Below the pieces are notes generated by a model that did not search any database, was not told the DNA's origin, and worked only from the letters and a program-made list of their open reading frames with translations. From positions 9,660,039 to 9,724,038 of the forward strand of contig OZ025249.1 of NCBI GenBank assembly GCA_964019135.1: a DNA stretch of 64,000 nt, written 5' to 3'. Within the stretch, counting starts at the first letter, position 1. Each line of letters starts with the position of its first letter. Shown here piece after piece: positions 1 through 64,000 of this stretch. The translations under genes and the position numbers were made by a program. The DNA is from Arenicola marina (lineage: Eukaryota; Annelida; Polychaeta; Arenicolidae).

Positions 1-77
1 TTAGAAAGATATCCCTATAAAGCAGATATTTTAAAACTAGTGCGACCTGGGGAGGTGGGCGACTCTGAAACTTGCGA

Positions 78-92
78 GGGGGGGGGGGGGGG
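78..92. repeat. poly-G run (15 G)
   Basis: Uninterrupted run of G seen directly. Similar runs occur at about 4459, 4485, 6403 and 63411, so G-runs are a recurring local feature; lengths may be unreliable in assembly. Confidence 0.9.
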
Positions 93-412
93 CTTGCCGT
101 TAAGAAAGAGTTAACCGCCTGCTGAAGCTTAGCGGCAAGGTGAATACAAAAATAACAGAAAAAGAAGATATGTTACTGAAGTAACTTTCGTTTTATAAGC
201 TCTATTGTAACCAAATTGGCTATAAAATAGGCCAAAAATGAATTGTCACAATTAATTGTGCCTTTTGGATACATGCAAATTTGGTAGAGAAAAATATTAT
301 TTGATGTGAAATAAATTGATAGACTCTATTGGTTGAAATTTGACCCTAAAAAAAAAAATCGAATTTAGTTCTGAAAAAATCCGACAGGCGGCACCCGCTC
401 TCGACCTTAATG

Positions 413-805
413 GAGCCCTAGCGGAGTGAGTCGAAGGCAGAGAGTGGCATTACGCAACAGTCAGCTGGAACGTGACAGATATGGCCTTGATCTCTGAAAA
501 TGGTCATTAATTCAAGGTAAGTTGATAACTTAAATCGAAGTTACAACAAAGTTACAACAGGTGAAACTCTGACTTACAAATAATCGGAGCCGAAACTGAA
601 AACTCTCTCAACAACACACGAAATTTATGGATTGTAACCTGAGCGATAATAGAAGCTTTTTCATTCATTGTCGTTTTCATAGATGATGCAATGGCAGGAA
701 CCCAATGGCAAGGCCAAGGGTGTATATCCACTCAACCATACCCTACTTTCGCTTCAAAATTGCATGTATCCTTGACCAATCTGCCAAGTTCAATTCCCTA
801 TTTGT
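413..805. repeat. dispersed repeat fragments (two blocks)
   Basis: Two blocks, at about 413-438 (GAGCCCTAGCGG...) and 736-805 (CCATACCCTACTTTCGC...), recur in this window at about 20845-20870 and 20442-20510 with roughly 85-90 percent identity by eye. The order of the blocks is reversed between the two places, so they are pieces of one or two dispersed families rather than a simple duplication. I do not recognise the family and see no coding potential. Confidence 0.55.
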
Positions 806-1415
806 AATATGAATAGGCATTGCCTAAGTTGCGAGCTCACCCAAATTTAAAGATAATAAAGGCCTAGCTCTTAGACCTGCTGTATCAACTGCAGCAGCCA
901 GCTCAGCTGTTCTAATCTTATAGGTTTCTAGACAACTAGACCCAAAACCAACATGGGTATAGTCTGATAGTTGGTTTAGTTAGCTTGGGGTCGAGTTGGC
1001 TTGGGGTTGAGCAGTTGAGTTGGTGATGGGTCGGTTGTGGGTCGAGTTGAGTCTTATATCTGCTGTGTTAGCTGAAGTAGTTTATATTCTTGAAGCTGCC
1101 TGTACTGAAATATCTTATACTTATAGAAATGATGTTTTTATCTATTTCTTTTAATTAAAAAAAAGATGGATGGCTTAGTTGTTTAACAGAAATATTTGGG
1201 CTTAAAGTCATATATGCAGAGAAATACAAAAATAAGTAGTTGCTTGAGTCTATAATTAATCATATTAGATCTATTTTATAATAATTAATATCTTATTAAT
1301 TTTTAATTATCTGATCCTTTTTTCCTTTTGCTAAAATTAAATATAGGTTGATGAGATATTTTTAAATCAAGTTTAAAGCTGGTCATAGATTTATAGCAAT
1401 CTATACTTATCTATG

Positions 1416-1888
1416 TGTAGTATTTCTGGCCCAGGCCCGAATGGACGCTGAAAGTTACTACTCCCCGCCCCTGGCGGGATTCAAACCATCAACCTTCGCA
1501 TCCAAAGCGAACACCTTACGCATTAGGCCAAAGGGAAATTCCCATTTGGCCCGAGGGGCTTGGTGTCTTTTATCCACCGGGCCTGGGCCGAGATATCACA
1601 CTCAACCCTTTCCCCAATCGACTGCGACCTCGCAGTGACTGCCACCACCATGCACCAGCCGTCAAACCGGACGCTGGCCATATCCTGGTCACAGCACCCA
1701 ATGTAGTATTTCTGGTCCCAGGCCCGAATGGACGCTGAATGTTACTACTCCCCGCCCCTGGCGGGATTCGAACCATCAACCTTCGCATCCAAATCAAAAC
1801 ACCTTACGCATTAGGCCAAAGGGAACTTCCCATTTGGCACGAGGCGCTTGGTGTCTTTTATCCACCGGGCCTGGGCCGAGATATCACA
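1416..1888 (-). mobile_element. TRIM-like miniature LTR element, older copy
   Basis: Two direct repeats of about 185 bp (1416-1600 and 1702-1888), each starting TG and ending CA, flank a non-coding core of about 100 bp. The same 4-bp word TATG lies directly outside both ends (1412-1415 and 1889-1892), as expected of a target-site duplication. A purine-rich tract beside one LTR suggests minus-strand orientation. Each LTR contains a tRNA-Arg-like stretch (minus strand, with a B-box-like GGTTCGAA or close variant). The LTRs differ at roughly 4 percent of positions, so this copy is older than the related element at 21055-21664. No gag or pol is present; it is a fossil of a non-autonomous element. 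Confidence 0.72.
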
Positions 1889-2083
1889 TATGTACCAGGT
1901 ATATGTTCATAACAAAGCTACACCCTTTCACAAAAAGTGCCCCAATATGGCCCAAAAAAAATGGATGACAATATATCCATAAATATTTCTATTTATATTA
2001 GAAGGACTTTAGTAGATCTATATCATTTCTATTAAAACTATTTTCGGAGGTAACTCCTTCATGAAAAACATAGTTTCATTGCC

Positions 2084-2395
2084 TGTTGTGACCTATCCAT
2101 GAGAACAGATACTGAACAATTGCTAAATACACCATGAGTATAATCTTCTTGAACACTCACACCATGTCAGAAGTATGTTTTATCATCATCCTTCTTCTTC
2201 TACCATTCTAGCAATCTATAACATGTTTTATAGCATGCTTTATGCGGTTGTGACCTGTCCATGAGACCATATACTGAACTGTTGCTAAATACACCACGAG
2301 TCAGTTTCTTGAACACTCACCACATGTCAGAAGTACAATGTATATTTTATCATCATTCGTCTTCTTCTATCATCCTAGATCTATACAATTTGCTA
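2084..2395. repeat. imperfect tandem duplication, ~163 bp period
   Basis: Two diverged copies starting at 2084 and 2247 share the order GTTGTGACC, CCATGAGA, ACTGAAC, TTGCTAAATACACCA, TTGAACACTCAC, CATGTCAGAAGTA and TTTTATCATCAT. No coding potential is visible. The copies differ by several small indels, so the duplication is not recent. Confidence 0.8.
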
Positions 2396-2764
2396 CCAAT
2401 GTAATACTGGTATCTCTCACAAAAAATGTTTTTAGAAAGTAAAGATAAAAAAAGATAAGTAAACTGGGCATATGTTAACAAATTTCCAGTGTATAAGTCA
2501 CACCCACCGATTTTGAGAAATTATTAGACTTGAGCCATAGATAAGTCGCACCAGTATATAAGTAAAATGAAGTAAACTGACCAGCTGTTAGTTACCTATT
2601 TACCGGTAGACACTTTTACATGCTAAACCCTGTTTATTATGTATACTTGGTATCTCTATTTGAAAGTAATACTGCTTGAGTAGGAGTAGTCCAGACAGTC
2701 TTCTGATCCTCAAAATGGTACACATTTGTGTTGCTTATCAATATGAGCTACTAAAACCGTTGTT

Positions 2765-2945
2765 TCAGTAATTGCTGCCTTTTTTATTCAACTTTTAATT
2801 CAATAATTGTTCCTTTTTTCTATTAAACTTTAAATCCAATAATTGTTGCCTTTTTTTATTAAACTTTTAATTCAATAATTGTTGCCTTTTTTATTAAACT
2901 TTTTATTGAATAATTGTTGCCTTTTTGATTAATATTTTAATTATT
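2765..2945. repeat. AT-rich tandem repeat, ~46 bp unit, 4-5 copies
   Basis: Repeats of TAATTGTTGCCTTTTTT followed by ATTAAACTTTTAATT, seen four to five times with small changes. Intergenic. Confidence 0.8.
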
Positions 2946-3460
2946 TGTCAGCAAGGGGATGTTGACAATACAAAGTACAACCATTTTTGTGTGAATATAC
3001 TCAAAGCTTGACATTTTAAGAGGGGCTGTTTAGTTTCGGGAAAAGGGATTTCATTCAGTATTTGTTAAACTGTTGATATCCTAGCTATTTTTGTCATAAA
3101 ATAGCCAGTGATATGTTTAATTTTCATGCCCAAATAGACTGGATATGAAAATATTTGTATGTCCTATATTGTTTTGTGATGGTAATCTAGATCTATTTTT
3201 GTCTAGCAGGGAAACCAGTTTTTGACATTTGACATTGAAAATTATTGTATTGGGACAATTTTAAACTTAAAATGTTGCTTTAAGAGGAATAAAATATATA
3301 CATTCTGCATTTGATTAAAAATCGTAATAATGGCATTAATTTAGATAAGTTATATAGATTAAAATCATTTGAAAATTAACAAAAATAGCACTGAAAAATG
3401 GCTATTTTTTCATATCATAGATGAGTGATATGGTTGTGAATAAATCTGAATTATCCTGTG

Positions 3461-3972
3461 GTGTCAAAAGTAGGCAAAATGTGTCAAAAATAGGAAATAG
3501 TAAGTCATGTTAACAATATATAATAAAATATTCTTAAAATATATACAGTTTTGGTTTAAACTCCTGTTTAATTTTTCTCAATTAAACTCTTCAAATTATA
3601 TATTTCAGGGGTGGAGGCATTTGAAATATAGGTTTGGAGTCTAGAAACCAGAATTAAATTGTTATATTTAAAAAGGCAAAAACTGCAGCTGAAATTTTGA
3701 TGTCCTTGAGATATGCGTCAGAATTAGGCAAAAGGTGTCAAATGTTAAGAAATAGTATAGATCTACCGGTATGAACAATATATACCGGTAATAAGATATT
3801 TACAGTTTTAGTTTAAAATCCTATGTAAGTTGTCTCAAATAAACTCTTCAAATTAGAGCTATATATATTTCATGGGTGGAGGCATCTAAAATATAGGTTT
3901 GGAATCATAATAGAGACCAGAATTAAATTGTTATATTTAAAAAGGCAAAAACTGCAGCTGAAATTTGATGTC
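3461..3972. repeat. imperfect tandem duplication, ~255 bp period
   Basis: Copies start near 3461 and 3715. Shared anchors in order are GTGTCA/GCGTCA, AGGCAAAA, ACAGTTTTGGTTTAAA, AAACTCTTCAAATTA, GGTGGAGGCAT and AATTGTTATATTTAAAAAGG. AT-rich, non-coding. Confidence 0.8.
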
Positions 3973-4228
3973 ATATGGAAAATTTAGTGTTTACACTACC
4001 TACTTTTTAGTTTTACAGTGACAGACAGTGGTTTAAAGCCAAAGGCCCCAATTGGCCCAAAATAACTCGGTCTAAACATGATACCAAATCATCAAAGTAA
4101 AACCTGCATTCCAAATAGCAATAGGCCTACTTCTGTCAGGGTCAACTGTGTTGACCACAGCAGTCCAGATTGATTTCATTCCTGTCTCCCTGACCATATC
4201 ATGACCATTATCATATGATATCTATGGC

Positions 4229-4327
4229 TAGCCTGAATGTTCAGACGTTAGAGTTTGACAGTCTAATGCTTACTGTTACAGTCACAAGAACAAGTGTCAA
4301 GACTGTACCGTCTGAACATTCAGGCTA
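4229..4327. mobile_element. 99-bp MITE with 9-bp target-site duplication
   Basis: Terminal inverted repeats of about 19 bp (TAGCCTGAATGTTCAGACG at the left, its complement at the right) enclose a short AT-rich core. The identical 9-bp word ATCTATGGC lies immediately outside both ends (4220-4228 and 4328-4336). A 9-bp duplication is typical of Mutator-like insertions, but the family assignment is inference. It cannot code for a transposase. Confidence 0.85.
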
Positions 4328-4401
4328 ATCTATGGCCAAAACAGGTAAACATACAGACTTTATCTGACTTGTTTTATTACCGCAAGGAGTGCAATCATGA
4401 T

Positions 4402-5542
4402 GATCCACGTAGGCTGTGGCCGCCAATGGCTGTGGCCGCCAATAGGCTGTGGCTGCCGGGGGGGGGGGGTTGAGGTAGCGGGAAGGGGGGGGGGGGTTAG
4501 CGCGGACCGGCGCGGCAGGGGAAATGGAATCCTGACAAGTGGACTTCATGGCACAGAACGTGTACTGATATTTTCAGGGCGTGAAATGGAAGACCTGACA
4601 AGTGGATCGTGTACTGTTATTTTCAGTGGAAGACAAGTGGACTTCGAGGCACAGATCGTGTACAGGTCTTGAAGTGGAAGACATAAATAAAGTGAAAATA
4701 CTTTGTTTTAAATTTCAACCTAAAAAAGATGAGTGAATATAAAGACGGGGCGGGTACGTTGCTGGCGACGCCATGTCTCTTCTGCGGGCCGGGAGCTGAG
4801 TCATAGGCCCCAGAGAGGCACGAGTCTGCACTCCACGCCGAGCCCTAGCAGCCTAGGCCGACGTCCCCCCAGAAGCCGCCGTCCGCGACGTGCCCCAGGC
4901 CGACGTCCAGACCGTTAAGCCGCTTAAAGGTGCATGTGGAGTTGTTTCGCTGTTTTTGAATGCCAAATTTGCGTATAAGAACACAAACCTAAGGCCCTAA
5001 GGTTCATAACAGACAATAAACACCTACCATATCGCTCACCAATTATCTGCCAATGAGCAAAACATTTCAAATTAATGAATTGCCCGCCACAAAAATGAAA
5101 ACTAGTGCTGATTTGAAACATCATAAACGTGTGTACACAAGTCGTTTACCGGTGCCACCGACAGGGGGCCCAAGCGCTAAATTATATGAGACAATAGAAG
5201 CGTCCGGAGCGCCACTTTTTCTTTGGCGGTGGCCGTTGACACTGCTTGTGGTCAAAGGTAACATTTCTTGTTTATGTTTATTTTGTTACAGCCGTTGCAA
5301 CGGTCAGCTCCACATGTAACTTTAATTAACACCCCTTGGGGGCCGGCGGGCATGTCTCGATCTCGACCTAACTTAATCTTAATCCCTCACTTAATGCCTC
5401 CTTTCAAGTTTGCCACTCCACCCCTTAACGAACTAAACAAACCAAACCCCAACAGAAAACACCCCCACCCGCCACCTACCCCGTCCCTCACGAGCTGCCA
5501 CCGGCGGCCACAGCCTATTGGCGGCCACAGCCTACGTACCCC
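4402..5542. mobile_element. candidate non-autonomous DNA transposon, ~1.14 kb
   Basis: Near-identical inverted ends (CGTAGGCTGTGGCCGCC and its complement) lie about 1.1 kb apart, and the word ATCATGAT directly flanks both (4394-4401 and 5543-5550), consistent with an 8-bp hAT-type duplication. The word is nearly self-complementary, which weakens the evidence. The interior carries G-runs and a second, nested inverted-repeat element at 4924-5325. Short open frames inside do not resemble a transposase. Confidence 0.6.
4924..5325. mobile_element. candidate nested MITE, ~400 bp
   Basis: Inverted ends TGCATGTGGAGTTG / complement of CAGCTCCACATGTA lie inside the 4402-5542 element. TTAA occurs at both outer limits, which could be a TTAA target duplication, but in AT-rich DNA this is weak. 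Confidence 0.4.
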
Positions 5543-5714
5543 ATCATGATCGCTCATGCTCCGTTAACGTAGCCCACTGCAAGTTGCCAAGACATAGGGT
5601 ATTCTGGGACAAGAGGCGCTCTTGCAAAACTCAATAAATCTTTTACACAATTGAGGGATTTTTTCATAGCTGTAAAGACCTTGAGCCTTCAAGAAAATGA
5701 TCAGGTCCGAGGTA

Positions 5715-5982
5715 GGGTATTAGCCAGAATTTTTTGTGCCAGCGAAAATTTAGGCTGGTAAAAAAGTTTGGAACACATTTGCAACTTGGCACCGGCTGAT
5801 CATTTTGAGCTTAGAATTTACAATTCAATATATAGCAGTATGATATAAATTGTGAGTGCTATAATTTTCTTCTATGCATCATGACCAAAAGGCACTTTTT
5901 TGGCAGGTAAACAGGAGTGTGTTGTCAGCCTAAAAAACTCCCCACCCAAAATTGAAACTGCTCAGGTCTCTGGCTAATACCC
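5715..5982. mobile_element. candidate TA-inserting MITE, 268 bp
   Basis: Perfect 14-bp inverted ends GGGTATTAGCCAGA flanked by TA on both sides (5713-5714 and 5983-5984), as in Tc1/mariner-type MITEs. The arms decay inward. No open frame of note. Confidence 0.7.
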
Positions 5983-5984
5983 TA

Positions 5985-7360
5985 GATCCCTCAGTAAAGC
6001 AAAATTGCTGTTGTCACCCAACTTGCATTCGCGGCTTTGTTGGCAGTAGCGGATCAGTGCATGATGCTCGTCTTTACCCCCAAAACCTCAGTATCTCAAA
6101 TACTGTAAAAAATTTGAAATGTGGGTAATCCATAGTGGTTTAATGTAAAGGGAAACAGCTAGATAAAAAGTAATTTGCATCCTTTTATATGCATACTTAA
6201 GAGATTTCCCAGTCTCCCATATGTGGAGCTCTGCCTGCACAAGGAAGAAGCTTTTGATGCCTATGCCATAGCATGGTTTGAACCGGTTCCTTGGGATGTT
6301 TCTATTCCTTGAATTGGGTGAATTAGGGCTAGGTTTAGACTACTGATTCAAGAGTCATTTGACTGATTAGTGCAAGGTCCCTCCCAGGTGTGTGTAAGGG
6401 GTGGGGGGGGGGGGGGGGAGGTTGGTCTTTTTTCTATACAACACATTCTATACAACAAGGTTGAACATTAATACTTTTCTGATGAGAAATCATATGTAAG
6501 TACAAATGTTTGGTCTATGCCTCTGATAGTATATTCTTTACAATGATGTGGCACCAATTCATATTATGTCATTACATTATGGAATTAATCCAGGATCACT
6601 GTGTAGAGGCATAAACCCTCTATTAAGCCATCACCATTGATTAAAAATAATTCTGTGCCCATGGTTTGTGGCCGTTTCGGGAATTATGGAGAAGTAGTGA
6701 GCAACACCCATGACATGAAAAAAGGTTACTACAGTTTGTGGTATTGATATTGTATATATTTTAATGCTAATACTAAACATATTTATTCATCATTTGGATA
6801 GATCTAGTGTTTGCTTGAAATTGCTGCCCTTATTGGTAAGTATGTTCAGCAAGCTATACGCCAGATAGACAGTTCTTTGATAAACCACTCTGCTTCATGG
6901 AATGAGCAGTTACATCGTCAAAAGTTGCTAGGAAATGTTGCCAAGTAATAAAAGTGGTGATTTTTCGATATTGACCTTATAGATGACACCCATTTGATCA
7001 TTGGGTGTCCACAGTTTTTACTGAGATTCAAACCTATACCAAATTTGTATATTGAACAAATATACCACCAGGGATAATTTATATAGAATTATGACAACAG
7101 GTGACAAGATGCTATGTACCATTGCAGCCGACACATATTACCTTTTTTAGAATATGGACGATTGTTCACTATGACCAAATAATATGTAAATGTATTTTAT
7201 TGTCGATGTGTGGACTAAGTTGTGGTGAATATAAACTTATTACAAGTTAGTAATATCCTTAACGTACTAATCTTATGCATCTTGAACACTACGTCTCATT
7301 TTATATTGCAGGGTCACATGTCTGGAATCATAGGATTAGTACCTCCCCCTAGCGACAGCC
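5985..7360. other. intergenic, no gene seen
   Basis: AT-rich DNA upstream of MPV17L2 with a 16-G run at 6403-6418. I found no exon, RNA gene or complete mobile element here. Confidence 0.6.
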
Positions 7361-7380
7361 CCACGTGTGTCACATGACTA
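7361..7380 (+). promoter_or_regulatory. possible E-box pair upstream of MPV17L2
   Basis: CACGTG (7362-7367) and GTCACATGAC lie within about 120 bp of the inferred start codon at 7477, in a GC-richer patch. E-boxes near the start are common for mitochondrial genes, but the transcription start is not visible. Confidence 0.35.
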
Positions 7381-7476
7381 CAGGCTCCACAGCGATTGCC
7401 GCTTTCATTTCAAGTCCTCGCGCCTCTGCGGAGTAGCCGCTGTGGGAAGACTAGGATAGCCAGCCCAGCGAGCGAT

Positions 7477-10400
7477 ATGGGTACCATCAGTAAGGCGGTG
7501 GGGGTCCTGTTTGCCCCACGATTCATTCTGTACACAAACACCGTTGGCTGCGGCACGTTGATGGGAGCTGGGGATGTCATTGTGCAGGGAGTGGAGATGA
7601 CTCAGGGGAAAACTATCCACAAGAAGATCAATTGGGCCCGCACAGGTTAGTACATCTACTATAAATAATGTAGATTGTGTTACAATTGGAATGTTTGCAT
7701 GCCGAAATTTTAATCCAGAATCTAGTTTATAATGTTGCAGTTTTTGTCGATCATTCGTCAATGTCAGCAAGAAACAGTATTGCAGGAGTGCTTATGTACC
7801 TAGATATAACGATGATTATGCTCGCTTATAAACTTTGCATGTCTGTGAGGTAAAAATTTACTGTTATACAGAGACTAAATTTTGAGTGATGATGATGCTG
7901 AAAGAACTGTTGGTTGTTCAAGGAACAACAGCTTCAGATACCGATATGGAGAGTGACGAGTTCGCAGTACTATAGCATACTGTCGCATACCCATTACCGA
8001 CTTCTCTTGTGTCTACAGCACGGATGTTCACCATGGGGATAGTCTTGGGTCCCTGCAACCATGGCTGGTACACCTTTCTGGATCGGCTTTTGCCCGGAAT
8101 AAAGGCGACCACGATTGTACAGAAGATTTTACTGGACCAAATCGTCGCATCGCCTTTCTTTGCTTTTACGTTTTTCATGGGTAAGTGCTGCTACAGGCGC
8201 CGCGTGACATGCCGTACAAACAGCGCAATTCAATGTAAGATAGCAAATTGTGTTATTGAGATATTACTGGTTGTTCACTACCATATATTTTACTCTAGTG
8301 CAGTGAAGCTCATGGAGTATGTACTAGCGTGCTTATATTCCTGACTGAGAGAAGGAACGGGTCGTATCCTATTGAACTTGTTCCGTATGTTGCATCCTTT
8401 GTGTTTGAAAGGTATGGGAACACTTGAAGGCCAGTCACCAAAAAGCAGCTGGACTGAATTTTCGCGGAAATTCTGGGCAGTGTACAAGGTAAGCCACTTT
8501 TTCGTCTTATCATTATGTGTCTGGCCCCTACAGAGAACTCTGGTTGCTCAGTTAATAGCACACTGAACGAATTTGATAAAATGTTAATCAATGATGGGTA
8601 GCTCTGGCGAGCAAATCGCGTGCTTGTACGGGATAAAAATGGCACACATTTGCATGTGCTCCTGTCGCAGTATCACACGTTTAGCATCACTCACTGTAGC
8701 ATCCAGGTGCTCGACACTGAAGGACTAGCTCAGAGTCGGCAGCCTGTGAAATTAAGAGGAACTAGACCTTCAAGAAACACGTAGAGACGAATCTATGGAG
8801 CTCATTAACGGTAGCCGCCCGTGAAATTCTCCGGTGACTGTAAAGCCGTGTAATTGGATAAGCCGCAAACTCTCTTTGACCCGTCAGTCGCTGACGAGGT
8901 GAATGAATGCATGGTATTGCGGGAGGGACGTTGATTGAGATGGAAACTGGAAAACCCCATGAAGGGAAATAGAAGCCGCCGCATTGCAGTTTATCGTCTG
9001 TAAAAACTCACCGGGAGCGGGACCCGGTAAATGACAAGACAAACGTCTTTAACTTTCTCGGTCGGTATGGATCTAGTGCTTCTTCTCAAAATATTCTCCA
9101 GGGGCTGGCCCGGTAGCTCAGTGGGCTAGAGCGCTCGCATTGAGTCACATGAGAGCCTAACGGCTCATGGCTCGATGGTTCGAGCCCCGCTGTGGCCATG
9201 TCTCTGTGATCGTAGGATAAAGATCCCAGGTCTTTCTTCGCAACAAGTAGGGAGTTACCCCCGAGGGCATGGCTCCATTCTTCCTTTCTTCTCCCATTGA
9301 CGCGATATGACCAAAAGTGGTTAAAGCGTCCTGAATATACAACCAAACAACCAACCAAATCTTCTCCAAATCATATAATCTCTTTAAAAATATTAGGCCA
9401 CATGCAAGTTGAGATCGTTCTTCCTGTTAGCGCGAACCGTTTATCCGTGTCGCCCAAGTATTTATTTGTACCAGTCAGTCTCTGTAGAATCCCTGACCCT
9501 GTTGTGTGACGGAGACGACGACGAAGTACAGTTTGTGTCATTTATTACTTCTGTAACAGTTTTGTACACGGTGGTGACCAGGAGACGAGTGACAAATATG
9601 AAACTGCGCATTAGTATGACAAAGAAACTTGGTGGCGCTGTCGCGGACTCAAACATAATTAGTACAGTTGAACGTTCAGTCCTTAATGCAGCAGACCCGG
9701 TATAGCCTATGAGTGCATAAAGGTGACTTTAAATATCAATTCTTTCATTTAATTAACACGGAGCCCTCGTGGTTGAGAGGTAGCGTTCTTGACTGCAGAC
9801 CAGAGGCGGTGGTTTCTGACGACACCTGTGTCAGGCAATATCAATGTCCTTTGAGAGTATTTGGCCTTGTGTGTGCACAGGTGGCATTGGACATCGATCA
9901 TTCTAATTACTACATAAAAAAGTATGTGGCTCCCATCATGGTAGATGTTGGCGCCTCGGGTTTGAGTTGTATGTGCCAGCTCATTGAGATTCATAATTTG
10001 TTTTCATGTTTTTTTTTCATGTGGCAAATATGTGAAAAATTGATGTATTTTTGTTTATAATTGTCGTTTTACTCGCAGGCTGACTGGACTGTATGGCCGG
10101 CTGCGCAAGCCGTAAACTTCTATGCGGTACCAACGCAGTTCAGGGTCATGTACGTCGGCGGTATCACGCTGTGCTGGAATACGTTCTTATCGTATATGAA
10201 GCATCAGGTGAGATATGCTCCTACGTTATTTATTGTTATCAGATACTTAAAAATAATAATAATTACGGTTCTTATTATATAATAATTAGTTCTTTGTAAG
10301 CACGTTAGAAATTTCAACTATAACGAAGATAAGAAAGCTAGGTCTATTTTATTTATCTTTCATTGTTTATCGATTTTTTATAAATATATGTTGCTTTACA

Positions 10401-10668
10401 TTCCCTTTGATTGCGAATTGTTATACATTTAAATACGCTTTGTTTTTAGTTTCACATTTGATTATTTTTATAACCGATTTCATTACATATACATATATAT
10501 CTTTTTATTATTTTCGACATTTGAGTACGAAGTAATATGAACTAAGGAATTTAACGTTCATGATTTGTTCAGCACTCGACAGCAATTCGGTAGCGTTGAC
10601 TTCACGAAACTTTCCTTTCTTTTCAGGATCAACGTGCAGTAATCAAGGAGATCACCGAGGAGAGTTGA
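7477..10668 (+). CDS. MPV17L2: MPV17-like protein 2
   Basis: Five coding exons are read as join(7477..7645, 8019..8180, 8412..8488, 10079..10207, 10627..10668), phases 1,1,0,0, all GT-AG, giving 192 residues (human is about 206). The product is an inner-mitochondrial-membrane protein of the Mpv17/PMP22 family; the human protein binds the mitoribosome large subunit and helps its assembly. Family marks: [14 protein letters not shown] near residue 20-33, [29 protein letters not shown], the LEGQ segment before KFWAVYK, and [26 protein letters not shown] near the C-terminus. These follow MPV17L2 more closely than MPV17 or PXMP2. The ATG at 7477 matches the vertebrate N-terminus; an in-frame ATG at 7396 would add 27 residues. 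Intron 3 holds a SINE. Confidence 0.93.
9101..9354 (+). mobile_element. tRNA-derived SINE, family A, full length
   Basis: The head has A-box-like GGTAGCTCAGTGGGCTAGAGC-type sequence and a B box GGTTCGAGCCCC; the tail ends in CCAACCAACC-type repeats. Flanking words AAATATTCTCCA and AAATCTTCTCCA look like a target-site duplication of about 12 bp. It lies in the sense direction in intron 3 of MPV17L2. The same family occurs reversed at 12936-13050, 57081-57336 and 59786-60041. Confidence 0.88.
9755..9830 (+). repeat. possible tRNA-like SINE head fragment
   Basis: GTGGTTGAGAGGTAGCG followed about 35 bp later by GGTGGTTTCTGACG loosely resembles A and B boxes. A distantly similar piece (GAGTGGTAGCG) is at about 32025. 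Weak evidence; no ends or duplication seen. Confidence 0.3.
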
Positions 10669-12752
10669 TGACGGTGGACATCTAGAGGGCTCTGGAAGGG
10701 GGAGGGGGGGCCAGTTTCTCAGTGTCGAATGTGAATGTTTCGCAACATTCCGTGTCGCTTTTTGGTTCAGTGTCTTTTTTTTCTAAAATGCCACAGTCTG
10801 TGTCGATGTCGCTATTTCATATCTTCAGTGTCGGAATTTGGGGGTCGGTGTCGAATGTCGATTTGTTTTTAAATATGCCTGTGTCGCGTGTCGCCGTTTA
10901 CCCCTTCCTGACCCCTGTCTAGGCCATCATCCCGCGCCAGTTAATATAGTCCAGAGAGGAATACGTCGCGTCATGCTGCGTTATCACTGTCCCCCAGCTG
11001 TCTGTTCTGCCCGCGACACGCACGACCAAGGATTTCCGACGTAGAGATTACATGACATCATACGGTTACGCCATAGCTGTCCCGATTTCACTTGAATACC
11101 TCGTCAAGGGACCAGCATTGGCTTGGATTGGCTAGTATAGCATATTGTATGCATATTATGGAGTTTTCTTCATATGTCAATGATTTCGTGGGCACAGGGT
11201 ATGTTATGTTTTGCTTCGACAAGGTTTGCATTTATTGAAAGCGGTATGGGCTTTTGCCTTTTAGAAGCGCATATCTTATATATATGCATCAGGACATTTT
11301 AGAACAACATTAAATCCATTTGGATAAATTATTAACACGCAACCGTATAATGATGTCATGGAGAAGTAGTCCTATTTTATCAGCTTCATGCTGGTGTCAA
11401 GTATTACTAAGTGAGTGCCCCAAGGAGTGCAAGGTTATCGTGTAATATTTATAGTCTTTCTTGAATACTGGTTCGCAAAAGTGGCGGTGCAATTTAACAA
11501 AGTACAATCTTGTATACACGTAATTGGTTCTATATTTTCTTGAGAAGGTTTTACTTCTTTATATACTATTTTATGGTACTTTAGCAAGTGAAATATGTGG
11601 CGCCTCTAAGGTACTATATGATTTTGAAGTGTTACGAACAAGTCGAGAATGAAATGTGTACTGTTTACACCATGAGCGTTAATTAAAAGACATTAATTAT
11701 CGAGGGGACGAATCATCAAGAGAGCCTACTCCGAGATTATTGGGGATATGGATGTGTTTGTCGCTATAATGTGAGAAGAGCAGTTAGGCGATAAAAAACT
11801 CCTGGTGATTCAGAAAACTTCTCCAGTAAAACATGGGTGGGATAGCAATTTTTTAACCTTGAGAGATTGGGGAAGAGCCTGTGTGCGTTTAGCAGTAACC
11901 CTGCATATAATATGTAAATGAAGAGGACTAAACACTCTTTTCCTGCATGATGTATTAGCTGAACTGCCTCAGGGAAGTTAGCGGTTGAGCTTAGCTGATC
12001 TTAGTTGAATGTATATTAGACATGTAGTCTGGGGTGCCACTCAGGTGACGGGACGCGGTTACTTGGTTAGCAGAATAAATACGCACAATGCCATGTGACA
12101 GTTTTAACATATTACATTTTTACGCGAACTCTTATTTCGTTACAACGGCATCGTCGGTGGAAGGTGACAAGATTGTGAAAAGGCAAATTGTTCTTTATTT
12201 ACACGAAATATATATATATCTACAAGAACATGAAACTGTTTGTGTCTTTAACCTGTGGTTCGCTGCAGCTGGTGATCTCTGGTACGCTGTGGCCATCACG
12301 TGGTCGTAGTCCGATTCGAAGAAAACCATGAACTAGAAGACCGCCTGTTGTGTTTTCTACACTCGCTTGGAGCGCACAGGTCGTGCTCCGACCTTTGCAG
12401 GCGACCGCTGGGTAGATGCTTTCTGACTAGGATCAACTGAAACCGGACAAATTTACAAGATGACCAGACGCTGTAAAATGTAACATTATTTGCCAAGTTT
12501 GATACACCGATGCCTATCTGTGGCCTTCCACTTAAACGATGAAAACTAGTTACAATACGCTGACCAAGCGCTCTTCTGTAGAATCTTCTTAATGGCGTTC
12601 CGATATATACATCATGATATTACGGGTTCCCACCCCCAAAATGTAATCCGCACGTCACACATGTGTATTCGATGTTGATAGAACTCTTTGAACTAGATCA
12701 TGTTTACAAACGAAAAACGCTGGTGACACATTAGGGGGGGGAGGGGTGCGAA
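10669..12752. other. 3' flank between MPV17L2 and NSMCE1, no gene seen
   Basis: Downstream of both convergent genes. 10715-10890 is enriched in the word TGTCG, giving a weak irregular repeat. AATAAA occurs at about 12075, too far to assign safely as a poly(A) signal. No further coding exon was recognised. Confidence 0.5.
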
Positions 12753-12917
12753 ATAAAAAAAGGCCGCTTTTGTGCATGCATGGGCTAAACTGGGCTACGA
12801 AACCTCCCGAGACGATGCATGGATGAAATATACACCAGATCACGTGCTCAGGCCCGGATGCGAACCTAGGACATATTGATCACAGGTCTAGGGCGCTAAT
12901 CACTACAGCAGGAGGGG
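12753..12917 (-). mobile_element. tRNA-derived SINE, family B, older copy
   Basis: On the minus strand it reads from a tRNA-like head (TAGTGATTAGCGC, then a degraded B box) to a body shared with the copy at 26976-27167 (CCTCCCGAGACGATG, TTTTGTGCAT, GGGCTAAA-TGGGC on the plus strand). Divergence is about 20 percent by eye. It lies just downstream of NSMCE1's stop. Confidence 0.75.
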
Positions 12918-12935
12918 GGCGCCCGGTACCTTGGG

Positions 12936-13050
12936 TTGGTTGTATATTCAGGACACTTTAACCAGTTGTGGCCATATCGCGTCAATGGGACAAGGAAGGG
13001 AGAGCGGATCCATGTCCCCGGGGGTAACCCCCTACTTTTTGCGAAGAAAC
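12936..13050 (-). mobile_element. SINE family A, 5'-truncated, in NSMCE1 terminal exon
   Basis: The 3' half of the family A SINE, reversed, with the perfect 11-bp duplication GGTACCTTGGG on both sides (12925-12935 and 13051-13061). The tRNA head is missing, the usual outcome of incomplete target-primed reverse transcription. On the minus strand the NSMCE1 frame runs into this element and stops inside it at 12982-12984. Confidence 0.9.
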
Positions 13051-16000
13051 GGTACCTTGGGAGGCTTGGCTCCTGTCCCGCTGACTGGACGTCGCGGGGA
13101 CGGCGTGCGGCCACGGCGTGTCGCAAGTCTTCTCGGGACACCGCTTGTCCGACGTCTGGCTGAAGTAGCGCGCCGCACAGTGCGTGTGCAGCTTGATGTC
13201 ACAGACAGAGCAGCACTGACCCTGCATGGCAACGGAGCGTCTTTAGCACTCTATCACATCAAATGTTGCATTGAGGGAAATACCGTGTTATTTAATATGT
13301 GTGTCAATAACCGATTTCAAGCGCAGGTAACTCGATCATGTATCTACGCTGGATATTTATATTCGGTCGCCGTGACTTTTCTTATCATAACTCCTATTCT
13401 CTTTTCCTGCCTTTTTTCTTTCTTCTGCGGGCTCCTAATTCTTTTCATGTCAGAGTTCACGAAAAGGATGATTGTAGCCAATGATAGGCGTGAGTCATAT
13501 GGCTCAGTGACGTAAGCCTCGCAGAAGCAATAGGGCTGTACAGTTCTCGCGGGTTCTGTTTCCGGTTTAGGTCTTTTGGGGACCAACAAAAAAACACGTG
13601 CTCTTGGAACGAGTGCGCATCATGCTGGTGCCTTGCTGCAACTGCGTGACGCGCACTCAACGTTTGAGTGTTGGGAACCGGCCAGCTGCGCGGTTTGTGC
13701 CTAAAGAATCGAGAGGGTGTGAAACTATTTTTTGTTTGCTTTGGTCCAGGCATTGTTAACTATAAAATCATAATATAGTTAAAGACAAGACATTTATCTC
13801 TCCATAATGCATGTGGTCCGTTCGATGAGACCGTCGGAAGCGTTGTATTTTGAGCCAAATCATCGATGTTTACAGTTCTACGATAAACGGAGCACCATTG
13901 TCCTCACCTGCTCAGTCCATATAAGGAGCGTTGTTACGTAACCATAGATACCGCGCGCAGACACGCGCGTCATGATGATTATTACGTCATACGACATGGA
14001 AAACCCCGCGCAGCACATCAGATTGCCTGACACTGACAGTCATTCATGAGACAACCGCATTCTGGTTTATCAACTGCCTAACCGCTCATACATTACATAA
14101 ATCTACTCGGATGGTTGTTAATTCGGATATGCACAGAACTTCAGTGGGTAGTTGTGCTTTCAAGGACAGTTTTAGCCGATCTTGCGTGTGAGGCGGGGGA
14201 AGGCAAACAACCGGAAGGTAGGCAACACGTACAGGCCGTTGATGCTAGGCATTGACGCAGAGCATAGGTATCCCCGTCTCGTGGGGTCTCGATAAGATCC
14301 CGAAGTGACTGTACAGCCCTATGGCTTACCATAACCTGGAAGAACGACCGGTTACAGCCAATTTAAAGCATGAGTGCCTTTTAACAAAAATACCGAAACA
14401 TAGCTGGTGTAACTTATGATGAGCTAATAGAAATATTAACCACAAAGATAGTATACCTGTAAACATATGACCTTGCACATGTTGCAAGAGACCACCATGT
14501 CTTGATACTGTTCCCTCATGTATTGCTCCAGTTCCAGAATGGAGCGCGGAGATAACGCGTACTTCCCGCTTTCCAACTGCAACACATTTATTACACATGC
14601 ACGTTTACTTGCAAATAAACTACATGTTAACTACATAGGGTATTGGAAATGGTTCGGCAATTTGCGATTAACCGATTTGCCAATAAGTGGCGTGCACTGT
14701 AGCGCCTATGATATTGTTTTTACTTCAACCTCGTTAAAACTATTCAAATTATTATTTCCCGCGAAAGCCTAGTCAGGATATAAATGTGTTACATATTATG
14801 GCCTGATTAGAGTAACAATTATCTATTGGTACCACTTGATTATCACTGAAATTCATTTACTGGAGCCTGCTAAACATATCTAAATGGTGTGACTGCACAA
14901 GATACGTTGTCTGGCACGCTTGGCACGAACACTTTAAAGCAAAAGTTACAGTTGTGTTAAATGTGAATGACAACCTTTCTTTTCAGTATCCAATGCATAT
15001 TTTTGTTGATTGGCGGGAAACATTTGTCGGAATGGCTTTAAGTTATTAAATTTTTGCAATGGATATATCTTTTACCAGTATAAAATCGGGGTTATTGTAG
15101 TCTCAAGATATGAAATATAGCATTTACTCATGACGCTCTCCATAAATATACAAGTTATAATGTGCTACAGTTGCACCCTGGGATGCCGCCACTTAGCCAC
15201 GCAATCAATGGTGGTTATAAACCTTTGTCATGTATCACTGCCGTACCCGTGTCAGCCACTTGCCCCTCTCCAGCTTTCCCAACAGATCCTGCGCGTCGTC
15301 TTGACTCATCCTGCGCTCAAGGGAAGCCGTCAGGTTGAGGGCTTCGATGGAAGACAAGGTACCGGTCTCGTCCTCCACCACCTTCTCGATCTGGTAATAC
15401 GGATGATATGGCACATTCATCAGTTGCAATGTATAGTTAACATAATCACATAATAAACTTACATACATATCCTAATAATCCATGATGAGTATAGTAAGAA
15501 GTATATTTAAACATTGAAAGGCCTGAAACTCATAACACTTGTTCACACAAATTTAGTAAGCATCTTTGCTGCATGATATCCTATATTGACTTTCTAGAAG
15601 ATAAAAATCGTTGTTAACCCATTATCTAATTACTTGAATGCCACAAACCTTACCACTTTTTTGAAAAATTCCAGCTCACTGACAGTGTAATCCGAAGCCA
15701 ATCTTGTGATGTCAGACTCACTTGTGTTGACCTGACAAGTAAAGTCATGACCTAGTAACATAATTCCGACATTGAAGAACAGTATTCTAGATATTGGTAA
15801 CTCACAGGCTAAGGAGGTACACATAGATGACATATGTATACAATTTCTTCTAATCAAGTTGTCGAGACTATCTAACGATAAACCACCTGAACCATTATTC
15901 AGTGACATTTTGAAGTTAAGTAATAAATACATACCAAGCCATAGAAATTTTTTCCAGTATCCTCACAGATGACCTTCCGAATTTCTAAATGGAGTGGTTT

Positions 16001-16461
16001 TATATTTGCATTGATTGTGATAACAAACTCTGCCAAGTTGTTATCATCGTATACTTCTGAAACATACAAGGCTTGGACATTTAGTACTGATCCCAACTGT
16101 ACAATATCTGATGCGAAGGAAAAAAATATTATTCAACAAGACTTCTTTCTTTACCGAATTTCAAAACACCTTCAAACCAAAGATATATACCACAACCTAC
16201 TATGAGAAAAATCTACACTTAAAGAGTTGTTCACTGTTTGAACAATTGATATCATGAAGTAAGCACTGTTCAGCTTATTAGGCTTGAAAATTTGACAGTG
16301 GTAGTCACAATGAATTTTATTTACTGGTAGTATATAACGGTACTCTTACCATTATTCCGTAAAACAGCATGCTTGTACTGTTTTTTAACTTCTTGGGCAG
16401 ATAAAATTCCCTTGGCCATCAGGCACTGAAGGAAAACCTTGTGGCTATCCTTCATATTCAT
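12982..16461 (-). CDS. NSMCE1: SMC5/6 complex RING-like subunit NSE1
   Basis: Minus-strand exons read as 16461..16350, 16056..15935, 15731..15654, 15390..15247, 14335 to about 14273 (end uncertain) and 13221..12982, about 250 residues (human 266). NSE1 is a nuclear subunit of the SMC5/6 DNA-repair complex; its winged-helix and RING-like domains pair with NSE3 (a MAGE protein) and support ubiquitin ligase activity. Matching blocks: HKVFLQCLMAKGIL (residues 7-20), NANIKPLHLEIRK, ITRLASDYTVSELEFFKKV, KLERGKWLTR, SHRAVQSLRDLIE, then GQCCSVCDIKLHTHC, RYFSQTSDKRCPEKTC and PWPHAVP. The first CxxC zinc pair is not placed, so a short exon or a different exon 5 end may be missing. ATG 16461 follows an AG, so a 5' UTR intron is possible. 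The last ~25 codons lie in a SINE. Confidence 0.85.
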
Positions 16462-16469
16462 GATAGCTG

Positions 16470-17370
16470 CAATGTAGGAACATACCTGTGTTAACTTCAA
16501 AGAGTAACAACAAAGGCAGGTGGTGGCTTTATTTTGAGATTCATTTAGAATTGTTTAAGATTTTATGTGACTTAATTGCAGGTTTTATAGGCTATTGCAA
16601 GTGATTTCAGTACAGCTTTATAGTTTAGATGTAAATATATTGATGGCTTCATAGCTTTCTTATTGCCTTGATTCTGAATCCTGCAAGTTACTAAAAATAC
16701 CCCTCACTTGTGCACTGGCTCCGACCCGCAGGGTATCCAGTATTCACACACCACATGGCTGCTGGTTCAAACTGTTCAAACAAGTTCGGTTTCACAGGAT
16801 ATTCCACCATATTAACTTAACATTGTTTTTATGGTCAGTGTCGATTGATGCAACTGAATTTAAGGTACAAAACCATACCAACTTCGCCCAATCACGGCAA
16901 TTTGTAGGCTCAGTACAAAGCTACAACGATTTTCAAGGTTTTAATTTGAAGCATTCGAAGGCACCTTTATGCTTTTGTTTCATAAGCGTTTGAGAGAACA
17001 GCAGGTGACAATTAAACAGCTCACCATGGACAGTGGTTTCTTAAATAAACTTAAATACAGGTGACATGGTAATAGTTGATAAGGGCTTCACAAGTAAATC
17101 TCCCTTGCAGGAGAGGGGAGTTGTATGATATAGTTTCTTTTTTTTTTGCAGTTTTTCCCAATTTTTTTTACATTTTTTACACAATTTGAAGAACATTATA
17201 TACTGAGCTCAAAAGGGGGAAAACATATGTATGTCACCATGCTCGTTAAAGAGCTAAAACATTTCAATGAGGGGCCCCTTATGAGTTTAGCCATATTTTT
17301 AATACATGTTTCAATGGAATGTTTGCCTACGTGTGATGTTAACAGCTTTGTGCAATGAAAATAAGCATGG
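16470..17370. other. spacer upstream of NSMCE1, no gene seen
   Basis: AT-rich DNA. I saw no exon, RNA gene or complete repeat. It must contain the NSMCE1 promoter or 5' UTR exon, but neither is recognisable. Confidence 0.5.
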
Positions 17371-17377
17371 TGATCCT

Positions 17378-17815
17378 TTGGTGCAAGTGCCCCCAGGCAA
17401 GCCCGATCCTCTAGGGGCACAACGGTAGCAATGTTAAAATCCTTCGACGTTAGTAGGGAATTGACTGTAGCTTTTATTATAATGTGGGTGCGTACAATAA
17501 TAGTGCTTGCCTGAGCCGCCTGAGGTATCTCACCACCATTTGTAGCCTGGGTCCCAAACTTTGTAACAGTCAATGACTTGTGAACGAGGGCACTGCTGTT
17601 CTCCTTAAGATTAAAGTGAGTGACTGACAAGGCCCTCTAGCGGAGAGTCATATGCTAATGGAGAGGAGAAACCAAGTCGCATTCACAGGTACCGGCATCT
17701 GCCAAAAACAAATATGGTGGACAGCTGGTCGGGAACAGTTGTGTGCTCCAACATTTTAACATTGTTACCGTTGTGCCCCTAGAGAAGCAGGCTTGCATGG
17801 GGGTACTTGCGCCAA
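17378..17815. mobile_element. 438-bp MITE with long TIRs and 9-bp duplication
   Basis: Terminal inverted repeats of about 60 bp begin TTGGTGCAAGTGCCCCC and match the complement of the right end with few changes. The identical word GGTGATCCT flanks both ends (17369-17377 and 17816-17824). Long TIRs plus a 9-bp duplication suggest a Mutator-like non-autonomous element (inference). Its core (GCCCTCTAGCGGAGA and following) is shared with the mosaic element at 23609-24091. The open frame inside (minus, 144 codons) is not a recognisable protein. Confidence 0.88.
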
Positions 17816-18555
17816 GGTGATCCTATGATTTTGTTTACATAATATTGTTCTATAAATATATACCTACTAAATATATAAAAATTCTGGACATATAATTCTC
17901 CTAACAGTTTGTTTTGGCTGCTAATGCATCAAGTGTAATAAAAAATTCTATTGAAACATATGTGAAAAATTTGCCGAAAACTGACAATGGGGCCTCTCAT
18001 TGATATACATTTAAGTCTTAACTCTTTAACAAGCATGGTGACAATTATTTTCTTTTTTTTGAACTCTGTGTATAAAGATCCTTAAATAGTGTACAAATTA
18101 TACAAGTCCAGAAAAAAGATATAGCTGGATATATACTTAAGCTTATCAACAATTATCAGTAATGCAGATAAATGATTCACTGAAGATTGATATCTAAGAT
18201 GAATATTAGATTACTGTAATCATAAAGTCAATGGCAATAAACATATAATAAACTATGTTAAACATATTTAAACATCACTTTCGCTCTGCTTCATAATTGG
18301 TTTCACTGTGTTTGCTGCCATTTTATCATTCTGTTTATTCGAATCCTGAGGCTCATTAAGTATTCATCTATATGCATATCAAATGAACCCATCATTCAGA
18401 AACCAGGCAATCAAAAATATGATGATGCTGTATATTTTATTACATCAATTTGTTAAGGCTCAGCCTGTAAACACTAATACCTAATCCATGCTCAAAGTGT
18501 CCTGCGGTCAAAGTGGGCCTAAACTACAGCCAGGCGCTGTAAATCAGCATTGGGG

Positions 18556-19374
18556 GTTACCAGGCCTGTCTCTAACGCATCACAGGGTGCCGTTAGAGCC
18601 AGGCAGCATTTGCTGTCTTTGCGGTGTAGCAGTGCATAATGGCGCGGGCTGGCGCTGATCGAATAAATGTGCCTAGAAAAAGCCCTGACATTGCAAGTTA
18701 GGACAAGAAATCAAAGTATTTTCCTTCCGCCAGGTCAGTAAATTGCATAAGGATTCTGGAAAGATCCATATTTTGTCGGCTAGTTAAAAACTGTGTGCCC
18801 TATACGCGAAAATATGTGCTGCAACATCGCAAAGACAGCAAATGCTGCCTGGCTCTAACGGCACCCTGTGATGCATTGGAGACAGGCCTGGTAACATTGG
18901 GGGCAACATTGGGGGCAACATTGGGGGGTGTGTTGGGTGGGGTGGCAGTAGCCCTGGTACATGCCTCTCTTACCACGCCCGTAAACGGAGCTAGGGTGAG
19001 AGCCATGCCGCTGACATGGCCGAAAACAAGAAATCGGCAGAAATCGCGGACCGGTGGCTTAAGTTGAAGTTCATAACAGAATAAATATACAGTGCCTACC
19101 CGACAATGTGCGCCACAACGTTCCTAAAGCTTTTTGGACTTTCGTCGCACTTTCATTTCTTTGTTTGGTAATGTATTTTTTTGTAATCCAGACAATTTAT
19201 TTCACCTCTCGCTTCGTTTTGAATGCTCCGCTGCTCGCCTCTCATCCTAGCTCCGTTTACGGGCTAGCCATACATGACCATTACAAGCAGAGAGCTTTCT
19301 GCTTGTAATGGTCATGTATGGCTATTTACGGGCGTGGTAAGAGAGGCATGTACCAGGGCTAGGGTGGCAGGAGG
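18556..19374. repeat. cluster of nested inverted repeats
   Basis: Arm pairs: 18556-18634 with 18817-18894 (about 79 bp, near 90 percent); 18941-18985 with 19324-19370 (about 45 bp, near identical); 18981-18996 with 19247-19263; and the perfect hairpin 19265-19324. Between arms GGGGGCAACATT is tandemly repeated (about 18898-18930). This looks like foldback elements inserted in or rearranged with each other. Short frames here are not genes. Confidence 0.8.
19265..19324. repeat. perfect 27-bp-arm hairpin
   Basis: Arms 19265-19291 and 19298-19324 are exact reverse complements with a 6-nt loop (GAGCTT). Left arm starts TAGCCATACATGACC. It lies inside the nested inverted-repeat cluster. Either strand could fold into a stable stem, but a mobile-element origin is more likely than a microRNA. 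Confidence 0.9.
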
Positions 19375-19379
19375 TACCC

Positions 19380-20900
19380 CTCTATAAACAACTTGTTCTT
19401 AGCCTTAGGGATACCCCCCCTGATTTATGGCGCCTGTGCTAGGGGGTACCGCCCCCCACCTCCCCCCTCTGATTTACGGCGCCTAGGCTATGGCCTAAAC
19501 CAGGGCTGCGTACTGGAGCACGATCGATCACCTCAAAAATTTTTGATCACTCCACACTTGCTACGGTACGACATTGGTTACATTGAACTATTTCCATTTG
19601 TTGCGGGAATAACCAACAACTAATTATCCTTACTTTGGAAATAGCAGCACAATCTCAATGGTGTAAAATATTGATAAATAAAAGATAATTATAAAGCATC
19701 GATATTTACGGGTTATCCCCACTTATCTGAGAAGGATCGTCGTTCAGAGTTAAATATTATCATGCAGGATAGTCCCATATGAGATAGTTGTTGCTACACA
19801 CAACAGTCTCATGTCTTCATGTACAAAATGAGGGTGTAAGATTAGCTTTTGTGGGCGACTAAGTGTTGTTAACCGCACGATCCATCAAACCCTGGTAATT
19901 TTGTACTCTGATACCTAAACTTCATATTTACCACAAAACCCACATGCATATGAACTCACAAAGTATCGCATTACTATCAAGTCGGTTGAAATGAGACTTT
20001 CTTATTTACCGCGGCATTTCGTGTTTGGTCATTCTTCACCAGCTGCTTTCGCCAGGTGGCGTTTTGCTTATTGCGTGTCAATGGCTGCGTGTATGAAGCG
20101 CCACCAAGCGAATGGTACGGTTTTAACGACATGCACGCATGCGCAGTTTCTCCACTGGGTGGGCAAGGCGGCGGACAGAACTGAGTTGTCCGCTGCTTCG
20201 AAAAATCAACAGACGATATCGTCGTAATTACGGAGACTTCAACCAAAATAACAAGATAAGTTGTAAGATGCATACTTTTAGAAACTATTGCCATACCCCA
20301 AAAAGTTCTCGTCATCAGCACCGCTTCTCGCCACGCGTGTTTGTAAAATGCCGTACAGGATTTGATAGACTGGACATGTGGCGTTGTTTCCCAACAACGT
20401 CACATGGGGCTACATGCAGGACTAGTCTTGATCGCGGCGAACCATACCCCACTTCCGCTTCAAAATTGCACGCGTCCTTGACCAATCCGCCAAGTTCAAT
20501 TCCTTATTTGTCGTTCCGCAGAGAGTGCGATCGCGATCGATCATGATACGGAACGCACCCCGGCTAGTCGCGGACCTGGTTTTACTCTTATATCGCTCAT
20601 CTGTTGATGCCAGGTTTGTCACTACAAAAGTGCAAGACACCTGGACACAAAACAGAAGAACACGAGTTTCACACATGACCTGATGATCTACAGTATGATT
20701 TATACAAAGATGCCTGACATACCAAGGTTAAATGGGAGTGATATAGAAAGCAATTTCCTTGTTGATACGCTTTGGCCTTCGAGCGCGCCAGTTCACTTTG
20801 TACAACCTCCTCGCACGGTGGCGCTACGCAAGCTCCTCTTTTATGAGCCCTAGCGGGGTGAGTCGAAGGCTGAGATTTTAGCCTCCTATATAGACTAAAA
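19380..20900. other. repeat-rich intergenic stretch, no gene seen
   Basis: Holds a short degenerate repeat with GGGGTACC and GATTTAYGGCGCC words (19371-19500), unique AT-rich DNA, and dispersed-repeat blocks at 20442-20510 and 20845-20870 related to those at 736 and 413. No convincing exon. Confidence 0.5.
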
Positions 20901-21054
20901 ACCGAAAACTTTGGTTACTGCACCATGGCTCCTACCAAAAATTCGGAGACTGTTTCCGGCTGCCCGGCCCTGTCCCGTTGGGATGTGTCATGTCTGTCAT
21001 CACATTGAGTCCGTGTCGTTCGCAGGGGGACGGTTTCCGCACAGGAGACGGTAC

Positions 21055-21664
21055 TGTGATATTTCTGGTCCCAGGCCCGAAAGGACGCCGAAAGTTCTAC
21101 CCGCCTGGCTAGAACTTTCTACCCAGGCGGGTTTCGAACCGGCGACCTTCCGCATCCCGAGCGAACACCTTACACGTTAGGCCAAAGGGAAATTCCCATT
21201 TGGCCCGAGGCGCTTGGTGTGTTTTATCCACCGGGCCTGGGCCGAGATACTACATACCACCCTTTCCCATTGGACCGCGCCCTCGCGGTCTATCCACCAC
21301 GCCCTGCGTGTGAATCCAAGCCTACGGCTCCTACAGGTATCCGGGGAGTGACAAGGACCGCGTCTTGCCGCACTAAGCGGAGATCTACGTTTCCTTTGTT
21401 TCACCCGACCCAGTAGGCGACCGTTTGAAAGGGTGGCCCCAGGTTCGTTTTCCATCGGCACCACTGTGATATTTCTGGTCCCAGGCCCGAAAGGACGCCG
21501 AAAGTTCTACCCGCCTGGCTAGAACTTTCTACCCAGGCGGGTTTCGAACCGGCGACCTTCCGCATCCCGAGCGAACACCTTACACGTTAGGCCAAAGGGA
21601 AATTCCCATTTGGCCCGAGGCGCTTGGTGTGTTTTATCCACCGGGCCTGGGCCGAGATACTACA
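21055..21664 (-). mobile_element. TRIM-like miniature LTR element, young copy
   Basis: Two 200-bp direct repeats (21055-21254 and 21465-21664), TG...CA, are identical as far as I can see, so insertion is recent. The core of about 210 bp is non-coding. GTAC sits outside both ends, consistent with a 4-bp target duplication. On the minus strand a TGGTGCC-type candidate primer site follows one LTR and a purine-rich tract precedes the other. Each LTR holds a tRNA-Arg-like segment (TTGGCCTAACGTGTAAGG ... GGTTCGAAACC). Same family as 1416-1888. Non-autonomous and structurally whole; no gag or pol. Confidence 0.8.
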
Positions 21665-22299
21665 GTACCACATCGGTGCAAACTCATTTATTATAGTCAA
21701 AGAACTACCGTTGCCTGCTTGGGCGCGCAGAACAGCCGTTTGGCACACACTTTCACGCTTAACGCCGTAACGTACAGTGACATTTTAAGCAGTTAAAACG
21801 TATTTACAGCAAAGTATTAGTCTATAAGTTACATGAAGATGAGGTCAGTAAAAAATCTTGTTGATTTAATACAAAAAAACTGTTGTTTATAGCTGATCGT
21901 TATATGCACTATACCCCAAGGCCATGACTACAATATCTTATGGTATTAATGCTAAAACTTGCTTATAATGACAGTACTGCACCATTGGTGGAAACCCTAT
22001 TTATGTGAAACATCTATCTATTGATTACTTAATTATGGACACTACTGGCATAGATATTCAATAAATTAGTGGAATACTGCCTTAATTTCGTACTATGGCT
22101 GCTGTTGCAATAAAACTGCACCTTGTACGAGGGATATATTGCTTTCTCAGTTCTGTAAAGTAATAACAAAGGAAGGATTGGTCAACCAATAACAATGAAT
22201 AATCGATACGTTTACAAACAAAATAATTCGTTTTAGATTCTATTGCAGCACGTCATATGTAAAAAAGATAGTTTTAACTCGTTCTGCCCTTTGTCGCAG

Positions 22300-22557
22300 A
22301 ATGATTTTTTCTTTTTTCGAACACCAAAACAAGTCATTCCAAACTTTGTCGAGGAATGAACCCATGAGACATATAGGGGTTGACACAATCACGGGCACTC
22401 GATTCAAGGGATGGATGTCCGGTGCCAGTGTGTATACCCTATATATAGGGTATATACACACTGGCCCAGGACATCCGACATTCGTACAAGTGCCACGTAC
22501 ATGAATCGAGTGCCCGTGGACACCATGGGGGATTCGAAAAAAAATCGAAAAACATAA
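22300..22557. mobile_element. foldback element / long imperfect hairpin
   Basis: Arms include CACGGGCACTCGATTCA (22390-22406) with its complement at 22502-22518, GGATGTCC with GGACATCC, and a central near-palindrome around TATACCCTATATATAGGG. Weaker complementarity (ATGATTTTTT...TTCGAA) extends the arms to about 22300 and 22557, perhaps further. It lies between NSMCE1 and DDX24. An aged foldback MITE is the simplest reading. Confidence 0.75.
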
Positions 22558-22599
22558 CTCGAGATCGGGAATGGAAAGTGATCTTGAAACGACCTAATT

Positions 22600-23190
22600 T
22601 TATTGTGAAAAAGATATCACGATGTTCTAAACCGGGCACCATATTTAGGGGTAACGAACCTGGTTCAATCACACTGACGTTTTTGATTGGATTAAACATG
22701 ACTAATATTAGCCCTATATATATAGGCCTGGGTACCTTTATTTGTCACGCATATCTGTCACTCACGCAAACTCTTCATTGTCGAATGGTCAGAAACGTTG
22801 CAGTATGTATGATCGCATTTAGGCCGCATATGTGTTTGTGTAACAACAATCCTGACTGCTGACTTGTTGATGACAGCCACTGCATCATCCGAATGAACTA
22901 CGCACGATGTTCGTATCATATCCCAAAATGAGCGGCCACATTAGGTGGCATTCAAATGAGGTCCCTTTACAATTCGTACAATTGCCACTTATTTATGATG
23001 CACTGTCATATTCATGCATTATCTGATTTTACATGTATCGTCATATATTGTGAGGTTTTGATCGCATTAAGCTCTAATTAACTTTAGCCCCAAAGTGATG
23101 TGTGTAGGCTGTTGCTTATATTTAACTCATGTCCCCGACTTATCGCCTAAGCGACGGTTTTCCATTCATTAGTTTGTCATTCTAGTAAAC
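22600..23190 (+). promoter_or_regulatory. upstream flank of DDX24
   Basis: No TATA box or clear core promoter is seen. The start codon context at 23191 is AAACATGG (A at -3, G at +4), a good eukaryotic initiation context. The 16.5-23.2 kb spacer separates the divergent NSMCE1 and DDX24. Confidence 0.4.
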
Positions 23191-26100
23191 ATGGCGGGCC
23201 AAATAAAAGTGCATGGAAAATGGAAGAAGTTAGAAGTAGATCCTAATCGTTACCTGAATGATGACTTTTCGAGTTTAATCTCAATTGAAGAGTTGACTGA
23301 CTACGATTTTGTGAAAGATGGTTCACTTCAACCAACAGGCAACGCCAATAATCACGTAATGTCATATTTACTTTTATTATCGCCCAGCACATTGCATGTT
23401 TCGCAATTTTTTGCTGTGGTCGAGACCACAACACCACACAATAGCCCTGTTGCATGACTCCACTGGCTTCTCGGCTCTGTGGAGCGGGCCGTCTCTGTAT
23501 GATGCGAGGTCAGAGAGGCATGTTTCAGGGTTAACCACACACATCCATGCGCCTCAACAGTTGATGTGATGTCAGGTAGTACTAGTACTAGTACTAGTAG
23601 TAGTAGGCTTGGCAAGTGCCCCCAGGCAAGCCCGCTTTCTAGGGGCACAACAGTGTCCATGCAAAGTTCGTTTTATGCCAGTCGGGAATCATAATGTGTG
23701 TGCGTACAATCATAGTGTTTACGTATTCTATATACCTTGTTCTATCTTCTGACATCAAGAAAGTGTGTCAACACTAGTTTGTTTCGGTTATATTATTGCG
23801 AAGAAATGTTGGAGCATAGTCTTTTCCCAACCAACCGCCATGAATTATCTGTGGCAGAGGGCGCTGCTGTTGTCTTTAAGTTCAAAGTGAGCGACTGACA
23901 ACGCCCTCTAGCGGAGAATGATATCCTAACAGAGCGGGGAACCAAGTTGCATTCACATATACCGGCGTCCGCCAAAAACAAATGTGGCAGATGGTTGGTC
24001 GGGAAACGTCATGTGCTCCAACATTTCTTCGCGAAAACATAACCGAAACAACTTAGTGTTGACACACTTACTTGATGTCAGAAGATAGATGGGTTTACAC
24101 CAATTTTTTGGTTTGGTTAGTTGTTATCATTAATCAGCTGAAACATAGCCACAGTAATTTGACACAGAGAGGGGGGGCAGGAAGGGTCTAAGCTTGTTAT
24201 TAGTAGGCAGCGCCAACCCTCCATTATTAAACTTGTTTATCATAGGCAGTGCTGTTCCCACCCCCCACCCCTCATTTCTCTGTGTCAGTCGATTTACTGT
24301 CTGTGAGCTGAAACATGGTAGCTGGGGCAAGCAATGGGAGAGGGCATCACGGGCCAGCAGTGTCAGCTATATCAGCTCAGCGACATCTGTTCCAGCGGCA
24401 GGAATACAGGGTTGGGCATCCCAGGATCCGATAAGCTGGCTGCCTACCTGGAGTAGCGAGACAGTCGCATTCTTCAGTCATATATGACACAGTTCATATG
24501 TACCACTGACTAGCTCTTCAACTGGAAACCTGTATTTCCGGTTATTAGTTAGAAAAGTTGAATTCCTGCACAAATGCAGGGTTATTATTGCCATCCCTGT
24601 TATTCCCAGAAGGTACATTTTGCAAGTACTGTACTTTTGCCCTGGGCATCCTACCTCTATTCCTGGTCACCTTCTTCTCCTGTCCCCTCCCCCTCTCACG
24701 ATAATCTCCATCCCCACAGAACTCTCAGGCCACTGAATCAATGCTGTTAAACATCAAAGTGAAACCTTTATTTTTAACATTCAAAACAGACAGTCCTGCA
24801 TCATAATATAATTATCATGGAAATCCTTGAGGAACATTACTTAGCTAAGTCTTGACCTGCATTTTATCATGATCAATTGTTACAGAACTCTACTAAAAAG
24901 AAAGCTTCTGACAGATGTAGAATATTAAATTTAGCAATTTCTTCCTGTTCTACAGCTGTGCTATATGAACATGATATTTCTTATGTATTTCAGAGTAAAC
25001 CATCAAAGGGGTCTTTTGGAACAAAAACCCCAGATAAAGATAGTGGTGCTGAAAATAAAAAGAAAAAGAAAAAAGCAAGTAAAAGAAAGAATGAAAATAC
25101 CATTTCTGATGATATGCAGAATTCAGTAGCAGAAGAAGGGAAACCTATAAGAGACCCAGCCCAAGCAGGAAAGAAAACTTTGAAGAAAATGGCGGCAAAA
25201 TCTCCCAAGAAGAAAATTGGACGCAAGAGAAAGGGTTCTGTTGTATCTGCAAGTAACATTGTGGATGTTGATTCTGAGGAGATGGCGTCTTGGGTTCCAG
25301 GTGACTTTCCAAAGCGGAAAATTGTCATGCCAGAGGAGGATGAGGATGATGATTTTTTGGGTAAGAAATTGGTATCTTGTTTATACCGGTAGTACTGGTA
25401 CCATAGCTTACCAATGTGACCATGCACACTGTCAGTCCCATATATGGGCTCATGGTATATTGCTCACACATGTATTTCATTTACGATCAGATTAGCTTCA
25501 TAAGTAAACCAATGTGTTCTATAGTATATATGATATGATTGGGTACTGTTAAACTACCTACTTCTGGTAGCTTCAGGATAATCTATTTTCTATTCAACAG
25601 ACCTAGGTCTGTCAAAGAAAAAGAAGAAGAAAAAAGCAGGTGAGAAGGAAACAAAGGGGAAAAAAGGCCAAAAGCAAGAAAATGTGAAGACGAAAGGCCA
25701 GAATATCAAGGCTGTGAGTAAGATAAGCCTGAAACTTGATCCAGTTGAACCTAAAGGAAAAAAGGCAAAGGCGAAACAGATCAAGGAGCGGAAAGCTGAA
25801 CAGGAAAAACCATCAATAAATCCTCAGATTGTCCATCAGCCTAAAGATATCCCTTTCAACGATGAGAGTGATGCCGGAAATAAAGATATGTCCGCGTGGA
25901 AAGACCTCTTTGTGCCAGACAGTGTTCTCAAGGCCTTGTGCGAGGCCGGATTCACCAGTCCTACGCCCATTCAGGCCCTGACTCTGCCGTCCGCCATACG
26001 AGACCGCCAGGACATCTTAGGAGCTGCTGAAACGGTGAGGAGCATTTGTAGTGTGTAACAAAAGCAAAATGAAAGTTATTTCTATATGATAATAGCGGTA

Positions 26101-29100
26101 TATATCTGTTATTTTTGTGGAAATCGTTTGCAACGAAGACGTTTGCACTGCAAATTTAACGTTGATTCATTACTCATCATAATTATGTACTTTTTTTTAC
26201 GAAACCATTTATTTGTGCTTTCGTGACATGATAACATGGATAGTTATGTATATAATATGACTGATATTTTTTTCTGTTGTGTGTCGTAGGGTAGTGGAAA
26301 GACACTTGCGTTTGGGATTCCCCTTCTCAGCCATATTTTGGCTATGAAGGCCCGGGCCCAGGAGGAAGCATTACAGCCTGATGACGGAAACCAATCTGAT
26401 GAGTCCGATGTGTCTAGCATTGAACCTGAAGGTCACGCCGTGGCAGATGGTGAAGACATTACACAAGGTGGGTCTTATCACGCAAGTTAATTGTTTACTA
26501 ATGACTTCTTCAGAGCATCTCAGTCCATTGTCAATTGAAGCCTTTAGGGGTTAGTTGCGGGCATGCTTAAGCTAGAAATGTAAATTCGTATAGAACTCAT
26601 GGCATTATGTGGTAAAATGTCACTTTCAGGTGCTGAGTCTGAGGAAGATGATCAGTTGTCCGAAGAGGATGAGGATGATCAACCAGATTCCGGAGACGAT
26701 GACGATGACCAACTAGACGATGACGATGACCAACTAGACGATGACGATGTTCAGACGGAGAGAGTGATCGAGACACGGGCTCCGCTGGTCACCAAGGTAA
26801 CAAGATAACCAATGAAATATATTGCATTCCATGTACAATTTGAGTCGCACACTGTCCGCCAACAAATCAACAGATTTCTCCTTCGTTTCTTTTTCGCAAC
26901 TCATTATTCTTAGGCTCACCGGCTGTCTGTTATAGATCTCTTCTGTCCATAATGTTATAATGTCATCAGAGCAGGAATGGAATGGAATGTTGGTGTTTTA
27001 GGCCACTTTTGTGCACATACAGGCTAAATTGGGCCAAGGAACCTCCCGAGACGATGAAGGATGAAGGAATGAAACATGCACCAGATTAGGTGCCCGAGCC
27101 CGGATTCGAAGCCAGGACCTATTGATCTGCGGTCTAGTGCGCTAACCACTACACCAGGGAGGCCCCCTCATCAGAGCAGGCTCCTTGGCTGTATATTATA
27201 GAGCTCTTCTGTCCATAATGTCATCAGAACAGGCTCCCGGGCTGTATATTATAGATCTCTTCTGTTCATAATGTCATCAGAGCCGGCTCCCTGTGTGTTA
27301 CAGATCTCTTCTGTCCATAATGTCATCAGAACAGGCTCCCTGGCTGTATATTATAGACCTCTTCTGTCCATAATGTCGTCAGAGCAGGCTTCCTGGCTGT
27401 GTATTATAGATCTCTTCTGTCCATAATGTCGTCAGAGCAGGCTTCCTGGCTGTGTATTTTAGATCTCTTCTGTCCATAATGTCATCAGAACAGGCTTCCT
27501 GGCTGTGTATTATAGACCTCTTCTGTCCATAATGTCATCAGAGCAGGCTTCCTGGCTGTGTATTATAGATCTCTTCTGTCCATAATGACATCTGAGCAGG
27601 CTTCCTGGCTGTGTATTATAGATCTCTTCTGTCCATAATGTCATCAGAGCAGGCTTCCTGGCTGTGTATTATAGACCTCTTCTGTCCATAATGTCATCAG
27701 AGCAGGCTTCCTGGCTGTGTATTATAGATCTCTTCTGTCCATAATGTCATCAGAGCAGGCTTCCTGGCTGTGTATTATAGACCTCTTCTGTCCATAATGT
27801 GATCAGAGCAGGCTCCCTGGCTGTATATTATAGACCTCTTCTGTCCATGATGTCATAAGAACAGGCTCCCTGGCTGTGTATTATAGACCTCTTCTGTCCA
27901 TAATGGCATCAGAACAGGCTCCTTGGCTGTGTATTATAGACCTCTTCTGTCCATAATGTGATCAGAGCAGGCTCCCTGGCTGTATATTATAGACCTCTTC
28001 TGTCCATGATGTCATAAGAACAGGCTCCCTGGCTGTGTATTATAGACCTCTTCTGTCCATAATGTCATCAGAACAGGCTTCCTGGCTGTATATTATAGAT
28101 CTCTTCTGTTCATAATGTCATCAGAGCAGGCTTCCTGGCTGTGTATTATAGACCTCTTCTGTCCATAACGTCATCAAAGCAGGCTTCCTGGCTGTGTATT
28201 ATAGAACTCTTCTGTCCATAATGTGATCAGAACAGGCTCCCTGGCTGTATATTATAGACCTCTTCTGTCCATGATGTCATCAGAACAGGCTCCCTGGCTG
28301 TATATTATAGATCTCTTCTGTTCATAATGTCATCAGAGCAGGCTTCCTGGCTGTGTATTATAGACCTCTTCTGTCCATAATGTCATCAGAGCAGGCTTCC
28401 TGGCTGTGTATTATAGACCTCTTCTGTCCATAATGTCATCAGAGCAGGCTTCCTGGCTGTATATTATAGACCTCTTCTGTCCATAATGTCATCAGAGCAG
28501 GCTTCCTGGCTGTGTATTATAGACCTCTTCTGTCCATAATGTCATCAGAGCAGGCTTCCTGGCTGTGTATTATAGATCTCTTCTGTCCATAATGTCATCA
28601 GAGCAGGCTTCCTGGCTGTGTATTATAGACCTCTTCTGTCCATAATGTCATCAGAACAGGCTTCCTGGCTGTGTATTATAGATCTCTTCTGTCCATAATG
28701 TCATCAGAGCAGGCTTCCTGGCTGTGTATTATAGACCTCTTCTGTCCATAATGTGATCAGAACAGGCTTCCTGGCTGTGTATTATAGACCTCTTCTGTCC
28801 ATAATGTCATAAGAACAGGCTCCCTGGCTGTGTATTATAGACCTCTTCTGTCCATAATGTCATCAGAGCAGGCTTCCTGGCTGTATATTATAGATCTCTT
28901 CTGTCCATAATGTCATCAGAACAGGCTCCCTGGCTGTGTATTATAGATCTCTTCTGTCCATAATGTCATCAGAGCAGGCTTCCTGGCTGTGTATTATAGA
29001 CCTCTTCTGTCCATAATGTCATCAGAGCAGGCTTCCTGGCTGTGTATTATAGACCTCTTCTGTCCATAATGTGATCAGAACAGGCTTCCTGGCTGTGTAT

Positions 29101-32100
29101 TATAGACCTCTTCTGTCCATAATGTCATCAGAGCAGGCTTCCTGGCTGTGTATTATAGAACCCTTCTGTCCATGATGTCATCAGAGCAGGGATTGCACAC
29201 TCAACATTTTTCAGTGAAATACGTATGCAGATAGCTTAGAATCTTATAAATTAAGTTAGGATAACCGTAATACAAAAATATGTCTATTCTATGAAAGTTT
29301 CTCCATAAATTCATATGAACATGGTCACGGAAGCACATTCTTCAAGTGCGCAATAACCGGTTTCTGTTTCTATAGGGCTGACTGCGATGTGCTTGATGGC
29401 AGTCGAAGCCGCCCATCATCGGCGATCGACTAATGCCGTTTTAGTTGGGATTCATATCAATGTGTGCCAGCAACCAATGTAGCCTTGTTTTATGTTGTAC
29501 CCTCAGATTCATGAACGGCCCTTGTATGCACTAATATTGGCACCAACCAGAGAGTTAGCCATCCAGGTTCGCAACCACCTTCAGATTGCTGCAAAATACA
29601 CAAAAATACAGGTAAGGACTCTTTCAGATTTACATTCAAGCCTTCATTTTAATCAAATTGTCGTCACAAGGAACATGTTGACATGTACGGTATGATTGAA
29701 AGGTATCAAAACATGAAGGTTTCTCTTTATCTTGTCTGCCTTTTTCTCCTCTAAGAGTCTGAACGCCAGTTTATTGCAGTAGTGCATATACTGTACAAAT
29801 CTAATGCGAATAAAACCCGTGAACATTTTAAGAATTGTTTATACTGCCAGACAGCCATATTGTTTTGAATCGCCATTTCCATGTGCTTGGATTTAAGCGT
29901 ACAATGGCTTACGTGTATTTCCTCTGGTATTAGCTCTTCGCCATTTCCGTGTGCCTGGTTTAGGTCGTCGCCGTTGTTGGCGGCATGGCTCCTCAGAAAC
30001 AGTCCCGTTTGCTGAAGAGATGTCCTGAGATAGTGGTGGCCACGCCAGGTCGGCTCTGGGAACTGTTACAGCTCGTAAGTAGATGAGGGTGCCTCACTGG
30101 GGTGCGTCATTGTGACAACGAGACTCGCTCAACCGCTGTTCCATGTCCAGTGTATCTATACGCAGCGACTTTATCATTAGACATAATCTACATATAATTA
30201 TCTAATCTGTTTCAAAATTGGTCAGAAGACTTTTGCGGTTCTTAAGCATATGTTTTTCATACTCTTTCAATTAAATCCATAAAAAACCTCAAGTGGACAA
30301 GCACGAAATGTTTGGCCACCCAACTGCTCTCTACTGTACGTGAACTGTACACTATCAATATGCATTCAGATTTTTCATTATGTGAATAATGTGACGTACG
30401 GGTAAATCCAAACCCATGTATCAGTTTGTCCTGTATATGTTTCTCAGGGAGATCGCCACCTGGCCAAGATGAGCGATATTCGGATGTTGGTTATTGACGA
30501 GGCTGACCGCATGGTGGAAAAGGGCCACTTCGAGGAGCTCTCCCAGCTGCTCGAGCTTCTCAACGAGTAAGTCACTGTGCACATGTCTTGTATTTGCATA
30601 TTTCATATTTTTAATTTTTTAATTTCCCTTTAATTGATTTGTTATTCAATTAGAGCATTCGGTTAAAGGGATAACGTTTCCCACTTTGCCTCAATTTTTA
30701 ATTTTTAATGACATGTTCGAACTATCATAATAACTTCTATATAGATAGATATATAGATACATTGTATAGTTCTCCGAGTTGTTTTTATGTTTTGTTGATA
30801 AGGTTCTCAATTGAAGAAATGGAAGATCATCATCTTTTTGCGTTTTGACTCCAGATCTCTTTCCTGACTTAGGTACATACTGTGCTTGGGATGTCATATT
30901 TATAGGGAAAACAGCACCGGAAAGAAACGGCGACAGACGTTTGTATTTTCTGCCACCTTGACCATGCTGCACTCCGGTCCCAGGCGAATCATGAAGAAAA
31001 AGAAGAAGTTTAACATGACGGAGGAACAGAAGTTAGGTGTGATATGTGCACAGCCACTTCAATTCGCTTGCCCATGGCAGGCTGTTCAGCATATGAACTG
31101 ATATGTTATATCTACGCCTGCAATATTTAGTATAGTCTTATATACCAAATTATCGTCATTTTACGTTCATTTAAATAAGGTTCCTTTGGCCGTGTGTGCA
31201 ACAAACTCTGACATAAGCGGTCTTGCACTGTTCGGGTATTCCTATTGGCTGTCGGGGAGTCGGCTCCTCCATGTGCAATGAATAATCAAGAGCGAAATAT
31301 TCGCGTCATAATGATGGAACAACACCTTACGTTGGGTTTTCACTATAAAGGTACCTTGATGAGTCATATCGGCGTCCGTGAGAAACCCAAGATCGTGGAC
31401 CTGACCCCGACCTCGAAGACGGTAGCCACGCTGACCGAGGCGCGCATTAACTGCGCGTCTACAGACAAGGACATCTACTTGTACTACTTCCTGCTGAGGC
31501 ACCCGGGACGGACGCTCGTCTTCGCCAACAGCAAGGACTGTCTGCGGCGCCTGGTGTCCGTCCTCACGCTCCTCAAGTGCTGCCCCCTGCCTCTGCACGC
31601 CGACATGCACCAGAGACAGCGGCTGAAAAACCTCGACAAATTCAAAGGTAGGGTTTGTGTCGTGTGTCTTCATGACTATGAGACGGATGATTGAATTGGT
31701 GCTTTAATTTACGCCGCGTTACGGTTACTGACCATGGGAAGTTCATTGGGTAATGGCGTGAAAGATGTATGACGTAAGCAGATCCCTGGATGGGTGTTGG
31801 TGGATGGGGGCCGGGGGGGTGGGGGGTGGGGTGTGGGGTGTTCTGCAGCGCGGCTCTGACTGGGGACGTGTCATTCTGCATAGACACTCCGGGTAATTGT
31901 AAGATGGGGCTTGTGTGTGTGTGTGTTTTTTTTAGACATGTAGATTCAAATGTAGAACATGCGGACGTTTAATGCATAAAATATCAATTAAATCTTGATG
32001 CCTCTTCATCTGTAGATTCAGAAGTCGAGTGGTAGCGTACTCGATTGCAAATCCGCTGGTTACGGGTTAAAGCGGCGCCTGTCTTTCAGGACGTTTTCAC

Positions 32101-35100
32101 CCTTTCAACTTATTTTCCCAGGGGTTCCCGCTAAGTGGTAGACCGTATACATATTTCCGTCACTTGCACTCTAATTGCTGCGTTATATATTTTTATGAGA
32201 AGTAATCTTAACTTACACCGACTTGCACCGATGTCCCACGGTTGATAAGATGCTGATGGCCTTCGACCTGTTCGTGGTAGCCCCAGCCAATAGACATTAT
32301 TACAGTGGTAAAGTACTAATGGGTGCCCAGTTTATGTAAACATTATTTTGTTGCACAGCCAACAATCGTGGCTTACTGCTGGCGACTGACGTGGCAGCGC
32401 GAGGGCTGGATATCCCGGATGTGCAGCACGTGATCCACTACCAAGTGCCCAGGACCAGCGAGGTATGACGTCATAGCAACTAGATGAGAATGAAAGGTCA
32501 ATGAACACTGGCCTATTATGCAATCTTTGACTGGTTGTCAGAGCTCCAATGATATATAACACTGGTTGTCTCAGCTCCGATGATATATAACACTGGTTGT
32601 CTCAGCTCCAATGATATATAACACTGGCTGTCTCAGCTCCAATGATATATAACACTGGCCTTCTCAGCTCCAATGTTATATAACACTGGCCTTCTCAGCT
32701 CCAATGTTATGTAACACTGGCTGTCACAGCTCTAATGATATATAATACTGGTTGTCTCAGCTCCAATGATATATAACACTGGCTGTCTCAGCTCCAATGA
32801 TATATAACACTGGCTGTCTCAGCTCCAATGATATATAACACTGGCTGTCACAGCTCCAATGATATATAACACTGGCTGTCTCAGCTCCAATGATATATAA
32901 CACTGGCTGTCTCAGCTCCAATGATATATAACACTGGCTGTCTCAGCTCCAATGATATATAACACCGGCCTTCTCAGCTCCAATGTTATATAACACTGGC
33001 TGTCACAGCTCCAATGATATATAACACTGGTTGTCTCAGCTCCAATGATATATAACACCGGCTGTCTCAGCTCCAATGATATATAACACTGGTTGTCTCA
33101 GCTCCAATGATATATAACACTGGCTGTCTCAGCTCCAATGATATATAACACTGGCTGTCTCAGCTCCAATGATATATAACACTGGCTGTCTCAGCTCCAA
33201 TGATATATAACACTGGCCTTCTCAGCTCCAATGTTATATAACACTGGCTGTCTCAGCTCCAATGATATATAACACTGGCCTTCTCAGCTCCAATGTTATA
33301 TAACACTGGCTGTCTCAGCTCCAATGATATATAACACTGGCTGTCACAGCTCCAATGATATATAACACCGGCTGTCTCAGCTCCAATGATATATAACACT
33401 GGTTGTCTCAGCTCCAATGATATATAACACCGGCTGTCTCAGCTCCAATGATATATAACACTGGTTGTCTCAGCTCCATTGATATATAACACTGGCTGTC
33501 TCAGCTCCAATGATATATAACACTGGCTGTCTCAGCTCCAATGATATATAACACTGGCTGTCACAGCTCAAATGATATTACTATCTGTTATTACTGTGGA
33601 AACAGAGTTATCACATTGATGATTTAAGCGTGGCTTGGCCGGTGTCGGTGGGTTGCGCTGTATCTTAACTTGGTCAGACAGTGTCGGTGGCTTACGCTGT
33701 ATCGTCACCTTAGCCAGTGTCGGTGGGTCACACTGCATCGTCATCTTAGCCAGTGTCGGTGGGTCACACTGCATCGTCACCTTAGCCAGTGTCGGTGGGT
33801 CACACTGCATCGTCACCTTAGCCAGTGTCGGTGGGTCACACTGCATCGTCACCTTAGCCAGTGTCGGTGGGTCACACTGCATCGTCACCTTAGCCAGTGT
33901 CGGTGGGTCACACTGCATCGTCACCTTAGCCAGTGTCGGTGGGTCACACTGCATCGTCACCTTAGCCAGTATCGGTGGGTCACACTGTATCGTCACCTTA
34001 GCCAGTGTCGGTGGGTCACACTGCATCGTCACCTTAGCCAGTGTCGGTGGGTCACGCTGTATCGTCACCTTAGCCAGTGTCGGTGGGTCACACTGCATCG
34101 TCACCTTAGCCAGTGTCGGTGGGTCACACTGCATCGTCACCTTAGCCAGTGTCGGTGGGTCACACTGCATCGTCACCTTAGCCAGTGTCGGTGGGTCACA
34201 CTGCATCGTCACCTTAGCCAGTGTCGGTGGGTCACACTGCATCGTCACCTTAGCCAGTGTCGGTGGGTCACGCTGCATCGTCACCATAGCCAGTGTCGGT
34301 GGGTCACACTGCATCGTCACCTTAGCCAGGGTCGGTGGGTCACACTGCATCGTCACCTTAGCCAGTGTCGGTGGCTTACGCTGTATCGTCACCTTAGCCA
34401 GTGTCGGTGGGTCACACTGCATCGTCACTATAACCAGTGTCGGTGGGTCACACTGCATCGTCACCTTAGCCAGTGTCGGTGGGTCACACTGCATCGTCAC
34501 CTTAGCCAGTGTCGGTGGGTCACGCTGCATCGTCACCTTAGCCAGTGTCGGTGGGTCACACTGCATCGTCACCTTAGCCAGTGTCGGTGGGTCACACTGC
34601 ATCGTCACCTTAGCCAGTGTCGGTGGGTCACACTGCATCCTCACCTTAGCCAGTGTCGGTGGGTCACGCTGCATCGTCACCATAGCCAGTGTCGGTGGGT
34701 CACACTGCATCGTCACCTTAGCCAGGGTCGGTGGGTCACACTGCATCGTCACCTTAGCCAGTGTCGGTGGCTTACGCTGTATCGTCACCTTAGCCAGTGT
34801 CGGTGGGTCACACTGCATCGTCACTATAACCAGTGTCGGTGGGTCACACTGCATCGTCACCTTAGCCAGTGTCGGTGGGTCACACTGCATCGTCACCTTA
34901 GCCAGTGTCGGTGGGTCACACTGTATCGTCACCTTAGCCAGTGTCGGTGGGTCACACTGCGTCGTCACCTTAGCCAGTGTCGGTGGGTCACACTGTATCG
35001 TCACCTTAGCCAGTGTCGGTGGGTCACACTGCATCGTCACCTTAGCCAGTGTCGGTGGGTCACACTGTATCTCTGTTGTTTTTGGTGCCAGAACTACGTC

Positions 35101-35474
35101 CACCGGAGTGGCCGCACCGCCCGGGCGCTGAAGGAGGGACTCAGTGTCGTCTTCATTGGACCAGAGGACGCGTTCAACTACCGCAACATCATCAAGAACA
35201 TCAACAAAGGTAGGACCCTGGTTGTAGCGACTCTCACCATAGTCAGGTCCAGGTACTCTACATACATGTGGGAAGCATGTCCTACTGCAACTGCTGCTCA
35301 TCTCTTGTCGATATGGTGATAGATCATCTAAAGTTGTCCCGCAGTAAATATATTTGGGGAAAATTCGGCAATAACAATAATGTTGATAACAATCGGGTTT
35401 AACAGCGCACAGAATACAGACAAAAGCCCCCAGCAATGGGCTCTCAAAGAACAAAGGTCCATTGGCGGCTTTGG

Positions 35475-35512
<38 letters not shown>

Positions 35513-38500
35513 TATTTGTACTGCGTTTTTCATCTCAAATAATATATATTACTTAGACATGTAGTTTGATGATGGCTAAATGCTGATAGTCTTGGTTGTT
35601 ATGACGTGCAGACGAGGAGCTGCCGCTGTTTCCCGTGGAGCAGGGCCATCTGCCCGGGATCAAGGCGAGAGTTCAGCTGGCGAGAGAGATCGACACTCTG
35701 GAACACAGGTGAGACAGGGTTGTCTCTGGTTACCCCTGGTATGGCTACAGTAGTAGATAACACAGGTGAGACAGGGGTGTCTCTGGTTACCCCTGGTATG
35801 GCTACAGTAGTAGATAACACAGGTTAGACGGGGTTGTCTCTGGTTACCCCTGGTATGGCTACAGTAGTAAATAACACAGGTGAGACGGGGTTGTCTCTGG
35901 TTACACCTGGTATGGCTACAGTAGTAGATAACACAGGTGAGACGGGGTTGTCTCTGGTTACCCCTGGTATGGCTACAGTAGTAGATAACGCAGGTGAGAC
36001 GGGGTTGTCTCTGGTTACACCTGGTATGGCTACAGTAGTAGATAACACAGGTGAGACGGGGTTGTCTCTGGTTACCCCTGGTATGGCTACAGTAGTAGAT
36101 ATCGCAGGTGAGACGGGGTTGTCTCTGGTTACCCCTGGTATGGCTACAGTAGTAGATAACGCAGGTGAGACGGGGTTGTCTCTGGTTACCCCTGGTATGG
36201 CTACAGTAGTAGATAACACAGGTGAGACGGGGTTGTCTCTGGTTACCCCTGGTATGGCTACAGTAGTAGATAACACAGGTGAGACGGGGTTGTCTCTGGT
36301 TACCCCTGGTATGGCTACAGTAGTAGATAACACAGGTGAGACAGGGTTGTCTCTGGTTACCCCTGGTATGGCTACAGTAGTAGATAACACAGGTGAGACG
36401 GGGTTGTCTCTGGTTACCCCTGGTATGGCTACAGTAGTAGATAACACAGGTGAGACGGGGTTGTCTCTGGTTACACCTGGTATGGCTACAGTAGTAGATA
36501 ACACAGGTGAGACGGGGTTGTCTCTGGTTACCCCTGGTATGGCTACAGTAGTAGATAACGCAGGTGAGACGGGTTGTCTCTGGTTACCCCTGGTATGGCT
36601 ACAGTAGTAGATAACACAGGTGAGACGGGGTTGTCTATGGTTACCCCTGGTATGGCTACAGTAATAGATAACACATGTGAGACGGGGTTGTCTCTGGTTA
36701 CCCCTGGTATGGCTACAGTAGTAGATAACACAGGGGAGACGGGGTTGTCTCTGGTTACCCCTGGTATGGCTACAGTAGTAGATAACACAGGTGAGATGGG
36801 GTTGTCTCTGGTTACCCCTGGTATGGCTACAGTAGTAGATAACGCAGGTGAGACGGGGTTGTCTCTGGTTACCCCTGGTATGGCTACAGTAGTAGATAAC
36901 ACAGGTGAGACTGGGTTGTCTCTGGTTACACCTGGTGTGGCTACAGTAGTAGATAACACAGGTGAGACGTTGTTGTCTCTGGTTACCCCTGGTATGGCTA
37001 CAGTAGTAGATAACACAGGTGAGACGGGGTTGTCTCTGGTTACACCTGGTATGGCTACAGTAGTAGATAACACAGGTGAGACGTTGTTGTCTCTGGTTAC
37101 CCCTGGTATGGCTACAGTAGTAGATAACACAGGTGAGACGGGGTTGTCTCTGGTTACCCCTGGTATGGCTACAGTAGTAGATAACACAGGTGAGACGGGG
37201 TTGTCTCTGGTTACCCCTGGTATTGCTACAGTAGTAGATAACACAGGTGAGACGTTGTTGTCTCTGGTTACCCCTGGTATGTCTACAGTAGTAGATAACA
37301 CAGGTGAGACGGGGTTGTCTCTGGTTACCCCTGGTATGGCTACAGTAGTAGATAACACAGGTGAGACAGGGTTGTCTCTGGTTACCCCTGGTATGGCTAC
37401 AGTAGTAGATAACACAGGTGAGACGGGGTTGTCTCTGGTTACCCCTGGTATGTCTACAGTAGTAGATAACAGAGGTGAGACGGGGTTGTCTCTGGTTACC
37501 CCTGGTATGGCTACAGTAGTAGATAACACAGATGAGACGGGGTTGTCTCTGGTTACCCCTGGTATGTCTACAGTAGTAGATAACACAGGTGAGACGGGGT
37601 TGTCTCTGGTTACCCCTGGTATGGCTACAGTAGTAGATAACACAGGTGAGACGGGGTTGTCTCTGGTTACCCCTGGTATGGCTACAGTAGTAGATAACAC
37701 AGGTGAGACGGGGTTGTCTCTGGTTACCCCTGGTATGGCTACAATAGTAGATAACACAGGTGAGACGGGGTTGTCTCTGGTTACCCCTGGTATGGCTACA
37801 GTAGTAGATAACACAGGTGAGAAGGGGTTGTCTCTGGTTACCCCTGGTATGTCTACAGTAGTAGATAACAGAGGTGAGACGGGGTTGTCTCTGGTTACCC
37901 CTGGTATGGCTACAGTAGTAGATAACACAGGTGAGACGGGGTTGTCTCTGGTTACCCCTGGTATGGCTACAGTAGTAGATAACACAGGTGAGACGGGGTT
38001 GTCTCTGGTTACCCCTGGTATGTCTACAGTAGTAGATAACAGAGGTGAGACGGGGTTGTCTCTGGTTACCCCTGGTATGGCTACAGTAGTAGATAACACA
38101 GGTGAGACGGGGTTGTCTCTGGTTACCCCTGGTATGGCTACAGTAGTAGATAACACAGGTGAGACGGGGTTGTCTCTGGTTACCCCTGGTATGTCTACAG
38201 TAGTAGATAACAGAGGTGAGACGGGGTTGTCTCTGGTTACCCCTGGTATGGCTACAGTAGTAGATAACACAGGTGAGACGGGGTTGTCTCTGGTTACCCC
38301 TGGTATGGCTACAGTAGTAGATAACACAGGTGAGACGGGGTTGTCTCTGGTTACCCCTGGTATGGCTACAGTAGTAGATAACACAGGTGAGACGGGGTTG
38401 TCTCTGGTTACCCCTGGTATGGCTACAGTAGCAGATAACACAGGTGAGACGGGGTTGTCTCTGGTTACCCCTGGTATGGCTACAGTAGTAGATAACACAG

Positions 38501-41500
38501 GTGAGACGGGGTTGTCTCTGGTTACCCCTGGTATGGCTACAGTAGTAGATAACACAGGTGAGACGGGGTTGTCTCTGGTTACCCCTGGTATGGCTACAGT
38601 AGTAGATAACACAGGTGAGACGGGGTTGTCTCTGGTTACCCCTGGTATGGCTACAGTAGTAGATAACACAGGTGAGACGGGGTTGTCTCTGGTTACCCCT
38701 GGTATGGCTACAGTAGTAGATAACACAGGTGAGACGGGGTTGTCTCTGGTTACCCCTGGTATGGCTACAGTAGTAGATAACACAGGTGAGACGGGGTTGT
38801 CTCTGGTTACCCCTGGTATGGCTACAGTAGCAGATAACACAGGTGAGACGGGGTTGTCTCTGGTTACCCCTGGTATGGCTACAGTAGTAGATAACACAGG
38901 TGAGACGGGGTTGTCTCTGGTTACCCCTGGTATGGCTACAGTAGTAGATAACGCAGGTGAGACGGGGTTGTCTCTGGTTACCCCTGGTATGGCTACAGTA
39001 GTAGATAACACAGGTGAGACGGGGTTGTCTCTGGTTACCCCTGGTATGGCTACAGTAGTAGATAACACAGGTGAGACGGGGTTGTCTCTGGTTACCCCTG
39101 GTATGGCTACAGTAGTAGATAACACAGGTGAGACGGGGTTGTCTCTGGTTACCCCTGGTATGGCTACAGTAGTAGATAACGCAGGTGAGACGGGGTTGTC
39201 TCTGGTTACCCCTGGTATGGCTACAGTAGTAGATAACACAGGTGAGACGGGGTTGTCTCTGGTTACCCCTGGTATGTCTACAGTAGTAGATAACAGAGGT
39301 GAGACGGGGTTGTCTCTGGTTACCCCTGGTATGGCTACAGTAGTAGATAACACAGGTGAGACGGGGTTGTCTCTGGTTACCCCTGGTATGGCTACAGTAG
39401 TAGATAACACAGGTGAGACGGGGTTGTCTCTGGTTACCCCTGGTATGGCTACAGTAGTAGATAACAGAGGTGAGACGGGGTTGTCTCTGGTTACCCCTGG
39501 TATGGCTACAGTAGTAGATAACAGAGGTGAGACGGGGTTGTCTCTGGTTACCCCTGGTATGGCTACAGTAGTAGATAACACAGGTGAGACGGGGTTGTGT
39601 CTGGTTACCCCTGGTATGGCTACAGTAGTAGATAACACAGGTGAGACGGGGTTGTCTCTGGTTACCCCTGGCATGGCTACAGTAGTAGATAACACATGTG
39701 AGACGGGGTTGTCTCTGGTTACCCCTGGTATGGCTACAGTAGTAGATAACACAGGTGAGACGGGGCTGTCTCTGGTTACACCTGGTATGGCTACAGTAGT
39801 AGATAACACAGGTGAGACGGGGTTGTCTCTGGTTACCCCTGGTATGGCTACAGTAGTAGATAACGCAGGTGAGACGGGGTTGTCTCTGGTTACCCCTGGT
39901 ATGGCTACAGTAGTAGATAACACAGGTGAGACAGGGTTGTCTCTGGTTACCCCTGGTATGGCTACAGTAGTAGATAACACAGGTGAGACAGGGTTGTCTC
40001 TGGTTACCCCTGGTATGGCTACAGTAGTAGATAACACAGGTGAGACAGGGTTGTCTCTGGTTACCCCTGGTATGGCTACAGTAGTAGATAACACAGGTGA
40101 GACAGGGTTGTCTCTGGTTACCCCTGGTATGGCTACAGTAGTAGATAACACAGGTGAGACAGGGTTGTCTCTGGTTACCCCTGGTATGGCTACAGTAGTA
40201 GATAACAGAGGTGAGACAGGGTTGTCTCTGGTTACCCCTGGTATGGCTACAGTAGTAGATAACACAGGTGAGACAGGGTTGTCTCTGGTTACCCCTGGTA
40301 TGGCTACAGTAGTAGATAACACAGGTGAGACAGGGTTGTCTCTGGTTACCCCTGGTATGGCTACAGTAGTAGATAACACAGGTGAGACAGGGTTGTCTCT
40401 GGTTACCCCTGGTATGGCTACAGTAGTAGATAACAGAGGTGAGACAGGGTTGTCTCTGGTTACCCCTGGTATGGCTACAGTAGTAGATAACAGAGGTGAG
40501 ACGGGGTTGTCTCTGGTTACCCCTGGTATGGCTACAGTAGTAGATAACACAGGTGAGACAGGGTTGTCTCTGGTTACCCCTGGTATGGCTACAGTAGTAG
40601 ATTGGTGCAGGATAAAAAACCTAGGTCTCTCTTGGCCAAGTTTAAGGGTTACTACTGGAGACATGACTGATCTTCACCTTGTCCCTCCCCTTTGATATTA
40701 CAGGATTAGAGGGACATGTCTTTATTCATTACGCTAATAAGTCTTCACTCGCTATCATAATGGACTCGTTCATTACATCGCTATGAAAACACTTATATAT
40801 CTATATATATTTATATAGTGATGATCATCTTTGGCAATACCAGTTGAGAACTGTTCCTTGGTGAAGTGTAGTACTTTAGTTAAGGGTACTTGTGAACAGA
40901 TGATGGCCCAATTTAGACTTCATATGCACAAAGGGGGCCTATAAACGCAACATTTTTTGTCATTAACAGACGATTTGTGAATGGTGGTTTCGCGGTTAGG
41001 AATATACGTCTTCGATATACGTTTACATTTGATACCGTCAACCTTTCTCCGACTACGACAAATGGTTGAATGCTTAACGCCGACTACGTTTTTAGTACTC
41101 TTCACCGAAGCTTACTCTTCTTACAGAACGTCGAAATACAAGAGAGAGAACGACTGGTTTGAGAAGGCCGCGGCGGAATCTGAGATTGTGCTGGATGAGT
41201 TTAGCCTGTATCCTTGATTGCGTGTACAACACAAGTGGAACATTGTAAACGTTGTGTGTTAGATGTGGACGTGCACCTGTCTACAGGTGGTCCGTCGGTC
41301 GGGCGAGTGAGGCTTGCAAACACTCCACCCTCTGTATCCTTTATCATGTTTATAGCATCCACACCATAACATGTGTTTGATGACGTCAGTCTGTATGTTT
41401 TATTGTGTGCACGACATGTCATGTTAGATGACGTCATTCTGTGCTGTATTTGTGTACAACATGGTAGATGACGTCATTCTTCATGCATTATTGCATGTAT

Positions 41501-43194
41501 AACATCACAAATGTTTCAACCATTGGAGGTATACTTAGGTCCCGTGATCTTGACGTCTCTTGACATCAATTCGATTCTATTAAGAAGAATATGTACAGGT
41601 TATGTTGACTACTGCCAACTTTCTGTGCAATGGATGAAACTGACTGTGGAACTGAATTTTATATTATGTAATAACTATAATTTGACTAAGCTGAAAAATT
41701 ATTATGTGTTTGTATACATCAGCAGACGCATGCTTTGTCTTTGTAATGCTAAAGACATCTGACGTTTGTTCTCCTACCAATCCTAAAGTTTGTGAGTGGT
41801 TGCAATAAGGAGTGTTAGACCACAGAGTGGGTATTACGATATGTGACCTTGACCCTGTGAAGGCTCCATGATCTCGGGGATTCACGCGAGCAGTCTCAGC
41901 AGAACCGGATGTTGTCGGAGATGAGAGCCAATCTGACGTCAATGTTGAAAGAGCCGATCATCAGGTCTCAGTCGTATGGGAAATACCCGACTAAGTCAGG
42001 GAAACTCGTGGTACCCTACATGGACCGTAAGTGTAGATTTTGTCTGTGTTAGCGACACATGGTTATGCCTGATATCTTGTGACTCCGATGCTGAAATAGT
42101 TACATTTCGTTTTAATTTGAGCGGCACCGTCACCATGGTACCTTTCGTATTTTAGTTCTCGTTCGTCAGTCTCTTTTTTTAAAGCGGGTGTCCAACCTAA
42201 TCTATATCGCGATCTGCACCAAAAGGTTATCTTAAAATTAGTTTGGCGAATGTTAACGCTTCGTTTAGACCGACTGGTAAGGAACACAAAATTAAGCCAA
42301 CCTGCCCCCATCAATGTCGAGCAGCGAGCCATTTTGCCGAAGCAAGTGACGTATATTGTAACCCTTCATGTGGCGCCGCCTTACGTTATAACTGGAAGTT
42401 TTCTCGCGGAGAGAACTCTTCATAGTGGAGGTACTCTTTAGGGGAAACGCGTGAATCGAGAGACCAGGGTCGCGATTTTCGGAAGAATTGCGGCAGGTTC
42501 ATGCCGCGCAGTAGACCATGCTCTTAGTGTTTCATGGAAAAATAGCATCCAAACATACTGATATACCTCTTGCAACGATTGTCTCCATAAAAGTGATTGG
42601 AGTTAGAATCGCAGCTATTTATATTTGCGATGACCACGCGCTCTTGTTTTGCTCGCACAGTAGGCGTCAGTTCCGGTTAGAATATAATTATAGTGTCGCC
42701 TCCTGATTGGTCAATCGCGGACACACCAAAAAGGGCTGCCGCCTGGTTAAGCGTCGACATCGTGGCTGGCGGTCACTTCAAAATGTTATTGTGGGCTACA
42801 GACAGGACAGAAAATTCTTTAATTTGGAGAACAGACACTAGGGTATTATATGAATCGGTAAAGCAGCGTTAGAGGCCAGGCTGGCGGTTTTCTTTAAGCG
42901 ATTTTTTTGAGCAAAGTCTCGATATGTCTGTACCCTGATCAGATGATTTTGTTTCCGTTTATTTCCTTGTGTTCATAGTATTCTCTTCATTTGGGGAATC
43001 TTGCAGAGGATTCGCTAGGTGGCGCTTTGAGAAAGATGAAGGCAGATCATTCATCCGACAAGAAAATTATGAAGAAGGATTTCGACAGGCGTCAGAAATT
43101 GGCAGAGAAGAAGCACGAGCAGATAGCTGAGAAAAAGAAGAAAAAGATGAACAAAAAGAAAGCAAAGAGGAAGCGTCCCCCTCAAAGTCAGTAA
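23191..43194 (+). CDS. DDX24: ATP-dependent RNA helicase DDX24
   Basis: Sixteen exons: join(23191..23355, 24994..25360, 25601..26034, 26290..26467, 26630..26796, 29507..29611, 29964..30074, 30448..30566, 30906..31036, 31351..31647, 32359..32462, 35092..35209, 35612..35708, 41127..41198, 41863..42026, 43007..43194), 2817 nt, 938 residues (human 859). It is a nucleolar DEAD-box helicase of the DDX24/Mak5 type, linked to large-subunit rRNA processing. Seen: [14 protein letters not shown] and EELTDYDFV near the N-terminus; lysine-rich linkers (exons 2-3); Q motif TPIQ (~299-302); AETGSGKT (~320-327) split between exons 3 and 4; an acidic insert (exons 4-5); PTRELA (450-455); TPGR (499-502); DEAD (526-529); SAT (564-566); [12 protein letters not shown] (~700); HRSGRTARA (730-738); a basic tail. 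All helicase motifs are intact. Introns 5, 11 and 13 hold minisatellites. Confidence 0.97.
23609..24091. mobile_element. mosaic MITE in DDX24 intron 1
   Basis: 23609 onward matches the left end of the 17378-17815 element (CAAGTGCCCCCAGGCAAGCC, AGGGGCACAAC). From 23741 a different inverted repeat takes over: arms 23741-23816 and 24014-24089, about 90 percent complementary (TCTATCTTCTGACATCAAG ...). The core within those arms is again shared with the 17378 element (GCCCTCTAGCGGAGAATGATATC). It is either a nested insertion or a relative that acquired new ends. Confidence 0.75.
26930..29190. repeat. minisatellite, 53-bp unit, ~40 copies (DDX24 intron 5)
   Basis: Units read CAGAGCAGGCTTCCTGGCTG, then TGTATTATAGACCTCTTCTG, then TCCATAATGTCAT, with common C/T variants (CTTCCTGG vs CTCCCTGG; GACCTC vs GATCTC). 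The array starts about 135 bp after the exon 5 donor and ends about 315 bp before exon 6. It does not copy the donor site, but each unit has an acceptor-like TATTATAG. A SINE interrupts the first unit. Confidence 0.95.
26976..27167 (-). mobile_element. tRNA-derived SINE, family B
   Basis: Minus-strand head GTGTAGTGGTTAGCGCACTA and B box CTTCGAATCC, then a unique body; 192 bp. The 13-bp word TCATCAGAGCAGG flanks both sides (26963-26975 and 27168-27180) and is also part of the 53-bp minisatellite unit, so the SINE inserted into an array monomer. Only one copy is seen, so it did not spread with the array. An older relative is at 12753-12917. Confidence 0.92.
32528..33570. repeat. minisatellite, ~31-bp unit, ~33 copies (DDX24 intron 11)
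   Basis: Units read AATGATATATAACACTGGCT then GTCTCAGCTCC, with variants CCTTCTCAG, TTGTCTCAG and TGTCACAG. The array begins about 65 bp after the exon 11 donor and does not include it. Confidence 0.93.
33632..35072. repeat. minisatellite, 36-bp unit, ~40 copies (DDX24 intron 11)
   Basis: Units read GTGTCGGTGGGTCACACTGC then ATCGTCACCTTAGCCA. The array ends about 19 bp before the exon 12 acceptor, so the branch/pyrimidine region lies at its edge, and each unit carries an acceptor-like CACCTTAGCCAG. A block of eleven units is duplicated: rare variants near 34270-34440 reappear 396 bp later. Because 36 is a multiple of three, all-open frames occur on both strands; they are not genes. Confidence 0.95.
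35475..35508. repeat. (ATT)n microsatellite
   Basis: About 11 ATT units with an interruption, in DDX24 intron 12. Confidence 0.9.
35700..40602 (+). repeat. 57-bp minisatellite starting at the exon 13 donor, ~86 copies
   Basis: The array begins at the DDX24 exon 13/intron 13 junction (GAACACAG|GTGAGAC). Each unit runs GTGAGACGGGGTTGTCTCTG, GTTACCCCTGGTATGGCTAC, AGTAGTAGATAACACAG, so every unit ends with the exon-like ACACAG and starts with a donor GTGAGA. Variants ACGCAG, ACAGAG and ACATGT occur at the junction in some units while GTGAG is nearly always kept. It fills about 4.9 kb of a 5.4-kb intron. The unit is a multiple of three; continuing the exon frame meets TGA at once (AGG TGA). Confidence 0.97.
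40603..41126. other. unique 3' part of DDX24 intron 13
   Basis: Non-repetitive AT-rich DNA ending in the acceptor CTTCTTACAG before exon 14. No extra exon seen. Confidence 0.7.
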
Positions 43195-43314
43195 TTAGAA
43201 TGCCAATATGATTTGTCATTGTACCTAACATTTGACACTGCCATTAGATGCAGTGGGGAGAGCCAGCGAATTGGTAAACTCCAGTGTTGTCACTGGGATG
43301 TAACTCGATGTGGA

Positions 43315-43320
43315 AATAAA
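43315..43320 (+). terminator. candidate DDX24 poly(A) signal
   Basis: AATAAA about 120 bp after the DDX24 stop codon (43192-43194), at a plausible distance and on the right strand. Confidence 0.6.
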
Positions 43321-43339
43321 AGCGAAGACACGTATATAG

Positions 43340-46100
43340 AAGTTGTTGTTTTTCGAAAGTTTAGTTTAAAGTGTTGGTGCCACGACTTTTTTTTAATCTC
43401 AAAAAAAAAAAAAATACGAATGTGTTTCAATAGTTTACAATTATTTCACGAAAACACTAATGACGTTCTTCAAAGCAAAACTGAAGTTCTGGGAGCATTG
43501 CATCTGAGAGCTTTTTGGAAATTCCCCAATGATGTCACATGATTGACAGGTGAGCTTTGATGCGTTTTTCGTTGAGTTTTGTAATCCAAGTTTGCGTCAC
43601 TTTCTTCGTTCCCAGAATTTAAATTGGTAGGTGGGAAAATGAGTGGAAAAAGTATTGTCTTCTACTATTTGGGGCGTTTTAACTAATGTAAGCGAGTAAA
43701 CAGAAGAATAATATCAGCCAAAAGTTGTTTTGGCGTGGCAACAAACTGTTTAAGTTGAAAAGAAATGAAGTGTGTAAACATATCCATTACATAACCTACT
43801 TTATGTAAAGATATGTATTGATCAGTCGAGCAATGGATGGCGATTAGCAAGTTGCAATTTTATTTTTACAATTCATACAAAATGTACAGCTTTGATAACC
43901 ATTATCGGACACTATAATACATACAAGGCCCAAGTCTTATTCTATGAGTACACTCCGCTACATATCTGACCGCATTTGGCAGACACGACCGTCCCTAGGT
44001 GTTGGCAGCTACATATCCATGAACCTCCTCCGAGAAAGCAAAGGAACGACTGCCATTCTCTAACCATACAACCGCGACACGATGTTCATTCCGCATAATT
44101 CTTAGTGATTAAACATGTCCGCCAACTGAACAGATCTGTAAAAGTCTCCATACCACTTGTTTTAAAGTATAATAATCGCATCCATTTCGCTAGACTACTC
44201 TGCCTGGTTGTCGCAAACATGCAGAACACATACAATGTCTGGTTATTTTGTGTTCATATTGCATAGATTGATGTTCATTAATGAGATGTCTCTTCCTTGC
44301 CTTTGTTCAAGTAAACCAGAACGGTTAACATGCTGGACGGGGCGCGCACGTTTACGGTATCAGGAAAGGCGCGAGGAATAGCTATATGAGCATCTAACCA
44401 AAGGTATACCGTAAAGTTTGCAGACGTTCTACCGTAAACTACTCATAATAAGACTTGCACATGTTATATATAAAAAAACGAAATATGTCTAAATTACGTA
44501 TTAAATATGTCAGTACATATCAGGAAAAATGCCCTAAATATGTATTGCCGGTTGAAATTACCAGGCATACATGTTCCATTTCGGCAGTAAACTTTCAGCC
44601 GTTATCCATAGACATTGTCATGATTTTCTTCGTATGGAGTAGACCGGTATACCCTAATATATTCTTATACCTCATAGAAATTTGTAAAGAAGAAACCATA
44701 CATGACTACTCAAGCTGTACAAGAGTGTCCACTAGTAAAGAGTACATATGTAGCACCTTTGTTTTATGGAGAACGTTCCGTTGCTCGGGTATTATAACGC
44801 AATAGAAGCGAAATCCATTGTCATGTACGCCCCATAGGTGGCAGCACCTTAATGACGTCACCCACGGAGGGTGGGTTACAGCTATCCGTATATGTAAGAT
44901 ACTACGGTAAAATAAGAATATACACACAAAAACGGTTTACTTGTTAGCGAGTTTTAGCTTGTCCGCTAGAACAGCATTTCATACAATTTGAAATCAATGC
45001 AGACATAATATATGACTTTATAATAAATTAACATAGTTTAACCAACTTTCGTTGCTCTCAGTTTCGAGTGACTGGAGCGTATGTAGTAATATGTAGCTGA
45101 ACGCATATCACTTTTCGGATTTATATATAATTGCCACCTATTTTTCTTGTTTGATATGGAAACCACTTTTTATTACGCCCTCTGGTAAAATAATAAAATG
45201 TGCATCAGCCTTAAATACAAGCCTCAAATGCAAACTGTTCTCATACAAGCTAACCATTCAAAGACAACCTAATTCTAAATTTCTATTTCGAAACGACGGT
45301 TTTCTATTTTCATATTGATTTTATATGGTAAACTTACATGAATGTATTTCAGGAAATAACTGGCCCCTTGCTACGCGAACAATACGTTCGCTTCAATATA
45401 AGTAACGATTATCATGGAATTGATATTCAACGAAAGCGTTGAAGGCTAAGGTAATGTGGCATCGCACCACGACATTTGGTCTCTTCAATGTGGGAATGCT
45501 AAAGACCGAAACAGTGAAAACAAAACCTATATAGGCTCCATGGTATTTTACAGGAACGGGCTATCGTCATGGTTATTGTGTACGTTAACTACCATATTAT
45601 AACGTTCCCCGTCGTCGGCGCCACCAAAAGTCGCACAACTAAAAAAATTATGACGAAATGAAATTGAAAATTTCCGCAAATTATGTTTCGTACAAAGTAC
45701 TGATTGCCTGACCGCTTGCACTACATATTGATCTGCCACTGAGTCTCGCCGCTTCACGGAATGTCGCGATGGTCTATAAAATCAACAATAACAAACCTGC
45801 AGTATAGACAAATAAATACACAGTAACAGTTTGTTCCCAAAAGTAATAACAAGAAAACGTGTTTGATCGAGTAGATGCAACCTCCAAGTAACTGTGATCT
45901 GAAGCAGCCCTGAACTGTAAGTAAACCATAGTGCCCTATTCGCCAGTGGCATAATCTAAGCATGTCCCCGAAGGCTTCAGTCTTCTGGCGTTGACTGGTC
46001 TTGCACGTAAATAATTGAACCGTGTGCAAAAAATAACCTACAGATCATGTCGTATCGTGTCACGGGACTACGAGGCCTCACGTGAGGTCTTCACACCGGC
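43340..46100. other. spacer between convergent DDX24 and dystrobrevin
   Basis: AT-rich. It must include the dystrobrevin 3' UTR on the minus strand; TTTATT (AATAAA on the minus strand) is at about 45169-45174, some 1.5 kb from the stop, so the assignment is unsure. No other gene recognised. Confidence 0.5.
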
Positions 46101-46189
46101 AGTTTTGATTGGCTGATATGGATATTACGTTAGTCGTCGCCTAACGCGAGAACTGCGCGAACGATGAATGTCCTCGTCGAATGACTATT

Positions 46190-46440
46190 GCGCTGCACGT
46201 GCGTGACCTGACCTCTGACATGACACACACCGTGCGTCACCTCCTGACCTCTGACATGACACACACCGTGCGTGACCTCCTGACCTCTGACATGACACGC
46301 ACCATGCGTGATCTCATGACCTCTGACATGACACGCACCATGCGTGACCTCTGACATGACATGCACCGTGCGAGACCTCATATGACCTTGACATGACACG
46401 CACCTTGCATGACCTCATATGACCTCATTTCATTACACAT
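46190..46440. repeat. degenerate minisatellite, ~33-36-bp unit, ~7 copies
   Basis: Repeats of TGACCTCTGACATGACACRC then ACCRTGCGTG. It lies about 240-490 bp beyond the dystrobrevin stop codon, possibly within its 3' UTR. Confidence 0.85.
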
Positions 46441-46679
46441 ACCACGCATGACGTCCGAACACATAACTCGACTGTTTGACCCCATACAGGGCCGACCCGT
46501 TGTGTCGCATTCCAACCGCGACGTTCCCTCCAAGAGTGACAGCTCCACCCTCGCAGCACTATAACACCTTTCACTGAGCTATCTCCTAACTTCGCACTCT
46601 GCAAACACGAACCCACACGGTTGAACTATGACTTTTGACCTCTGACCCATCCCGACTGTGGCGAGCCCCGCAGCCAGTC

Positions 46680-49600
46680 CTATCTGTTGACCCATCTCCG
46701 GCGGGCGTCCTCCCAGTCCGTATTGCCGCCATCCTCGTCGTCTGTCCGGATGTAGGACTCCTGGTCCGTCTCCAGACACGACTCCTCGTCAGTCGTGTAG
46801 CGGTGAGGCAGCAGCTCCTGACGCGGGCAGAGAGGGACACGGGATGAAGCAGAAGCATGCTATGACAACCCAAGGTCTCGGCCGTTGCCCTTTCTAGATA
46901 TAGCCAGTAATTCCAATGCGACGATGTTCTGAATAATGTATAGGTTGTATTGCATTATGTACCGGTAACAGATTGCCTGGTAACAATATCCCACATCTAG
47001 CCTCGGCAACAAACGAATACTTTTTTTTATTTATAAATACACGTTATGTGTACACGAAGGTTTTGACCACAATGAATCCCCCTTATTGCTTTCGACATCT
47101 GGCTAGTAGAAAGATATTCCCTAAATAAATAATTCCCCCTTACCTTGGGGTCCCTATCCACCCATACCTTGGAGTCCCTAGCTACCCTTACCTTGGGATC
47201 CCTGTCCTGCCCCTAGCCACCCTATACCTTGGGGTCCCTGCTCTATCCCTAGCCACCGTTACATTGGGGTCCCTAGCCACCCTTACCTTGGGGTCCCTGC
47301 TTTATCCCTAGCCACCCTTACCTTGGGGTCCCTAGCCGCCCTTACCTTGGGATCCCTTTCCTGACCCTTGCCACCCTTACCTTGGGGTCCCTGCTCTATC
47401 CCTAGCCACCGTTACATTGGGGTCCCTGCCCTATCCCTAGCCACCGTTACCTTGGGGTCCCTGCCCTATCCCTAGCCACCCTTACCTTGGGGTCACTGCT
47501 CTATCCCTAGCCACCGTTACATTGGGGTCCCTAGCCACCCTTACCTTGGGGTCCCTGCCCTATCCCTAGCCACCCTTACCTTGGGGTCCCTGCCCTATCC
47601 CTAGTCACCCTGACCTTGGGGTCCCTGCCCTATCCCTAGCCACCCTTACCTTGGGGTCCCTGCTCTATCCCTAGCCACCCTTACCTTGGGGTCCCTGCCC
47701 TATCCCTAGCCACCCTTACCTCGGGGTCCCTGCCCTATCCCTAGCCACCCTTACCTTGGGGTCCCTAGCCACCCTTACCTTGGGGTCCCTGCCCTATCCC
47801 TAGCCACCCTTACCTTGGGGTCCCTGCCTTATCCCTAGCCACAGTTACATTGGGGTCCCTGCCCTATCCCTAGCCACCCTTACCTTGGGGTCCCTGCCCT
47901 ATCCCTAGCCACCCTTATCTTGGGGTCCCTGCCCTATCCCTAGCCACCCTTACCTTGGGGTCCCTGCCCTATACCTAGCCACCCTTACCTCGGGGTCCCT
48001 GCCCTATCCCTAGCCACCCTTACCTTGGGGTCCCTGCCCTATCCCTAGCCACCCTTACCTTGGGGTCCCTGCCCTATCCCTAGCCACCCTTACCTCGGGG
48101 TCCCTGCCCTATCCCTAGCCACCCTTACCTTGGGGTCCCTAGCCACCCTTACCTTGGGGTCCCTGCCCTATCCCTAGCCACCCTTACCTTGGGGTCCCTG
48201 CCTTATCCCTAGCCACAGTTACATTGGGGTCCCTGCCCTATCCCTAGCCACCCTTACCTTGGGGTCCCTGCCCTATCCCTTGCCACCCTTACCTCGGGGT
48301 CCCTGCCCTATCCCTAGCCACCGTTACATTGGGGTCCCTAGCCACCCTTACCTTGGGGTCCCTGCTCTATCCCTAGCCACAGTTACATTGGGGTCCCTAG
48401 CCGCCCTTACTTTGGGGTCCCTGCCCTATCCCTAGCCACCCTTACCTCGGGGTCCCTACCCTATCCCTAGCCACCCTTACCTTGGGGTCCCTGCTCTATC
48501 CCTAGCCACCGTTACATTGGGGTCCCTAGCCACCCTTACTTTGAGATCCCTGTCCTATCCCTAGCCACCCTTACCTCGGGGTCCCTGCCCTATCCCTAGC
48601 CACCCTTACCTTGGGGTCCCTGCCCTATCCCTAGCCACCCTTACCTTGGGGTCCCTGCCCTATCCCTAGCCACCCTTACCTCGGGGTCCCTGCCCTATCC
48701 CTAGCCACCCTTACCTTGGGGTCCCTAGCCACCCTTACCTTGGGGTCCCTGCCCTATCCCTAGCCACCCTTACCTTGGGGTCCCTGCCTTATCCCTAGCC
48801 ACAGTTACATTGGGGTCCCTGCCCTATCCCTAGCCACCCTTACCTTGGGGTCCCTGCCCTATCCCTAGCCACCCTTACCTCGGGGTCCCTGCCCTATCCC
48901 TAGCCACCGTTACATTGGGGTCCCTAGCCACCCTTACCTTGGGGTCCCTGCTCTATCCCTAGCCACAGTTACATTGGGGTCCCTAGCCGCCCTTACTTTG
49001 GGGTCCCTGCCCTATCCCTAGCCACCCTTACCTCGGGGTCCCTGCCCTATCCCTAGCCACCCTTACCTTGGGGTCCCTGCTCTATCCCTAGCCACAGTTA
49101 CATTGGGGTCCCTAGCCACCCTTACTTTGAGATCCCTGTCCTATCCCTAGCCACCCTTACCTCGGGGTCCCTGCCCTATCCCTAGCCACCCTTACCTTGG
49201 GGTCCCTAGCCACCCTTACCTTGGGGTCCCTGCCCTATCCCTAGCCACCCTTACCTTGGGGTCCCTGCTCTATCCCTAGCCACCGTTACATTGGGGTCCC
49301 TAGCCACCCTTACCTTGGGGTCCCTGCTCTATCCCTAGCCACCCTTACCTCGGGGTCCCTGCCCTATCCCTAGCCACCCTTACCTTGGGGTCCCTGCCCT
49401 ATCCCTAGCCACCCTTACCTTGGGGTCCCTGCCCTATCCCTAGCCACCCTTACCTTGGGGTCCCTGCTCTATCCCTAGCCACCCTTACCTTGGGGTCCCT
49501 GCTCTATCCCTAGCCACCGTTACATTGGGGTCCCTGCTCTATCCCTAGCCCCCCTTACCTTGGGGTCCCTGCCCTATCCCTAGCCACCCTTACCTTGGGG

Positions 49601-52600
49601 TCCCTGCCCTATCCCTAGCCACCCTTACCTTGGGGTCCCTGCCCTATCCCTAGCCACCCTTACCTTGGGGTCCCTGCTCTATCTCTAGCCACCCTTACCT
49701 TGGGGTCCCTGCTCTATCCCTAGCCACCGTTACATTGGGGTCCCTAGCCACCCTTACCTTGGGGTCCCTGCCCTATCCCTAGCCACCCTTACCTTGGGGT
49801 CCCTGCTCTATCCCTAGTCACCCTTACCTCGGGGTTCCATGCTCTATCCCTAGCCACCCTTACCTTGGGGTCCCTGCCCTATCCCTAGCCACCCTTACCT
49901 TGGGGTCCCTGCTCTATCCCTAGTCACCCTTACCTCGGGGTCCCTGCTCTATCCCTAGCCACCGTTACATTGGGGTCCCTAGCCACCCTTACCTTGGGGT
50001 CCCTGCCCTATCCCTAGCCACCCTTACCTTGGGGTCCCTGCCCTATCCCTAGCCACCCTTACCTTGGGGTCCCTGCCCTATCCCTAGCCACCCTTACCTT
50101 GGGGTCCCTGCCCTATCCCTAGCCACCCTTACCTTGGGGTCCCTGCCCTATCCCTAGCCACCCTTACCTTGGGGTCCCTGCTCTATCTCTAGCCACCCTT
50201 ACCTTGGGGTCCCTGCTCTATCCCTAGCCACCGTTACATTGGGGTCCCTAGCCACCCTTACCTTGGGGTCCCTGCCCTATCCCTAGCCACCCTTACCTTG
50301 GGGTCCCTGCTCTATCCCTAGCCACCCTTACCTTGGGGTCCCTGCTCTATCCCTAGCCACCGTTACATTGGGGTCCCTGCTCTATCCCTAGCCACCCTTA
50401 CCTTGGGGTCCCTGCTCTATCCCTAGCCACCCTTACCTTGGGGTCCCTGCTCTATCCCTAGCCACCCTTACCTTGGGGTCCCTGCTCTATCCCTAGCCAC
50501 CCTGACCTTGGGGTCCCTGCCCTATCCCTAGCCACCCTTACCTTGGGGTCCCTGCTCTATCTCTAGCCACCCTTACCTTGGGGTCCCTGCTCTATCCCTA
50601 GCCACCGTTACATTGCGGTCCCTATCCACCCTTACCTTGGGGTCCCTGCTCTATCCCTAGCCACCCTTACCTTGGGGTCCCTGCTCTATCCCTAGCCACC
50701 CTTACCTTGGGGTCCCTGCCCTATCCCTAGCCACCCTTACCTTGGGGTCCCTGCTCTATCCCTAGCCACCGTTACCTTGGGATCCCTGCTCTATCCCTAG
50801 CCACCGTTACATTGGGGTCCCTAGCCACCCTTACCTTGGGGTCCCTGCTCTATCCCTAGCCACCGTTACATTGGGGTCCCTAGCCACCCTTACTTTGGGG
50901 TCCCTGCCCTATCCCTAGCCACCCTTACATTGGGGTCCCTGCCCTATCCCTAGCCACCCTTATCTTGGGGTCCCTGCCCTATCCCTAGCCACCCTTACCT
51001 TGGGGTCCCTGCCCTATCCCTAGCCACCCTTACCTTGGGGTCCCTGCCCTATCCCTAGCCACCGTTACATTGGGGTCCCTGCCCTATCCCTAGCCACCCT
51101 TACCTCGGGGTCCCTGCCCTATCCCTAGCCACCCTTACCTTGGGGTCCCTGCCCTATCCCTAGCCACCCTTACCTTGGGGTCCCTGCCCTATCCCTAGCC
51201 CCCCTTACCTTGGGGTCCCTGCTCTATCCCTAGCCACCCTTACCTTGGGGTCCCTGCTCTATCCCTAGCCACCGTTACATTGGGGTCTCTAGCCACCCTT
51301 ACCTTGGGGTCCCTGCTCTATCCCTAGACACCCTTACCTTGGGATCCCTAGACACCCTTACCTTGGGGTCCCTGCTCTATCCCTAGCCACCCTTACCTTG
51401 GGGTCCCTGCTCTATCCCTAGCCACCGTTACATTGGGGTCCCTAGCCACCCTTACCTTGGGGTCCCTGCCCTATCCCTAGCCACCCTTACCTTGGGGTCC
51501 CTGCCCTATCCCTAGCCACCCTTACCTTGGGGTCCCTGCTCTATCTCTAGCCACCCTTACCTTGGGGTCCCTGCTCTATCCCTAGCCACCGTTACATTGG
51601 GGTCCCTAGCCACCCTTACCTTGGGGTCCCTGCCCTATCCCTAGCCACCCTTACCTCGGGGTCCCTGCCCTATCCCTAGCCACCCTTACCTTGGGGTCCC
51701 TGCTCTATCCCTAGCCACCGTTACATTGGGGTCCCTAGCCACCCTTACCTTGGGGTCCCTGCCCTATCCCTAGCCACCGTTACATTGGGGTCCCTAGCCA
51801 CCCTTACTTTGGGGTCCCTGCCCTATCCCTAGCCACCCTTACCTTGGGGTCCCTGCCCTATCCCTAGCCACCCTTATCTTGGGGTCCCTGCCCTATCCCT
51901 AGCCACCCTTACCTTGGGGTCCCTGCCCTATCCCTAGCCACCCTTACCTTGGGGTCCCTGCCCTATCCCTAGCCACCCTTACCTTGGGGTCCCTGCTCTA
52001 TCCCTAGTCACCCTTACCTTGGGGTCCCTGCTCTATCCCTAGCCACCGTTACATTGGGGTCCCTAGCCACCCTTACTTTGGGGTCCCTGCCCTATCCCTA
52101 GCCACCCTTACCTTGGGGTCCCTGCCCTATCCCTAGCCACCCTTACCTTGGGGTCCCTGCTCTATCCCTAGTCACCCTTACCTTGGGGTCCCTGCTCTAT
52201 CCCTAGCCACCGTTACATTGGGGTCCCTAGCCACCCTTACTTTGGGGTCCCTGCCCTATCCCTAGCCACCCTTACCTTGGGGTCCCTGCCCTATCCCTAG
52301 CCACCCTTACCTTGGGGTCCCTGCTCTATCCCTAGTCACCCTTACCTTGGGGTCCCTGCTCTATCCCTAGCCACCGTTACATTGGGGTCCCTAGCCACCC
52401 TTACCTTGGGGTCCCTGCCCTATCCCTAGCCACCCTTACCTCGAAGTCCCTGCCCTATCCCTAGCCACCCTTACCTTGGGGTCCCTGCTCTATCCCTAGC
52501 CACAGTTACATTGGGGTCCCTAGCCACCCTTACTTTGGGGTCCCTGCCCTATCCCTAGCCACCCTTACTTTGAGATCCCTGTCCTATCCCTAGCCACCCT

Positions 52601-55600
52601 TACCTCGGGGTCCCTGCCCTATCCCTAGCCACCCTTACCTTGGGGTCCCTGCTCTATCCCTAGCCACAGTTACATTGGGGTCCCTAGCCACCCTTACTTT
52701 GGGGTCCCTGCCCTATCCCTAGCCACCCTTACTTTGAGATCCCTGTCCTATCCCTAGCCACCCTTACCTTGGGGTCCCTGCCCTATCCCTAGCCACCCTT
52801 ACTTTGGGGTCCCTGCCCTATCCCTAGCCACCCTTACTTTGGGGTCCCTGCCCTATCCCTAGCCACCCTTACCTTGGGGTCCCTGCCCTATCCCTAGCCA
52901 CCCTTATCTTGGGGTCCCTGCCCTATCCCTAGCCACCCTTACCTTGGGGTCCCTGCCCTATCCCTAGCCACCCTTACCTTGGGGTCCCTGCCCTAACCCT
53001 AGCCACCCTTACCTCGGGGTCCCTGCCTTATCCCTAGCCACCCTTACCTTGGGGTCCCTGCCCTATCCCTAGCCACCCTTACCTTGGGGTCCCTGCCCTA
53101 TCCCTAGCCACCCTTACCTTGGGGTCCCTGCCCTATCCCTAGCCACCCTTACCTTGGGGTCCCTGCTCTATCCCTAGTCACCCTTACCTTGGGGTCCCTG
53201 CTCTATCCCTAGCCACCGTTACATTGGGGTCCCTAGCCACCCTTACCTTGGGGTCCCTGCCCTATCCCTAGCCACCCTTACCTCGGGGTCCCTGCCCTAT
53301 CCCTAGCCACCCTTACCTTGGGGTCCCTGCCTTATCCCTAGCCACCGTTACATTGGGGTCCCTGCCCTATCCCTAGCCACCCTTACCTCGGGGTCCCTGC
53401 CCTATCCCTAGCCACCCTTACCTTGGGGTCCCTGCCCTATCCCTAGCCACCCTTACCTTGGGGTCCCTGCCCTATCCCTAGCCCCCCTTACCTTGGGGTC
53501 CCTGCTCTATCCCTAGCCACCCTTACCTTGGGGTCCCTGCTCTATCCCTAGCCACCGTTACATTGGGGTCCCTAGCCACCCTTACCTTGGGGTCCCTGCT
53601 CTATCCCTAGACACCCTTACCTTGGGATCCCTAGACACCCTTACCTTGGGATCCCTGCCCTATCCCTAGCCACCCTTAACTTTGGGGTCCCTGCTCTATC
53701 CCTAGCCACCGTTACATTGGGGTCCCTGCCCTATCCCTAGCCACCGTTACATTGGGGTCCCTGCCCTATCCCTAGCCACCCTTACCTCGGGGTCCCTGCC
53801 CTATCCCTAGCCACCCTTACCTTTGGGGTCCCTGCTCTATCCCTAGCCACCGTTACATTGGGGTCCCTGCTCTATCCCTAGCCACCGTTACATTTGGGTC
53901 CCTGCCCTATCCCTAGCCACCCTTACCTTGGGGTCCCTGCTCTATCCCAGCCACCGTTACATTGGGGTCCCTGCCCTACCCCTAGCCACCCTTACCTTGG
54001 GGTCCCTGCCCTATCCCTAGCCACCGTTACATTGGGGTCCCTAGCCACCCTTACCTTGGGGTCCCTGTCGTAGAGCTCGGCGTCCAGCTCCTCGTCTGTC
54101 TTCATGCACGCCTCGTCGTCCGTCTTGACGTAGGAGTCGGCGTCGTCCGTGGCCAGGAAACTCTCGTCGTCCGTCCGGATGTACGACTCGCCGTCGTCCG
54201 TGGCCATATACCTGCAGCGAGAGGTCAAAGGTCAGAGGTCAGAAGTCAACACCGCGCGCCACAATATGACGTCACCACAATAAGTGACGGAACGCCGCCG
54301 CAGGGGTATATATATACTGACGGAAAAAAACGCACCATGACATTTTATTAGAGGTATGTATGGGCATATAAGTGAAACAAATTATACCATAGATTCAGTC
54401 AAAACAAATAACACTTTAAAAATGTAAGAACGTGTAATTGAATTTATCCCCACAACATCGTCATAGACGATGTCCGAGCCTCGGCTGTGTGTCTTGCCCT
54501 GTCCCCCGTACTTACTGGTCGTGGTCGGTGTCCGAGCCCCGGCTGTGTGTCTTGCCCTGTCCCCCGTACTTACTGGTCGTGGTCGGTGTCCGAGCCCCGG
54601 CTGTGTGTCTTGCCCTGTCCCCCGTACTTACTGGTCGTGGTCGGTGTCTGAGCCTCGGCTGTGTGTCTTGCCCTGTCCCCCGTACTTACTGGTCGTGGTC
54701 GGTGTCCGAGCCCCGGCTGTGTGTCTTGCCCTGTCCCCCGTACTTACTGGTCGTGGTCGGTGTCCGAGCCCCGGCTGTGTGTCTTGCCCTGTCCCCCGTA
54801 CTTACTGGTCGTGGTCGGTGTCTGAGCCTCGGCTGTGTGTCTTGCCCTGTCCCCCGTACTTACTGGTCGTGGTCGGTGTCCGAGCCCCGGCTGTGTGTCT
54901 TGCCCTGTCCCCCGTACTTACTGGTCGTGGTCGGTGTCCGAGCCTCGGCTGTGTGTCTTGCCCTGTCCCCCGTACTTACTGGTCGTGGTCGGTGTCCGAG
55001 CCTCGGCTGTGTGTCTTGCCCTGTCCCCCGTACTTACTGGTCGTGGTCGGTGTCCGAGCCCCGGCTGTGTGTCTTGCCCTGTCCCCCGTACTTACTGGTC
55101 GTGGTCGGTGTCCGAGCCCCGGCTGTGTGTCTTGCCCTGTCCCCCGTACTTACTGGTCGTGGTCGGTGTCCGAGCCCCGGCTGTGTGTCTTGCCCTGTCC
55201 CCCGTACTTACTGGTCGTGGTCGGTGTCCGAGCCTCGGCTGTGTGTCTTGCCCTGTCCCCCGTACTTACTGGTCGTGGTCGGTGTCCGAGCCTCGGCTGT
55301 GTGTCTTGCCCTGTCCTCCGTACTTACTGGTCGTGGTCGGTGTCTGAGCCTCGGCTGTGTGTCTTGCCCTGTCCCCCGTACTTAATGGTCGTGGTCGGTG
55401 TCCGAGCCCCGGCTATGTGTCTTGCCCTGTCCCCCGTACTTACTGGTCGTGGTCGGTGTCCGAGCCTCGGCTGTGTGTCTTGCCCTGTCCCCCGTACTTA
55501 CTGGTCGTGGTCGGTGTCCGAGCCTCGGCTGTGTGTCTTGCCCTGTCCTCCGTACTTACTGGTCGTGGTCGGTGTCTGAGCCTCGGCTGTGTGTCTTGCC

Positions 55601-58600
55601 CTGTCCCCCGTACTTACTGGTCGTGGTCGGTGTCCGAGCCCCGGCTGTGTGTCTTGCCCTGTCCTCCGTACTTACTGGTCGTGGTCGGTGTCCGAGCCTC
55701 GGCTGTGTGTCTTGCCCTGTCCCCCGTACTTACTGGTCGTGGTCGGTGTCCGAGCCTCGGCTGTGTGTCTTGCCCTGTCCCCCGTACTTACTGGTCGTGG
55801 TCGGTGTCCGAGCCTCGGCTGTGTGTCTTGCCCTGTCCCCCGTACTTACTGGTCGTGGTCGGTATCCGAGCCTCGGCTGTGTGTCTTGCCCTGTCCCCCG
55901 TACTTACTGGTCGTGGTCGGTGTCCGAGCCCCGGCTATGTGTCTTGCCCTGTCCCCCGTACTTACTGGTCGTGGTCGGTGTCCGAGCCTCGGCTGTGTGT
56001 CCTGCCCTGTCCCCCGTACTTACTGTTCGTGGTCGGTGTCCGAGCCTCGGCTGTGTGTCTTGCCCTGTCCCCCGTCTTTAATGGTCGTGGTCGGTGTCCG
56101 AGCCCCGGCTATGTGTCTTGCCCTGTCCCCCGCACTTACTGTTCGTGGTCGGTGTCCGAGCCTCGGCTGTGTGTCTTGCCCTGTCCCCCGTACTTACTGG
56201 TCGTGGTCGGTGTCCGAGCCTCGGCTGTGTGTCTTGCCCTGTCCCCCGTACTTACTGGTCGTGGTCGGTGTCTGAGCCTCGGCTGTGTGTCTTGCCCTGT
56301 CCCCCGTACTTACTGGTCGTGGTCGGTGTCTGAGCCTCGGCTGTGTGTCTTGCCCTGTCCCCCGTACTTACTGGTCGTGGTCGGTGTCCGAGCCCCGGCT
56401 ATGTGTCTTGCCCTGTCCCCCGTACTTACTGGTCGTGGTCGGTGTCCGAGCCTCGGCTGTGTGTCTTGCCCTGTCCCCCGTACTTACTGGTCGTGGTCGG
56501 TGTCCGAGCCTCGGCTGTGTGTCTTGCCCTGTCCCCCGTACTTACTGGTCGTGGTCGCTGTCCGAGCCCCGGCTGTGTGTCTTGCCCTGTCCCCCGTACT
56601 TACTGGTCGTGGTCGGTGTCTGAGCCTCGGCTGTGTGTCTTGCCCTGTCCTCCGTACTTAATGGTCGTGGTCGGTGTCCGAGCCTCGGCTGTGTGTCTTG
56701 CCCTGTCCCCCGTACTTACTGGTCGTGGTCGGTGTCCGAGCCTCGGCTGTGTGTCTTGCCCTGTCCCCCGTACTTACTGTTCGTGGTCGGTGTCTGAGCC
56801 TCGGCTGTGTGTCTTGCCCTGTCCCCCGTACTTACTGGTCGCGGTCGGTGTCTGAGCCTCGGTTGTGTGTCTTGCCCTGTCCTCCGTACTTACTGGTCGT
56901 GGTCGGTGTCCGAGCCTCGGCTGTGTGTCTTGCCCTGTCCCCCGTACTTACTGGTCGCGGTCGGTGTCTGAGCCTCGGTTGTGTGTCTTGCCCTGTCCTC
57001 CGTACTTAATGGTCGTGGTCGGTGTCCGAGCCTCGGCTGTGTGTCTTGCCCTGTCCCCCGTACTTACTGGTCGCGGTCGGTTGCTTGATTATTCAGGACG
57101 CTTTAACCACTTTTGGTCATATCGCGTCAATGGGAGAAGGAAGGGAGAGTGGAGCCATGTCCCCGGGGGTAACCCCCTACTCTTTACGAAGAAAGACATG
57201 GAATCTTTATCCTGCGACCACACAGACATGGCCACAGCAGGGCTCGAACCACCGACCCACGTGCCGTTAGGCTCTCAGGTGACCAGAGCACTCAATGCGA
57301 GCGCTCTAGCCCACTGAGCTGTCGCGCCGGCCCCTGTGGTCGTGGTCGGTGTCTGAGCCTCGGCTGTGTGTCTTGCCCTGTCCTCCGTACTTAATGGTCG
57401 TGGTCGGTGTCCGAGCCTCGGCTGTGTGTCTTGCCCTGTCCCCCGTACTTACTGGTCGTGGTCGGTGTCTGAGCCTCGGCTGTGTGTCTTGCCCTGTCCC
57501 CCGTACTTACTGTTCGTGGTCGGTGTCTGAGCCTCGGCTGTGTGTCTTGCCCTGTCCTCCGTACTTACTGGTCGTGGTCGGTGTCCGAGCCTCGGCTGTG
57601 TGTCTTGCCCTGTCCCCCGTACTTACTGGTCGTGGTCGGTGTCTGAGCCTCGGCTGTGTGTCTTGCCCTGTCCCCCGTACTTACTGGTCGTGGTCGGTGT
57701 CCGAGCCTCGGCTGTGTGTCTTGCCCTGTCCCCCGTACTTACTGGTCGTGGTCGGTGTCTGAGCCTCGGCTGTGTGTCTTGCCCTGTCCCCCGTACTTAC
57801 TGTTCGTGGTCGGTGTCTGAGCCTCGGCTGTGTGTCTTGCCCTGTCCTCCGTACTTACTGGTCGTGGTCGGTGTCCGAGCCCCGGCTGTGTGTCTTGCCC
57901 TGTCCTCCGTACTTAATGGTCGTGGTCGGTGTCCGAGCCTCGGCTGTGTGTCTTGCCCTGTCCCCCGTACTTACTGTTCGTGGTCGGTGTCTGAGCCTCG
58001 GCTGTGTGTCTTGCCCTGTCCCCCGTACTTAATGGTCGTGGTCGGTGTCCGAGCCTCGGCTGTGTGTCTTGCCCTGTCCTCCGTACTTAATGGTCGTGGT
58101 CGGTGTCCGAGCCTCGGCTGTGTGTCTTGCCCTGTCCTCCGTACTTAATGGTCGTGGTCGGTGTCCGAGCCTCGGCTGTGTGTCTTGCCCTGTCCCCCGT
58201 ACTTACTGTTCGTGGTCGGTGTCTGAGCCTCGGCTGTGTGTCTTGCCCTGTCCCCCGTACTTACTGTTCGTGGTCGGTGTCTGAGCCTCGGCTGTGTGTC
58301 TTGCCCTGTCCCCCGTACTTACTGGTCGTGGTCGGTGTCTGAGCCTCGGCTGTGTGTCTTGCCCTGTCCCCCGTACTTACTGGTCGTGGTCGGTGTCTGA
58401 GCCTCGGCTGTGTGTCTTGCCCTGTCCCCCGTACTTACTGGTCGTGGTCGGTGTCCGAGCCTCGGCTGTGTGTCTTGCCCTGTCCCCCGTACTTAATGGT
58501 CGTGGTCGGTGTCCGAGCCTCGGCTGTGTGTCTTGCCCTGTCCCCCGTACTTACTGTTCGTGGTCGGTGTCTGAGCCTCGGCTGTGTGTCTTGCCCTGTC

Positions 58601-61600
58601 CTCCGTACTTACTGGTCGTGGTCGGTGTCCGAGCCTCGGCTGTGTGTCTTGCCCTGTCCCCCGTACTTACTGGTCGTGGTCGGTGTCCGAGCCTCGGCTG
58701 TGTGTCTTGCCCTGTCCTCCGTACTTACTGGTCGTGGTCGGTGTCCGAGCCTCGGCTGTGTGTCTTGCCCTGTCCTCCGTACTTACTGGTCGTGGTCGGT
58801 GTCCGAGCCTCGGCTGTGTGTCTTGCCCTGTCCTCCGTACTTACTGGTCGTGGTCGGTGTCCGAGCCTCGGCTGTGTGTCTTGCCCTGTCCCCCGTACTT
58901 ACTGGTCGTGGTCGGTGTCTGAGCCTCGGCTGTGTGTCTTGCCCTGTCCTCCGTACTTACTGGTCGTGGTCGGTGTCTGAGCCTCGGCTGTGTGTCTTGC
59001 CCTGTCCCCCGTACTTACTGGTCGTGGTCGGTGTCCGAGCCTCGGCTGTGTGTCTTGCCCTGTCCTCCGTACTTACTGGTCGCGGTCGGTGTCCGAGCCT
59101 CGGCTGTGTGTCTTGCCCTGTCCCCCGTACTTACTGGTCGCGGTCGGTGTCCGAGCCTCGGCTGTGTGTCTTGCCCTGTCCCCCGTACTTACTGGTCGTG
59201 GTCGGTGTCCGAGCCTCGGCTGTGTGTCTTGCCCTGTCCCCCGTACTTACTGGTCGTGGTCGGTGTCCGAGCCTCGGCTGTGTGTCTTGCCCTGTCCTCC
59301 GTACTTACTGGTCGTGGTCGGTGTCTGAGCCTCGGCTGTGTGTCTTGCCCTGTCCCCCGTACTTACTGTTCGTGGTCGGTGTCCGAGCCTCGGCTGTGTG
59401 TCTTGCCCTGTCCCCCGTACTTACTGGTCGTGGTCGCTGTCCGAGCCTCGGCTGTGTGTCTTGCCCTGTCCCCCGTACTTACTGGTCGTGGTCGGTGTCC
59501 GAGCCTCGGCTGTGTGTCCTGCCCTGTCCCCCGTACTTACTGGTCGTGGTCGGTGTCCGAGCCTCGGCTGTGTGTCTTGCCCTGTCCCCCGTACTTACTG
59601 GTCGTGGTCGGTGTCCGAGCCTCGGCTGTGTGTCTTGCCCTGTCCTCCGTACTTACTGGTCGTGGTCGGTGTCCGAGCCTCGGCTGTGTGTCTTGCCCTG
59701 TCCCCCGTACTTACTGGTCGTGGTCGGTGTCCGAGCCTCGGCTGTGTGTCTTGCCCTGTCCTCCGTACTTACTGGTCGTGGTCGGTTGGTTGATTATCCA
59801 GGACGCTTTAACCACTTTTGGTCATATCGCGTCAATGGGAGAAGGAAGGGAGAGTGGAGCCATGTCCCCGGGGGTAACCCCCTACTCTTTACGAAGAAAG
59901 ACATGGAATCTTTATCCTGCGACCACACAGACATGGCCACAGCAGGGCTCGAACCACCGACCCACGTGCCGTTAGGCTCTCAGGTGACCAGAGCACTCAA
60001 TGCGAGCGCTCTAGCCCACTGAGCTGTCGCGCCGGCCCCTGTGGTCGTGGTCGGTGTCCGAGCCTCGGTTGTGTGTCTTGCCCTGTCCCCCGTACTTACT
60101 GGTCGTGGTCGGTGTCCGAGCCTCGGCTGTGTGTCTTGCCCTGTCCCCCGTACTTACTGGTCGTGGTCGGTGTCCGAGCCTCGGCTGTGTGTCTTGCCCT
60201 GTCCCCCGTACTTACTGGTCGTGGTCGGTGTCCGAGCCTCGGCTGTGTGTCTTGCCCTGTCCCCCGTACTTACTGGTCGTGGTCGGTGTCCGAGCCTCGG
60301 CTGTGTGTCTTGCCCTGTCCCCCGTACTTACTGGTCGTGGTCGGTGTCCGAGCCTCGGCTGTGTGTCTTGCCCTGTCCCCCGTACTTACTGGTCGTGGTC
60401 GGTGTCCGAGCCTCGGCTGTGTGTCTTGCCCTGTCCCCCGTACTTACTGGTCGTGGTCGGTGTCCGAGCCTCGGCTGTGTGTCTTGCCCTGTCCCCCGTA
60501 CTTACTGGTCGTGGTCGGTGTCCGAGCCTCGGCTGTGTGTCTTGCTGTGGCCCTGTTTCCGGGCGCGGAGTTCCTGAAGGAAGTCGTTCTCCTGCTGCAG
60601 CCGGAGCCGCATCTCCTCCCGCCAAGCCTGGAAGTCGTCCACACTGGAGTCTCCCAGGTCTACAAGGAAACCAAGTCACAACAATCCCGTATTGATCATA
60701 ATATTGATAATAATGCGGTATTAAGAGTATAATATTGATAATAATGCGGTATTAATTATAATTTTCATAATGAGGCGCTATTAAAATTATAATTTTCATG
60801 CGGGATTCAAATGATAATATACCTAATAATTCGGTATTCACAATAATGGTGCCAATTACCTTTTCATAGTGTTCGTAATCTAGAGATCTTTTTAATTTTG
60901 TTAATGTTCTACCTAGCGCCAGGTACGGTTGATGAATACGGCTCCAGACTATACACAACACACGTAACGGTAACTATCCAATAATAATAACTTGCTCCAC
61001 GTTACAAACCGGCTGGGTAGTTTGCTTTGGTCGAGGACGCCTGAGCAGAAATGTCAAGTCACACACTGAGACGAGGGCGTGAATTTGAAGAACTTCGGAG
61101 ACTGGGGACTAACTACCGCACAGGGCACAGGGTTCACGAGTCACCGTGTCTCTGTGATGAGCGCAACCTGAACCTTACCACTCAATCCCTTCTTGTCCTT
61201 GTCAGGGTTGGAGCCTCCCCAGTCGTACCCCTCATCTTCGTCACCTTCGCTGCCACTGGAGGCCTCTGTAAGGGAACACTCACAGCAATGACATACGGGG
61301 AGATACACAGATCCTAGGCTAGGTCTATGGCTGTGGCTGTGGCGGTAAACAGTGTCCGGTCCGATGTTTGCCCGTCTTACAGCACAGGACCATGGACTAA
61401 TGATAACATATTTAGGCGTGGAACAAGCATGACTCGTTTACCAAGGCAGGACAATAAACGTTGATTTGAAATGGTATACGTTGTCACAGGTCAATAAATA
61501 CAGACTTTGGTCACGTATACATGTGTAAAGGGTTAAATATATCTAGTTTTTGCCAATCCTGACTAACATATATATGATACATATATCACTGCGGGACAGT

Positions 61601-62135
61601 CTTGGCCAAACCTGGCGATGCAGGCCGTTAGGTCGATTTCAACAGCATGGCATGACAAGACATTTTCACAAATATAGCAAATATAGGAAGGTCACGGCTT
61701 TTTATAGAATATTATAGGAGTGACTCAAAAATACAAGATAACGGTAATTCCCAATGCTTTATAGAGTCTGATTCCTTTATTGTCGTCGGGGTGAGTGGGT
61801 CGCTTACCCCAATCACCCCCAATCACCCCCGTGCCTTACTCACCCGAGTTGAGCTCCTTCACCAGTGACGTCATCGCGTTGGTGACGGAGTCCGCGGCCA
61901 CGAGGAGGTCGTTACGCAGGCTGCGCACGCTGCTCATAGTGCTGGCTCCCCCCGCGCTTCCGGGGCCCTGGCCCGTGAACGCCTGCCGCACGTCACCCCC
62001 CAGGCCGGCCAGACTGTCCCCCGGCGTGCTGGGGGCGCTGCCGCTCCGCCCCTGGGGCGCCGGCGGGATGGGCGGGGAGTGCCCCGTCCGGGAGCGCGGA
62101 CTGCTGTTGGGCGTCGACCGCGGCGAGCCGTGACT
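46680..62135 (-). CDS. dystrobrevin, C-terminal part (5' exons off-window)
   Basis: Last five coding exons on the minus strand: 62135..61844, 61265..61179, 60659..60506, 54211..54055 and 46817..46680 (stop TAG), 828 nt, 275 residues, with phases that join exactly. Dystrobrevins are cytoplasmic scaffolds of the dystrophin-glycoprotein complex. [35 protein letters not shown] and SLVKELNSE match the DTNA/DTNB region just after the dystrophin-binding coiled coil, which together with the EF-hand and ZZ domains must lie beyond 64000. Then come [31 protein letters not shown] and an acidic tail of TDD-ES-Y repeats. One invertebrate dystrobrevin is expected as pre-duplication counterpart of DTNA and DTNB, so no vertebrate symbol is assigned. 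The last two introns start with minisatellites that copy the donor. Confidence 0.95.
47137..54065 (-). repeat. 35-bp minisatellite starting at a dystrobrevin donor, ~200 copies
   Basis: On the minus strand the penultimate coding exon ends GACCCCAAG|GTAAGGGTGGC, and the array repeats GTAAGGGTGGCTAGGGATAG then GGCAGGGACCCCAAG. Each unit therefore carries the last nine exon bases plus a consensus donor. Two other types are mixed in: a 24-bp short unit lacking the AGGGATAGGGC part, and units with AAT|GTAACGG at the junction. Blocks with the rare CTTATCCCTAGCCACAGTT variant recur near 47830, 48200 and 48790, showing higher-order duplication. The array fills nearly all of a 7.2-kb intron. Confidence 0.97.
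54212..54469. other. unique 3' end of dystrobrevin intron before the acidic exon
   Basis: Contains the acceptor CTCGCTGCAG (minus strand) next to 54211 and an AT-rich stretch (54300-54440). No other feature. Confidence 0.6.
57081..57336 (-). mobile_element. SINE family A inside the 58-bp array, copy 1
   Basis: Full-length reversed family A SINE, 256 bp. TGGTCGTGGTCGG-type array sequence on both sides gives a 13-bp target duplication. Almost identical to the copy at 59786-60041 and at the same place in the repeat unit. Confidence 0.93.
59786..60041 (-). mobile_element. SINE family A inside the 58-bp array, copy 2
   Basis: 256 bp, about two differences from copy 1 (near the left end), same junctions (GGTCGG|TTGG and CCCCTG|TGGTCG). 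It is best explained as copied together with surrounding array units 2705 bp away, not as an independent insertion. Confidence 0.93.
60660..61178. other. dystrobrevin intron, unique
   Basis: Contains a short degenerate repeat of ATTATAATTTTCATAA / TGATAATAATGCGGTATTA type (60695-60835). The acceptor on the minus strand is CCTTGTAG at 60660. Confidence 0.6.
61266..61843. other. dystrobrevin intron, no feature seen
   Basis: AT-rich, with GATAACATA and TATATATGATACATATAT words. The donor at 61843 is GTGAGT and the acceptor at 61266 is CTTACAG (minus strand). Confidence 0.6.
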
Positions 62136-62523
62136 CTGGAAATGAAACATCAGACATCAGACAAATATTATGGAAGTACAACATGAATACTGACAACAAC
62201 CGCTGATGTTTGTCTATTCAGTGAACGACCTCTTCATGCTGATCATTGTGGTCCTCGCACAAGTTACAACGATCACGAGGATATGTATGAAATAACGTTT
62301 ACAAATGGTGCCGCGTAAGACGCCCTGAGCCTAGCGGCCTACGCAGGTGCACAGCCAGATGAAGCACTCCCACGGATGCCTCTAACTCAGGGAGCTATGA
62401 AGGGAGCTGTGAAGGCAGTATAGGTACGATAAAGTACCGTCCATGATGCCTCTTGCCCAGGGGGCTATGAAAGCGCTATAAAGAAAGCCCGGGACGCCAT
62501 GAAGGCTCTATAGATATCATGAG

Positions 62524-62890
62524 GCACCGCCAATGATGCATAGCCTCCGCCATCATGAAGCACCGCCAATGATGCATAGTCTCCGCTACCATGAAGCACC
62601 GCCAATGATGCATAGCCCCCGCCATCATGAAGCATCGCCAATGATGCATAGCCTCCGCTACCATGAAGCCCCGCCAATGATGCATAGCCCCCGCCATCAT
62701 GAAGCATCGCCAATGATGCATAGCCCCCGCCATCATGAAGCATCGCCAATGATGCATAGCCTCCGCTACCATGAAGCCCCGCCAATGATGCATAGCCTCC
62801 GCTACCATGAAGCCCCGCCAATGATGCATAGCCTCCGCTACCATGAAGCCCCGCCAATGATGCATAGCCTCCGCTACCATGAAGCACCGC
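62524..62890. repeat. 36-bp minisatellite, ~10 copies (dystrobrevin intron)
   Basis: Units read ATGAAGCACCGCCAATGATG then CATAGCCTCCGCTACC with variants CCCCGCCAT and AAGCATCGCC. Upstream at 62340-62520 diverged pieces (GCCTCT, AGGGAGCTATGAA) look related. The open frames on both strands come from the 36-bp period. No donor-like sequence is repeated. Confidence 0.93.
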
Positions 62891-63387
62891 CCATATGCCC
62901 GGCAGGCCAGACACGCCTCTATGCTTCACGTGGAATCATGAAGCACCACTAATCACCAGAAGTTTACACAATGGCAACGCTTCATGAAGCACAGCCCATC
63001 ACCCTTCCCATTATGACCACACGCTCGGGGTGCGCATTGGCTGCGGGGCTCAAGTCCACTCGTTAACATGGTGACAGGCGGGGTCGATACATTGCCTGAC
63101 CCCCTCACCCCGACACAAGACGGGGTCAGCCCTAATCCGTCTGGACACTCCACGCCCAGCCAACCCCGGGGCGCCGTTACACACGCGTTTAACGACATGT
63201 CACTCGGGGCGGTGCGCACGAGACGTTATAACGAGCGGTGGCGTGCGATGAGTTACGTCGCATCCATAGCGTGTCGGATTCAATTAGACGGGGACCGATG
63301 GGAACACACAATGGGATTCATCTCTGTCACTCGGCCATTAGGCCTCTGTCTTGGCGGTCAGGACCCGGCGTATAGTAGTTTATAGCA

Positions 63388-63426
63388 GGGGCGGGGGCGG
63401 GGTCGGGGTCGGGGGGGGGGGGGGGG
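63388..63426 (+). other. strong G-quadruplex motif
   Basis: GGGG, GGGGG, GGGG, GGGG and a run of 16 G follow each other with 1-2-nt loops. On the dystrobrevin template/coding sense the RNA would be C-rich. It lies in an intron or beyond the next upstream exon. Confidence 0.8.
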
Positions 63427-63767
63427 CGGCGATGCGTTAACGGCCATTGCACAGATAAACCGTCGCAGCTTAATATCTTTCGGTATTTAGAAGCCATTGG
63501 ACCCTTACATCCTTACACGCCTGCTCCCCCCATGAGGTGGGTCAGGCAAAGTGCGCATTAATAACATAGACCCCATTGTTAACCCACTATAGTGCACATT
63601 ATGAGCATAACCCGGCTAATTAACCTCTCGGGGTGATGAGACAAATGATATGGGAAACAATTGCTAGATTCAGATGTCCAGATCAAACGGTCTGGCCTCA
63701 TGAACCAGAACAGCGTTTCTAAATATAAACATATACAGCGACGGTAGAACCTGAATTGGCGACTGGG

Positions 63768-64000
63768 TTGTGACTAGCCTGAATGTAGCGACTGGATTGT
63801 GACTAGCCTGAATGTAGCGACTGGATTGTGACTAGCCTGCATGTAGCGACTGGATTGTGACTAGCCTGAATGTAGCGACTGGATTGTGACTAGCCTGAAT
63901 GTAGCGACTGGATTGTGACTAGCCTGAATGTAGCGACTGGATTGTGACTAGCCTGAATGTAGCGACTGGATTGTGACTAGCCTGAATGTAGCGACTGGAT
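63768..64000. repeat. 29-bp minisatellite, at least 8 copies, runs off the edge
   Basis: Units read GACTAGCCTGAATGTAGCGA then CTGGATTGT, nearly identical. The array continues beyond the window. No consensus donor on either strand of the unit. Confidence 0.95.

Follow-up and report, generated by a model that had tools for sequence, protein, structure and literature searches.

The DDX24 and dystrobrevin genes of Arenicola marina, as represented in the window (the whole 64,000-nucleotide stretch of DNA analysed), contain three introns that consist almost entirely of minisatellite, and in each of them the minisatellite covers the splice donor. This locus raises the question of whether splice donors give rise to such arrays, or whether exon–intron junctions simply withstand being duplicated.

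Architecture of the three arrays

The 57-, 58- and 35-bp arrays run from the exon end into the intron (Table 1). The single architecture described for them by the first-pass annotation, in two genes and on both strands, is confirmed by TRF and by spliced gene models, which have GT/AG at each junction used and a single open frame. The arrays had also been said to begin exactly at the junction; instead they straddle it, with exon overlaps of 7, 40 and 12–13 nt in the 57-, 58- and 35-bp arrays, respectively. They account for 90–96% of the three host introns, leaving 259–524 bp of other sequence. These are three very large junction-spanning arrays within a minisatellite-rich genome, in which arrays make up 84,697 of 200,000 bp (42%) across 20 sampled stretches.

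Table 1. Coordinates of the arrays, adjoining exons, insertions and control arrays in the window.
Feature	Position	Strand	Remarks
DDX24 exon	35612..35708	+	gene model; last 7 nt inside 57-bp unit
57-bp array	35702..40602	+	86 units (TRF 86.0 copies); spans donor at 35709; 90% of intron 35709-41126
dystrobrevin exon	60506..60659	-	gene model; last 40 nt inside 58-bp unit
58-bp array	54471..60545	-	TRF; 95 donor-bearing units; two interruptions; spans donor at 60505; 96% of intron 54212-60505, both 255-bp insertions counted in
dystrobrevin exon	54055..54211	-	gene model; last 12-13 nt inside 35-bp unit
35-bp array with 24-bp variants	47137..54066	-	209 donor-bearing units; spans donor at 54054; 96% of intron 46818-54054; TRF 35-bp row 47175-54042, 24-bp rows extend to 47137 and 54066
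255-bp insertion, copy 1	57082..57336		within 58-bp array
255-bp insertion, copy 2	59787..60041		within 58-bp array; 2/255 differences from copy 1; same phase in unit
control 53-bp intronic array	27168..29190	+	371 nt from donor
control 31-bp intronic array	32530..33578	+	67 nt from donor
control 36-bp intronic array	33679..35071	+	ends 20 nt ahead of acceptor of exon 35092-35209
control short 31-bp intronic array	60698..60799	-	379 nt from donor, 38 nt from acceptor
control 36-bp array	62518..62898	-	upstream of dystrobrevin exon 61844-62135; intron truncated by window end

The splice signal recurs along the arrays. GT is retained in 84/86, 85/95 and 204/209 units of the 57-, 58- and 35-bp arrays, respectively, and AGGT is present at the donor in 82/86 units of the 57-bp array, 148/209 of the 35-bp array and 0/95 of the 58-bp array. 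The mean pyrimidine content upstream of the repeat sites is 0.35–0.47, compared with 0.65 at true acceptors; recursive splicing through the array units is rejected on these weak pyrimidine tracts and on the 58-bp array without AGGT. In the computed frames, the distal donors tested in the 57- and 58-bp arrays lead to an immediate stop, but the second donor of the 35-bp array would insert eight in-frame residues without a stop, so that an early stop cannot be assumed for every array. The protein P0074 of a relative (89% identical) crosses the same DDX24 junction normally (EHR/TSK). Selection on the intronic decoy donors gives no consistent signal in the three arrays, where variant alleles per site at donor and other positions are 0.56/0.44, 0.44/0.65 and 0.89/0.88.

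The internal variation of the arrays records part of their expansion. The near identity and common phase of the two 255-bp insertions suggest that the insertion was copied along with its array block, in a block duplication inside the 58-bp array, among whose units a 327-bp spacing occurs twice. In the 35-bp array, a block of nine unit types is repeated (maximum of six in 300 shuffles). The longest block in the 57-bp array, with 26 distinct units among 85, is five, within the range of the shuffles (up to seven), and the block search by unit types reported none in the 58-bp array.

Placement of arrays at junctions

Three of the eight intronic arrays of DDX24 and dystrobrevin lie on donors (P=0.0146; P=0.0724 for either junction), both P values being moderate and the window having been chosen post hoc, and the five remaining arrays straddle no donor. 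The straddling arrays are also larger than all five others, an outcome with a chance probability of 1 in 56. Without their arrays, the introns of the window measure 162–1484 bp, and all five introns above 2 kb contain arrays. Chance placement had been called implausible; such P values do not sustain that judgement, and with arrays over 42% of the sampled 200 kb, junctions would frequently be caught.

Elsewhere in the genome, two more donor-straddling arrays adjoin coding exons, with exon overlaps of 16 and 3 nt. An array in an ALDH-like gene (L039) straddles an acceptor and contains 31 units with an acceptor-like core, AG being kept in 30 of them. Among exons drawn by protein family, with junctions assigned by eye, arrays lie within 20 nt of 4/16 donors and 2/11 acceptors, giving no donor-over-acceptor bias (Fisher p=1.0). 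The earlier restriction of the phenomenon to donors is not supported. A looser count of 4/18 donors and 2/12 acceptors leaves the Fisher p unchanged.

Origin and persistence of the arrays

The arrays are best explained as the product of ordinary junction-spanning tandem duplication, enlarged by unequal exchange and tolerated since the exon-proximal site persists, a reading that holds with a probability of about two-thirds. To judge from the overlaps, a short tandem duplication would by chance cover an exon end and its donor, and unequal exchange and slippage would extend it into the intron, consistent with the block duplication in the 58- and 35-bp arrays. With a good donor and the true exon end still provided by the exon-proximal copy, normal mRNA would be possible, and the other copies would form intronic decoys. 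Use of a distal donor would, from the computed frames, mostly result in an early stop, and such transcripts would probably be lost by decay or be useless. At acceptors, the same process may operate, with the exon-proximal acceptor retained. Junctions would then often end up in arrays owing to the tolerance of splice signals to duplication, without any need for donors to initiate the process. The exon overlaps of 7, 40, 13, 16 and 3 nt point to no fixed breakpoint, and this variability (3–40 nt), together with the affected acceptors, makes a precise donor-seeding mechanism unnecessary. Against ordinary duplication stand the size of the straddling arrays, the three largest of eight, and the 57-bp array without block structure beyond shuffles.

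An unlikely alternative places hot spots at the donors themselves: duplications would be started at the 5' splice site by transcription or splicing, via an R-loop, a stalled polymerase or breaks at GT-rich ends, and arrays would be born there more often than elsewhere. Its support comes from the placement and size of the three arrays and from the genome-wide frequency of the donor motif in tandem. Tandem AGGTRAGT has 20,846 matches, compared with 6,818, 10,520, 8,049, 4,404 and 11,219 for five control motifs, i.e., 1.9–4.7 times the control frequency, the value of 4.7 belonging to a one-base near miss (4,404 matches) even richer in purines than the donor motif. Such a near miss being 4.7 times rarer in tandem fits donor birthplaces better than a mere purine-rich preference. 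The motif is in excess in tandem but not in 113 kb of DNA outside arrays, which hints at something beyond random placement and speaks against ordinary duplication as the whole explanation. However, the match counts are skewed by large arrays (5,924 versus 14,922 on the two strands), genuine donors may lift the motif background, and the non-array check, with five single donor motifs versus 3–12 for controls and hence no excess, is a small sample. Counted as arrays, the donor motif yields four over the initial 1.75 Mb of C1, and two control patterns yield 26 over 63.1 Mb (p=0.008), but the near miss has two arrays in the same 1.75 Mb, and exon contact is seen for two of the four, the edges of the other two lying outside the sequence examined. 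One of the latter consists mostly of GATAAG units. Furthermore, AGGTRAG occurs in the consensus unit of 0/41 arrays in the 20 stretches (200 kb).

The sole hint toward R-loop seeding is the purine-rich sense strand of the donor arrays relative to the other arrays (p=0.025 one-sided, n=3 versus 5), to which the donor motif itself adds; the G skew of the 58-bp array is 0.02, next to none, and acceptors are straddled as well. Of the earlier proposal that duplication starts at donors, the tandem motif excess over all five controls stands in its favour, and the start itself is not fixed across five arrays. It is doubtful that splice donors are genome-wide minisatellite birthplaces, where transcription or splicing sets off junction-spanning duplications that grow until introns are swollen by tens to hundreds of nearly perfect decoy donors ignored by the spliceosome.

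It is improbable that the arrays are functional, acting as ladders of U1-binding or AG/GT dual-specific sites for exon definition, transcript protection or stepwise removal of a long intron. The AGGT counts of the 57- and 35-bp arrays agree with such a role, as do the tandem dual-specific splice sites in use in UBC (PMC10809524) and the U1 bound downstream of the donor that can aid PAH exon 11 splicing (PMC5933811). However, AGGT is lacking in the 58-bp array, the upstream pyrimidine content is far below that of true acceptors, and selection on the intronic donors is not detected in the three arrays.

An assembly artefact or pure chance placement is very improbable. Long homogeneous arrays are difficult to assemble, the copy numbers come from one assembly and could be wrong, and the placement P values are only 0.015–0.07; nevertheless, the units differ from one another, as in the 57-bp array, and like structures occur at other loci with coding exons. 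Least credible is the creation of the introns by the tandem duplication itself, a model put forward for amphioxus globins and human repeats (PMC3087553, PMC2812944), since each intron retains its other sequence and an ordinary acceptor, resembling array-free introns.

Relation to known junction-spanning repeats

Junction-spanning minisatellites are a known kind of structure, to which the present loci add a distant invertebrate and arrays of 86–209 units. The mirages of amphioxus, named as a class by the first-pass annotation, are indeed in print; according to PMC3087553 and PMC3902484, they are minisatellite-like repeats over exon–intron boundaries at either intron end, with splice signals in many units and unit lengths of 10–72 or 60–160 bp, are found in Adh3, the globins BflGb6 and BflGb9, PGBD5 and troponin C, and reportedly leave splicing undisturbed. 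Somatic instability has been reported for the Adh3 mirage; in the single assembly of the present host, the copied 255-bp insertion may be an indirect sign of length instability. The present arrays resemble mirages in spanning the boundary and in carrying a splice signal in their units, but they belong to another phylum and extend over 5–7 kb each, with 86–209 units compared with the 2–7 reported for the amphioxus globins and PGBD5. In the DDX24 tree, the window and a close relative group together (100/100) and with annelid rows (87/91), whereas Branchiostoma joins vertebrates (99/97), so that the host DDX24 appears to group with annelids at moderate support; the dystrobrevin tree gives no clear placement of the host. 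Amphioxus as host is excluded by the DDX24 matches and tree. Mirages are described from cephalochordates, and the host here is not one, a difference of taxon and not of structure.

In the case of human segmental duplications, internal tandem repeats likewise sit on exon–intron boundaries, with units of ~30 bp and about four units on average, and alter exons or make new introns (PMC2812944); unlike these, the present gene models need no extra exon. Two of the three arrays have AGGT in a majority of their units, which recalls the tandem dual-specific sites of UBC and VCX3A (PMC10809524), but the UBC units are coding and variably spliced, whereas the present units are intronic and poor as acceptors. 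Comparable arrays outside cephalochordates and human were not found in searches of an open-access library.

Structures of this kind, reported for amphioxus and, as short versions, for human segmental duplications, now extend to a distant invertebrate. If confirmed, these arrays would serve as a naturally occurring test of donor choice, showing how the exon-proximal site is picked by the spliceosome among dozens of equals, and in this genome the rise of minisatellites at gene junctions could be measured.

Junction-straddling arrays and their host genes

The three junction arrays described in the first-pass annotation are borne out by the gene models and the array coordinates, each straddling a donor (see table), and the structure is classed with the junction-spanning minisatellites. 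GT/AG is present at the splice junctions used in both gene models, and the reading frames are open throughout, in DDX24 with an exon start at 41863 set by comparison with the related sequence P0074. The DDX24-like gene matches the Pfam families DEAD and Helicase_C. A Pfam search of the second gene gives no match, and its named matches include many dystrobrevins. Among the best 120 of 4140 DDX24 matches, full-length named ones stand at 54–61% in annelids and molluscs and 56–57% in Branchiostoma; one further match, from B. lanceolatum, stands at 64% across 69% of the query. In the DDX24 tree (22 rows), the window sequence and P0074 are grouped at 100/100 and joined to the annelid rows at 87/91, which is not decisive, and Branchiostoma is placed with vertebrates (99/97). 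The dystrobrevin tree does not settle the placement of the window gene. In Ridgeia, the DDX24 and dystrobrevin proteins (the pair P0004/P0076) both carry the contig tag NP493_109, and hence the genes may be neighbours there too.

Features of the window and of contig C1 of the assembly
Feature	Position	Strand	Remarks
DDX24-like RNA helicase gene, most of it	24994-43194	+	15 exons modelled, without first exon(s)
Acidic coding 21-bp repeats	26659-26749		inside DDX24 exon; corresponding stretch shorter in P0074
36-bp array	33679-35071		ends 20 nt upstream of a DDX24 acceptor
57-bp array	35702-40602	+	shares 7 nt with the end of DDX24 exon 35612-35708
Dystrobrevin gene, last five exons	62135-46680	-	gene model
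35-bp array with 24-bp variants	47137-54066	-	shares 12 nt of exon 54055-54211 (13 by direct unit comparison)
58-bp array	54471-60545	-	shares 40 nt of dystrobrevin exon 60506-60659
255-bp insertion, two copies	57082-57336, 59787-60041		in 58-bp array; same phase, 2 differences
Donor-pattern array	C1:331 kb		array edge outside stretch examined
39-bp donor-pattern array	C1:606 kb		comes after aldehyde dehydrogenase-matching exon (E 3.3e-8), 16 exon nt in common
41-bp acceptor-straddling array	C1:about 645.8-647.3 kb (L039 1-1520)		ALDH-like gene
Donor-pattern array	C1:1.09 Mb		GATAAG in most units; array edge outside stretch examined
34-bp donor-pattern array	C1:1.754 Mb		comes after exon with weak Lustrin_cystein match (E 2.8e-5, below curated cut-off), 3 nt in common

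The arrays take up 90, 96, and 96% of their introns (57-, 58-, and 35-bp arrays, an order kept below), with 524, 259, and 319 bp of non-array sequence remaining ahead of the acceptor; the 12 introns without an array measure 162 to 980 bp. GT is intact in 84/86, 85/95, and 204/209 donor-core units. Scored with a matrix built from 15 other donors of the window, 71, 85, and 122 units, the exon's own donor included, equal or exceed that donor.

Unit variation and splicing frames

Mean departure from the consensus per unit position is 1.5, 2.6, and 4.2%, and 26/85, 23/94, and 42/167 units of modal length are distinct types. The two copies of the 255-bp insertion, in the same phase and with so few differences, make it probable that a duplication took in a block of about 2.7 kb. 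Translated sequence resembling this insertion at 9086–9370 and 12896–13198 suggests a dispersed repeat. In the 35-bp array, a run of 9 unit types recurs (maximum 6 in 300 shuffles); the same search finds nothing beyond its own shuffles in the 57-bp array, and none is reported for the 58-bp array. Variant alleles are roughly equally common in donor and other unit positions, and the intronic donors thus carry no clear sign of retention or removal.

In computed frames, use of any distal donor tested in the 57- and 58-bp arrays would lead to an immediate stop. Splicing at the second donor of the 35-bp array would add 8 residues in frame. The third would insert a part free of stops at the cost of a frameshift, and from the fourth onward the donors tested run into a stop. 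The exon junction of P0074 (2190-bp contig; encoded protein 89% identical) is normal.

Donors and acceptors in the window and the genome

Chance placement at exact junctions three times had been called implausible. With uniform placement inside their own introns, 3 of the 8 intronic arrays straddling a donor gives P = 0.0146, or P = 0.0724 if either junction counts. This is modest evidence, because the window was chosen for its striking look. In size, these three rank above the other five (1 in 56).

The assembly (867,369,267 bases, 762 contigs) is repeat-filled to an unusual degree: 41 minisatellite-type arrays constitute 84,697 of 200,000 bp (42%) in 20 hand-picked 10-kb stretches (L009–L028). 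A real preference of arrays for donors is possible but unlikely, and the motif counts bear on it in both directions. Three AGGTRAGT motifs 30–60 bp apart match 20,846 times genome-wide, 2.54 times the control mean (6,818 backwards; 10,520 scramble; 8,049 scramble reversed; 4,404 for AGGARAGT, one base off; 11,219 for its reverse), but large arrays bias such counts, and neither AGGTRAG nor its reverse occurs in the 41 sampled consensus units. Non-array DNA of the same stretches (112,756 bp) contains no donor-motif excess (5 vs 6, 3, 12, 5, and 4 for controls), which speaks, on small numbers, against background frequency as the sole cause. Among the first 100 matches listed, the donor pattern forms 4 arrays in 1.75 Mb of C1 vs 26 in 63.1 Mb for two control patterns (p = 0.008); in that 1.75 Mb, the matches listed give 2 near-miss arrays and no scramble array. 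However, this excess would not stand if only the two proven exon-adjoining cases (606 kb and 1.754 Mb) were counted.

Acceptors are affected as well. Junctions were assigned by eye at 13 Aldedh matches and at 12 kinase matches, the latter lying in 11 stretches picked from 122 listed. An array lies within 20 nt of 4/16 assigned donors (L033, L038, L045, L051) and 2/11 assigned acceptors (L039, L042), with no donor bias seen (p = 1.0); duplicated-gene copies (L034, L037, L043) and unassigned ends were excluded. In the L039 array, a TTTCAG/TGACGTGGACGG-like core recurs in 31 units (AG in 30/31), the final unit being the exon start; the array lies about 40 kb from the 606-kb donor-straddling array (L030).

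Kinase matches on small contigs (C443, C465, C504, C330, C652, and others) contain in-frame TAG and TAA; these contigs are possibly foreign DNA from an organism decoding these codons as residues. Dozens of kinase-like open frames (about 280–320 aa) at about 14–57 Mb of a single chromosome, C3, are perhaps an expanded intronless family, and C5:5402476–5437356 carries five kinase-like copies of the same score, about 8.5 kb apart.

Known kind and origin

The amphioxus "mirages" named in the first-pass annotation are in print. In the excerpted text of PMC3087553, tandem repeats cross exon–intron boundaries of amphioxus globins at 5' and 3' ends, Adh3 is cited second-hand as a further mirage, and the data suggest that regular splicing is undisturbed. 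Excerpts of PMC3902484 add PGBD5 and troponin C, and those of PMC2812944 describe human boundary-repeat cases. The kind is therefore already known, whereas the A. marina arrays differ from these in phylum and size. The simplest mechanism is that duplication would arise anywhere, be tolerated at junctions, and then expand into an array.
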